Source: Brachyhypopomus gauderio
Taxonomy: Eukaryota; Chordata; Actinopteri; Gymnotiformes; Hypopomidae
Direction of reading: 5' to 3'
NCBI RefSeq assembly: GCF_052324685.1
Contig: NC_135225.1
Location: forward strand, 12,046,503 to 12,110,502
Length of the DNA stretch: 64,000 nt
Position numbers and translations under genes: made by a program. The notes below the pieces were generated by a model. It had not been told where the DNA came from, made no database searches, and saw nothing but the letters and a program-made list of their open reading frames with translations. Positions 1 to 64,000 of the stretch are shown piece after piece. Position 1 is the stretch's first letter. Every line of letters begins with the position of its first letter.

Positions 1-174
1 GTTGTAAATTGTAAAAACTCAGTGTGATCCTAAATATGTTATGTGTAGGTCCTTTGTCGGCATCCTAAATGTTTTCTAGCAAATAGTGACTTTAAACAAC
101 TAATCCAGTATCAGACATATGGACATTTCTGGAAATCATTAATTTGTTCTGTAATGCCTCCACCCCTCTTTTAG

Positions 175-3100
175 AAATTGACAAAACTTCATTTAGCATC
201 AACTTTACATTCGAGATCAGTCAAGTGCCTTTGGCTACAAATATTCAATTGAGGAATGGAACATATGTGTTAATTAACAATGCCATCAACAGCTTGGTGA
301 GTGTCAGCTATGTTTATGCTCTGGATTATACTTTGCCTTGGGTCCCAAAATTATTTCCTGCCAAAGATTCCTGAAATTAAAGCCTTCCTATTAAAAAACA
401 TTGGATGAAATTTATTGCATGTAATTAACATGCAATTGTTCTCATAAACATTTTCTTTTCTCAGCTGAACATAATACTGAACAACCCAAATGTTACACCA
501 TTTGTACTCCCACAACTTACTACCTTCTTGTAAGTAAAGAGACACAATTTACATTAATCCTTATTGTCACGTTGAGGACCCCGGCCCCTCCCTTTTGGGC
601 GTGTGTTTACGTTGTCCACGTGCATTGTCTGCGTCTGTGGATTTCCGTGGTTATAGCTATATCGTGTGATAATCTGTCTCACCTGTGACTCGTCTCGTAA
701 TCACGTAGGGCTAATGTGGTTTGTCTATTTAATGTGCGCTCGCGCAGTGTCCTGTGCTCGTCGTTGTCTAATGTTTACACGTTACTGCATCTGTTTCGTG
801 TTCTCCGTGCGTTTTGTGCGCTATATGTTAAGTGTAAATAAAAGTAACGTTTGCTGCAATGTGGGATTCGTGTCTCGTCCTTCTCGCCAGCGCCATCGTT
901 ACACTTATGTTCCCTACTCCTGCATGTTATCAGCATTTTTTTTAATTAGTGCAAAATGGGGAGAGGGACATTTATATTACTAATTCAGTTTTATCTCTGA
1001 GGGACAGTTACACTACTGACATTACAGTTACATTACTGATTCAGTTCAGAATCAGTTTTATTTGTCATACTTTGCACAGGTACAAGGTACGAAATTACGT
1101 CCCCCCGGGCCCACAGTTAAAGCACCAGGAACCCAGAGTCGAGTCAGCCGCAGCGTGTGCACGCGCCACCAGGACTCCACAGGGTGGGGGAGAAACATAG
1201 AGAGATAACATTGGGAGGAGACAAAAAAATATGACCACAGATTATTCTCACAAACAGGACAACAGTCTGTGTGCATGCAAAAAATCCCCATAGCACATAC
1301 AAGCATTGATAACACAGACAGTAAGCAGTGAGAGGCGTGATCCATTCAGTGAGGGAGGGGGAGCCAGAAGCCTGGCACAGAGTTTATGTGTCAAAGTTTG
1401 CGGTGGAAGACGAGAGCCATCTCTGACAGTCTCTGTGTGGAGGTAGGAGCAGGTAACCAAGACGACGACCTTCTGGGAGAAATTTGTTTGGGCGCCAATG
1501 CAGATAAGAAGAATGAAGAATTTAGCAAGGAGCTCGTCCTTGAGCGTTTTGAGCACGAACTCCTCTTAAAGCCGGCTGTCTCCCAACTGATCCAACTTCA
1601 CACGTAGAGCATTGATACCATCCACGATCGTCTCCAAGTTTTTTCCAACAGTCACAGTCTGTGTTCCGACAGCTCTACCCACCGCATCAATAATATGGGG
1701 CACTTGATGTGGATGCTCAATAGCTGACTCCACTCTATCAATTTTCCGATACACCAGGGCAACGCCTAATCCAATCAGCAGAGCCACCGCGATCAAAGTT
1801 CCAAATAAGAACACATCCTCAACATCTTCCAGGGAGAGAGGCACAAGACACATACTATGCCAAGTCCCTCATGAGTCATGCACATATCCAGATGAGAACG
1901 TACCGTCCGGGCATGTGGGTTCTCCCGCACCATGAAAAAATAGTGTCAATTGCGTTGAGAGACCACCTGATCAAATCCATTTTCTTGTTAAAATTTGAAG
2001 AGCAGCGTCAGGTTACAAAGAAAAGACAGAGAGTCTAAGCTGAGCAGGCAAGCGGGAGGGAGTGCAGGAGCAGAGATAAAGTGCGACCGCCTCTCTTGAA
2101 AGCCGGAAGAAGACGTTTCACCTCTGAGGGACAGTTCCATTAATGATATTACAGTTACATTACCGATCCAGTTTTATCTTTTAATTTCTTCCAGGAGTAA
2201 TTATACGGTGATTGTGGCCAGCATAGAATATGACTATATGCCTGGAGATATCAACTCCCCAAGTGGATTTCTATCTCATATACTTCAAGCTAGTGGTTTA
2301 GCATCCACTACTACTTCTGCTACAGCTACCCTGTCATCCCAGTCACCTCTACCTCTGTGAGTGTACTGATACCAAACTAATATTATAGTATATTATGCAT
2401 CTTGCATCTTGCATGCATCTTGTACTAAGAATCCTCATTACATTAACATTACACCATACTTTGATTACACAGGTGAACAAATTTCTAGATTTACATCACT
2501 GGTTGTAATGAAGAAAATTACTGAAGCTTTTTTGTACATTCTCTGTATTTTCATAATGACATTTCAATATTTTTTCTCTCCTGCTTCAGATCTGGGACTG
2601 CAATGATTTATATCGAAGTTGTGATTAAGAACTTCACACACATGCCAAGTGAGACAGAGTTTCTCACAGCCTATGTTCTGCTGGACCCAGTTGTCAAAAC
2701 CCAAGATAAAATCCAAAACCTAAATGACCCTAAGAGTATCCAGAATGCCACCTTGCAAAGTGAGTATTTCACTGGATTAACTGAGGGTCTTTCCTGATTA
2801 CTTTTTAAAGTTCTAAAGATTACATTTGAATGATTTAATTCTTTTAAATTTCACCCAAATGCTCCTTTTATTTTATGCCTTTACACTTTACACGTTTTAT
2901 TTGAGTTAATATATTATGTAACATTTATTCTTTCTGGCAAAGACTTTCCTGGGGTGATTGAGTTGTAATAAACTTTTACTATTCTTATGTGAAGCACTTT
3001 TAATTGCCATTGTGTATGAAAGGTACTATATAAAAAACTTGCATTGCCTATGTAGTTAATGAACAAAATGACAATATTACTGTATATATTGTATGTTGCA

Positions 3101-4661
3101 TCGGAGGACGTCATGAATATTCTTCATCAAAGAATTATCTCAAACAACTATTGCAACTGTCTGCACACACATATAATGCTTCCACCTCTTTTTTAGTAAT
3201 TGACAGCACCTCATTCAGCATCAACTTTGGATTTAAGCTCAACAATGTGCCCATGTCTTCGAAAACTGAACTGAACAAAGAAACATATGATGGACTTCAA
3301 CAAACAACCAACAACTTGGTGAGTGTGAGCTAGAGGTCTGCACTCCTGCGGTAATCCCGCGGGTCCCGCGGGACCCGACAGAATATCTTGCGGCGCGGGA
3401 CAGAATTTAATTGTTATTGGCGGGAGCGGGAGTTGAATTAGTCCAGGCGATGCGGGAGCGGGACCACATATACATGTAGAAAAATCCCGCAAATTAATAG
3501 TCTAGAAAATTATAATAACAACGCAATGATTTCCATGCATAAGGAACAGGACGAAAACAACTAATCATTCAGTAAGTAAGCAATAAACTAATTCAAAATA
3601 TTGGCTAAGAAACTGATCACGTGAACATGAAGTGGGCGTCATTTTGATACAGAAATGGCAGAGACTGTAGACCAGGGGTCGGCAACATTTGAGACATGGA
3701 GTGCCAACTTTAACATGTCCAGTCAATGAGTGTGCCACTATGGCGGCGAGTTTAAATTGTTGACCGAGGAGAGGAGGTGGGGGGGTGTGTAAATGGACAC
3801 AAATTAAGTATTATATCGCAATCGATCGCCAAGTATAAACGCCTCCGCCGTTCGCGCGAGGTGTGCGTGCGGAGTCGCGCTACGGTCACTCGCGAAAGTA
3901 TAATCAATTAATATAATAATTTCTATTAAATTATATATATTTTTGCTGATGCTGGTCCAGCGTGTCGTGTGCCAGTGACTATGCCTCGGCGTGCCAATGG
4001 TGGCACGCGTGCCATAGGTTGCCGACCCCTGCTGTAGACGGTCAACCAGTTTCAGCTGTGGAAAATTCAATTAAAACAGGCGAATACACCACAATTAAGC
4101 CAACTACAGGAAAGTCTGATGTATGGAAGTCATATTCCATTGTAATTAATGGAGAGGGAAATCGGCTTGTTGTGATTGATATCAGAAAGTGTTGGTGTAC
4201 GTCACCTGACGGCAAGTGTTTGGACTGTGGTAAGAAATGGGACAGCGCAATCCATCGCTATATTAATGTTTTAATAAATACATAAGAAAATTTCAAGTAC
4301 TAAATCTAATTAATTCAATTCATATTAGGATTGCGGGCGGGGGGCGACAGAAATGTGTATGTGGCGGGCGGGTGCGGGATTAAAACAAGCAATTTTTTGG
4401 CCGGTGCGGGCGGGAGCGGGACTAAAACAAGCAGGTGAGGGCGGGAGCGGGATTAAAACACGCGATTTTTTTGGCGGGAGCGGGTCTAAAACAAGCGGGA
4501 GCGGGATTAAAAAAGCAGTCCCGCGCAGACCTCTAGTGTGAGCCAAGTTTATGCTTTTTATTATACTTATCTTAGCTTTTGCTCCCAAAATAATTTTCTG
4601 GTAGGAAAGAAAAAGGAAAAAACCCAGCCAAGGGAACATTAGCCCCCACTGTCACAGACAC

Positions 4662-4700
<39 letters not shown>

Positions 4701-5802
4701 GCCCTGCTTCTAGTCTCATGATTTCTGACCCCTTGCACTGCTTTCTTGTTTGACTCTTTTGTTTATCCCTCTGATCCAATGTTGCACATGACTTCTTGTT
4801 CTTGTGTTGCTGACACTGAATGTGTCTACTGCTACCACTGTGCTTCCTATGTCTGCTAGAACTATATGCCTAATGTTTTACAGCTTTACTGCTGTGCTTG
4901 TTTTTTTATTCTTCATGGAGAATTAAGAACTCCAGTTACACACTCACGTCTCACCCACTCCCTGCTATACCACACATTCATCACACACAAGCATTGAGTC
5001 TCAATTTTTACTATTCTGAAATAAAAATTTGAGCAATTAAAATAAATAAAAAAAATTAAATAGTACTTAGCATTTTAAATCATGTAATTAATCTTTTATT
5101 TTCAGATGAACAAAATACTGACCAAGAATCAAAATTTTACTTTCCCATCAGCTAACATCACGTAAGTGATGTACTATTTAAATTAAATCTTCAGCCAAAT
5201 TATTAATTCTGCACTTCATCAACTCAGAGAATAAAGAATGACTGTATAATGATTAAATTTCATTTGTCTGTTTCATGCAGGATTGATAATATGCAGATTA
5301 TGGCTAAGGCACAGTATGTCTATGTGCCGAGTGATATCAACTTCCCAAGTAACTTTCTTGCTGAAATACTTCAAATCACTGGTTTGGCAAGTGGGGGAGC
5401 ATGGTGGGTTCTGGGCATCATTATCCCCTGTGCTATAGCCATCTTTATTGTACCATGCTGGATTCTACTTTGTGTAAGTACCATCAAAGCTTCCAAAGAT
5501 CAAAGTTTCAAAGATGACTATCTGCAAAATAATTTTTGACTAAAACATAGCATTTATCTAAATATCAATATCAGTACAAATAAACAGTAACTGTAGGCAC
5601 CCATTAAGAAGCAATTTAAGTATTATTCTGTTTCATCTGTCCTCTGTTTTGTTCTGTCTGTCTCTCCTTCTCTTTCTGTCTGTGTGTTTCCCTCTGCATG
5701 TCTCAGTGTATACTGTGTGGTTGGTGCGCTGCTATAAGGAGGCGCTACAACAGAAGACGATCCTACAGTATACAGTACACAACACGGAATGGACTATTTT
5801 AA
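175..5802 (+). CDS. SEA-like mucin-type single-pass membrane protein, 3' portion (5' exons lie before the window)
   Basis: Eight exons join in phase: 175-296, 465-529, 2195-2356, 2590-2759, 3197-3318, 5106-5161, 5281-5473 and 5707-5802, ending at TAA 5800-5802. All introns are GT-AG. The encoded part is an extracellular region of repeated SEA-like modules (TSFSINF strand, an N-glycosylation-rich loop such as NFTFPSANIT, then a YVPSDIN/YMPGDIN segment), one hydrophobic membrane span in exon 7 starting WWVLGIIIPC, a cysteine cluster (LLCCILCGWC) and a short basic tail ending TTRNGLF. Exons 1 and 5 are both 122 bp, with equal phases and similar sequence, so the module arose by tandem exon duplication. 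SEA modules are known from mucins and other shed surface proteins; cleavage or shedding here is inference. No GSVVV-type cleavage motif is obvious. The intron between exons 2 and 3 holds a solo LTR and another element, and the 3318-5106 intron holds a hAT element. The exact orthologue is unknown. Confidence 0.72.
565..903 (+). mobile_element. Solo LTR, family 1 (same family as the LTRs at 7310 and 9368)
   Basis: A 339-bp unit starts TGTCACGTTGAGG and ends CATCGTTACA. It is flanked by a perfect 5-bp duplication, CTTAT, at 560-564 and 904-908. It is clearly similar to the reverse complement of the LTRs at 7310-7645 and 9368-9705, including shared stretches such as GTCTATTTAATGTGCGCTCG. An AATAAA lies near 838. 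It sits in an intron of the SEA-like gene, in the same orientation as the gene. It is a solo LTR left by LTR-LTR recombination. Confidence 0.88.
1045..2105 (-). mobile_element. Unclassified interspersed element carrying a small membrane/coiled-coil ORF
   Basis: The block lies between two diverged copies (about 980-1043 and 2117-2175) of a roughly 60-bp segment of the host intron. On the minus strand it ends with AATAAAACTGATTCTG, like the 3' end of a polyadenylated unit, which agrees with the orientation of the ORF at 1566-1853. No RT, integrase or transposase motif was found. The similarity to the fish repeat starting with a CAGAATCAG-type end is from memory. The boundaries are approximate. 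Confidence 0.4.
1566..1853 (-). CDS. 95-aa hypothetical protein with one membrane span and a heptad-like tail, inside a repeat
   Basis: The ORF starts MCLVPLSLEDVEDV, has a hydrophobic segment at about residues 14-34 (GTLIAVALLIGLGVALVY), then an amphipathic stretch with hydrophobic residues at heptad-like spacing (KNLETIVDGINALRVKLDQL) and stops after GDSRL. The family is not recognised. A single-pass protein with a coiled-coil-like tail is what the sequence shows; function is unknown. It lies on the strand expected for the surrounding element. It could be a chance survivor of a longer protein. Confidence 0.3.
   Translation of the reverse strand: MCLVPLSLEDVEDVFLFGTLIAVALLIGLGVALVYRKIDRVESAIEHPHQVPHIIDAVGRAVGTQTVTVGKNLETIVDGINALRVKLDQLGDSRL
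3655..4285 (+). pseudogene. hAT transposase N-terminal remnant, split by a MITE
   Basis: The reading frame begins at ATG 3655 (MAETVD), is interrupted by the MITE at 3673-4031 and its duplicated site, and resumes after 4039 with GQPVSAVENSIKTGEYTTIK followed by SDVWKSYSIV. A tryptophan-containing start such as KSDVWKSYSIV is what the first part of a BED-type zinc finger of hAT transposases looks like. No CxxC...HxxxH finger, DDE catalytic core or hATC dimerisation domain follows. The remaining residues up to 4285 (containing CWCTSPDGKCLDC) may be intron or a decayed continuation. It is not functional. Confidence 0.5.
3673..4031. mobile_element. hAT-type MITE nested in the hAT element
   Basis: A 359-bp unit begins CAGGGGTCGGCAAC and ends GTTGCCGACCCCTG, a perfect 14-bp inverted repeat. 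It is flanked by the 8-bp duplication CTGTAGAC (3665-3672 and 4032-4039). The CAGGGGTCGGCAAC end is a common hAT end in vertebrate genomes. It contains no coding sequence. It entered after the larger hAT element had already settled. Confidence 0.92.
4663..4698. repeat. (AC)n microsatellite
   Basis: About 18 AC units in an intron of the SEA-like gene. Confidence 0.95.
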
Positions 5803-6326
5803 AAAAATTATAGTAAAAAAATCCACAATTTAAATTTGGTCCAAAATATGCTCCAAAAATCAATCAAAGGTGTCTCTTAAAATAATTTAACATGCATTAG
5901 TATGTGTATAAATGTTAACATCTACTAAATCTATTAATAAGTTAGAATCTGTTTGATCATTAATTGTTAATTTATGGTATGTTTTACTGGTGTGGTTCTC
6001 ATGTCTTAATTTAAAATAAAATAAATATATATTAATTAAATTATTATGCATCACTGAGCTGTACTTTTGTGAGTGTTGTGTGTGTGTTTAAATAACCACA
6101 GAACCATTCTGATCAATCGGATACCAAGGTTTTTATAACAGGAACAGGTGTAATATTGTTTAATGAGCCTTATTACCGGTGAATAGTAAATCATTGCAGT
6201 GACCTAATACCTTGGACCAAAATATGTATTTACAACTATGACTAAATTAATGAATAAATATTAATTTATTCTCATTTATAGAATGAGAGGAGTACACCTC
6301 CATGGGCGGTAAACTTTTAAGGTGGA
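5803..6326 (+). other. 3' untranslated/downstream region of the SEA-like gene
   Basis: AT-rich non-coding DNA follows the stop codon. AATAAA-type signals cluster near 6015-6030, a plausible polyadenylation site. No other gene is visible before the solo LTR. Confidence 0.4.
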
Positions 6327-6849
6327 TGTCACGTAGGGCTACGCCCCCCTCTCCTTGCTGTCACTCTGGTGTCTCTGTTCCCCATGTCTGTGCTATTCCT
6401 TGCCAGTTGATCCCGCCCAGCTTGTCTGTTGCCCTGGTTTCCCCTGTCTGCCACGCCCTTGTTATCATCATCCTCACCTGTGTCTAGTTCATTTCCATGT
6501 ATTTATAGTCCCTGTATTTCCCTAGCCCCTTGTCGGTGATTGTGTTCCTGAATCCATTCAAGTGTGTTTATGTGTTCATGCCTGTGTTATCCTGGTTCTG
6601 TGAGTACGTCACTGCCCAGTCGCCCTGTGTTTTCTGTTACTGGTTGTTTCGTTTTGTTCTACGTTCTACCCGTGCTTGATTTCAAAGTGATCGTTCAGTC
6701 ATGTCTCTCCATGTTTCATGTTCGGAGTCCCTCTCTGATCTGACCTCCGCCTTCTTATTTGACCTCGAGTTTGGAATTCCCTTTATTAAATCTCGCTCTC
6801 CTCAGCGTTTGTGTCCGCCTCCTCACTCCGCAGCACGTGCTGCGTTACA
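6327..6849 (+). mobile_element. Solo LTR, family 2
   Basis: A 523-bp unit starts TGTCACGTAGGGCTACGCCC and ends GCTGCGTTACA. The flanks are GTGGA and TTGGA, a 5-bp duplication with one mismatch. It shares its start, the TTTATAGTCCCTGTATTTCCC block and the end region (TCTCGCTCTCCTCAGCGTTT) with the units at 42446-42918 and 44584-45371. It has TG...CA ends and no internal coding region, so it is a solo LTR. Confidence 0.8.
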
Positions 6850-7864
6850 TTGGACTTGAATTGGCTAAGTTAAAGCTAAACTAAAATTAATGACTGTCTG
6901 CCAAATTGGATCAACTTTAATTTAACTGAGTGCAAAAAATATGACCAAAAAGACTAGATGAATGAGAACAAATTTTGACGACGATGACATAAATTAACAA
7001 TGTCACATTAATAATTTCATAAGTGATTAATGTGACACTATTTTGAGTGGTCCTTTTTAGATTAGATTAAATAAACACGCTGCATAGGGAAAATGTAGGC
7101 CTGTGTAAGAGATATTAAATTCTGGATGTCTCTAAACTTCCTCCAACTTCATGAGGACAAAAAAGAAGTTCTCCTCCTGGGCCCTAAGGCCTCAAGACAG
7201 AAAATTCCAGATCTAATGCTTAATCTCGCAGATTACCCCATTACATCTGGCACAGAAGCCAAAAACCTAGGCGTCCTACTCGACTCCAACCTATCGTTTG
7301 ATATATACATGTGACGTTCGGGCGCAGCCAAGGACGAGACACAGAATCCTCGGTTTTTAGGACAGACGTCACTTTTAATCGCCACTGAAGTTGCGCAATA
7401 GCACACGAGAAACATACACAAACACTCAACGTGTAGACTTTAGACAACGACGAGCACAGGACACTGCGCGAGCGCACATTAAATAGACAAACCACGTTAA
7501 CCCCAGGTGATTACGAGACGATTCACAGGTGAGACGGATTATCACACGACATAGCTATCACCACGAAATATCCAGACGCAGACGATGCACGTAGACTACG
7601 TAAACACACGCCCAAAAGGGAGGGGGCGGGGTCCTCAACGTGACAGACGCCCCCTCCAAGGGCACTACCCGTCCTGGGGTGCCAACAGGACCGAGTGCCC
7701 CGAACCCACGACGATGGGCAGATCCGATGCGCTCAGTCCTGCGTCTGGGAGGTGACTGCCCTTGGCGAAGCGTCCATCACGAATCGCCTAGCACACCCTC
7801 CCTGGGAAGACGGGGGAAAAGACGTTAAACACATTCAACGGCACATTCACAAACACACAAACGC

Positions 7865-9338
7865 TCACGCACGCTCACACACAGAGGAATAAACGGGAAA
7901 AGGGGATTTGACACACAGACGGGAAAACTCACAAACATTGGGACTGACAAACATGGAGCACCAGGCTTCGCGCCAGGAGGAGCGCGAGTAGAGGAGAGAG
8001 ATCCGGCGCTGCTGGTGCTGCATTGGGCAGTCCTCCTCCTGCTTTCGCTGCGTTCCCTCCACCGGGTGCAGCGCGGCGGGCTGACGCGCCCGGTGCGGCG
8101 CGGCGGGCTGACGCGCCCGGTGCGGCGCGGCGGTCGTACGCGCCCCGTGCAGCGCGGCGGACGGACTCTCCCCTCGGCTGGCCCTCTGGGATGTCCACTT
8201 CCATTTCCTCCGTCTCGCTGCCACGGCTCCATTCCATGGGCTGCTCCGGGCTGCCACCCCGCAGTCCATGCTCTCTCCTCCTGAGCGATCCGCGGACGGG
8301 GTCCATCTCCCCTTCACAGTCCCCGCAGAACACTCAGAGGAGGGTGGACCGTCCTCCTCCTCCGAGCACAGTTCGCTGTCCGTGTACTCAGAGACGCCTG
8401 AGTACATGGACAGGGGACGGTCGTCTTCCTCCCCGCCCTCTATGACGGAAGAGGGACCTACGGGCGGAGGGGGATAGTCCTCTTCCTCGGACTCCTCCTC
8501 CTCCTCCTCCCCGTAGTCTACGGTGGACGCGTCGTCGAGCGACGGGGGGTAGTCCGCTCCCTCTTCACCGTAGTCCACGGTGGACGCGTCGTCGAGCGAG
8601 GGGGGGTAGTCCACTCCCTCTCCACCGTAGTCCACGGTGGACGCGTCGTCGAACGACGGAGGGTAGTCCGTTCCCTCTCCACCGTAGTCCACGGTGGACG
8701 CGTCATCGAACGACGGAGGGTAGGCGGCTTCCACCTCTTCCTGCTCCTCCCCCTCGCCAGGGGAATCCCCCTCACCGAACTCCTCCTCCGGGGTTGACGC
8801 GGTAGCGCTGACGGTGCAGGCTTCTACCCTCTGAGACGAGAGGGCGTGGAGGGAAGGCATGTGTCTGTCCAGCCAGCCCCTCACTGCCTCCTGGCGGAAC
8901 ACCACCGCCCACTCGGGGCTGGAGGTTTCCCGAGCCATCCTTAGCAGGGCGGCGCACTGCGGGTCTCGTTCCAGCTGTCCTGGCGTTGGCGCGGCATCGC
9001 GGTGCGGGGGTGTTCCCTCCTCCTCACTGCAGGGAGGGTCCTCCCCGAGCTCGCCCTCTGGTGACGTCCCTGTCTCGCCTGACCCGTATAGGCGAGAGCT
9101 CACGGGCAGGCGAGGGATGTCTCTCCCGCCACACCCGTGCAGCCGTCTGGCGATACTCCTCCGCCAGCTCGGGTATGGAGGTCTCCCGAGCTGCGCACAG
9201 CAGGTACGCGCACTCCGGGTCCTCCCTGAGCTGCGCCAGTGTTGGCGAAACCCCGCGGCGTGGGGAAGAAGACGAAGAGCGGGGATGCCGCTTGTTAGGC
9301 TTCTTGCCCTTCTTGGGCTTACTTTTGTAGCCCGGCAT
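7865..9338 (-). pseudogene. Internal protein of the LTR element: basic N-terminus, duplicated module, acidic repeats (frame-shifted)
   Basis: The likely start is ATG 9336-9338 (MPGYKSKPKKGKKPNKRHPR), soon after the 5' LTR. That frame ends at 9024; the reading then continues in the frame open through 7865, so one frameshift lies at about 9080-9120. A module of about 45 residues occurs twice, once in each frame: LAQLREDPECAYLL...ARETSIPEL and PGQLERDPQCAALL...ARETSSPEW. Then come four 19-aa repeats with core YPPSFDDASTVDYG, an E-rich stretch, and a short 9-aa repeat with HRARQPAAP. There is no CCHC knuckle, DTG protease, YxDD or DDE motif. It sits where gag would be, but I cannot assign it to Gag by motif. 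Confidence 0.5.
8513..8740 (-). repeat. 57-bp coding minisatellite, four copies
   Basis: Four tandem copies of a 57-bp unit containing GTAGTCCACGGTGGACGCGT (plus strand) encode a 19-residue acidic repeat on the minus strand. The 57-bp length keeps the frame open. Copies differ by only a few bases. A second short array, about three 27-bp units with GCGGGCTGACGCGCCCGGTG, lies at about 8077-8165 in the same ORF. Confidence 0.85.
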
Positions 9339-9771
9339 GATGGGTGTCTCTGGTAGGCTCGTCGTTCTGTGACGTTCGGGCGCAGCCAAGGACGAGACAC
9401 AGAATCCTCGGTTTTTAGGACAGACGTCACTTTTAATCGCCACTGAAGTTGCGCAATAGCGCACGAGAAACATACACAAACACTCAACGTGTAGACTTTA
9501 GACAACGACGATCACAGGACACTGCGCGAGCGCACATTAAATAGACAAACCACGTTAACCGCAGGTGATTACGAGACGATTCACAGGTGAGACGGATTAT
9601 CACACGACATAACTATCACCCTGAAATATCCACAGACGCAGACGATGCACGTAGACTACGTAAACACACGCCCAAAAGGGAGGGGCCGGGGTCCTCAACG
9701 TGACAATACATAGATAATACTACTAGGATAGCTTTTTTACATCTCTGCAACATTGCCAAGAAATGCATTAT

Positions 9772-12700
9772 TCAATTCAATTCAATTCAATTTATTTATA
9801 AAGCACATTTAAAACCACAGCGGACCAAAGTGCTGTACAGCAGATTTAGCAGATAAAATACAAACAAAATACAATACGGTTTAAACAAATTAATAGAGAT
9901 TGAATAGTAAAAAGAATAGAAAAAATAAAACATTATTGGGTTAGTCAACATTATAGGCCAGAGAAAAAATGTAGGTTTTAAGGTGGGCTTTGAATTCGCT
10001 TATTCCTGTTATACACCTAATATCCAGGGGTAACGAATTCCACAGTCTGGGAGCAGCAACAGAAAAGGCCCGGTCCCCTTTTTGTTTCAGACGAGACTGT
10101 GGAACATTCAATAATGATTTACCAGTAGACCGAAGTGACCTTTGGGGCTGGTAAGGGAGCAACGCGTCGCTTAAATACACCGGTGCCATGCCATGGAGGG
10201 CTTTAAAAACAAAGAGCAAAACTTTAAAATGTACCCTATATTTAATGGAAAGCCAATGTAGCGAGGCCAGGACAGGTGTAATATGTTCCCGTTTTTGTTG
10301 TACCTGTGAGTAATCTGGCAGCAGCATTTTGGACAAGCTGCAAACGGGCCAAAGAAGACTGACAGACTCCCATACATAGAGAGTTACAATAATCGAGGCG
10401 TGAAGTGATGAAAGAGTGTATGACTATCTCAAGGTCCTTAAATGATAAAATAGATTTCAGCTTGGTGATGTGTCTTAACTGATAAAAACTGCTCTTTACA
10501 ACTGAGTTTATTTGTTTATCAAATTTTAGAGCATGGTCAAAGATAAAACCTAAATTTTTCGCATCATACGATGTATTGGGAAAAAGATGCTTCAAATCCT
10601 CACTAATAGTTTGGAAGCTTGAAATCGGACCAAATATGACCGCCTCGGACTTTCCTTCATTAAGCTGAAGGAAGGTATTAGTAAACCACTGCCTGACTTC
10701 CTTCATGCATTCAGATAGCCTATACAAGGAATGATTATCCCCTGGTTTAAGGGGAAGATAAAGCTGTGTATCATCTGCATAGCAGTGGTACGAAATTCCA
10801 AATTTCTGAAAAATTTTTCCTAGGGGGGCCAGATATATTGAAAAAAGTACAGGACCCAGGATTGAGCCCTGTGGAAGGCCGTAGGTGGCAGTAGCATGTG
10901 ATGAAGACCATTTACGCAGCTGTACCCTGTAAGATCTGTCTTTCAGATAAGAGGAAAACCAATCTAGAGCTTTCCCCTGTATCCCAGCGAAGGTATTAAG
11001 ACGCTTTAAAAGAATGTGATGATCGACTGTATCAAATGCAGCAGTGAGGTCCAGCATTACTAAAATGACACAGTGATTAGAATCAAGAGACAGTAATAAA
11101 TCATTTGTACTGTGATAGGCCCTAAAACCCGACTGGAATTTGTCCAAAATATTGTTTTCAGCTAAATGTGATGACAGCTGAAGGTAGACTACCTTCTCTA
11201 AAACTTTAGATAAAAATGGCAATTTGGAAATGGGTCTATAGTTAGAGAGGGTGGTTGGATCTAAGTTCGACTTCTTGATGAGAGGGTGAACTATGGCATG
11301 TTTAAAACACAAGGGGACATGCCCATTTATGAGACTGCAATTGATAATGGAGAGAACACTGGGGCCAACAGTGTCCCAAACATTCTTAAGAAGGCGTGAT
11401 GGAATAATATCCAATGAGCAATTTGTAGGCTTCATATGAGTTACAGTATCCGTTAGAGAGGACAGAGACACAGAATCAAACTGAGTCAAAAAAGTAGAAC
11501 AGGCCATGAGCTCAGCTGACTCGAATCCTACTGTGCAGATGGATGATCTGATGGACTCAATTTTACCAACAAAAAAGCGGAGAAATTTTCCACACAATTC
11601 AGGAGAATCTTCGATATGGCTATTCTCATTTGGACATAAAATTGTATTGATTGTATTAAAAAGAACTTTAGGATTATGAGAGTGACTAGAGATCAAATCT
11701 GAAAAGTATTTGGCTCTAGACATTTTTACAGAGAGCTGAAACTTTACCAATGAAGCTTTTAATATTTCATAAGAGATCTGGAGTTTATCTTTCTTCCACT
11801 TGCGCTCAGCTTTCCTGCACTCCTGCCTAAGAGAGCGTGTTTCAGAATTAAGCCAAGGTTGGGTTTTAGCATTGGGTCTTTTAACTCTAAATGGAGCAAT
11901 AGAGTTCAAGATGTCAGTGCAAGTGGAATTAAAGAAATTTAATAGGCCTTCCAGATTTGTGCTTTGTAAGGAGAGGTCAGTAATATTGCAAAAGGGAGAT
12001 TCCACGTAAGCGTCTGAGAACAGTTGAGCAGTAGCAGCATTCATAGTGCGGGTATAAGAGCTGCTTAAATGTTGTGTAGATGGTGTAGACAATAATACTG
12101 ACTCAAACAAGACAGGTCTATGATCTGAGAGACAGATATCCTGAATCTCCACATTATAAACTGAAAAACCAGAGGACAACACCAGGTCGAGAACATGGCC
12201 CTGTTGATGAGTGGGATTTTTAACTGACTGAATGAGATTAAAAGAGTCTACTATATTTTGGAATTCTGTGGCCATTAGTTTTGAAGGGCAGCAAAGATGA
12301 ATATTAAAATCACCAAGAATTAAAAGAGAGTCAGCACTAGGAACAATAAAAGATAGAAAATCTGAAAATTCTTGTATAAAATTAGTGTTATGTTTAGGAG
12401 GTCGGTACACAAGAGCACAGAGCAGTGGTGTTGGTAAAACCAGTTTAAACAACTGAACCTCAAAACTAGTAAACTTTTCTACTGTCATTAACCGGCAATT
12501 AAAATGACTTTTAAAAAAGCACGCCAGACCCCCACCTCTTCGACCCTCCCGAGGGGTATTAAAGAATGAAAAATCGGTAGGGGTCAGTTCAGAAAGGGGG
12601 GCAGAGTCCCCAGGTGTGAGCCAAGTTTCAGTTACAAACAGGAAGTCCAAATTTCGTGACGTTATAAAGTCATTTAGAGTGAAAGTCTTGTTTGTGAGCG

Positions 12701-13285
12701 ATCGGGCATTAATAAGAGCCATCTTAGCTGAGATGAGTTTTCCACTTTGTACCTGGGGCTGAAACTTCAGTGGACGTAGGATTTGAGGATTGATTCCACC
12801 GTTGCGGACATGCACTCTCGCTGGAAGCCGACGAGGAGTGGGCGTGCCGGCAGGAACAAGCTGAAGGAGGTCGGTGTATCTAAACTCCGGGGATCGCCGC
12901 GAGATGAAACGGCCACCTCCGGAATTCATGTCCAGGAGCGTGCTGTTGATGTTGACCGCAGCGAAGTTTCTGGAAGATCTCCTAGTCCTCACCTGGACTC
13001 CTCCCCGCTTGCCGCGTTTTCTACGACGCCTCCTTCCATTGTTATTGCAGCGGCAAATCCCGGCAGGCAGATAACACCGCAGGTTAAAAGGAAGGTTTCT
13101 ACCGGATTTTAGATTGTCCACCTCCATTACAGTGGACCGTATTTTTAGAAGCGACTCCTGGTCATAAGAGATGGTGGAGAAGGAAAAATGTAAAATAGAT
13201 ACAATAAATAGAATAAGATATAAAGTAAAAATACGGGTGCGACGAGCGGCCAAGAAACACACTGGCGCCATCTTGGATTAAGTCC
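9772..13285 (-). mobile_element. Nearly full-length L2/CR1-type LINE (family A)
   Basis: The element is bounded by a 6-bp duplication, CATTAT (9766-9771 and 13286-13291). The 3' end on the minus strand reads TTTATAAATAAATTGAATTG followed by more TTGAA units, the tail type of L2-like LINEs. The 5' leader before the ORF is only about 14 bp. It carries one long endonuclease-RT ORF. It is inserted in the family B LINE remnant. Confidence 0.88.
9941..13271 (-). pseudogene. LINE ORF2: AP-type endonuclease plus reverse transcriptase, one frameshift near the 3' end
   Basis: A single frame runs from 13271 to 10242 (1009 aa) and the C-terminus continues in another frame from about 10336 to 9941, so a one-base indel sits at about 10290-10310, at an A/T run. 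Endonuclease motifs in order: LINARSL, TETWL, GGLACFF, LGDFNIH and LSDHRP (about residues 190-390). RT motifs: [50 protein letters not shown], the catalytic YADDTQLY, and KNLGFIFD. The C-terminal part after the shift has ITPVLASLHWLSIKYR and APRLWNSLP. Domain order and the LHWLP-type tail are those of L2/CR1 LINEs. The N-terminal ~100 residues are hydrophobic then Arg-rich, and I do not recognise them. It is nearly intact but would make a C-terminally altered protein. Confidence 0.88.
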
Positions 13286-13343
13286 CATTATCACAGGATG
13301 ATGCAGAAAAATTGGTGCACGCCTTTGTTAGCTCCAGATTCTT

Positions 13344-13492
13344 CTTCTTCTTCTTTCAGCAATTCCCATTTAGGGGTCGCCACAGCAGATCAAACTCCTC
13401 CATCTGGCCCTGTCCTGAGTGTCCTCCACTGACACACCAGCCACTCTCATATCCTCTACCACTGCATTCATAAACCATCTCTTACTACTGTA
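13344..13492. mobile_element. Short LINE 3'-end fragment nested in LINE B
   Basis: About 150 bp starting TTCTTCTTCTTCTTTCAGC and containing TAGGGGTCGCCACAGCAGAT, a sequence found at the 3' end of a common fish LINE (from memory). LINE B sequence resumes directly after it. Confidence 0.55.
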
Positions 13493-13949
13493 ACTCACTA
13501 CTGTCAGGATGTTTAAATAGGAATTTAAATAAATTTCAAATAGTTCAAAATGCCACAGCCAAAGTTCTGATATTATACCAGCATATTAGACCAGTCCTAT
13601 CAGCTCTGCATTGGCTCCCAGTTAAATTCCGTATTGATTTTAAAATTCTTTTATTAACTTATAAAGCATTGCACGGGCTTGCTCCTGAGTACCTTCAGGA
13701 ACTTATTTCCTATTATGAACCCCCACGTCCACTAAGATCACAGGGTGCTGGTCTTTTATTAGTTCCAAAAATTAATAAGGTAACAGCAGGGGGAAGAGCC
13801 TTTTCTTGTAAGGCCCCCCAGCTTTGGAACATCCTTCCAAAATGTGTCCGGGACACAGTCACAATCTTTAAGTCTAGATTGAAAACCCACTTATTTAATT
13901 TAGCATTTGATAATTAATATCCCCCCTTAGATAAAGGTACAGATCCAGG

Positions 13950-14612
<663 letters not shown>

Positions 14613-15237
14613 GGTAGACTGGGGCGCTGGTGCTGTCATCCTGTCACTGCTCGTCGTCACTCAAGTTTGTTGACAGTGCAGTGGATGGATGCCATTGTCT
14701 CAGAGTGCCCCCAAGCCTATGTTACCTTCTGGTTCTGCCTTTTTTAGCTAGGCTGTAATAATTTAACTTAATGCCAGAGTTGCTGCCACACTCCAGAAAT
14801 GTTTATCATTTCATCTGTCCTATATATCTCCTCATACAGAGCTAATTTCCCGTGTTATTTTCTCCACATGGCGGCCCGCCTGCTCGAGGCACAATGAGAT
14901 GAGAAGAGACAAGCGATCCATCCTGGGCCGGCCACTTCCTGCCTAACCGGATATGCCTACACCAAGATGGACATTACATCTTTTCCTTCTCTTTATTTCT
15001 TCTGTCTAAATTGTTGTTGTTGTCATGGTGACCGGTGTCGGCCAGAGGATGATGGGTTCCCCCCTGAGTCTTGGTTCCTCTCAAGGTTTCTTCCTCATGC
15101 CCTTAGGGAGTTTTTCCTTGCCACTGTCGCCTTTGGCTTGCTCACTGGGGACTAGGACTCAGACACTTGTAAAGCTGCTTTGTGACAACAATTGTTGTAA
15201 AAAGCGCTATATAAATAAAATTTGATTGATTGATTGC

Positions 15238-16133
15238 TTTTACTACTGTAGGAAAGTATCATTTTTATCAAGATAAGTTGATATGACAATCAATATTATG
15301 CAATTTATTGATGCAATAATGTAAAATGTCTTACTCAATTGTCACTCAACTTTGCGACAATGGCCAAATGGTATACATTTGTTTTTTTGCTTAACAGTCA
15401 TGTCAACTACAGTGCGCAGTAAAACTGAAGTTTATCTGCTCTGCACAAGCTCTGTCTGATTTGGAGTTACCCTCCATCTGCGATGTTCTTCCACTTTATG
15501 TTCATAACCTCAAGTCCACTAGAACCAAATATAAGGTGGCAGTAACAATCATTATGGAAGTGAAGCTGTTCTGGCAGAAAGCCAGAATACCAATGCACCA
15601 CAATGATCATGCAATTGGTCAGTTGGAATACAATTGGAGAAATGGGAAGGATTAAAGAAGATCAAGGCCAGATGGACAGCGACCCATGTTTCTAATGAGG
15701 AAACCCTGACAGATTACCTGTTCGATGTGGCTTATCAGGATGCAGGGTTATGTCAGGAGTTAACATGTCACTGATGAAAAAGGAGGAAATACAGACGCTG
15801 AAGGGAAAGTGTAAGCTTGAACTCAAGAATAGACATGAAACAGCTAATATTCAATGAAGTGTAGTCCTCGAGTTGATCCCTGTAGTTTAGTAGTAGTCTC
15901 CTTCAAGGGTATCTTGAATTCTGACCTATCTATGTGTCACAGTAATATTCAAATTTTAGGAGATAATGATTTTGGTTTTTCATTATGGTAAGCCATAATC
16001 ATCAACATCAATAGAATTAAATTGTTTGTCATGAATAAAAAATATGCATTTCACGGTTTGTATTGAATTAATGAAATAAATGAACTTTTTGATGATATTC
16101 TAATTCATCAAGATGCACCTGTATATATGCGTG
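15238..16133 (+). other. Anonymous DNA with a decayed coding-like stretch
   Basis: From about 15440 to 15780 the plus strand encodes SDLELPSICDVLPLYVH, then KVAVTIIMEVKLFWQKARIP and, after frame changes, DYLFDVAYQDAGLC. This order (ELPS...VL, then FW.KARIP, then LFD.A..DA) recalls a widespread uncharacterised repeat-associated protein family of animals; I cannot name it and rate this a weak, decayed fragment. The rest of the stretch shows nothing. Confidence 0.3.
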
Positions 16134-16345
16134 TGTCACGTATGACCATGCCCCCCTCTCGTAGCTGTCACTCCGAGTTCCCTCATGTCTGTGTCCCATG
16201 CCTGTTACAGCGTGTGTGTGCTGTGAATGTTGCTTGTCTTTGCTGAGTCTCGCCTTGTTGTGTGTCATAAGTGTTTTTTGTGCCAAGTGCTAATTGTTCA
16301 GTTTTCAGCGAATAAAAGTGACTGTTTTTCGTTTATTTGGCCTTC
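16134..16345 (+). mobile_element. LTR-like fragment related to family 2
   Basis: It starts TGTCACGTATGACCATGCCC and continues CCCTCTCGTAGCTGTCACTCC, matching the start of family 2 LTRs with changes. An AATAAA lies near 16311. I could not find the right end or a target-site duplication, so this may be a truncated or diverged LTR. Confidence 0.45.
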
Positions 16346-18534
16346 GCAACAATACGCTGCATTTCACTACTGTGGAAATCTCCAAACCTGCCTTCAATTC
16401 TATTTTTTTTTCTGCATGTGAGTGTGGATGTGTGTGTTGATGTGTGAGGACGTTGGGGTTAAAATAAAAAACAGGGAACCATTGTTTTTGTTCTCTGTAT
16501 CTATTTGTATGCTGTACGAACTCATCAATAAAACAAATTTAAAAATAAAAGAAAGCAGCAGTGGAACACTACACCAGAGTCATAGAGCAAACCCCTCCGC
16601 AGTATGAGGATGATGATGTGGAGGAAGAATATAGTATGCCTCCCTCCGTAAATTCAGATTAAATGGTTAACTATATGGATGAGGGAAACAGTACCCCTCC
16701 ATAGGTATACTCGGCAGAAGGAGGGCCTACAGGCTACAATCACAGGAAGTGCATCCAGTTGACTCACTGACCGTCTCTGGTCCCCTATAGGATCCTGCAG
16801 CAAGAAGTGAAAATCTCCACTAAACAGTTTCTTTCAGTAATGCTGAAGTCACGAGCTTAGGAAGGACAATTAGCCAAAAATGTTAAGAACTAATCTTATC
16901 TGGACTTTCCACAGCTGCAGCCCCTTCGGCACCTTCCTCTCTGACCTTCATCAATACTCATCTACAAGAAGGCAACATTTCAGAGATTCTTAGAACTTTT
17001 GCCCCAAAACAGACACTGAATAATAATCTAGCCTAGAGGAAGTAACTTTGCAAGAGGAGTCTAGAGACAACAAACATGTCATCATTCCAGCCAGGGGAAG
17101 GACCCCTATCATCAATGGAGGAGCTAGGGTACTGACAGCCATTCCTTCCACTGGCTGGTCTCCCAAGCTGTCTGACAGGGCTGCAGTTGCTCCTTGCTTG
17201 TACATTCACAAATTATGGCAAGTGAGGTGTTAACAATGCTTTCAAGTGCAAGTGGGTGGCAGTTTTGTATGAGGAAGAACTTGTTAACCTAGCATACGTT
17301 AATGTTGTTGAAAAGACTGAAGTTGAGAAATGGATGTTGTAGATTATTAGCCTGTATTAGCTTATAAGTTTTGGCGTATTTTACTGGCATTTTGAATTCA
17401 TACACTCTTAAGTAACTATGTTCTAACTAAATGACTGGGATATTTGTTTGCATGCATGTTTGAGCATGCATGTTTGCTTGAAATTATTTAATGTTATTTA
17501 GTTTAGATGTAGTTTAGATATACTCATAAAAAGGAATCTAAAATTGTTTGTTATTCTCTATTAGGCACAATCTTATGTGGCACAGTTAAAATTCCTACAG
17601 ACTATTAATTGATTCGACATCAAGCCACACCATTCAAGTTTAATTTTGCTTTTATTGTTCTATTTATGCTCCCAGCTTTGTTTTAGTGACTGTACATGGT
17701 CCCTGCACCAAGATGTTTACATAGCCTTTTTTCCATAACAAACCGACTACCATTTATGAGGTATATAAGTAATTTACAAAGGTGTGTATGCTTGTAGCAC
17801 CCTTAAAAAATATCACAAAGGGTGTTATGCAATCAGTTTTTTCACAGCTTTCTTAAGTGATCACAGTCGTGGCTTTCGAGAGCTATTGCCTCGGCATGGA
17901 AAGAACCACCTAATTTTAACCACAATATAGTGGCTTTCCAACAAAGCTAAATAACATCCAGGTGAGTTGCTACAATGAGTGTGTTTGGCTATGGCTGAAT
18001 CTGAACTCGTTTGGCAAGAGTGCAGAATCACATGTCCATACTGTTTGTAAATGTTGGACTTGTCCATTTATTTTGTCCAGGCAAACTGTTCAGTGACAGA
18101 CGTCCCATTAAAACAACAAAACCCCTGTAGCTGTGATCAAGATTGTGACCTATAATGAACCCTGCACACTTCCTGGTTGGTTTTAAAGTCCTCCTGCTCC
18201 CCCTTGTGGTCAAACAAAAATATAACAAAATATGAACAAGCAGTTAATTGGCTCCCACAAAGCTTTCCTCTGTTCCTTTTCAGCAAGACCAAACACATAT
18301 TTCAAACTACAACTGGTATTAAACCTTTGGTGACCATGTGTATTGATTTAGTATCACAGGTGCCACTGCAACATCATGGTTAAACTGTTTACTATAACTG
18401 CCAGTTGTGTAAATTTGTTAACCAATATTTAATGACAAATATTTAAAATATTGATTTATGTTACTGCATGGCATTAATGCAGAATGTTATATGTACAATA
18501 TACATTTAGCATAATGTAATAACCACTTGCTGGG
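16346..18534. other. No recognisable feature
   Basis: AT-rich DNA with only short ORFs on both strands. I see no conserved motif, repeat array or element end that I can support. Confidence 0.4.
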
Positions 18535-18604
18535 TGTAATGTTCTATTAGTGCTGTAATGGAATGCAATGAACACTCTATACAAATATATTTGATTTGAT
18601 TTGA
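18535..18604 (+). mobile_element. LINE 3'-tail fragment (family C type)
   Basis: It ends CTATACAAATATATTTGATT plus a second TTGATT unit, the same tail as the LINE ending at 62246. Only the last ~70 bp remain. Confidence 0.5.
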
Positions 18605-19250
18605 CTATATTTCAACAAAAGTATTAGAACACCCACACATTACACCTACAGCTTTTATGACATCCCCTTCTAAATTCATTAACATGGAGTTTCTCTGCTG
18701 AAATGTTTGCCCATTCAAAATGTCGCAATCACTGTTCCAGTTAATCAATTTTGTTGCTGACTTTTATGTACTATGTGCTTCAGTACTCAGTGACCCAACA
18801 CTGAAATTTTACATGGGCTGCCACTTCATGGCTGAATTGGTGTTGTTCCTTAATACTTCCATTTTCAAATAATTCCACTTGTGGGATATTTTCAGAGATA
18901 TTGTCAGAGACGTTTGTCCACTAGATGTCGCCATTGTTTTTTACATTGCAAATTAGATTACATTGTACAGGTGCTAAGCCAATGAAAACTATATAGAATG
19001 TATACACATTCTGGTCACGTTTCGCTACTGATATATATATATAGCTGACATTCCTGAACCCAATTGAGGAGTTCTTCTCTGCATGGTTGTGGAAGGTTTA
19101 CGATCGGCAGCCTCATACTCTGATGTCTCTGCTGGCTGCCATGGATGCAGCATGTGATGACATCACAGCAGAAGCTTGCAGAGGCTGGATTAGACATTCC
19201 AAAAGATTCTTTCCACGCTGCATTGCAAGATTAGTCCTGTAATCATGTTT
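18605..19250 (+). mobile_element. Tc1/mariner-type end and a separate IS630-type transposase 3' fragment
   Basis: The start resembles the inverted-repeat end of a common fish Tc1/mariner element (ACTATATTTCAACAAAAGTA). From 19045 a plus-strand fragment encodes a DDE C-terminus: FLNPIEEFFSAW, with the catalytic-type E in NPIEEF, then AAMDAACDDITAEACRGWIR and FFPRCIA. It closely matches the C-terminus of the minus-strand transposase at 19554-21091, in inverted orientation. The rest of the gene is missing. Confidence 0.6.
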
Positions 19251-19553
19251 ACTCTATAAGGATTTTCTCAATGTTGTTCTTTTGATGACGGATTGAACAT
19301 ACTTTATAAAGTATGTCAATTTTAGCAGTATAAAATTACACATTACTGTTTATGTGAGCATGATTGTAAGAAAATGGACAGAAATCCATTGATGCATTCT
19401 TTGTAAAGAAATTTATTGATGGATCATATCATCAAAAAATAAACAAACAAGACAAGTCTGGAAAAACATTACTTTGCACAAAGAATAAAATGTTCAGAAA
19501 TTTAAACCTAGGAAACAAGCAGCATTGTACAGTGTAAATCACAGTGCTGTTTT

Positions 19554-21091
19554 CTATACCTCCTGACGTTCTTGTCTGTTGGGCCACATATTCTCATCCA
19601 CATCACAATAGATATCTTCGCTTGCAATGCAGCGTGGAAATAATCTTTTGGAATGTCTAATCCAGCCTCTGCAAGCTTCTGCTGTGATGTCATCACATGC
19701 TGCATCCATAGCAGCCAGCAGAGCCATCCGAGTATGAGGCTGCCGATCGTAAACCTTTCACCTCCATGCGGAGAAGAACTCCTCAATTGGGTTCAGGAAT
19801 GGGGAACAGGGTGGGAGAAATAGCATCAGCACCCTGTTGTGGGTTGCAAACCATTGCCTGATGATGTTTGAATGATGGAATCTCACATTGTCCCAAATTA
19901 CCACAATTTGTTACAGGTAAATCTGGAGCCTTTTCATGGTCATTTAGAGCCATATCACCATCTGGGATGAGATCCCTGTAGAGTGTATCTATGAATGTGA
20001 CGAGATGCTGTGTGTTGTATGGCCCTAAAGTGGGAATATGAGTTAGCACACCTAATTCTGCAATGGCTGCACACATAGTGATGTTCCCTCCTCGTTGGCC
20101 AGGTACATCAACGGTGGCTCTGTGTCCAATAATATTTCGACCACGTCTTCTGCCTTTTGTCAGGTTGAAGCCAGCCTCATCCACGTATATGAATCGATGA
20201 GTTTGCTCACTTGATTCCAGCTCCATTATACTCTACATTTCAGAAGATACAAAAACAAATAACACAAAGTTATTATCTTACAGTAACAGAATTCACTGAA
20301 GATCACAACAAATGTACATTAGTCAAATTTACTGTACTTTATCATTACACAAGGAACTATTTACTGAAATGGGTAGTTACTGTATGCACGTAGATGATTT
20401 ACCTGCACATACTGATAGCGAAGCTGCTTCACTCTGTCACCATTCCTTTCAAATGGTACACAATACAACTGTTTCATTCTCATCTGATTTCTTCTAAGCA
20501 CTCTGTCAATAGTTGAGATGCTTACTGACTGTATGTTTTCAAAGATGTCATGGTTGTCTATAATTGCACTCTGGATCTACCGAAGTCTAATAGCATTATT
20601 AGCTATGACCATTTCACAGATGGCATCCTCCTGCTGAGGTGTAAAAAGGGGACCTCTGCCACCCCTGTGAGGTAGCCCTGTAGACCTGTGTGGTACACAA
20701 GTAGTAAGGCAAAACAAGACCGAGTTGAGTATACTTTTAGAAAATATGTAAAATTGTAATATGAAGTGTTAGTGTGTACTGTAAACATAAAAGTATTACA
20801 GTATAGAGTTATTTGGATTACCCACCTGTTCTCTCTACGAAAAGTTTGGATTATTGAGGACACGGTTGATCTCCCAACATTTGGCTGCACCCTTCGTCCA
20901 GCTTCAGCCATTGTTAGGCCATGATTGACAACATGGTCTATAAGTGTGGCCCTTATTTCATCTGCAACATGCCTATGTCCATGGCCTCTTCTACCTCTCC
21001 CTCTATGCCTCCTTACTCCCCTTCCATGCACTCCTACTGCTCTTCTTACTTCTGGCTGTTGAGCCTGCTCATTTCTTTGTGGATCTTCCAT
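19554..21091 (-). pseudogene. IS630-type (Tc1/mariner group) transposase with introns, decayed
   Basis: Exon 1, 21091-20826, starts MEDPQRNEQAQQPEVRRAVG and encodes an Arg/Gly-rich stretch and a helix-turn-helix (GLTMAEAGRRVQPNVGRSTV). Exon 2, up to the donor after QLRYQYVQ, begins after a 3' AG at about 20685 with GLPHRGGRGPLFTPQQED and carries an in-frame stop (LR* near 20580). Exon 3 starts before VMELESSEQTHRFIYVDEAG (first catalytic D). A frameshift follows near 19900, and the second acidic motif (WDNVRFHH) and NPIEEFFSAW are only found by switching frame. The C-terminus ends NVRRYRKQH in one frame and RQERQEV in the correct one. Not functional. A matching inverted 3' fragment lies at 19045-19250. 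Confidence 0.7.
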
Positions 21092-21310
21092 TGTTAGAAA
21101 TTATAGAACTGTGTTTTGCTTCCAGTAGTCTATATATGCTTGCCAATTGAAGGTTCATGAGATGCACCTTAGAGTAGTTTCAGAAAACTGCTTGATAATT
21201 AGTTGATCTAGAGTATCAAACACTCCCTTTCATTAGTAAAAGTCATGATTCAGCTGACAGCTAATCACCAGTTCAAACAATATTTACATTCCACTGACTC
21301 TAGCTTCAAG

Positions 21311-21780
21311 GCACCAATTCATGATAGCATTTCACCTTAACTCGCCCTCCTATGGTAAAACCTCTTGATGTACCTAGCGTGTCCTCATTTCCAGTGGATC
21401 TTTTGAATCCAAATATTGCTTTGGCTATAACATCAACATACCCCGATATAACCGAAGTCGATCTGACTAAGAATGCATCTGTGAATGACATACAGTACAG
21501 CACTGGCATGATAGTTGCTCAGGGGTCAACTAGCGGCATGCCAGACTTTGCTGAGATTGTGCACATGTGTCATTAAAAATGAATTGCTCCATATTGTGAG
21601 AATGCTATGCGGATGGTACACTGACCATTACAGAGCCTTTGAAATAACTATCACCAACCAGAGAGACAAAGCTTGTGCATTTAACTGATCTGGGAGACAT
21701 CTATCCACTGGCAGATTATATTGTTGGAGCAAGCCGAATGGTGACCTTGAAAAGGCATATTATTGTTAAAGGTTTGTTAA
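21311..21780 (+). pseudogene. Fragment of an uncharacterised multicopy fish protein family
   Basis: One frame encodes VKPLDVPSVSSFPVDL, then TEVDLTKNASVNDIQYSTGM and GMPDFAEIVHM, after which a shift gives LLHIVRMLCGWYTDHYRAFE and finally DIYPLADYIVGASRMVTLKR. The pattern (TEVD.TK....IQY.TGM...G...G.P.FAEI, W.(S/T)(D/E)H.RA(F/Y)E, YPL..Y.VG..RMVTLK) is one I recall from many unannotated fish proteins. Function unknown. At least one frameshift is present. Confidence 0.45.
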
Positions 21781-22050
21781 ATTGTATTTAACATGTAGGT
21801 ATGTTATGATAATTACTACATCAAGGCTTAAGTCAAGGCGTTGTTAACTCCTTGCACTTAGCACCATTTAAAACTTTCATCAAATACTAAAAAATCTGCA
21901 CAACAGTGCAGGCACACAACAGTGACATTAATTGGATTGGTTCTTGGCATATTTTTCTCTCCAGATATGTTTTTGAGAATAATGTGAATTTATTAGCAGA
22001 TCAGATCTTTCAAAAATCTCAAAACACTAAAAGAAATTTATATAAAAATC

Positions 22051-22053
<3 letters not shown>

Positions 22054-22090
<37 letters not shown>
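22054..22090. repeat. (TA)n microsatellite
   Basis: About 18 TA units followed by a T run. Confidence 0.95.
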
Positions 22091-22099
<9 letters not shown>

Positions 22100-22427
22100 T
22101 TTCTCCACTCCCTTTTTTAAAGATTGTATTTAACACTTTGTTTATTGGTTTGTGCTTTTTCAGATTAAAAATAATGGCCTCATCCTGCATATTGAAAGTC
22201 ATATTGACAACACCTGCCTTTTACATAGTGTAACGCTGAGGTGCAGTCTGAATGACAAGGCGTTTATTTACATGAATTGCACAGAGAGTGCACATGTAAC
22301 ACACTTCACGAATGTGAGACTCTAACAAAGACGAGCACAGGATGATACAACCACACACGCTATATATACCTAGTCTAAGAAGCACCGCGTGAAACACATT
22401 CGACTAACAACACGAGTGAACACACTA

Positions 22428-22783
22428 TGGGAGGTATTTCCTGCCAATAATAAAACTAAAATGAAAACACTAAAATGAAAATGAAAATACCGTTTTGCCA
22501 TTTCTTTTTCCATACATGTGTGAAAATATTATGACAAAATTAAAAATAAAATGAAATCACTTAATTTGCAATTTAATTTTTCACTCGAGCACGGGTCATA
22601 TGTGACAAATATAAAATTAAAATTAAAAAGGAGGATTGGCGCTACCTGCTGGTGATTTTCTTTTTCATTTTCCACTTTTCATTTTCTTTTTCCACTTTTC
22701 ATTTTCGTTTTCAACTTCACCAGCATGCAAATACATGTAAATGAACAGTAGGCGGAGCTACAACTACAGAACCTCCCGCGAAA
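22428..22783. repeat. Left 356-bp terminal inverted repeat of element 1
   Basis: Matches the reverse complement of 33820-34175 almost base for base. The inner part holds AAAATGAAAA-type and TTTTCATTTTC-type runs and a CACTCGAGCACGGGTCATAT segment. The integrase start codon is 26 bp past its inner edge, so it may contain the promoter. Confidence 0.9.
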
Positions 22784-22808
22784 TCCAGAGAGGGCAGCAC
22801 ACGGCAAC

Positions 22809-25800
22809 ATGACTGACGTTTTACTAGAAACGGCAAATGAGATTGTGAGGTTGGCGAATTGCCAGGACGAAGATTATATATTACTTAGGTGTGAAGTTAT
22901 CTTAGACAGGCTTGGCGATATCGAAGCTTTCACAAACATGCAGGTAAATACTGTTGTATGGCGGAATCTACGTGAAGTGGTAGAACGCTTAAGGTCTGGA
23001 TTGGGGGCCATGGAAAACCGCCCAGTGCGAGGTCGGCCTAGGTTGGACGTTGACGAAGAGGCCATGATGACTTGCACGCGATACGGAATGACAGCTCAGA
23101 AAATTGCGGGACTCTTCGACGTTTCAGAGAGAACAGTAAGGCGAAGGATGGAAGAGTTTGGATTGAGGTAAGGAAGAATAAATTTAATATCCTACTAACC
23201 TAAAACTAATAGAACTACACGTGGTTTATTTATGTTTGCACGCTAAATTGCTTTTCACCATAGCTAATACAACTACCACCAAAGCAGTTAAGCTATTCTA
23301 CTGTATGAGAATCGACTCAAAATGTTAAGTGTCTGTAATTTGTCTGCTTGATATATTAGCTCAGTGTTTCCCAACCCTGCTACTGGAAGCGCAAAGCCTT
23401 GACAATTTTAGTAAATTCCCTGCTTTAACACTTCCAGTACTACTCTGAAAGGGTTTGCTAATGAGCTGATTAGTTGAATCAGGTGTGCACATAAAAATGT
23501 GCAGGGCAGGTTTCGAGACAATAACAAAGTCCAATGGTAGTAAATGTTTCCACATTTTATTTTATCTTTAGAGTGTCTGACTTTTACTCCGACATCAGTG
23601 ATGCAGACCTTGACCACACTGTTGAAGAAATCCAGAGATTGTACCCTAACTCAGGATACAGAATGCTTCATGGCCATCTAAGGTCAAGAGGGCTTCGAGT
23701 CCAGAGTAAATATTAAAAGAACAGCTTATACATAATTGTACATAAGATGCATATGTAATTAAATCATTTAAATCGGGCACTGTGCATTGTATACATGTTT
23801 TACTCCTGACTTGGAAAAAACGAATCCATTGATCAATCAAAATTTTTACAACTGTTGTAGTTGCAAAGCAGCTTCACAGAAATCCAATAAAACAAAAATG
23901 TAAAAAAACACAATAAATAATATAATATTCATTACAAATTAACCTAATTAAGAACATATGCATCAACTACTCTTGTGTTTCAGCCTCAAGAGTACGATGC
24001 TCTCTTCGAAGAGTGGACCCTGAAGGGTCACGAATAAGGGCCCTTTCAGCACCTGTGGTAAGGCGTCGGCAGTACACTGTGCCCTGCCCCAATGCCATGT
24101 GGCATATTGATGGCAATCATAAACTTATCAGGTACTCGGATAAATATATTTATTCAAGAAATCTTTTATTTACCATTTTTAAAAATACACTAATTTGGTT
24201 ATTTACATATAATCTTCATTCAGATGGAGGATAGTACTTCACGGCGGCATCGATGGTTTCACCCGGCTGATAGTTTATCTTTCAGCTTCAACCAACAACC
24301 AGGCATGCACTGTGCTTAACTACTTCATTGCCGCTGTCAATGAATATGGCTTACCGTCTCGTGTGCGCTCAGACAAAGGAGGTGAGAACATTGGTGTAGC
24401 TGAGTTCATGGTGGCAAACAGAGGAGAGGGCAGAAATTCCCACATCACAGGGAGAAGTGTACACAATCAGAGGTATGTTTACAACTTATAACTAGTGTAC
24501 ACTTAAATACCCCTATGTCTAATCACATCTTATCTGTTTAACATAAAACAGCACATGAATATTGTTAATATTCAGTAGCAGGTGTTTAGCAGTAAGAAAA
24601 AAATTTATTGAGCATTGGATCCCCTAAGGAGATCTTAAGCTTAATGTTGAAAACCTCTAAGCTCTTGTCCAAATGTATAGGCTTGGCTTTAAGCATAAAG
24701 CCCCTGGGAACAGATTTTGCAATATTGACTTCTTTTGTACAATACTTTTTGGGTGTGGTTCTGGGAAGTTTAAATAGAAAGCTCAACGCAAAATATGAAG
24801 GACACTCCTCAAATCTCTCTGTGAGAATGGTGTGGTCTAATATTCTAATGAGTGTGTGACTGACCCAGGGGCTTTAAGTTATCTGGCTAAGAAGAGAAAC
24901 CCTGCTTTGTGAAATTCCCTCAGGACTGGCACTGTGAACCATTGGTCCAGGACGTCAAACTAAGTTTTGAGTGGTATGCACACAGCCTTGAAGATTTATT
25001 TGCCCTCTTATAACATTTTTAGTTAAACACTAAGACCATGCAAATTGGCTTTCTAGTTTTATGTTGTGATAAATTAGGTAAACTGTTAAAACTATGCATG
25101 GATGTGCCCTCCAGTTTGTCAGCTGGTTATTTAAGAGTCATTACTTGTTTTTGTTTCAGAATTGAAAGGCTCTGGAGAGATGTATATGAGCATGTCCTGG
25201 ACATGTTCTATCACATCTTTTACAATCTAGAGATAGAGGAACAACTCAATCCTGACTCTGACATCCACATCTTTGCCCTCCACTGGAGTTTCCTTCCTCA
25301 CCTGCAAAGGCACCTAGCCTTCTTCAAGAATGCGTGGAACCACCACGGGCTCAGAACAGAAGGCAATCAGTCTCCTATTCAGCTTTGGATGGGACACAGA
25401 ACACAAATGAATGAACATATTCAGGTAAATACTCAAATGATGCAAATGAGAAATCTTTCAATCAGGGATGGGGAACCAACACAGTTTGGTGAATTCCACG
25501 CTGTAACACACTAAACATGCGCAAATCCAGCACTGAGTTCCCCACTGCTACTTTAAATATGAGTACATTTAAACAGTATTAGATAATATTAGGGCTGCAC
25601 ATTATATCATTTCAGCATTATTGCAGTGTGAATATGCACAGTAGTCACATTGCAGGATGTACAATGTCTCATGCAATGTAAAATGTATTTGCTTGATACA
25701 AAAGAAAAGGCAGATATCTGCCCAACAATGTTAATTTTACTCCACTGGATACACCGAGTGCATTATTCATGACATGTTGGATAACTGATTTCTGGTGAAA

Positions 25801-26178
25801 ATTACTTAATTTTAATTGTCTAAATTTTGAAATGTATTAATATTGTCTATATTGCAAGAATAATTAGCAGTGTAATTTTTCACTGAAAATTGTGCAGCTC
25901 TAAATAATACTCATGTTTTCAAAGTTAATCTTTCTTTATCATTATGTAAAGTATAATATTTTTGGGAATTGTAATGATAGGTGGATGAAAATTACGGAAT
26001 TGACTGGGATGGCCCAACAAGACATACGGAAGAGGGAATTGAAGTTCCAACAGTCCAGCTACCACGTGAACTTACAGCAGAAGAAGTGGAATCTTTGCCA
26101 AATCCCCATGTTCCCTTTTCAGATGCAGTAGCCACATATTGCAACACAGTAAACCAAATTAATCAATTACTACGTTGA
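22809..26178 (+). CDS. IS3-like DDE integrase/transposase of element 1, intact (450 aa)
   Basis: Six exons join in phase without a stop: 22809-23167, 23572-23705, 23984-24131, 24224-24472, 25160-25424 and 25981-26178. Residues ~85-120 form a helix-turn-helix ([20 protein letters not shown]). Residues ~130-170 resemble the IS3/retroviral HTH-linker ([18 protein letters not shown], then [13 protein letters not shown]). The rve/RNase H-like core has D207 (WHIDGNHK), D264 (RSDKGGEN) and E299 (NQRIERLW), with 34 residues between the last two, as expected for D,D(35)E enzymes; [14 protein letters not shown] lies between. The C-terminal part is family-specific. Predicted role: DNA cleavage and strand transfer at the element ends, in the nucleus. 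The start ATG lies just inside the left inverted repeat. All catalytic residues are present, so it could be active. The closest known group is IS3EU-type transposases, from memory. Confidence 0.88.
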
Positions 26179-26316
26179 CTAAGTGAGGCCTATATTGGGA
26201 CTAGCTTGCTTGGTGTGCAGCAAGCTGAAATGTTTTACAATTTTGAAAATGTCTGAAAATGTTTTATAATTCTGTAGTTGTCAATCTTTCTGTTGAACCA
26301 GTAGTAAGTGTACTTA

Positions 26317-26611
26317 TGTCACGGTACGGCGGGCCCCTACTGGTCGCCCCCGTCTACAGCAGCAGCTTGTCCTGTGGGTGTGGTGTTGTGTTCGTCCCTC
26401 AGGTGGGCGGAGCCCGCGATCCGTCTCACCTGAGGGTCGTTTGTTCGTCTATACATGTCTTGTCTTTGTACCAGTTGACCGCTGGTTATTATATCCTTAA
26501 TTCGGATCAGTTCACGGGTTTTGGTTTGCACACTTTACATATTAAACCATCCTTTTTCCCTGAGACTTGGCGTGATCGCTTCATTGATTTTTGCTCACCC
26601 TACCCGTCACA
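26317..26611 (+). mobile_element. Solo LTR, family 3, inside element 1
   Basis: A 295-bp unit starts TGTCACGGTACGGCGGGCCC and ends CTACCCGTCACA. It is flanked by the perfect 5-bp duplication ACTTA (26312-26316 and 26612-26616). It lies after the integrase stop codon. Confidence 0.88.
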
Positions 26612-27257
26612 ACTTATATAAAAAAAAGTGAAACTTGCTCCTATTCTTTTTTCAGTCAGTGGGTTTTCCAAGTACAGGGAAATATACCTACCTTGTAACT
26701 ACACTAACTGTTCATTATGTCGGCTTAATTTTCCATATAGCTCTCACTTTGTAGTTCTATAATTACACACCTTAGTCTGTTTCACTGCATACTTTGTTAG
26801 CCAACAAAAATTCAACTCCAAATACAAATTTGTTTATTCAATGTATTGCTGAATAAAAGAATACACTTGAACAATAAAATTATGCACTTACAAAACATTC
26901 CTGAACAAATATTTTTGGGGTGTGCGCAAACACCCCCCCCCCCCACACGCAAACTAGGGTTTAAAATGCAATTTAACATTAACGGTAAAAAAAAAAAACC
27001 ACCATTAACTGTAAAATCTTTAAAATACAGCATGCAACAGCATAAGACTTCATATAGGCTCAGCTAACATCTGATGTTAATGAAAATCTCTTGTTTATGA
27101 GAACATTAACAAGAAACTAATAATGTAAGTAAATGTAAATAATGGCGGTCCCCCATGGTACTACATTAGCACTGAAAAACAAACACTAAAAGTAACTTTA
27201 AATCTAAAACTTAACTATATTTTATCTGGTGAACCTTTTTTGAGCAGTGGAAAAAAC
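26612..27257. other. Spacer between the two convergent genes of element 1
   Basis: AT-rich DNA with a poly-C run near 26933-26943 and poly-A tracts. No gene seen. AATAAA at about 26873 could serve 3' end formation of the integrase transcript. Confidence 0.4.
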
Positions 27258-29499
27258 TTAAATCAAACCAAATCCATATTCAATGGTTGAAACAGCAGCT
27301 TGGAGGTCCTTCCGGAAGTCCTCAAAGGCTCTGTAATGTACAGGGAGCTTGATTGTCTCTCTACATGTATATGCAGTTGGCATTGGGACGCTTGTTGAGA
27401 CCTCCACATACAGATGCTGCGGAAGCGAAGTCCAGCCCACCCAAAACTGGACCAGCTTCTTCAACTCCTCTGATGTGCCTGTTAAAATACATGAAAATGT
27501 ACTGAGGAATAAGAAACTTTATTTAAAGATTTCTGCAGTGAATCCAAGTGACCTACCATGTTCAATGTATTGGCGGAAGAAGCCAGTCACTTTGCAAGAA
27601 TCTTCAAGTTGGTAGTCCATGTCTTCATCACTATCAGGTGCTGGCCAAATTGTTTTGTCCAGGATCATCTATACACTTCATTCACTTGCCTACGCTCAGC
27701 TTCAGTCAGTTTTCCAGGACCCTGAAGCTATGATCAATCAGATAAAACATATCTGATTTAAGCCTAACAGGACAGTGTACAAATTCTAAGTGCCAACAGT
27801 GGACAATTACCATTCTAACAAGACTTATCACACTCACAACAGACACAATTTCCACAATGTCAGTATCAGGACAGTCATCTAATTCCACAATCACTGGTTC
27901 ATCCTGCTCCCCAGTCATCAGCCTGAACATTGAGCGACTTAGTCCTGTGATCAAGGGTCCTCCATGTATGAAAGAGTGCCCAATCATGCGGCCAACAGCA
28001 CGAAATAGATCGCTGTCCAGCAGGATCCGTGATGTGGATGGCACCAGGTGATCTTCTTGTCCAATAAAAAACAGCGTTCTGCCACAACCGTCTAAAAAAA
28101 TAAAATCATGAGTCTGATTTATCAAAAACAAACATCTGAAAATGAAAACTGCATAGAAATTGTAGTCTTTTGCAAATAAATAACTCTCAATCAATCCTTG
28201 GTTCATATCACATGCATGGGCCAAACTGGAGACCTCTGTACTAGATTGCAATGAGTTTGCATACGTTCTTTCTTAAGTTAATAGTATACACTACTTAGTT
28301 TTAAACTATCCTTTTACTAAATCTGGTTGCACCACAAATCTTTATGTTGCGTCTTAATTAGTCACCATTACCTAATGCACATTCTACCACCGAGATAAAT
28401 TTAAATGAGTTAATGCATTTTTTAAAATATAAAATGGTAAAATGCCTCACTTTCAACACCTGATATGTGTTCTGTTATATTGTGAATAAAATATGGGTCT
28501 ATGAGATTTGCAAATGATTGCATTCCATTTTTTTTACATTTTACACAGTGTATTTTTGGAATTGGGGTTGTATTAAAAGGAAAAAACTAAAACCAAAAAA
28601 AAAAAAACCAAAACACTTCAACACTCACCAAGATTTAGGTCAAACCCAAATTGAACTCTGGACATCACAAAAGACAGGAAATGACGTACAACACCATCTC
28701 CAATGGCTGAATCACCTAAGGGAGCAAAAGAAATTAAAACACTTATAGTCAATTATGCTTGCATGTGCACAAACCAGAGAGTTAATCAAAATTTATTTAA
28801 ATGCATGTTGCTGGACAACCACAGACAACAGATCCCATGACTACAGTTTAAAAAGAGAAGCCACAAGAAACTGGCTAGGCTTTCATACTATCACAAACTC
28901 ACAGTTGCTAAACTAAAGGAAAAATAGTTTAAGAGATACAGTGAACTGATACAGATTTTCTTCCAGAGACACCTTAATAAAAAAAGTGAAAAAACAGACT
29001 GTACATACCCCTGAGGATGACTGAAAATGGACGGGCCCAGCAAATTTCATGCCTTTTATAAAATGTCAGTATTTCTCTTTCTCTGTCTTGAGTATCTCTG
29101 GTGAAATCGATCCTTGCCACTAGCTCAGGTTGCTCTTCAGCTTCCTGAAGTAGGTTTCTCCGAAACTTATAAGCAGCAAGATTCAACTCTGGTTCAAGCT
29201 TCCAATCTAAGAAAATACAAATTTGAAGTGAAATTATTATTCATACACACATGCACGCAATAAGCAAAACTCCAGATACTTCTCATTTTTAAGTCCTAAC
29301 CATGAGTCTTCACAGCGCTCCTGCCTCTGAAATAATGTTTAATGATTATGCAGAACCACATTTGAAAGGTATTAAGTGTTTTGTGTGTTAATCTATTCTG
29401 GACAACAAAATACTGTGTATGCTTGGATTGGATTAATTATCTGTTTTTTCCCACCTATTCTGACTATAAAAGCTCCTCCCCAAACAAGTGAACAGCACT

Positions 29500-29777
29500 C
29501 ATACATGCTCAACATGGGAAAGACTAGAAGGTACAAAACCCTTTCCAAGGAGTTGGGCCTGTCTGTTTCTACCATTGGGAGCATCATCTGGAAGTGAAAG
29601 GCTTATGGAACTACTGTTAACCTTCCAAGGCCTTTCAAAGTTTCCTCCCGTGCCAAGGCCAGGCTTGACCCAAGGACAAGGAGGGAGCTCCGGGCAGATG
29701 TCATGGCGGTGGGGACATTGGTTACCATAAATACCATAAGTAATGTACTCCATCGCAATGGTCTCCGTTCCAGGCAA
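29500..29777 (+). mobile_element. Tc1-like transposase N-terminal fragment
   Basis: Plus-strand frames encode the Tc1 paired-like DNA-binding start: MGKTRRYKTLSKELGLSVST, a frameshift, then RPFKVSSRAKARLDPRTRRE and ISNVLHRNGLRSR. It stops abruptly where the zinc-finger exon of the HECT gene begins on the other strand and has replaced that exon's splice donor. The catalytic region is missing. Confidence 0.7.
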
Positions 29778-30230
29778 GTTGCACTTGTCTACATGGTCCT
29801 GTATTTCAGCATGGCAGAACACTTCACTGCAGTAAATGCACTGTATAGTCATCCGAGTTCCATGTGCTGCTGTAAACATACTCTAAAAGTATTGAAAAAC
29901 AAGACACATTAAAGTCATATTACTGAATTATTTGAAATGATTTGTTGAGCTAAACAATCATCACAAGCACAAAAAGACAATTCCATATGATTTGATTATT
30001 TATGTAATTACATTACTCTTCTTTTTTTTAAAAATATAATTTTATTTATTTCAAAGCAGGAATAACAATAAAACAATACAAAACAATTCAATAGAAACAT
30101 TGGCAGTGAGGTCCACCTCCTGCTTCACATCTTTATCTTTTCTCCCAAATTAACAAACAAAATGTAAGTTAAACAATACAAGTAAATACATTACTCTTCT
30201 AAATGAAAACTAAATTGAAATAACCAGAGG

Positions 30231-31446
30231 TGGGACCAAGTCAGTGTTTTGCAAGTCTCAAGTAAGTCCAAGTCTTTATACCTCAAGTCCCGAGTCAAGT
30301 CTCAAGCAAAGACACTCAAGTCAAGTCAAGTCTCGAGTCAAGACAGGCAATAGTCAAGTCAAGTCCCAAGTCTGAAACTTGGAATTTCAAGTCCTTTCGA
30401 GTCTTTTTTTTTTTTTTTACCAATGTTGCAGGTATATTTTAAATGTAAATAATAGACATGCGTTCTTTTTTAAATCTGTATTCTCCTCAAATCTTGATAA
30501 AACATGTGCAAACACGAAGTATAAAAAAAATTAAAATTACACCTCTTTATTGCACAGTTCAATTTGTTAAACTTAGCTGCAAAAATATTCATACTTTAAA
30601 CTACAATTTTCCAGAAATAAATATTCTATGAAAAAGTCATAAGTAGAACTCCATGTTCAAATAAAAAGTGCTGATATTTTCACAGTACAATACAAAGAAC
30701 CATAACAGCATTTTCCCTCTCTTCTCTTATCTGGTTTCTTGGAGAACATGTGTGAGTGACACAAGACAAACAAATATAAGAACTGAACAATTAACAGGAA
30801 TCTGCAACTTTAGACATTTCAGTAAACTATTCTGCATTGCATTTGCTGGCCAAAAGTCTGTATGTCATTTGTGCACGATGAATAATGTCCCCATAGCTGA
30901 AAACTCGCTCCACTTTTGTCAATATATTTTTTTCTCGACGTAGATGTCTTCAAATACACAATCCATGCTGAGATAGAACTGGATATTATGATGGTGACAG
31001 AGAGAGGCTTTCTTCCCCGAATTCAGATACAGAACCCAGGGTTGCCAACTCTCACGCATTGAGCGTGAGACACACGCATTTGACCGTCTTCACACGCTCT
31101 CACGCCACACATCCGATTTCTCAGCGGTGGTTGTGCTGCAGCTCATGCACACACACGTACAGAGTGTGGAAAAGCAGAGGACTGGTCTGCGTCAGAAGGA
31201 CGGAAATGAAATTAATGGGGCGCACTTTATAAATATTAATATGCGTTTTAAAATTTAGATTTGGGGTAAAAAAAAATCAAGTCTTTGCAAGTAAACAGGT
31301 TCAAGTCCAATTCAAGTCCCAAGTTATTGGTGTAAAAGTCCAAGTCAAGTCTAAGTCTCTGAATATTTTTTCAAGTCAAGTCAAAAGTCTTAATATTAAT
31401 GACTCGAGTCTGACTCGAGTCCAAGTCATGTGACTCGAGTCCCCAT
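30231..31446. mobile_element. Non-autonomous DNA element rich in CAAGTC repeats
   Basis: The left end AGAGGTGGGACCAAGTC and right end GTGACTCGAGTCCCCA have the inverted-end pattern of a common fish element whose right end normally continues CCTCTG; here that end is cut short. Both subterminal regions are filled with CAAGTCAAGTC and GACTCGAGTC units, probably transposase-binding sites. The middle (about 31037-31230) includes an unrelated GC-richer block with CTCACGC repeats. No transposase remains. Confidence 0.6.
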
Positions 31447-33025
31447 AACTCTTCACATATAATTGTGCAGCAAAATGTGCTTTGACAATTACCACAGCCT
31501 TTAAATGCTGATTCATTTCAAATTTACCTTATCCATGCTGAGATCTCTCTGAAGAGGTCTAACATAGATGGTTTCCATTTGAATTCCATAAGCCTCAAGA
31601 TATTTTGGAGTGTATCCCTCTGCTGGACAGGGAATGATCTCCAAATTCTTGCTCCTTGTAGCGCCATAGGGTCTCAGCAACTCAAAACCTCCTCCCTCTT
31701 TCAACTTTGGAAACTCCTTCTGAAGTTGTGCTTCAAATTCACTTGCAGTGCAGTATTTATCTGTCAAAAAAATTTTGTTAGTTAGAAAAACAATACAAAT
31801 GATTTTACCACAACAACCCATTACTCACATCAACAACATCTAGTTAATTGAAGTAATTAGCTTAGTAGTTAATAGTGAATTACTTTTAGCCTAATTAAGG
31901 GTTACCCACAGCTATAGTAAACAATGTATTTGTGCACAAAGTTTTGATTTGCATGAGACAACAAATAGTACTTACTGATTACGCATTGTGTAGGTGTCTT
32001 AAGACAACTAAATGAACCACGGCAAATTACAATACTTCTGCACTTGAATAAAAATAGGTGTATTTTAGTACTTATGATACTCAAATATTCTTTATCAAGC
32101 ATGCACCTGTTTTACGTAATTACATAAGTTTCATTATTTATCCAATCCACTTGGCTACTACAAAAAACTACAGCCCAAAGTGAATATGCTGTCAAATTCA
32201 GCATAGTCACTAATCATTAAATATTTAAATCATTAAATCATTAAATCTCTCTCTACCAGTGTTATCTGGGCAAGCTAACACATCATATAGTTTAAAGATC
32301 ATATGTAGAATACAAAACGTCCACCACACAATATGACATTGCACCAGTTAGTTCCACCATCAGCTGAGCATCAGCTTCCATTACTTAGGCCTTCTTTCAG
32401 GTTTTAATGATCTATATATTACAAAGAAAATCCATAACACATAAATGACAAAAATATAATTTGGGTTATAGATGGCACCCCTGCTCTTCACATTTTGGTG
32501 GTTTCTCTGCTCCCAACACACCTGATCCAACTAATCAGCTCATTAACATGTCCTTTCAGGGGACATGCAGGGGAAGAGTTACCAAATTGTGCAGAGCAGG
32601 GGTGCTTCCAGGACCAGGGTTGAGAAACACTGCCCTAGACAAGTTAGCTTACTGACGAAGCTTACCAAGGAAAACAATCTTCCGCTCTCCCAGCCCTGCC
32701 TGCTCAAGTTCGGCTCGGTGACTGATCTTAGGTACTTCACAGTCACGCTGTCCATTCAAACAAAAAAAATTATGAGTGTAAGTGGGTTTCTTCATGGACT
32801 TGGGTGGGGTCGGCCTTCTCAAAATTCCAACCGGTTTGACATTCGAGCGGGCATATGGAGAAAACAGTCTGCTCACTTCACCTAATACAAAATCAAACAC
32901 ACAAAATAGGCTAAAGATTTTGTAATTACAGTACACTGGTCTGCAAAATGAATTTTACTGGCTCAGTTTCTCTCACAACTGGTCCAGAGACAAAGTTTTC
33001 TGGCTTGTACAATCAAGGTGTCTAA

Positions 33026-33232
33026 TAATGATATATGCATTTACGGTATTTGGCAGACACCCTTATCCAGAGTGACTTACATTTTTATCTCAATTTTTAT
33101 ACAAGTGAGCAGTTGAGGGTTAAGGGCCTTGCTCAGGGGCACTTCAGTCATGGCCTCAGGTCTGAGGATTGAACCCACAACCCTCCGGTCACAAGACCAG
33201 TTCCCTAACCACCAGGCCATGACTGCCCTGTG
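33026..33232. repeat. Common fish interspersed repeat, class uncertain
   Basis: Contains TTTGGCAGACACCCTTATCC, AGAGTGACTTACATTTTTAT and GGGCCTTGCTCAGGGGC. I recall this consensus from many teleost genomes but cannot assign it safely to a SINE or MITE. No terminal duplication is read. Confidence 0.55.
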
Positions 33233-33819
33233 TTTGCAATTACTCAAAGAATGAGTAAACACGTTGATGGCAATAATAGTAATAGTAGAAAAATTTGGGA
33301 TTAAATAGGTTAAATAAAGTGTGTTGGGAGAATGAAAAATTGCAGAGGAAAGCACTAAAACATGACTGCTAAACTGGCTAAAACTTGCTATAAAACCTTT
33401 AATCCAAACTAATTTTACTTAATGTAATGTTAGTGTGGTTTTATGTAATGTAATGTCATCATTAACATTATTACACTAAATGATAATCCTATACACTAAA
33501 ACGTGGATGCTTGGGAAAGGGCAGCTTTGTTAATAGAGTAGCTAGTGCTAGCTACTTTAGCTAACTAACAAGCGACTTACTTTGAACAGTCTCTCTCGCC
33601 ACTGAAGCGGCTCGAGATTCTTATACATGAGAGGTTCCCGGACGTGGTTGAAAGTGAGGCTGCGATTCACTAGCAACGACCCTCGGTTCACTAGTAAACG
33701 CTGCCTGCTGTAACCCAGCGCCTTGCCCTCGCTCGAGCACCGCTGCGGCCTCCCGCAGTAGCTCTGCAACCTACTTCGCCATTAGTACCTAAGCAAAGAC
33801 GTACCAGCAGCATTCGTGG

Positions 33820-34175
33820 TTTCGCGGGAGGTTCTGTAGTTGTAGCTCCGCCTACTGTTCATTTACATGTATTTGCATGCTGGTGAAGTTGAAAACGAAA
33901 ATGAAAAGTGGAAAAAGAAAATGAAAAGTGGAAAATGAAAAAGAAAATCACCAGCAGGTAGCGCCAATCCTCCTTTTAAATTTTAATTTTATATTTGTCA
34001 CATATGACCCGTGCTCGAGTGAAAAATTAAATTGCAAATTAAGTGATTTCATTTTATTTTTAATTTTGTCATAATATTTTCACACATGTATGGAAAAAGA
34101 AATGGCAAAACGGTATTTTCATTTTCATTTTAGTGTTTTCATTTTAGTTTTATTATTGGCAGGAAATACCTCCCA
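33820..34175. repeat. Right 356-bp terminal inverted repeat of element 1
   Basis: Inverted match of 22428-22783. The HECT gene start codon (33780-33782, minus strand) lies 37 bp past its inner edge, mirroring the integrase gene at the other end. Confidence 0.9.
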
Positions 34176-34443
34176 TAAACACACACCCAGATACACCCCC
34201 CAATGTACATATACGGCCACGGACTACGTTAACACACAACCAAAGGGAGGGGTCCGGGGCTGTAGCATGAGACATAGATGGTAATTTTGCCTCCTTTGAA
34301 AAGCTAATACAGCAATATAATATTCCTAGATCACATTTTTACAGATATTTGTAGTTTTGAAATTTTGTATCTTCAAATTTGGACTGTTTTCTACGGAGCC
34401 CCTGAAGGGACATGGTGTAATTTTTTTTTCAGGTAAAAAAGTG

Positions 34444-34725
34444 GTGAGCACCAGATACTATCAGGTGAGCACCAGATACTATGTGGTGAGCACCAAATAC
34501 TATCAGGTGAGCACCAGATGCTATGTGGTGAGCACCAGATACTATCAGGTGAGCACCAGATACTATGTGGTGAGCACCAGATACTATCAGGTGAGCACCA
34601 GATACTATGTGGTGAGCACCAGCTACTATCAGGTGAGCACCAGATACTATCAGGTGAGCACCAGATACTATGTGGTGAGCACCAGATACTATCAGGTGAG
34701 CACCAGATACTATGTGGTGAGCACC
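34444..34725 (+). repeat. 21-bp minisatellite in the left inverted repeat of element 2
   Basis: Thirteen full units of GTGAGCACCAGATACTATCA/G plus a partial one. Two variants, ending TATCAG or TATGTG, mostly alternate. The right array carries the same units in inverted orientation. Each unit contains GTGAGC, identical to a strong splice donor. Confidence 0.95.
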
Positions 34726-34781
34726 TTCACATACTTCTACTCTGTGCACAGGCTGTGCTCAGAATCTTCCATCATTCCATC

Positions 34782-37700
34782 ATGGAAGAAGACATTTATG
34801 ACTTTTTAGAGTCCCGACAGGTGGCACAACAACAAATAGAGCGACTTAAAGATGACAAGGTAAGCTTACTGTATTTGTTTAGATAGCTATAAAAACCTTA
34901 ATATGTTACCAATTTATTACTTTCAAAAATATAAATGTAGGTTGGCCTTGCTAGATAATGTTAGCTAGCTAGCTAACTAGCTACCTTAGCCAGCTAGAAG
35001 GGTTGCGATAACGTTACGTTAGGCTTGGTGAAAGTAGCCTAAATATTAGTGCCCAACAGTTTTTTTGCTGCAAAAAGAAACCTCCTGTTATGTGCATTTC
35101 TCATCATAGATGGCTAGAGTTAGCTAGCGAGCTGACGCTAGCTAATGCTAGCCGACGCTAGCCAACGTTAACTCTGGGCTAATAGCTAAAGTTAGATGAA
35201 CTTTCCGTTTACTTTTGCCACACTGAAAGAAATAAGTTTAGTGAAATCCAGTGTAGTTCTTGTGGATTGTGGTTCGAGAGAATAGTGTTTTGCAGTAAAG
35301 AAAACATGCAACATCAGAACTAGTAAAGAAGGACAGTTTTCCTTGTGTTATTTATTAAGCAGACATCCCAAGTCTCCCGGAAGCTGCGGGAGTCTCCCGC
35401 ATTTCGGTAGTGTCTCCCTGATACCCGCGAGTCACATATAATCTCCCGGAATTCAGAACGAGTGACCCACACAAACACGCACACAGGCGACAGACTTTAT
35501 TTTCTCTAATCACGAGTGGGAAGGAGAGAGAATTAAACTCCGGGGGGGTTTAGCTTTAAGATCTGGCACAGAAACCTCTCTTTAAAACTCGAACCTTTAG
35601 AACAATGTTTTTTAAAGTCTTTTTTAACCCTCAATGGGTCCTTGGGGTCCCACGGCAGTTTCTATGGCCACTACCATGTTGTTAATAAAACTGCAACATT
35701 GATCCTCTGTGACATTGTTAAGGAACCATTTTTAAATATTGTTGCATATAAAATATTTTAATAACTGTTGACATAAAATTTTACCGGCACATTTTCATCG
35801 GGGGTGCGATATGCATCCCCAAAAACGTTATTTACTACCTTGTTATTACATTGATATTAACATATATTAATTCTAATTATTAATATAAATTTTGATGTAC
35901 ATATATTTTGGCACATTTTGGGTTTTAGTTGGACCTTTTTAAAAGTCAATCATTTAGTTTTTTTTTTTTTTACCTTTCAACTGTTACATAATAAATAACA
36001 AAATGGCTAGGTGTCCGACAGCTCAAGCTCTTAGACTGATTATGCAAGCAGATACACACAGTGATGAAGATAGTGTTATTGAAGAAGATGCCAATAGTGA
36101 AGATGGCGATTATTTGCCTGGAGCTGGTCCTGACTCAGATACGGAAGTTCAAGTGTCTGAGGAATCTGATGAGTCAGAAGATGCCACCTCGTCTGAGGAG
36201 CACCAGCTAAATTAACCTACTACTACACTGACTGAAAGAAGAAGAGGTATCTCAAGAGGAGTTAGAGGAGGTAGGACCAGATCACGCCGTGGTTTTTGCC
36301 CGGGATGGGGCACACACAATACACCTAATGCAGCACAACCCACGGCTGTAGAGCTACCCTTTGGTGATACCAGTACGCTTACTAGTACCAGTACACCTCA
36401 GAAGACCAATGATGGATCCAATCCAACTTCTAGAGCTGGAGAAACAGGAAGCAAGAGACCAGCTAAAGTGAAGAGGACACAAGAACGTTGTTACCTGTGC
36501 CTGCGCGAGTGTGACAGGAAGACACGCAAGTTCTGTGATTGTGCTCTAGGCCTGCTTGTCCAGCACACTCTGTCAACACTTCAAATGTACTGTGTGAAAA
36601 ATGCTTATAATTTGGATATGTAATTTGATTAATCATTGAACAACATGTGCATTTGATTCGTTTTGCAATTTAATTTCGATAATGGAATTAAAATTATACT
36701 TACTTGGACTTTGTGCAGGGCAGTGGGGATCTCTTCCCACAATCCTGACCCCTTTAAGTGCACTTTCTCAATGCATAGACTGTGCATGTTTCACACAGTC
36801 AGTTAATAAACATTGTTTTTCCTTCATTTTAATAAACTTTTGCTTGTTACCATTGATTTATATATGCCAACTAAAAGGGGTGCAATTTGCACCCCAAGGA
36901 CCGGGAATGCAACTTTCTCACAAGGACCTGTTGAGGGTTAAATGAAATATTTGTTTTCATTGCAGATTGACATGAATGTGATCTCTGTCATGATGGATGA
37001 AGAGCTTGGAGAATACTTCCCCAGATATGGAGATCATATTGCAGTGAGAGCTTTTTGTCGTCAAAAGATGGCTGCTTGCAGTTCAACTCAGGGAGAATCA
37101 AGTGCAAAGTCTTCAGTTCTGCAAAGATTAAAAGCAAAGCTTAAGAAAGGCAGAAAGGGGTGTGACCAGCATTTATCAGATAGATCATCTGCCCTTGGCA
37201 ACAAGTATGCATTTAAGGACAGCAGGCGCCTGGAAATGGGGTGGTTGCATTTCCAGGGTGGACAGTATCGGCAGGTACGGACAAAAAACGGTGGAGGAAC
37301 AAGACACCTAAGCTGTCAGAAAAAAACTTCGGTTGAAGAATTACTTTGTGTTGGCAAAGATTTGTTTTTCCCCAAAGGCATCTCATCCAAAGGCCCTACA
37401 GATAAATTTGTTTTTGAAATTCGTGATTTTAGTCAAAGTACCATACCACCAGAAACCACATTGTGTCAGATATACGAAGAAAGCAAACTACGGATGGTGC
37501 GCCTATACCTTTGTTCAAAACAAGTAGATACCGAGGAGGGGCCATCCCTTGTCATTTCTTCAGATACAGATTCTGACTTTCAGCCTGATGAGTCTACAAA
37601 GAAGAAGAAGAGAAAGGTATGCAGATGGTCCTTTTTCCTTAACTTCAGGTACAAAATTGGGGCACAAATTATCTTAGGATCTTTTGTGGAAAGTAATGAG

Positions 37701-39702
37701 ATGTTGTTGTAGTACATATTTTTAAAAACTGGTTTGATACTGCAAAATGCTTATAACTGATGTATTTTTCAAAAAGGCCTGTCCATTCAAAAGGAAACCA
37801 AAACCAGGGACGGAGACTTGTGTTCATGAAAATGAAAAGCTTGATGGTCATGAAAGCTTTTCTTCAGATCATGAAATACATGAATCAGAACATGAAGAGC
37901 AAAATGAGGTAAATGCTGCATAATGATACTCAATTACATGCCTGGGTCAGCCATGTATGCACCTTAAAGTAGCAGAATTCACTAATTAGAAGGCCTGTCT
38001 GACTATTTTTGGACATATAGTATTCTGTGTTTAAACAGTTCCTCTGTGACAGTAAGTAATGGAATAACATGCTGTTATCAGGATAAAACGTAGATAAAGT
38101 CCAAAAATACCACGTGAAAATAGGGCTACAAATCAATAGTTTGCTAACTGAGCTTAGTTTTATTTCATTTTGAGACTTAAGTGGCTTATTCTAGTGTTTT
38201 TCTTTTTCCTTTTTCCCTATATATCTTTGCAGTTTTTAACTAGCTCACCAGTAACCCTGGCTATCTACACATCATTTGAAGACCCGGAGATCCAGTTTGG
38301 CGAAGTATGTGATGACAACTGTAGTGATCTTCTTTCCACAATCTCATGGCATTCCCAAAATGAGGTATGCATGTTATCAGCTTTCATTTCAGACACATTC
38401 TGTACAGTGTTTTCATTTGTAATGTTGGTGTTAAGGCAGTCTGTGTTTGAATTTTGATTTATTCTCCTTCACGTACCAACAGTTTAGCCAGGATAATGGT
38501 GATTGTGTATTTCAATGATTTCCCATAAACACTAACTCACCACTTTATTAGATACTGTACTTGTATCAGCTTTCATAATTTTTTATACAGTCATTTATAA
38601 GTTATACTATAGCTTTACAGTTACAAACTGTGACACATTTGTTATCATACACAATTTGTCAGCCCCCTTTACGCCATTCATCATCATATTATTTTGGTGG
38701 TAGACCATTATCATAATGTTAGTGTCAGAAGTGACACTGCCCATTTCAATACCAGTATTAACATCAAACACACAGGCTCAAAAAGAAGGTCCAGCTCGAT
38801 GTTTAGGTCAACATTATACTGTAAAAATCAACATTATACTGATGAATATGTGACAACAATAGTCATTCACTTACATCCTCAGAATGGTCTTTTAACAAGT
38901 ATTGACTGAGTACTGTTTGAATACACTTTCAATCATCTGATTCTTCTGGATGTAATAATATAATATTATATTATGGTTGGAAAATTAACACAGTTGGCAA
39001 AGATTTACATGGGCATATTTGTTTCTGGGATTTTACATAATGTTTATTATATTTGTCTTGCAGGAGGCAATCCTGAATGATCAACCTCTTGCTGTTGCGT
39101 CATCAGCACATCCACTGGCAGCCATGGATGAACCTGCAAGTGTGAAAGAGGTCTGGAAAGTTAAGATAAGACGAGTAAATGTAATTCAAGATATGTTAGA
39201 TATTTTTATGGACCCTAAAGTTCTCGATGTAACCCTACGATTTGAGTTTGTCAGTGAGAAGGCATTTGATGATGATGGCGTTTCAAGGGAGGCCTACACA
39301 GCCTTTTGGGAGGAGTTCCTGGAGCAGTGTGAAGGAGAGGAGGAGCGAGTGCCTGAGTCAAAGCAGGCAACAAACAGGAAAGTAGCACAGATTCTGAAAC
39401 CATCCAAGGAGTTCCTGAACCAGCATGAGCAAGTGGTCCTAAATCACTTGATGCGTTATGTGCGAAGTGTAGACCAGAGGAGACTTGAGAGTTTTCTGCG
39501 ATTCTGCACAGGCTCAAATGTAATGTGCAAAGACAAAATTGAAGTAACTTTCAACAATTTGGCAGGTCTTAGTCGCAGGCCCGTAGCGCACACATGTGGT
39601 GCTGTTCTTGAGGTGCCATGCACATATAATTCATATCCTGAATTCCGTATGGAATTTGACAACATTCTCTCTGCTAATTGCTTTGCAATGGATATATTGT
39701 AG
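34782..39702 (+). CDS. HECT-type E3 ubiquitin ligase-like protein of element 2 (543 aa, open frame)
   Basis: Five exons, all phase 0 and stop-free: 34782-34859, 36966-37616, 37777-37908, 38233-38364 and 39064-39702. Residues 1-26 (MEEDIYDFLESRQ...) are helical; 27-243 form an unrecognised region with LQRLKAKLKKGRKG and KFVFEIRDFS, ending in a nuclear-signal-like STKKKKRK; 244-331 are acidic and His-rich. The HECT domain covers about 360-543: RFEFVSEKAFDDDGVSREAY, then RRPVAHTCGAVLEVP with the presumed thioester cysteine C509, 35 residues from the end, as in known HECT C-lobes. The HECT part is short (about 185 residues against the usual ~350): after EGEEERVP it jumps directly to ESKQATNRKVAQIL, as if roughly 130 residues were lost in frame. 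It may therefore be inactive or regulatory. The start lies just past the left inverted repeat. Intron 1 holds a piggyBac remnant. Confidence 0.78.
35362..35475. repeat. Short interspersed repeat with CCCGGAAGCTGCGGGAG core
   Basis: Contains AAGTCTCCCGGAAGCTGCGG and TCTCCCGCATTTCGGTAGTG, a block I recall as a dispersed fish repeat. Boundaries and class are not determined. Confidence 0.35.
35628..36937 (+). mobile_element. Internally deleted piggyBac transposon
   Basis: A 1310-bp unit flanked by TTAA (35624-35627 and 36938-36941), with inverted ends CCCTCAATGGGTCC and GGACCTGTTGAGGG. Both ends are typical of piggyBac-like elements. A frame from ATG 36003 encodes an acidic N-terminus (MARCPTAQALRLIMQADTHS, then SDEDS and EDANSEDGDYLPG) and stops at 36213-36215. 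Further on a piece encodes RTQERCYLCLRECDRKTRKF, the Cys-rich C-terminal finger of the transposase, ending near 36621. The whole DDE core is missing. It lies in intron 1 of the HECT gene. Confidence 0.88.
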
Positions 39703-40207
39703 ATATACACACTGCACACAGTTCTTACAAATCTTGACTGGAAGAAATTTTCCACTGAAAGGACTAATTTGTCCATTTAGAGTATTTTCTTGCACATTTC
39801 GAAAATATGTACTGCAAAGCACCAGTTGAAACTGGACTAAACAATTAAATTTAAACTTTTGTGCCATAAACATGATGTGCCATAAATTAATCCACCCTAC
39901 CTATAAAGATGTGCAGCTGTTCTGGAAATGATCTTGATCACTTTTGAAAAGTTTGAAGCACAAACAATTGTTTTAATTGGTCATGTCTTCACCATTCCTA
40001 AAATATTTGATAGTGTTGCCCAACGTTTTAAAAATGTTTATACAAAATTCTTTCAGTTTGGTTATACGAGGTTTGTATTTTCAAGGAAAAATGTACTGTT
40101 TAGCACTTCGTATTTCTTTTACTTAAAAAGAAAATACATATCTGATGAAGTTCTGAGGTTTACACGAATTCAGTGGCTATTATACACATCAGAATATTAT
40201 GACTCGC
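39703..40207 (+). other. 3' region after the HECT gene
   Basis: AT-rich, with a short ORF (39928-40281, 117 aa) that shows no motif and runs into the fold-back element; I treat it as non-coding. No other feature seen. Confidence 0.4.
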
Positions 40208-40729
40208 TGCCTAATAGTGGGAATAACCACCAGTTTTATCAGCTCCATTTACCAAATAGGAGCACTTTGTACTTCTATTAATTACAGACGGTAGTCCATC
40301 TGTTTCTGTACTTTGTTAGCCTCTTTTCACAGTTTTCTTCACTGGTCAGGACCCCATGGGACCACCACAGAGCAGATATTATTTGGGCAATGAGTCCTTC
40401 TCATCACTGGAATGACACTGACACGGTGATAGTGTGTTATTGTGTGTTGCACTGCTGTGTCTAATCCACTCATACTAGCGCAACACACTAACACACCATC
40501 ACCATGTCAAATGTCATGTCAAATGTCATTGCATTAATAAGAAAGACTCACTGCCCAAATAATACCTGCTATGTGGGGTCCTTACCAGTGAAGAAAACGG
40601 TGAAAGGGGGTTAACAAAGTATGCAGAGAAACAGATGGACTACAGTCTGTAATTAATAGAAGTACAAAATGCTCCTATTTGGTAAATGGAGATAATAAAA
40701 TGGGTGGTTATTCCCACTATTAGGTAGAT
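40208..40729. repeat. Fold-back (long palindromic) MITE-like element
   Basis: The left arm beginning CCTAATAGTGGGAATAACCA and the right arm ending in its complement match over about 200 bp with few differences, around a short centre near 40460. No coding sequence. The superfamily is uncertain because the target duplication is not clear. Confidence 0.8.
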
Positions 40730-40803
40730 GGTCGTACTATTCTGTACTATGACTATGTTTTAAAATTTAAAAAGTTTAAAATTAAGTTAATTGTTCAGTT
40801 GTA

Positions 40804-40913
<110 letters not shown>

Positions 40914-41099
40914 TGTAAAAAAAAAAAAGTCATAAAAAAACGGTAACATGTCCGGCAGCAAAAGTTGCCAAACAGTTACCGTAAAATTACAGTAAAATAC
41001 CACACATAATTCAACAATGAATTACTGTAAAATTACAGATTTTCCCTGTATTTATTCTTTGTAATTTCACAGCCAAATTTGAGTAAAATTACAAATTTT

Positions 41100-42445
41100 C
41101 ATTGTAAGAAAACACAGCTAGAATGTTAAAATAACAGCATAATTAGGTTACTTCATGGTATTATTTAAACGATTTACAAATGAACTTGTCAAAGTACAGA
41201 GGTAATCTGTGAATATATGTTCATATCCTATAAACTTACAGTGGATAACTGTTAAATGTTGGTTGATCAACGCACAAACTCTTACAATGTACTGTTTATC
41301 AATGAGATTTCAACATTAAAATAATTGGATTATGCTTTTTAAATACACAAAAATAATGTAAAATTATATATTTTTAACCCTATATAAAAGTTAATTTAAT
41401 TTAACATCAAATGGTCCAATAAATATGCTACTCTTTCCTATTAAGTTACGGTGCTTGGGATGTATTAACATCTTAAGTTTCTGTTAAAACTACCAATATT
41501 ACAATACATTTCTGTAAACATAAATATTTTTGTGGTTATTTTGGTCATTAAATTCCAGCTTACATGAACATTTTACAGTTACCTTTTAGCAGATAAAAGA
41601 ATGGTGTACTTACATAAATTAACAAACAACATTTAAAACAATGTAAAAACATTAACCAAAACAATAAAAGCCATAATAAAAGCTCAGCCATAATACATAC
41701 TTTCAATCTCTTTATTTTGACAGTTGAACTTCAACAATCATGACAACTGAACTGACTCTAAAAAATATATAAAAAACACAAAAAGATGGTTACTATGGAT
41801 TTTTACAATGTTCTCAAGGTTGAAAAGATTTATATTAAATGGGATTCTAAAATATAAACAATAATGTGAACTAACAGCACTAGTTATCTTATATCATTCT
41901 CAGTTTATTGTGTAGTATGGACTGTAGCAGCATGTGCCAATTAAAAGATTCAGATTAGGATTGCTTGGGAAAATCTTTGTTTCATTTACACACCCAGTAG
42001 AAAATCAACAACTTGAAAAATTTAGCTACACTGAATATGCTTCTACAACGAGAACTTTTAATTGGCTAATACAAAGCACAAGGGCCAATCACAGAATCTA
42101 ATACTTCAATAATCGTTACAGATCATAAAAGGGCTTACACACAGTTGTTTAAGGCATTTTCAACAGTAACAGTAAGATGGTAAGGGTGCTGAAATTATTT
42201 TAAGAATTGCACCTAGCTATATGAAACGATCACATCAAATATCTCATAGAACAACATCACTTCATTATCACTGTGCACTTGTGTTCAGTCCCAGTTCACT
42301 CACTGTTAGCTGTCACTACATAACAGTTTATCATTAACTTTATCAAAAAAGATGTCGTATTAGGACACATCCAGAAGGAAGAAAATTCCATAACTCCAGG
42401 TTTTGAACATTATGGCAGTTTCTCTCAATGATCTTGTTAGGCATC
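41100..42445. other. Internal AT-rich part of the CACTG-ended element
   Basis: No ORF with a recognisable motif. It may represent the non-coding body of the element. Confidence 0.35.
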
Positions 42446-42918
42446 TGTCACATAGGGCTACGCTCCCCTCTCCTACCCGTCACTCCAGTTTCCCTGTTCC
42501 TCATGTCTGTAGTTCCTTGCCGGTTAATCCCGTCCAGCTTGTCTGTTTCTATGGTTTCCCATTGTCTTCCACACCCTTGTCATCAGTGTTGTCACCTGGT
42601 CCTAGTCTAGTCCTGTGTATTTATAGTCCTTGTATTTCCCATGTCTGGTTATCGGTTGGTTTGTGCATTCATGTTCCTTGTGATCTCTAACGTTCGTAGT
42701 TTTCCGTTTCATGTCTCGTTGTTTTCCCCATGATCTCCGTGTGTTCCTGCCTGGTCCGTGAGTCCTCCTAGTTGTGTTTGTAATTCATGTCCGGATTGCC
42801 TGCCCGTTTTGACCCGCACCTGTTACCTTGACCACGTCTTTGGAATTCCTTAGAATAAATCTCGCTCTCCTCAGCGTTTGTGTCCGCCTCCCTGTTCTGC
42901 CTCGCGCAGATCGTTACA
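42446..42918 (+). mobile_element. Solo LTR, family 2
   Basis: A 473-bp unit starts TGTCACATAGGGCTACGC and ends CAGATCGTTACA, flanked by the perfect 5-bp duplication GCATC (42441-42445 and 42919-42923). Shares TTTATAGTCCTTGTATTTCC and TCTCGCTCTCCTCAGCGTTT with the copy at 6327-6849. Confidence 0.9.
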
Positions 42919-44583
42919 GCATCATTAAACCAGTGCCCACTGCCGCATCTGTGAAAAGAGAAAATCAAATGTTTCTGTTTTAACCTGCAACCTGTAGGCT
43001 ATATAGTAATTCTGGGACATCGTGTGCACTTTTTAATCAATTTAGAATGCATAACATTGTAACGTAAAATGCAAAACAATTCTGAAATCACAATAACCCC
43101 AAATATCAGACAGTTTTGTTTGACATCCAGGAAGATACGAGGCATGTTGGTCAGAATTGGGCCTTATTTTGGCAGCTGTGTATGGTTTTGACTCGTACCT
43201 ACATTTTTACAGGGCTTGCAGCTGTAGAGTTCTTGCCCCATTATTCAATTTCTAAAGTAAACCCATCCATTTCTGACCTGGCTTTTATTGGAGTTTGTGA
43301 TTGCTTAAAGTGGAACAACTTTCAAAAGTGACTGCACATAAGCTCATCATGGGACCATTTAAAAGTCATACAAATGTTTGTATACAGTACATAACCAGAA
43401 AACATAGCTGTTTATCAAGTTAAGTAGTGAAATAGTATTACTCATACTGGTGCCTTGATTTGTGTGCACATACTAGTCTTGAAAGAGGAGTTAGCAAAGA
43501 ACATAGTAGAGGTGAAACAAGTGTAGATAGGGTGATGTGTCTGAAGATAGAAGTAGAAGGTCTGACATTGAATGTTGCCAGTGGTTATGCTCCACAGGTT
43601 GGATGTGAGGAAGAGGAAAAAGATAAATTTTGGAAGGATCTAGATGAAGTGAAAGTATTCCCAGTGAGGAGAGAGTGGAGATTGTAACAGACCTATATGG
43701 ACATGGTGAAGGAAACAGATGATGAGGAAGCAATGGGTAGGTTTGGTGTCAAGGAAAGGAACCAGGAAGGACAGATAGTGGTGGATTCTGCCAAGAGGAT
43801 GGAAATGGCTGTAGTCAACACTTATTTCCAAAAAGAAACATAGGGTGACCTATGAGAGTGGAGGGAGGAGTACACAAGACTACATTCTGTGTAGAAGACG
43901 AAACACGACAGAGATTGGGGACTGTAAGATTGTGACAGGAGAGAGCGTGGCCAAACAGCATCGTATGGTGGTGTGTAGAATTATGTAAAAAAAAACGTCA
44001 AACCAGAGAAGACCAAATGGTGGAAACTGAAGAAGGAAGGAATGTGGTAGAGTTAATAGAGGAGCTGTTAAAGGCGCTGGGTTAGACTTGTTAAGGATAG
44101 GAATTGTAATGTTTTAACAAGTGAGGAGAGTGTGATGAGAAGATGGAAGGAGTACTTTGAGGAGCTAATGAATGAAGAGAATGAAATGGAACAAAGAGTA
44201 GAGTTTGGAAAGTTTTGGAGGGGATGAAGAAGGGAAGGCAGATGGACCTGATGGCATACCAGTGGAGGTACGGAAATCTCTAGGAGAGATAGCAGTGAGG
44301 TCTTTGACTCAACTATTCAATGGTATGGTTGAGAGTGAGAAAATGCCAGAGGAATGGAGGAGAGGTGTGCTGGTACTAGGGGTGGGCGATATGGGAAAAA
44401 AATAGTATCACGATTTTTTTCATAAAATCACGATTTCGATTTTTTATCACGATCTTCCATCCAAAAAAAAACAAAGAAAAATGGGGCTACAAAGCTTCTT
44501 TTTAAGCAGATTTAAATGAATGATATTGCAATTTTCCATGTGCAAACATTGTAAACAAAAAATGTAAACAACACACGTGACAC

Positions 44584-45371
44584 TGTCACGTAGGGCTACG
44601 CCCCCCTCTCCTAGCTGTCACTCCGGTTTCCCTGTTCCTCGTGTCTGTTGTTCCCTGCTCCTTGAACCTGCCTTGTTGTGTGTTTCTATGGTTTCCCCAC
44701 GTCTGCCATGCCCATGTCATTATTGTCTTCACCGGTTTCCATAGTTGCCAGGTTTGCGGTTTTCACGCCAAATTGGGCTTGTTTGAAAATCCTGCCGCGG
44801 GTAAAAATTCTGGGGTCGCGGGGTGCGGTTGAGCCACCACGGGGGTTACAAGTCAAGACAAAGAATCGATTGCGATATAATACTTAATTTGTCTCCATTT
44901 TAAACACTTTGGGCTAGTTTATGCTGCTGAAGGGCGGGTTTTACACTGACTTTGTGCGGGATATGGGACCTGGCAACCCTGCCTGTTTCTAGTCTAGTTC
45001 AATGTATTTATAGTCCCCGTGTCTCCCATGTCGGTATCGGTTATTTTGTGCTACTTACCTGTTTATTCTATTGCCTCGTTCGTGTTCTAGTGGATTTAAC
45101 TGTTTCTGTTTCGTCTTCATCGTAAGTACGTTCAGCCTAGTCTTTGTTTCCCCTGCCTTTTGTTCTTTGTGCCACCATGCACGTTTATATTTCATGTTCG
45201 TGCCTTGTTTTGTTCTTTGTGCCACCATGCCCGTTTATATTTCATGTTCGGACTACCCGTTATGACCCCTGCCCGGTATTACGACACTACCTTTGGAGTT
45301 CCATTCAATAAATCTCGCTCTCCTCAGCTTTTGTGTCCGCCTCCCTGCTCTGTGTCACGCAGTTCCTTACA
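44584..45371 (+). mobile_element. Solo LTR, family 2, itself hosting a MITE
   Basis: Starts TGTCACGTAGGGCTACGCCC and ends AGTTCCTTACA. Without the MITE at 44740-44981 it is about 540 bp. It contains a duplicated 48-bp unit with TTCTTTGTGCCACCATGC (about 45155-45250). I cannot read a clean 5-bp target duplication (flanks GACAC and CTGTT). Confidence 0.75.
44740..44981. mobile_element. hAT-type MITE inside the solo LTR
   Basis: A 242-bp unit with inverted ends CATAGTTGCCAGGT and ACCTGGCAACCCTG, flanked by an 8-bp duplication with one mismatch (CCGGTTTC and CCTGTTTC). Non-coding. Confidence 0.82.
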
Positions 45372-46240
45372 CTGTTAAAGTGCACTATTGCACTAAATAT
45401 TTCCCAGCACTTTAAACTTAAAAGTTAAATATTTATACATATAGTCGAAATGATTCGATATAATTCGCTTTTTTATTCACATTATTTAATGGTGGTTTAT
45501 TTTCAAAACGCCCAATCTTAACGTCTTCACGTTCTCTCATGTTTCGTCCTGGAATTACAAGAGGCTCGTATTTGTTAACGTAAAGAGAACTGATCAGTCA
45601 GACAGATATTTGTTGTGAAACGAAGTAGTTACTATTTCAAGCATTTTCAAGTAGGCTACTTAGCCTAAATTCCAGCACTTTTCAAACCTGAAACACAAAG
45701 CAACATTAAAATTCGTCAAGTAAATGTTCCTTCCCGTTTTTGAGGGGTGTTTCTTTATACTACCACATATCGTTCGCGCGAAGTGTTCGAATCACAGTTC
45801 GCTGTGATTGGTCAGTCCTACGTCTGACGCATCGGTGGGAACCAGCATAAAAAAGTAATTGCGCTGATTGGCAAAGGCGATCTATACGATTTCTCTAATT
45901 TGGTAGATCGCCTGCGATTCTCCACTCGTTATCGCCGTTCACGATTTTATATCGTCATATCGTGCACCCCTAGCTGGTACCCATATTTAAGAACAAGGGT
46001 GATGTACAGAGTTGTAACAACTACAATGGAATTAAGTTGATGAGCCACACATTGAAGATCTGGGAGAGAGTTGTAGAAGCTAGACTTAGACAAGAGGGAA
46101 CTATTTGTGAGCAGCAGGGTGTCGTGCCAAGAAAGAGCACCACAGATGCCAACTTTGCTTTGAAGATGGACAAGTACCGGTAGGGTCAGAAAGAACTCCA
46201 CTGAGTGCTGTCTGCTTATAGAGCTTGTCAAAGCAAGCTA

Positions 46241-46960
46241 TGAACAAAAGGGAAAGATCTGACTTATTTTTATATTCCCTCATTCCGTACATGGAAAAAA
46301 CACTACCACACTGGCAAAGGATACTGGTTTGCGTTATTTTTAAGGAGGCTGCCGGTCTAATTAATTTACATTTCAACACTTTAACATTGTTGGATATCCT
46401 GATATCGATGTGAAACACAATAAATTAAGATTCAAATACAGAAATGTAATGTCTCTCTGAACAGCAGCATGTTAATTTGTTTTGTTTTTTACTGTGTAAT
46501 GAAACCAGAATAATTCCAAATATTTTGCAGGTTTATTCAACAATAGATGAAATCTAAAATTAGATAACACGTGTACAAGTAATAATAGTGTACACATTTT
46601 GTGCAAGGCTGTGTTCTCTCAACATTTAGTAATAATAAATAATAATAAAACATAAGTAAATAATAGAAAAATAAGGTTAAAGAATAAAATACAAACAAAA
46701 GCTCTCTTTTCTGGTAATAGCACAAACTTTTTATAGCTAGAGCTCAGCATCACAAAAGCAACATAGCCAACATAAAAGCACAAAAACTTGCAGTTTTTTC
46801 TAAAAGTTAGGTATACTCTGTAAAATGCTGTTTGTCTGTACAACCTAAAAAAAGACATTAGAAGTATTTATTTAAAGTTGATTAAACACTTGGCCTGGTT
46901 GTGCTCATTTTAACTATGTTTATACTTTCGAGACTGACCGTAGCGCGCAACTCCGCACAA
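46241..46960. other. No recognisable feature
   Basis: AT-rich DNA; the short ORFs seen carry low-complexity Y/L/F-rich translations without motifs. Confidence 0.4.
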
Positions 46961-46994
46961 CTCACATCACATTCTTTGCAATGTTGTCCATAAC

Positions 46995-47290
46995 GATCTG
47001 TGATAGTTATAAAGAAACACCCCTCAAAAACGGGAAGGAACATTTACCTGACCAATTTTAATGTTGCTTTGTGTTTCAGGTTTGAAAAGTGCTGGAATTT
47101 AGGCTAAAGTACTTGAAAATGCTTGAAACTGAAACTACTTCGTTTCACAACTGTCTGACTAAACAGTTCTCCTGTATTACGTTAACAAATACGAGCCTCT
47201 TGTAATTCCAGGACGAATCATGAGAGAACGGCGTTTTGAAAATAAACAACCACTAAATAATGTGATAAAAAACGCCATGAACAGATTAAA
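46995..47290 (-). mobile_element. Inverted partial copy of the hAT element at 44377-45972
   Basis: The stretch is the reverse complement of about 45500-45760, sharing AAACACCCCTCAAAAACGGG, AATACGAGCCTCTTGTAATT and TTAATGTTGCTTTGTGTTTC, with scattered differences. Ends not resolved. The following ~300 bp may belong to the same element. Confidence 0.65.
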
Positions 47291-47721
47291 ATAAACTGGC
47301 TAAAACACGTTTGAAACCAAAACTACTATAACACAACGTGTCAGACAACAACTTGTCGTCAGAATGCCACTCATAATAAAATAATTAAACACTCCCGGCA
47401 AAGCAGCGATTTTTGAAAAAAAATAAAACTAAGACGTACCTTCAGTTGATATTGATCACAGACACTTGGCGTGAACTGGTGCTTCTGTGCTTCAGTGCTT
47501 CAGTCGGGCTGTCTTTACCTGCGATTCCGTGAATAACTGAACGTAACGTCTCCAGGCACCTGGCGCTCAAATTCAAACTAGTGATTCTCGGCATTCATTG
47601 GCTGAACAGAACAGGCACCCACGATTCTGTCCAATCACCACACAGAACTGTTTGCCGATCTGTTTCCTGATGGATGAATGTATGGATGGGTCGATCTCTC
47701 TCTCTCTCTCTCTCTCTCTCT

Positions 47722-48066
47722 GGCTGTTTTCGAAATAGTCTACTACATACTACTGGCATACTGATCGAGCCCCAAATCAGTATGTCGTATTCAGTATGTG
47801 ACCAAAATGAAATTTTCCAGTACGCGAAACATACCCGGATGACTTACTACTTCCGCAAAATATTCCAGTACGCGAACAGAGCTATCTTCGTGGTGTACTG
47901 CATCCCATCATGCAACGCTACGTTCACGTGACCCCGTAGTGTGCTTTGCTTTTGTCGCATACTGGAAACTGTACTGCATACTACTACGAGGACCAGTATG
48001 CAGTATTCAGTATATACCGAGTCCAGTATGCAGTATCCAGTATGTAGTAATCTATTTCGAACACAG

Positions 48067-48068
<2 letters not shown>
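47722..48068. mobile_element. MITE with GGCTGT...ACAGCC ends in a (TC)n site
   Basis: The left end GGCTGTTTTCGAAATAG and right end CTATTTCGAACACAGCC are inverted. The inner sequence repeats AGTATGCAGTATCCAGTATG-like units. It split a TC microsatellite (47695-47721 and 48069-48097), so the target duplication cannot be measured. Confidence 0.75.
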
Positions 48069-48100
<32 letters not shown>

Positions 48101-49109
48101 ATGCCTTATATCTTTGCTCCTTCTCACGACAAGCCCTTGATTGCCCGGGATTGAGGATTGAGGGACCACATATTTTATATTATTCACTTGCTTGAGCAGA
48201 GTGGAGCAGTATTGCGGTCTAAACTTGTTGCTTTAAATGTCATTTCAAATAAAAGGCTATTGTTCAGTACTTGGTGTATGTGATTCAATTTACAGCTGGT
48301 TTGGTAGCAGAGTTATTAATGTATATTTAGAGAATTGGAAATGGGAAATTTAACATAATATTTTACTTCAAATCTTAATTCACTATAATTCCAGCCTTGT
48401 TAGGCTGCTGTTTTTGGTTAAATATAATTTCTTTGATAACATGGAATTTTAATATGCCATGAATTTCCTGTTTGAAAATGGAAAATTACTGTGAAGTTAG
48501 AAAAGGCATTGTTCTGTGTTTTTACACTGAAAACTGCATTTTTACACTGATAACTACTAAATTAAAACTCAAGACCCTTAAAAATATATACAATCCTGTT
48601 ATAAAACAAGAAATTCTTGTAATTTAAATTTACAGACTTTGACTGTATATTTAAAGGAGTTTTCTTTAAAAAAGTAATTTTCCTGTATTTTACAGGTATA
48701 TTCTCTTATTATGAAAAAGACAGAAAAATACTGTATTCATTTACAGTAAATATCTGTTAAAAAAATGTTTTTTTTACAGTGTATACACATATATAGATAG
48801 ATGGATGCAATTTCTGCTTGAATTTATTTTAAAGCGCACAGGGTGCTGAATGTTAAATCACATTTTTACTAGACCCACTACATTTCATTTTATTGCATAC
48901 TCAAGAATAAACACATACTGTTTGTAGTGTGCCTTTTTTGTTTCATGTTTTAAAACATTTAATTCAATTCAAAAACAGATTTAATTTATTCCTGGAAATT
49001 TGTATGACTATGTAATGTTTACATGTCAGTTTTATTTACATGCTATTAAAGACTCATGTTTTGCAGTCACTGTCCATGTCCAATGTTAATGTTGAAACCA
49101 AACTCAAAG

Positions 49110-50645
49110 TCACAGGGAGGCTCTTATTTCGTTCCTCAAGTGTATGTATAAATCCAGTGCTTGGAAGGAGTCATTTGGGAAAGACATCTGTGATTCTGCC
49201 ATGGTAATATTGCAGAGCTCGTAAACATCAGGGTCACATGGTACTGTTGATCGAAATGTACAGTCACTCTTGCACAGGTGAAGGTCGGCTTCATCTACTG
49301 GAAACAGAAAGTTTTCAGTGCTGTACAGCTCTGGCATCAAGTACATGACAATTGGGCGCCCGCTAGGAACATTGTCGTTTTTGGATGGTCTGATAACATG
49401 TGAATTCCATACTGTCATGGTCTCATCAAGTTCATCCTACAATAGATAAAGAAGCAAAATAATTACCAAAAAGGAACACCACTTAGACATGGAGAGACTG
49501 AGCTTTACACTAACTAATTACACAGTATAAACTTAATCATATTTTTTTCTTTCTTAAAAGCTGTAACACAAGCCTATGAGAACAGTGTTATCATAAAATC
49601 ATATGAATCACAAAAACTTCATTCTTTAGATAGAATAGAATCATAAAACTTCATTCTTTAGATTACAATTACATATTCTATTTTAGCAATAGATAATGTT
49701 TATGGGCAGCAGGATGAGAGCAATTTATTTTATCATTAGCAATGAGTTTTCACATTGAACAAATATGTAAATAATAATTATTACCTGGATAATTCCCATG
49801 AAACAAAATTGAAGAACACTTTTATCCAGGAAACATCCATCAAACAGGCCATTGTCCTTAAGATCAGTGAACAAAGAGATAAAGAATTCCATTGATTCTC
49901 TTCTTAGGATTCCCCACCAACTCTCTATTCGTTGATTGGCTGTGCTCGCCCCATCCAAGTAGCTGTCTATGGCATTTCCATCATTTCTGTTGCGGTGGAG
50001 AAACCTCTGAAAATCCCTGATTTGTACATTTTCTGTACCACGATCTCCTCTAGCTATTCTAGGGCAACCTCTGAGTCTCTCTACAGCTTCCATGTTGTAC
50101 CCTCCCACAATTTTTGGATTGCTGCTTGTAGTGAATGCATTCAACCAAATAATATTTCTAGAAAATCCATCAATGCATCCATTGATACAAATACCATAGG
50201 GCTTTAGTTTATCATAGGAATCAAAATGCCAGATGTAGTTTGGTCCTCTTGCAAAGTAGTTACGGCGATGGAGTCTCCGGGCTTTTCTGAGTTGAACTCC
50301 TCTTGGATCCAGAGCCTTTAGGATTAGCCGAACGTCTTCCTTCTTTACATGCAAACCATGTTCTTGACATTTGGCATGCATCCACCTGTAACCATGGAGC
50401 TGACCTGCACTTCTCAATTGTTGTTGAATAAACACGATAATATTGTCTATGTTGCTGTAGTTCTTTCGACGAAATAGACCCTTAGTCTTTAAAATGCGTT
50501 TTAAATGTCTCTCAGTTATGATGTATCCATGACGACTGGCAAGAATAAATGTTATGTCTTTATATTTTAGACCTAGCTGAAAGTACATTTCAATATGCTC
50601 ACCAATATCCATGCAGCTTGGGCAAAACTGCAAAGTAGTGCTCAT
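49110..50645 (-). CDS. IS3-like DDE integrase/transposase of element 2, intact (395 aa)
   Basis: Two exons, 50645-49785 (287 codons) and 49436-49110 (108 aa plus stop), joined across a GT-AG intron in phase 0. The start MSTTLQFCPSCMDIGEH has a CPSC pair; residues ~20-60 form a helix-turn-helix (LGLKYKDITFILA and ITERHLKRILK); residues ~75-120 match the IS3-like linker (GYRWMHAKCQEHGLHVKKED). The rve core has D142 (WHFDSYDK), D201 (RGDRGTEN) and E241 (NQRIESWW), with 39 residues between the last two, and CIDGFSRNIIWL between. It is clearly related to the element 1 enzyme but diverged, with fewer introns. Predicted role: cleavage and transfer of element 2 ends. The start codon lies a few bases inside the right-hand minisatellite, so those repeats are in its promoter/leader region. 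Confidence 0.88.
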
Positions 50646-50656
50646 CCGAGTGCAAG

Positions 50657-51005
50657 AAAATGCTCACCACATAGTATCTGGTGCTCACCACATAGTATCT
50701 GGTGCTCACCACATAGTATCTGGTGCTCACCTGATAGTACCTGGTGCTCACCACATAGTATCTGGTGCTCACCTGATAGTATCTGGTGCTCACCACATAG
50801 TATCTGGTGCTCACCTGATAGTATCTGGTGCTCACCACATAGTATCTGGTGCTCACCTGATAGTATCTGGTGCTCACCACATAGTATCTGGTGCTCACCT
50901 GATAGTATCTGGTGCTCACCTGATAGTATCTGGTGCTCACCACATAGTATCTGTTGCTCACCACATAGTATCTGGTGCTCACCTGATAGTATCTGGTGCT
51001 CACCA
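50657..51005 (-). repeat. 21-bp minisatellite in the right inverted repeat of element 2
   Basis: About 16 units, inverted relative to the left array, with the same two alternating variants (CTGATAG and CACATAG on the plus strand). Longer than the left array by about three units, so copy number has changed separately in the two arms. Confidence 0.95.
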
Positions 51006-51166
51006 CTTTTTTACCTGAAAAAAAAATTACACCATGTCCCTTCAGGGGCTCCGTAGTTTTCCATTATCTCCATCAACCTCTTTGTTAGAGTCAATCTTTA
51101 AATGTAAATTAAATAATGAACAATTTATTAGTATCATTTATTAATTGCTTAACTTACTTAATTCTA

Positions 51167-51357
51167 CCAGGCCTTCTCGGCCATCATCAGTATGTGAACT
51201 CACAAATGCGCTTCTGGAAGAGTGGTCAAAAATCTCCATGAACACACTTCTCAAACCAGCCTTCCCAGAAAATTTGAAGCTGTTCTAGCTGCAAAGGATG
51301 GACCAATGTCATATTGAACCCTATGGATTAGGAATGGGATGTTACTTAAGCTCAGAG
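51167..51357 (+). mobile_element. Tc1-like transposase C-terminal fragment
   Basis: Plus-strand frame encodes TNALLEEWSKISMNTLLK, followed after changes by the typical 3' region (AACCCTATGGATTAGGAATG). This is the C-terminus and 3' flank of a Tc1-type element; the rest is gone. Confidence 0.6.
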
Positions 51358-52102
51358 AGATATAAAATATCTATACATGTATACAGGTATACAGAATGCA
51401 GTGATAATACACAGCAGCATGTGTTAGGAGATAATAGAATTAACACGTCCAGTGGTGTTGTAGACAGATGTGCAACTTGCAAATATATGCTACACGTATG
51501 AGATGCAAAAAGGACTGACGACTGAGGACAGGTTGTGAATGGATGGCAGGGCCTGTGCAAGGCAACTGGTGCTACTAGGTTTGACGGGGAGAGAAAGGGG
51601 CATGCCAGTGTGCCTCCATCAGCACATATACGAACCTCATAAAAGATTCTTGATACAACCACATATGGATAAAACATTTGCAAAGTTTAACAAGAGTGCA
51701 ATAAGAAAAATAAAAAATCTAAACTGAAATAGTTATTTTTTAATCAAGTGTGACTTGAAAAGAAAAATGAAGATAGTTTATAATGTGTAAGACTAGATGA
51801 AACAATTTCAGACCTTTCCCTTTTTCTGTCATGTTCTGTAAGTCTTTGTCAAAAATGAGGTATTGTGATTTATATGGGATAGGGATGGGCAGTGTCCATA
51901 TCCCAGGTTCTTCATGTTGATTGGTTCTCCTTAAAGCAGCCTTCAAGGCAATAACAAATGTCATAAAAAATGTCCAGTACGCAGTTTATCTTTACAAAAT
52001 CATGTGCTTTCTCAGTATACATTATGTGCACTATAGGGCTCTAACTGAGAGCATTAGAGTAACATTCAATATAACATCATTTTAAAATATCATTCTTAAT
52101 AT
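51358..52102. other. No recognisable feature
   Basis: Short ORFs only, no motifs. Confidence 0.4.
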
Positions 52103-52783
52103 CAATAAATCAAATTTTATTTATATAGCGCTTTTTACAACAGTTGTTGTCACAAAGCAGCTTTACAAGTGCCGAGTCCTAGCCCCCAGTGAGCAAGCCA
52201 AGGCGACAGTGGCAAGGAAAAAACTCCCTAGTTTTTTTGCATGAGGAAGAAACTGTGAGAGGAACCAAGACTCAGGGGGGGAACCCATCCTCCTCTGGCC
52301 GACACCAGTCACCATGACAACAACAACAATTTAGACAGAAAGAAGAGAAAAAAAAGGAAAAAGATGTAATAATGTCCATCATGGTGTAGGCATCCGGTTA
52401 GACAGGAGGTGGCCGGCCCAGGATGGATCGCTTGTCTCTCCTCATCTCATTATTCTTCAAGCAGGCGGGCAGCCATGTGGAGAAATGAAACAGGGAAAAT
52501 TAGCTCTGTATGAGGACATATACAGGACAGGTGAAATTATAAACATTTCTGGAGTGTGACAGCAACTCTGGCATTAAGTTAAATTATTACAGCTTAGCTA
52601 AAAAGGCAGAACCAGAAGGTAACATAGGCTTGGGGGCATTCTGAGACAATGACATCCATCCACTGCACTGTCAACAAACTTGAGTGACCACTAGCAGTAA
52701 CAGGATGACACCAGCGCCCCAGTCAACCATAAAACCCTTTGCCTGTGAACCCCTGGATCTGTACCTTTATCTAAGGGGGGATA

Positions 52784-55224
52784 TTAATTATCAAACGCTA
52801 AACTAAATAAGTGGGTTTTCAACCTAGACTTAAAGATTGTGACTGTGTCAGAGTCCCGGACACATTTAGGAAGATTATTCCAAAGCTGGGGGGCCTTATA
52901 AGAAAAGGCTCTTCCCCCTGCTGTTACCTTGTTAATTTGTGGAACTAATAACAGACCAGCACCCTGTGATCTTAGTTGACGTGGGGGTTCATAGTAGGAA
53001 ATAAGTTCCTGGAGGTATTCAGGAGCAAGCCCGTGTAGTGCTTTATATGCTAATAATAGAATTTTAAAATCAATACGAAATTTAACTGGGAGCCAATGCA
53101 TGCTGATAGGACTGGTCTAATATGCTGAAATTTTCTAGTTCTGGTCAGAACTCTAGCTGCGGCATTTTGAACTATTTGAAGTTTATTTAGATTCCTATTT
53201 GAACATCCTGACAATAGTGAATTGCAGTAGTCTAGTCTAGAGCTAACAAAGGCGTGCACCAATTTTTCTGCATCATCCTGTGATAATGCATTTCATAATT
53301 TGGCAATGTTGCGGAGATGTAGAAAAGCTATCCTAGTAGTATTATCTATATATTTATCAAATGATAGGTCGGAGTCGAGTATGACGCCTAGGTTTTTGGC
53401 TACTGTACCAGGTGTAATGGGATAGTCTGCAAGATTAAGCATTAAATTTGGAATTTTCTGTCCTGCGGCCTTAGGGCCCACAAGGAGAACTTCTGTTTTG
53501 TCCTCATTTAATTGTAGGAAGTTTAGAGACATCCAGCATTTAATATCTCTTACACAGGCCTCAATTTTTCCTAAACTGAGTTTGTCATCGGGTTTGGCTG
53601 ATATGTAAAGTTGAGTATCATCCACATAGCAGTGAAAATTGACACCATGTTTGTTTATAACTGTGCCCAATGGTAGCATATATAATGTAAATAATAGTGG
53701 TCCTAAGATGGAGCCTTGCGGGACCCCATATTTAACCATTGTACGTTTGGATGAAATATTATTGAGCTCTACAAACTGATAGCGATTTGTTAAGTAAGAT
53801 TGAAACCATGAAAGGGCTGTGCCTGAGACTCCAACCCAGCGTTCTAACCTTTCTAGCAAGATCCTATGATCAATTGTGTCGAAAGCTGCACTAAGATCAA
53901 GAAGCACTAGCAGTGATACATAGCCTTGATCTGATGCAAGGAGGAGATCATTTGTTACTTTAACTAATGCTGTTTCAGTACTGTGATGGGGCCTAAAACC
54001 AGATTGGAACTTTTCAAATATGTTATTCCTATGCAGATATAGGCATAATTGCTGGGCAACAGCTTTTTCTATGATCTTAGATATAAATGATGTGTTTGAA
54101 ATGGGTCTATAATTAGATAGCACAGTCGGATCAAGATTTGGTTTCTTGATCAGAGGTTTGATAATTGCTAATTTACATGATTTGGGCATGTGACCTATTG
54201 TAATGGATGAGTTAACTATAGTTAGAAGAGGTTCAGTTACAGCTGGTAATACTTCTTTTAATAACTTTGAGGGAACTGAGTCTAGTGTGCAGGTAGTACA
54301 ATTTAAGGAAGAAATTATTTTCTCTAATTCTGATTTTGGGAGTGGATGAAAAGCATCAAGTTTTTCTCCCGGTATGTAATTTAAATCAATATCAACCAAA
54401 CCAGATGACATACCAGTTGTATTGCTAATAAAGGGTTTTATATTTTGTCTAATATTCTCTATTTTATTATCAAAGAAATCTATAAATACATTACTAGTGA
54501 GGTTTACTGGAATCTGAGGTTCTGTGCCTGCTTGATTTTTTGTAAGTTTAGAAATAGTATTAAAAAGAAATCTAGGATTGTTTTTATTTTTCTCTATCAG
54601 TGAGGCTAAGTATGCTGAGCGTGCTTTAGTGAGTGCCCGTTTGTAGTCAATAATGCTATCCTTCCAGGCACAGTGGAATACTTCCAATTTAGTAGATCGC
54701 CATTTCCGCTCTAATTTACGTGCTATTTGTTTTAAGTTTCTAGTTTGGTCAGTGTACCACGGGGCGAGCTTTTTGGATCTAGCTTTTTTATATTTTAGTG
54801 GAGCTACTATATCTAGAGCTGATCTGCAGGTATTCTCTAAATAGTCGGTTAGACTATCTAACTCTCCTGGATCGGATGGCGAGTGGGCTAAAGCAGTTAA
54901 GTCAGGGAGGGTTTCAATAAACTGTGTTGCTGTTGATGAATTTATCGAGCACTTTATACACTGCCGAGGAGACGGGCGGGTATTTATGTTAAGGTGAAAA
55001 TCGAATTTTACTAAATAATGATCGGAGATTGCTACGGTTTGCGGGAGTATGTTTATATTATCTACGTCGATACCCAGCGTTAATATTAGATCTAGGGTAT
55101 GATTTCGATAATGTGTAGGTCCTACTACGTTTTGTTTAATGCCGACAGAGTTCAATATAGAAGTAAAAGCCCTTGTCAGTGGATCCTCCGCATTATCAAA
55201 GTGTATATTAAAGTCTCCTACCAT
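52784..55224 (-). pseudogene. LINE B ORF2: endonuclease C-terminus and reverse transcriptase
   Basis: A long frame from 55224 to 53293 encodes [22 protein letters not shown] (endonuclease end), then RT motifs [52 protein letters not shown], and YVDDTQLY where the usual alanine is valine, and [13 protein letters not shown]. Two further frames (53262-53050 and 53101-52784) carry [13 protein letters not shown] and the C-terminus, SLHWLP-type through WNNLPKCVRDS to LAFDN. So two frameshifts break the C-terminal third. Upstream endonuclease parts lie at 57012-56815 (LKIGLINIRSLNSK) and 56757-56610 (GRGGGICLIY). Confidence 0.83.
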
Positions 55225-55279
55225 TATTATTTTGTCACTACATACTGCTAAATTTGCTGCAAAATCGGTGAAATCGTTT

Positions 55280-55436
55280 AAGAAATCTGAGTAAGGCCCT
55301 GGTGGTCTGTATCCATTAGTTAGGGAGAATGTACTTTTATTTTAGACTAGACTAGATATTATTTTAGAAATCTGAGTAAGGCCCTGGTGGTCTGTATCCA
55401 TTAGTTAGGGAGAATGTACTTTTATATTAGACTAGA
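55280..55436. repeat. Tandem duplication of ~72-84 bp at the border of the inverted LINE insertion
   Basis: AATCTGAGTAAGGCCCTGGT... to ...TTAGACTAGACTA occurs at about 55284-55350 and again at about 55368-55434, nearly identical. The second copy runs straight into the plus-strand LINE fragment. Confidence 0.85.
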
Positions 55437-56611
55437 CTACTGCAATTCACTACTGTCAGGATGTTCAAATAGGAATCTAAATAAACTTCAAGTAGTTCAA
55501 AATGCCGCAGCTAGAGTTCTGACCAGAACTAGAAAATTTCAGCATATTAGACCAGTCCTATCAGCCCTGCATTGGCTCCCAGTTAAATTTCGTATTGATT
55601 TTAAAATTCTATTATTAGCATATAAAGCACTACACGGGCTTGCTCCTGAATACCTCCAGGAACTTATTTCCTACTATGAACCCCCACGTCAACTAAGATC
55701 ACAGGGTGCTGGTCTGTTATTAGTTCCACAAATTAACAAGGTAACAGCAGGGGGAAGAGCCTTTTCTTATAAGGCCCCCCAGCTTTGGAATAATCTTCCT
55801 AAATGTGTCCGGGACTCTGACACAGTCACAATCTTTAAATCTAGGTTGAAAACCCACTTATTTAGTCTAGCGTTTGATAATTAATATCCCCCTTAGATAA
55901 AGGTACAGATCCAGGGGTTCATAGACGAAGGGTTTTATGGTAGACTGGGGCGCTGGTGCTGTCGTCCTGTCACTGCTCGTGGTCACTCAAGTTTGTTGAC
56001 AGTGCAGTGGACGGATGCCATTGTCTCAGAATGCCCCCAAGCCTATGTTACCTTCTGGTTCTGCCTTTTTTTAGCTAGGCTGTAATAATTTAACTTAGTG
56101 CCGGAGTTGCTGCCACACTCCAGAAATGTTTATAATTTTACCTGTCCTGTATATGTCCTCATACAGAGCTAATTTTCCCTGTTTCATTTCTCCACATGGC
56201 TGCCCGCCTGCTTGAGGAATAATGAGATGAGGAGAGACAAGCGATCCATCCTGGCCGGCCACCTCCTGCCTAACCGGATGCCTACACCATGATGGACATT
56301 ATTACATATTTTTCGGTCTAAATTGACATTATTGCATCTTTTACATTCTGTCTACATTCTGTCTATATTGTTGTTGTTGTCATGGTGACCGGTGTCGGCC
56401 AGAGGAGGATGGGTTCCCCCCCTGAGTCTTGGTTCCTCTCAAGGTTTCTTCCTCATGCAAAAAACTAGGGAGTTTTTCCTTGCCACTGTCGCCTTTGGCT
56501 TGCTCACTGGGGGCTAGGACTCGGCACTTGTAAAGCTGCTTTGTGACAACAACTGTTGTAAAAAGCGCTATATAAATAAAATTTGATTGATTGATTGATT
56601 GATTTTCAGAT
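55410..56611 (+). mobile_element. 5'-truncated LINE B copy in inverted orientation
   Basis: A plus-strand frame (55414-55884, 156 aa) encodes the LINE B C-terminus without frameshift: DYCNSLLSGCSNRNLNKLQV, RPVLSALHWLPVKF, then SQGAGLLLVPQINK to FSLAFDN. The 3' UTR follows and ends in ATAAATAAAATTTGATTGAT with extra TTGA units at about 56605. It is inserted in the endonuclease region of the minus-strand LINE B. Confidence 0.88.
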
Positions 56612-57105
56612 GGACTAATTACATTAATAGACTGCATCTCAAATAAATTTGAGATATCTAAGTATTTCTCATGAATTTCTAAACAATCACGATAGATTAA
56701 ACATATTCCACCTCCTCTGCCTGACAGTCTAGGTCTATGTATATAACTATATCCCACAGGAGTGGCTTCATTTAGAGTTAAATAATCACCAGATTGAACC
56801 CACGTTTCAGTTAGTCATAGAATATCAATTTTCTGGTCTGTTATAAGTTCATTTACAAAAACTGCTTTTGAGTTGAGCGATCGAATATTGATTAATCCAA
56901 TTTTCAGATCGGTCATATAGGTTGTAATAATTTGATGTGAAGTCTGAATATTAGTTAAAAACTTAGGGCAGACTATTTTCTTATGATTTAATTTAACCCG
57001 GGGCACAGACACAGTCTCAATCCTAAGGGAACTTGGTGACGCCTCTAAGCAGCTCGCAGACAGGTTTAACCCGTTAGTCTGCGGCCTGGTCGCGACCCTG
57101 GACAG

Positions 57106-57564
57106 TCAGCAGCTCCTAGTGCTACTCTGCCGACTAGCTATAGAGTCTCCTATGACCAGAGTCTCCTCAGAGGGTGTAGCACTGAGCGGGGCAAACCTGT
57201 TTGACACGTGAACCGGGGAGTGGTGCTCTGGTGGGCTAGCGCTGGCGTTAGCGGTAGCTGCAGCCCTCGCTCTCCGACTACGCCGCCGAGACGTCACCCA
57301 TTCGCCCCGCTGTGAGGGCTCTATCGCCGGAGTCGCGGAAGCGCTAGTTCTCCCTGGCGCGTCCACACCTACTACAGACCCTGTCCCTGTCTCTCTATCC
57401 CTCAATAATGAGTGGACGCGTCGCTCTAAGCTTTCCACTTTCGCCACGAGAGAATTAACTAGTTTGCACCGCTCACAAATACTACCACTATTACTGTCGG
57501 TGGCGAAAGGGTCTAGACTGAACATGCCACACTCCGAACACGGGAACAAGCCAACACCAGCCAT
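57106..57564 (-). CDS. LINE B ORF1-like protein, probably truncated
   Basis: 152 aa starting MAGVGLFPCSECGMFSLDPF. There is a CSEC...CERC four-cysteine zinc-ribbon-like start (residues ~9-43), a coiled-coil stretch (LVNSLVAKVESLERRVHSLL), an Arg/Ala-rich basic linker, and a C-terminus with TLVIGDSIASR, which resembles the first block of the SGNH/esterase-type domain found in ORF1 of some CR1/L2 LINEs. It then ends in RSC, so the esterase part is missing or frame-shifted. Predicted role: RNA binding in the LINE particle. It precedes the ORF2 start at about 57012 on the same strand. Confidence 0.6.
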   Translation of the reverse strand: MAGVGLFPCSECGMFSLDPFATDSNSGSICERCKLVNSLVAKVESLERRVHSLLRDRETGTGSVVGVDAPGRTSASATPAIEPSQRGEWVTSRRRSRRARAAATANASASPPEHHSPVHVSNRFAPLSATPSEETLVIGDSIASRQSSTRSC

Positions 57565-57804
57565 GAATGGATCAAAAACACTTACCGTGTCTAGCCGATA
57601 TATAAACTTACGCTAACTGATTTGTGAAGGCAGAAAGTTGGTCAGCGGCCGGAATAAAACCTGTAAAATGTATCTAGGAAGGCAAAAGTTAAAGATTAGC
57701 ACGTAAATATATTATTATACTTTAGAAAACAATTTCAAAATTCGCTCCGCAACAGCGTCGGCAGGAAGCAGCGTCGGCCTCCTATGAGGCCTATAAAATA
57801 GGCC

Positions 57805-57951
57805 TTATAGTGCGTTACTATAAAAATAGTAACGCAGTTACTTGGATAAATAACTTTAATCTGATTACTGGACTGGAAATAGTAGCGCGTTATATTACTC
57901 GTTACCGAAAAAAATGGTAAGATTAGAGTAACGCGTTACTGACATCACTGC
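57805..57951. mobile_element. MITE fragment with AGTAACGCGTTACT end
   Basis: The right end reads AGTAACGCGTTACTGACATC, the left holds TAGTAACGCAGTTAC. This palindromic TAACGCGTTA motif is a common fish MITE end (from memory). Boundaries approximate. Confidence 0.5.
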
Positions 57952-58092
57952 TAATAAAAGCTAGAGCCTCATATTATTCGACACTAATAGAAAACAACAA
58001 AAATAACCCTAGATTTCTCTTCACGACTGTATCAAAACTAACAAGAAATATCAATGACACTAGTTCTAATACGGCACTTACACACACTAGTG

Positions 58093-58429
58093 TAGGGTGA
58101 CCATATTTTTGTTCGGGAAAACCAGGACACTGTGTGTAAGTTGTCGAACGGGGAGGGCGAACGTAAGTTGTCGAGCGGGGGGGGGGGGGGGGGGGGGGGC
58201 GAACGTAAGTTGTTGGTTCTCCGCCAGTTGAGTATGATGAGGCTCAACTGATGAGGCTCAAGGATTCTGTGTCATACAGCGCCGTGCTCAGGGTCCTAGT
58301 GCCTGTAGAATTAATGGCCCGATTAACGTAATTTAAAAACCAGGACATTTCCACAGTTTTAAAAAATAGCCCGGGACAGGACGTGAAATACGGACATGTC
58401 CCGGGAAATACGGACGTTTGGTCACCCTA
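58093..58429. mobile_element. hAT-type MITE with a long poly-G run
   Basis: A 337-bp unit with inverted ends TAGGGTGACCA and TGGTCACCCTA, flanked by the perfect 8-bp duplication CACTAGTG (58085-58092 and 58430-58437). Contains an approximately 22-base G run at about 58177-58199. Inner sequence includes GGGACATGTCCG-like words. Confidence 0.92.
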
Positions 58430-58590
58430 CACTAGTGATGAATTTTTAAACTTTTTTAGTAATAAAATAGATATTATCCGACTACAGAGTCATAATACAT
58501 CACAGCCTAACCTCTAATCCAACCCCAGTAGTATAGGTATTAGTAACTACGCATCCGAAAATATTACTAAGCTAAATGGCTTCGATCCTA

Positions 58591-60215
58591 CAGGACTGTC
58601 TCAGAAAATTAGAATATTGTGATAAAGTGCTTTATTTTCCGTAATGCAATTAAAAAAAATGAAATGTCATACATTGTGGATACATTACAAATCAACTGAA
58701 ATATTGCAAGCCTTTAATTGTTTTAATATAGCTGATTATGGCGTACAGCTTAAGAAAAATCAAAAATCCTATCTCAAAATATTAGAATATCTTGAAAAAG
58801 TATCCTAGTAGGCTATTCAACTAATCACTTGAATCGTCTAATTAACTCGAAACACCTGCAAGTGTTTCCTGAGCCTTGAAAAACACTCAGCTTGGTTCAG
58901 TAAACTAAATCTCAAGTATGGGGAAGACTGCTGATCTGACTGCTGTCCAGAGGACCATCATTGACACCCTCCATCAGGAGGGTAAGAAACAAAAATAAAT
59001 TTCTCAAAGAGCAGGCTGTTCACAGAGTGCAGTTTCAAAGCACATTCACAAAAAGTCTGTTGGAAGGGGGAAATGTGGCAGGAAACGCTGCACAACCAAG
59101 AGGGATGACCGCAGCCTTAACAACATTGTGAAGAAGAGCCGCTTCCAGAATTTGGGGGAGCTTCAAAGACAGTGGACTGAAGCTGGAGTCCAGGTATCAA
59201 AAGCCACTGTTCACAGACGTGTCCGGGAAATGGGCTACAATAGCCGTATTCCCATGGTCAAGCCACTTCTGAACTCAAGACAACGGAAGAAGCGTCTGAC
59301 TTGGGCTATGGAAAAGAAGCACTGGACAGTTGCAGAGTGGTCCAAAGTCCTCTTTTCAGACGAAAGCAAGTTTTGTATGTCATTTGGTAGTCAAGGCGCC
59401 AGAGTCTGGAGAAAGGCTGGAGAGGAGCAAAATCCAAGTTGCTTGAAATCCAGTGTGAAGTTCCCACAGTCAGCGATGGTTTGGGGAGCCATGTCAGCTG
59501 CTGGTGTTGGTCCACTGTGTTTTATCAAGTCCAGAGTAAATGCAGTTGTGTACCAAGAGATTTTAGAGCACTACATGCTTCTATCTGCTGAAAAGCTCTA
59601 TGGAGATGATGCTTTCATTTTCCAGCATGATCTGGCACCTGCCCACAGTGCCAAAACCACCAGTAACTGGTGTACTGACCATGGCATTGCTGTTCTTGAT
59701 TGGCCTGCCAATTCCCCTGACCTGAACCCCATAGAGAATTTGTGGGGTATTGTGAAGAAGAAGATGAAAGACACCAGACCCAATAATGCAAATGAGCTAA
59801 AGGCTCATTTGCATTATTGATGCTATTGAAGCATCCTGGTCATCCATAACACCTCAGCAATGCCACAGGCTGATTGCCTCCATGCCACGCCGCATTGATG
59901 CAGTAATCTGTGCAAAAGGATTCCCAACTAAGTACTGAGTGCATTAATGGACATTTTCAAATGTTTGATTTTGTTTTGCTGTTATATTATTTATTTTTTT
60001 ACTTGGTCTGAGGAAATATTCTAATATTTTGAGATAGGATTTTTGAGTTTTCTTAAGCTGTACGCCATAATCAGCTATATTAAAACAATTAAAGGCTTGC
60101 AATATTTCAGTTGATTTGTAATGTATCCACAATGTATGACATTTCATTTTTTTAAATTGCATTACAGAAAATAAAGCACTTTATCACAATATTCAAATTT
60201 TCTGAGACAGTCCTG
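58591..60215 (+). mobile_element. Tc1/mariner transposon with long inverted repeats
   Basis: A 1625-bp element flanked by TA (58589-58590 and 60216-60217). Ends CAGGACTGTCTCAGAAAATT and its complement extend as inverted repeats of about 200 bp (down to GCTGATTATGGCGTACAGC). Carries one transposase gene in plus orientation. Inserted in LINE C. Confidence 0.93.
58918..59938 (+). pseudogene. Tc1-type transposase with a stop and a hairpin-associated frameshift
   Basis: Starts MGKTADLTAVQRTIIDTLHQ at 58918 with the paired-like helix-turn-helix. An in-frame TAA near 58999 follows EGKKQK. From 59128 the frame stays open for 230 codons: GVQVSKATVHRRVREMGYNS (second HTH), then LFSDESKF (first D), FIFQHDLAPAH (second D) and NPIENLWG (E), the DD34E catalytic set. 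At 59785-59823 a perfect inverted repeat (CAATAATGCAAATGAGC, 5-base loop, and its complement) adds sequence and shifts the frame, so the frame stops at 59818-59820. The normal C-terminus (ASWSSITPQQCHRLIASMP, then AKGFPTKY) is read in another frame up to 59938. Only these two lesions separate it from a complete gene. Not active as it stands. Confidence 0.85.
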
Positions 60216-60339
60216 TATATCGCAAAAAGAGCTCACAACACTAATTCATTCGTCTAAGCCTACATCATGTATATTCGACCCAGTTCCAACCCGTCTATTC
60301 AAAGACCTACTCCCAGCTATTGCAGGGCCCTTACTTAAT

Positions 60340-61176
60340 ATGATTAACAGTTCCCTTAACCTAGAATATATGCCCAAACAATTAAAATGTGCCGTAATTA
60401 GACCCTTGATTAAAAAACAGAATCTCGATCCGCAGATTCTAGCCAACTATAGACCAATTTCTAATCTCCCATTTATCTCTAAAATTCCAGAAAAAGCAGT
60501 TTACAATCAGTTAAACCATTATCTCCAATCAAATAGTATCCATGAAAAGTTCCAATCAGGATTTAGACCGAACCACAGCACTGAAACAGCTTTACTCAGG
60601 GTAGTGAATGTTTTACTAATATCGTCCGATAATGGGCGCCTCTCGTTCCTTATACTGTTAGATCATAGCGCAGCTTTTGATACTGTAAACCACAACATTT
60701 TGCTGGATCGACTAGAAAACTCGGTAGGTATTAAAGGAGTTGCACTCTCCTGGTTTAGATCATATCTGACCGACCGCTTCCAATGTGTAAGTGTTAATAA
60801 TAAAACATCTAAATCTGTTCAGGTTAAATATGGTGTCCCACAAGGGACAGTCCTAGGACCACTTCTATTTACACTTTACACGTTACCCTTAGGCAAGATT
60901 ATGCATAAGCACGACATCAGTTTCCACTCCTACGCAGACGACACCCAACTATATTTATTGGCTAAACCCGATGATTTAGGTGTAAACAGTAAAATCGAGA
61001 AGTGTGTAGAAGAGATAAAACATTGGATGGCGTGTAACTTTCTAGCACTAAATCCAGATAAAACAGAGCTAATAATAGTTGGGTCTAGGGCAGCGAGAGA
61101 CAAGATATGTAATGTAGCACTGAATCTACATTTCTTTACTATAAACCCCAGCGCAGAGGTAAAGAACTTACAATAG
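60340..61176 (+). pseudogene. LINE C reverse transcriptase (central part)
   Basis: 278 aa open frame: [71 protein letters not shown], the intact catalytic YADDTQLY, and [11 protein letters not shown]. It stops after EVKNLQ where the next motif (LG..ID.DLSFDSH) lies in another frame; further C-terminal parts ([34 protein letters not shown]) follow to about 61760 with at least two frame changes. Upstream, the frame is broken by the Tc1 element. Confidence 0.82.
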
Positions 61177-62246
61177 ACCCAGATCTCTCGTTCGATTCAC
61201 ACATTAATAATATAACTAGGGTAGCGTTCTTTCACTTACACAATATTGCTAAAATTAGAAATATATTAAATACTAGTGATGCGGAAAAACTAATCCATGC
61301 ATATCCTCTCGCCTAGATTATTGTAATAGTCTTCTAGTTGGATGTTCTGGTAAATCGATAAACAAACTCCAGCTGGTTCAGAACGCAGCAGCACGAGTTT
61401 TAACGAAAACTAAAAAGTTTGATCACATTAGTCCTGTACTATCGTCATTACATTGGCTGCCAGTTAGATTCCGTATTGACTATAAAATACTTTTATTAAC
61501 ATATAAAACACTGCATGGCTTAGCTCCAGAGTATCTTAGTGAACTTATTGATCATTACAACCCAGCACATTCACTTCGTTCACAGGACGCAGGCTTATTA
61601 ACTGTTCCTAGGATCAAAATGATCACAGCAGGTGGAAGAGCCTTTTCTTTTAAAGCTCCACAACTGTGGAATAATCTTCCTGCCTTTATTCGGGACTCAG
61701 ACACAGTCTCAATGTTTAAAACTCAACTAAAGACTTATCTGTTTAGTTTGGCCTTTGAATAATCTGTTACATATTTACCACATCACATATCTTTCTTCTC
61801 CGAGGTTCACTTGGGGAGTAACACTGCAGTTGGAGCCTACAATACCAGTATCATCGCTCCGACATGGAATGAAAACCTGGCGTTCATCATAAAACATTTA
61901 CATTGACAATATCAACACCCAGAACTTTCATTCTAGTTACCTTATACTTAACCTGATTGTGTAATTTGTTTGTAACTTGTGTATTCGTCTGTACAATTTG
62001 TTTTTGTGTAATTTGTATGTTAACGGGCCGCCCAATGGAGGATGGGTTCCCTTTTGAGTCTTGGTCCTCTCAAGGTTTCTTTCTATTCCCCACCATCTAG
62101 GGAGTTTTTCCTTGCCACTGTCGCCTTTGGCTTGCTCATTAGGGATTTGGACCCATAGTATTGTTAACCTTGTAAATCCTGTAAAGCGCTTTGTGACAAC
62201 ATATGTTGTGAAAAGCACTATACAAATATATTTGATTTGATTTGAT

Positions 62247-62735
62247 TTTGACACCATGTTTGTTTATAACTGTGTCCAATGGCAGCATATATAATGTAAA
62301 TAATAGTGGTCCTAAAATGGAGCCTTGCGGGACCCGATATTTAACTTTTGTATGTTTGGATGGAATATTATTGAGCTCTACAAACTGATAGCGATTTGTT
62401 AAGTAAGAATAAAACCATGAAAGGGCTGTTCCTGAGACTCCAACCCAGCGTTCTAACCGCTTTAGCAAGATCCTATGATTAATTGTGTCGAAAGCTGCAC
62501 TAAGATCAAGAAGCACTAACAGTGATACATAGCCTTGATCTGAAGCAAGGAGGAGATCATTTGTTACTTTGACTAATGCTGTTTCAGTACTGTGATGAGG
62601 CCTAAAACCAGATTGAAACTTTTCAAATATGTGATTCCTATGCAGATATAAGCATAATTGCTGGGCAACAGCGTTTTCTATGATCTTAGATATAAATTAT
62701 GTGTTTGAAATGGGTCTATAATTAGATAGCATATT
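62247..62735 (-). mobile_element. Internal LINE B fragment
   Basis: On the minus strand it encodes [19 protein letters not shown]-like residues with changes, then [36 protein letters not shown] and VINKHGVK, where LINE C cuts it. It matches 53640-54120. Its 3' part is missing from this window, and its other end merges into unrecognised DNA. Confidence 0.8.
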
Positions 62736-64000
62736 AGATATTAAAATGTTAATGTGAAATAGTATGCTCCCATAATACTATGGTATTTCTGCCTCCAAGG
62801 AAGTTTTGATTAGTGATTAGATCACATGAGGGTGGTCTATGGGTCACTTCCCATCTCACAGGCCTGTCTTTATTGGACACAGTTTCATTTTTTATCTGGT
62901 AAAAAAGGTTCTGTCACATAAAATTGAAAACATTTTCAGTGTAATTTCAATCATGATGTAAATCTTATAATTTTCCAATACAATTCAGGAAAATGAATGG
63001 CTTAAAACTCCATACAACACATCATTACACAACATATGCCCCACTTCAGTGAACTGAAAGAAATTGCATTTCTTATTAAATGCTTTTTTCTCCATTGAAT
63101 TATCTGAGATTGCAGAGTTCATATAGGCTACCAATCTGTACTAATCCATTGGGTCAAGCAAGTTCTTTCAACTGTGTCCAGTCTAGAAAAACTAATGATA
63201 ATGGATGGTTTTTTCTGCCTTGGGTTCTTGGTGCTTTTATATGGAAACAATGCAGATGCATTCTGATGCTTTGCTTTATTCTGCAATGCTTGGGAACTCC
63301 TTGCCCTCCAGGGGTGTCAGCATGGACACACACTGTCATTCCCTAATGTTAACTCTCCAGCTTGTTTGTAGCTATGCCTAGTTGGCAACTGTGGATAGCT
63401 AACTGTCATAGGTGAAGAATGTGCAACAGAACAGTTTGTTTTCTGGTGATGGTTTGTTTCTGTCTACGTGCAGACACGTGCTTGTCTGCTTTGATTTGGT
63501 GCCACGCCTCCCTCAGATGATGTGTGTTGAGCCTCATTTGATACACCACCTGGAGGCATGTTATTATGTTGAGCCTCATTTAAGTCCTTTTGTACGTATA
63601 ACCATTGCTTTGTCACTGATATTGTATTGCATTCTTTTGTTCGTTAGTTCACTTTGATGTTAAGTTTCTTTTTAATTTGTTTCATTAAACAGTTCAGTTG
63701 GACACTCAATTTAATCTTTTTTCCTGCAGATATGTTTTATTTAGTTTTATTACACATATCATTTAATAAATAAACTCAGGGAGGGAAATATTCACTCATG
63801 AACAATTACATCGCACATTTCACATACATTTTCACACAGCAGGTAAAAGTTAAAATCTATTTTTTTAACGTTTTTAATTGTTAATTTCACAACCTAATTT
63901 TGAGATAACCAAGAACATTTCAGAAATTAATTATACTGCACTGTGATTATAATACTATAGAATTTTAAGTTCAGTTATTAGCAGAGAAAATACATGGTGC
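62736..64000. other. No recognisable feature
   Basis: AT-rich DNA with short ORFs lacking motifs. A possible gene exon or old repeat cannot be excluded by eye. Confidence 0.4.

What the first reader, a model, noticed from the sequence alone, without database searches (positions are those of the whole stretch)
22428..51056. Two unrelated-ended giant transposons share one plan: IS3-like integrase plus HECT ubiquitin ligase, converging
Both elements carry exactly two recognisable own genes: a D,D,E integrase starting just inside one inverted repeat and a multi-exon HECT ligase gene starting just inside the other. The terminal repeats share no obvious sequence, the integrases are well diverged, and exon structures differ (six versus two exons; nine versus five). 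Sharing of the ligase despite this divergence suggests it is a real functional component, for instance modifying host repair, chromatin or the transposase itself. I do not know of a description of this pairing, but cannot search.
Basis: partly seen in the sequence, partly recalled or inferred. Interest (0 to 1): 0.92.

Follow-up and report, generated by a model that had tools for sequence, protein, structure and literature searches.

The report
Fish jumping genes carrying ubiquitin ligases
Two neighbouring jumping genes in an electric fish each carry, besides the enzyme that moves them, a gene for a HECT ubiquitin ligase (an enzyme that tags other proteins), and the same two-gene plan recurs in dozens of related elements, which suggests that these transposons bring their own tool for manipulating host proteins.

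Summary
Window 22426-34177 (E1) and 34392-51055 (E2) are two DNA transposons with both ends, each with a D,D,E integrase and a convergent multi-exon HECT gene; the host is the electric fish Brachyhypopomus gauderio. The ends are not unrelated: tips read TATGG.. and TACGG.., and 6-bp target duplications flank four of five two-ended E2 copies and one of two E1 copies (7 bp in the window's E1). These are published marks of the IS3EU superfamily. The pairing is systematic: outside the window, 64 of 120 transposon-type HECT loci lie within 20 kb of a listed integrase locus, 62 convergent; within 5 kb, 59 of 59. Random placement gave a mean of 2.8, maximum 8. Integrase and HECT segments diverge together between families (r = 0.88, n = 11). 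The HECT proteins keep the catalytic Cys, and the E2 type is predicted to fold as a HECT domain. Both HECT genes in the window are broken; longer frames exist in sister copies. 44 of 121 listed integrase loci have no convergent HECT found. Best reading: a conserved accessory E3 ligase of animal IS3EU transposons, acting in trans; substrate unknown. I found no description in the library searched; Repbase could not be checked.

The parts
22426..22783 (+). E1 left terminal inverted repeat, 358 bp, tip TATGGGAGG; flanking target duplication AACACAC (7 bp)
22809..26178 (+). E1 integrase/transposase gene, 450 aa, six exons (22809-23167, 23572-23705, 23984-24131, 24224-24472, 25160-25424, 25981-26178), open, D,D,E present
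   Evidence: rva_4 E 1.6e-30 on the fifth exon; exons 1-5 joined, exon 6 read from the same sequence
27261..33782 (-). E1 HECT ubiquitin ligase gene, damaged: early stop, and two coding pieces missing relative to the sister copy C81; C-lobe exon with catalytic Cys ends at 27261
   Evidence: (C-lobe PF00632 29.5 bits, cut-off 23.9)
33820..34177 (-). E1 right terminal inverted repeat
34392..34725 (+). E2 left inverted end, tip TACGGAGCC, with 21-bp subterminal tandem repeats; target duplication GTTTTC
34782..39702 (+). E2 HECT gene, five exons (34782-34859, 36966-37616, about 37777-37908, 38233-38364, 39064-39702); 438 bp of the HECT domain deleted in frame
   Evidence: third exon start by eye
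36003..36620 (+). two adjoining open frames inside E2 intron 1, apparently a separate nested element
   Evidence: no Pfam family over its cut-off; piggyBac-like by recall only
49110..50645 (-). E2 integrase/transposase gene, 395 aa, two exons (50645-49785, 49436-49110; junction by eye), open, D,D,E present
   Evidence: 1169 relatives, 120 listed
50661..51055 (-). E2 right inverted end with subterminal repeats

Best explanation
E1 and E2 are two members of the IS3EU superfamily of cut-and-paste DNA transposons in Brachyhypopomus gauderio. Animal IS3EU elements of this kind have a two-gene plan: a D,D,E transposase from one end and a convergent HECT-type E3 ubiquitin ligase from the other. Shown: the anatomy, the 6-bp target duplications of most two-ended copies, the recurrence of the convergent pair in many families, the joint divergence of the two proteins within this genome, and the predicted HECT fold with its conserved catalytic cysteine. 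Inferred: the transposase binds the inverted ends and inserts the element with a 6-bp stagger. The ligase is made in trans, loads ubiquitin from a host E2 onto its cysteine, and passes it to a substrate chosen by its variable N-terminal part. I think the most likely substrate is a host factor that silences or restrains the element, so that the ligase is a counter-silencing or permissive factor (about 0.4). A ligase acting on the transposase itself, to limit or recycle it, is next (about 0.25).
For: Anatomy. Sister copies with the same ends and both genes: C81 for E1 and C7 for E2. Genome-wide pairing; of 120 transposon-type HECT clusters outside the window, 59 have a listed integrase within 5 kb, 59 of 59 convergent; random placement (within 20 kb) mean 2.8, maximum 8. 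Joint divergence: (r = 0.88, n = 11; r = 0.83, p = 0.002, n = 8 without L057, L058 and E2; the close pair L056/L028 stayed in). HECT identity: Pfam at E <= 1 in 43 of 45 chosen E2-type relatives (of 110 found) and 20 of 22 chosen E1-type relatives (of 42 found); Cys in the 90%-or-more columns of both alignments; model of 573 residues with the HECT part mostly above pLDDT 90; best PDB match the HUWE1 HECT domain, E 1.4e-12. Other species: consecutive locus tags for ligase and integrase in Channa striata and Scatophagus argus, and tags four numbers apart on one contig in Dunckerocampus (matched by eye).
Against: 44 of the 121 listed integrase clusters have no convergent HECT found (41 none, 3 divergent). 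Fifteen of these are copies of one family whose HECT would lie just outside the stretch I held, and the others were not searched with every HECT type. Of the transposon-type HECT loci, 56 of 120 have no listed integrase within 20 kb and 2 a divergent one, although the integrase list is truncated. Among E2 copies, C5 has no match to the HECT-domain exon, and L016 has an integrase and no HECT in the 9.9 kb held. Across nine cross-species pairs the two proteins do not co-diverge (r = -0.17); they do over the seven left without D. mawsoni and Sphaeramia (r = 0.77, p = 0.013). Within families, dN/dS of HECT pieces is mostly not clearly below 1. Nothing here shows ligase activity, expression or a substrate.
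Confidence: 0.75

Rival explanations
1. Passenger capture: a host HECT gene was picked up independently by two elements and rides along without function.
For: HECT genes are often damaged in individual copies, including both in the window and the C5 copy; within families dN/dS is loose; short derivatives with the same ends exist without an intact HECT.
Against: Same relative position and orientation in many families (59 of 59 within 5 kb); joint divergence with the integrase in this genome; catalytic residues kept between families at about 20-54% C-lobe identity; dN/dS 0.17 and 0.21 in the two usable between-family pairs (small numbers, the second with synonymous sites near saturation).
Confidence: 0.1
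2. The HECT protein is a structural part of the transposition complex, or regulates the transposase itself by ubiquitination, rather than acting on host defence.
For: Close and constant association with the transposase and co-divergence of the two would fit direct partnership.
Against: Near-invariant catalytic Cys argues against a purely structural role; nothing tested distinguishes transposase from host substrates.
Confidence: 0.25
3. Host HECT genes cluster by chance near, or attract, IS3EU insertions; the HECT genes are not part of the elements.
For: Public annotation presents the relatives as ordinary genes (uncharacterized proteins; one as a G2/M phase-specific E3 ligase-like protein).
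Against: Both genes lie inside the same inverted ends in independent copies; chance expectation 0.41 and 0.33 pairs by density for the two HECT types and 2.8 by random placement, against 64 observed. Of the 58 other HECT clusters, 48 have no integrase within 20 kb, 9 a convergent one and 1 a same-strand one.
Confidence: 0.02

Closest known systems
IS3EU superfamily of eukaryotic DNA transposons (Repbase since 2013; PMC10045372, passages read)
   Same: TA..TA termini, usually 6-bp target duplications, IS3/IS481-like D,D,E transposase
   Different: The passages read describe no HECT gene; 'HECT' and 'ubiquitin' occur 0 times in that paper's main text
TET-positive IS3EU elements of rust fungi (PMC12730594, passages read)
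   Same: TAYGG..CCRTA ends, 6-bp target duplications, transposase and a second enzyme gene in opposite orientations
   Different: There the opposite gene is an alpha-kinase with a TET/JBP gene between; here it is a HECT ligase; 'hect' and 'ubiqui' occur 0 times in that paper's main text
Intons, IS3EU-derived complex fungal transposons (meeting report PMC3520738, one passage read)
   Same: IS3EU-derived elements that acquired conserved extra proteins; host-derived proteins of transposons suggested to regulate transposition
   Different: Fungal, five to six proteins; no HECT named in the passage (the paper's single 'hect' match is part of 'trophectoderm')
GingerRoot elements (as told in PMC10045372; the original paper is not held)
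   Same: Grouped with IS3EU there, termini mostly TA..TA, 6-bp target duplications
   Different: Described from a clubmoss; gene content could not be read
Host HECT ligases HUWE1, TOM1, UBR5, AREL1
   Same: HECT fold and profile similarity
   Different: About 12-19% identity over the fold in the 50 matches listed

Membership tests
IS3EU DNA transposons | TA..TA termini | tested here: met
   TATGG../..CCATA in E1 and TACGG../..CCGTA in E2, and in the sister copies with both ends
IS3EU DNA transposons | 6-bp target site duplication (usual, not universal) | tested here: met
   E2: 4 of 5 two-ended copies 6 bp, one none; E1: sister 6 bp, window copy 7 bp
IS3EU DNA transposons | IS3/IS481-like D,D,E transposase | tested here: met
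   Pfam rva_4 over cut-off for both; for E2, NCBIfam IS3 E 6e-6 and IS481 E 1e-3, both far below their curated cut-offs; E1 not run against NCBIfam
IS3EU DNA transposons | groups with named IS3EU transposases in a tree | not testable with these tools
   No named IS3EU sequences (Repbase) were available
HECT E3 ubiquitin ligase | HECT domain over curated cut-off | tested here: met
   P0001 31.9 bits and P0231 46.8 bits, cut-off 23.9; fold match for P0001. Window pieces: E2 24.1 bits, E1 C-lobe 29.5 bits
HECT E3 ubiquitin ligase | catalytic cysteine in the C-lobe | tested here: met
   HTC/TC in the 90%-or-more columns of 45 and 22 chosen relatives; present in both window C-lobes
HECT E3 ubiquitin ligase | ubiquitin transfer activity | not testable with these tools
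   Needs an assay

The most novel reading that the evidence does not exclude
An ancient branch of animal IS3EU transposons evolved a standing partnership with its own ubiquitin ligase: autonomous families encode a catalytically active HECT enzyme that removes or reprograms a host restriction factor (silencing, repair or chromatin). That would make it the animal counterpart of the kinase and TET/JBP genes of fungal IS3EU. Many annotated fish HECT genes would then be transposon counter-defence genes.
Probability: 0.3. Interest if true: 0.87.

Novelty: new variant of a known kind. Interest (0 to 1): 0.66.

Why it matters
From general knowledge, cut-and-paste transposons usually need only a transposase. 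A conserved second gene that encodes a ubiquitin ligase would mean that these elements actively edit the host's protein machinery, which gives a direct handle on what restrains DNA transposons in vertebrates. It also bears on annotation: two sister copies in this genome and many fish relatives are listed as uncharacterized, HECT-domain or ligase-like proteins, which could inflate counts of host ubiquitin ligases and gene-family expansions.

Tried and rejected
Viral or bacterial origin: the E2 integrase and the E2-type HECT alignment found no confirmed relative in IMG/VR, nor did that HECT alignment in GTDB genomes. Pfam HECT alone as a probe was too insensitive (neither window HECT gene is in its list), so element-specific probes were used. 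Cross-species co-divergence: by eye I noted nine other species whose HECT and integrase share a contig or close locus tags; eight plus this genome were used and Sarotherodon was left out. The nine pairs gave r = -0.17, p = 0.72. The D. mawsoni pair has distant locus tags and is probably not one element; dropping it and Sphaeramia gives r = 0.77, n = 7, p = 0.013; the four strictest (three with close tags plus this genome) give r = 0.72, p = 0.20. dN/dS: 14 comparisons, few changes, values from 0 to 1.9, three undefined; the L054/L057 C-lobe comparison may run into intron. A zinc finger in the E1-type protein was considered; Pfam gave only a weak C2HC match in 6 of 22. A search with a third HECT type (L028) did not complete, so that class is under-counted. 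Literature: searches. Of the papers that name IS3EU, one search gave two that also hold the letters 'hect'; PMC3520738 was checked (trophectoderm), PMC8965078 (water-buffalo methylation) was seen as a listing only. The two hits were checked by passages and are unrelated; the hits were seen as listings only. Only open-licence PubMed Central papers were searched and Repbase was not available. From my own recall I cannot exclude that Repbase entries mention a HECT gene.
Full report
WHAT IS THERE. The window lies in a 796.5-Mb genome at C15:12046503-12110502. A protein found from it, LOC143518217 of Brachyhypopomus gauderio, lies on a contig of exactly the length of C7, so the host is this electric fish (for its taxonomy). 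E1 spans 22426-34177 with 358-bp, fully complementary ends. E2 spans 34392-51055; its ends carry a 21-bp unit, 13.5 copies on the left. The tips are TATGGGAGG and TACGGAGCC, so both begin TA[T/C]GG. Target duplications are GTTTTC (6 bp) for E2 and AACACAC (7 bp) for E1 in the window; three other E2 copies and the E1 sister have 6 bp; the C5 copy of E2 has none.

THE INTEGRASES. Pieces of both match Pfam rva_4. E1 reads as 450 aa in six exons, E2 as 395 aa in two, with the three acidic residues in each (the last E1 exon and the E2 junction read by eye). The E2 protein has 1169 relatives at E <= 0.001 among 2480 candidates; the 120 listed include fishes, Xenopus and a bullfrog, sea urchins, bivalves, beetles and a hemichordate. 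NCBIfam finds weak IS3 and IS481 similarity for E2 and three relatives, below the curated cut-offs.

THE HECT GENES. The E2 copy on C7 (L011) gives a 689-aa protein from five exons. The window's copy lacks 438 bp of its last exon, in frame, inside the HECT domain. The E1 sister on C81 encodes P0231, 650 aa; the window's E1 has an early stop and lacks two coding pieces. So neither window copy is likely to make a complete ligase, while longer reading frames exist elsewhere. P0001 (the annotated protein of the C7 copy) and P0231 pass Pfam's HECT cut-off. Of chosen relatives, 43 of 45 (from 110 found) and 20 of 22 (from 42 found) match HECT at E <= 1, and the catalytic Cys is in the 90%-or-more columns of both sets. 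The AlphaFold2 model of P0001 has mean pLDDT 77.6, with a low-confidence stretch (101-239) and the HECT part mostly above 90; its best PDB match is the HUWE1 HECT domain conjugated to ubiquitin, E 1.4e-12, TM 0.62 by target length and 0.44 by query length.

OTHER COPIES. The 20-base E2 tip occurs 17 times. Five copies have both ends. Of the three long ones, C7 has both genes whole; the window has both, with the HECT deletion; C5 has a frameshifted integrase and the front HECT exons, but no match to the HECT-domain exon. The two short ones (1.4-1.5 kb) keep only scraps of both. Of the stretches held at other tips, L015 has integrase and the HECT-domain exon, L016 an integrase and no HECT within 9.9 kb, L017 front HECT exons and no integrase, L018-L020 scraps, L014 nothing. 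The HECT-domain exon at 94% identity or more also occurs on C6 (the L015 copy) and C8. The E1 end has 41 matches (40 of 135 candidates scored), among them 11 facing pairs 0.8-2.0 kb apart, presumably short derivatives (interiors not read). Two further E1-like ends, on C126 and C26, precede members of an integrase family of 12 copies, of which 11 have a convergent HECT within 3 kb.

GENOME-WIDE PAIRING. I compared 121 integrase clusters (150 of 183 matches listed, 150 of 701 candidates scored) with HECT loci. With the Pfam HECT model, 22 of 82 HECT clusters lie within 20 kb of an integrase and 20 of the 22 are convergent (129 of 242 candidates scored). With the E1-type C-lobe (69 matches, all 82 candidates scored), 48 of 68 clusters lie within 20 kb, 48 of 48 convergent; 0.41 expected by density. 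With the E2-type HECT exon (79 matches, all 88 candidates scored), 18 of 54 lie within 20 kb: 15 convergent, 2 divergent, and 1 same-strand, which is the window's E2 HECT against the window's E1 integrase; 0.33 expected. Leaving out the window, 64 of 120 transposon-type HECT clusters have a listed integrase within 20 kb (62 convergent, 2 divergent) and 56 have none; within 5 kb 59 of 59 are convergent. Random placement on the same contigs, with contig lengths taken as the largest coordinate seen, gave a mean of 2.8 and a maximum of 8 in 1000 draws. Of the 58 other HECT clusters, 48 have no integrase within 20 kb, 9 a convergent one and 1 a same-strand one; of the nine, those that I read (for example L051, L053, L056) are a third transposon type.

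FROM THE INTEGRASE SIDE. By these searches 72 of 121 integrase clusters have a convergent HECT within 20 kb, 4 a divergent one and 45 none. Among the 49 without, L027, L028, L029, L030 and L032 do have an adjacent convergent HECT of the third type in the DNA I held, which makes 77 of 121 and leaves 44. Fifteen of the 44 are copies of one family (L031 and kin), close to L028 in the integrase (about 89-94%); by the alignment of L031 to L028 their HECT would begin just outside the stretch held, so they are untested. The search that would settle them did not complete. I therefore do not claim that every family has a HECT.

JOINT DIVERGENCE. For 11 loci of distinct or near-distinct families, pairwise distances of an integrase segment and the HECT C-lobe correlate (r = 0.88, p = 0.0001); without L057, L058 and E2, r = 0.83, n = 8, p = 0.002, with the close pair L056/L028 still in. 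Across species, nine E2-type pairs give r = -0.17; seven give 0.77 (p = 0.013) after leaving out D. mawsoni, whose two genes have distant tags, and Sphaeramia. Pairs were chosen by eye by shared contig or close locus tags; only three (Channa, Scatophagus, Dunckerocampus) have consecutive or nearly consecutive tags. One predicted Dissostichus protein contains rva_4 and a HECT region below its cut-off, perhaps a gene-model artefact or rearrangement.

SELECTION. Nei-Gojobori ratios between recent copies are loose and based on few changes; the two usable between-family values are 0.17 and 0.21, the latter with synonymous sites near saturation. The stronger argument is the conservation of the active site between families whose C-lobes share only about 20-54% of residues.

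WHAT IT IS AND HOW IT WORKS. The ends, target duplications and transposase fit IS3EU as described in PMC10045372 (passages read), and TAYGG..CCRTA is the end pattern reported for TET-positive IS3EU of rust fungi, where a second gene, an alpha-kinase, also lies in the opposite orientation to the transposase (PMC12730594, passages read). So the plan 'transposase plus an opposed enzyme gene' has a precedent; the ligase is the new part. A meeting report mentions IS3EU-derived complex transposons and host-derived proteins that may regulate transposition (PMC3520738, one passage). I infer that the ligase is supplied in trans and acts enzymatically; counter-silencing of a host factor is my first guess and control of the transposase the second. 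No experiment supports either yet.

NOVELTY. Ten searches of the held open-licence library turned up no account of a HECT gene in IS3EU or another DNA transposon, judged from listings and a few passages (passages). Repbase itself, which lists IS3EU families, could not be read. I rate it a new variant of a known kind.

On going back over the calls I corrected the C5 copy (no HECT-domain exon), added L014 and L016-L020, the 41 + 3 split of unpaired integrases, the pair L056/L028 left in the n = 8 test, and the species pair left out. None of these changes the odds.

Noticed in passing
P0052, P0055-P0058, P0061-P0067: Predicted proteins, mostly of cichlids and mostly about 660-700 aa, carry a ubiquitin-specific protease (UCH) domain together with similarity to the E2-type HECT (two of them, P0052 and P0058, scanned, HECT over the cut-off in P0052 only): either a deubiquitinase-ligase fusion or a gene-model fusion. 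P0011 of Thunnus has a THAP domain plus HECT.
   Followed up: partly
window 36003-36620: Two adjoining open frames in intron 1 of the E2 HECT gene look like a separate nested element (piggyBac-like by recall; no Pfam family over its cut-off).
   Followed up: partly
window 30224-31445: About 1.2 kb present in the window's E1 but absent from its C81 sister: probably a later insertion.
   Followed up: no
L011 around 8409: The right flank of this E2 copy continues from the target duplication into letters like the E2 tip, as if it had inserted at the end of another copy.
   Followed up: no
genome C14, C6, C2, C15, C9 and others: Eleven facing pairs of E1 ends 0.8-2.0 kb apart: presumably short non-autonomous derivatives that share the 358-bp ends.
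   Followed up: partly
P0087: A Dissostichus eleginoides predicted protein contains rva_4 and a HECT region below its cut-off.
   Followed up: partly
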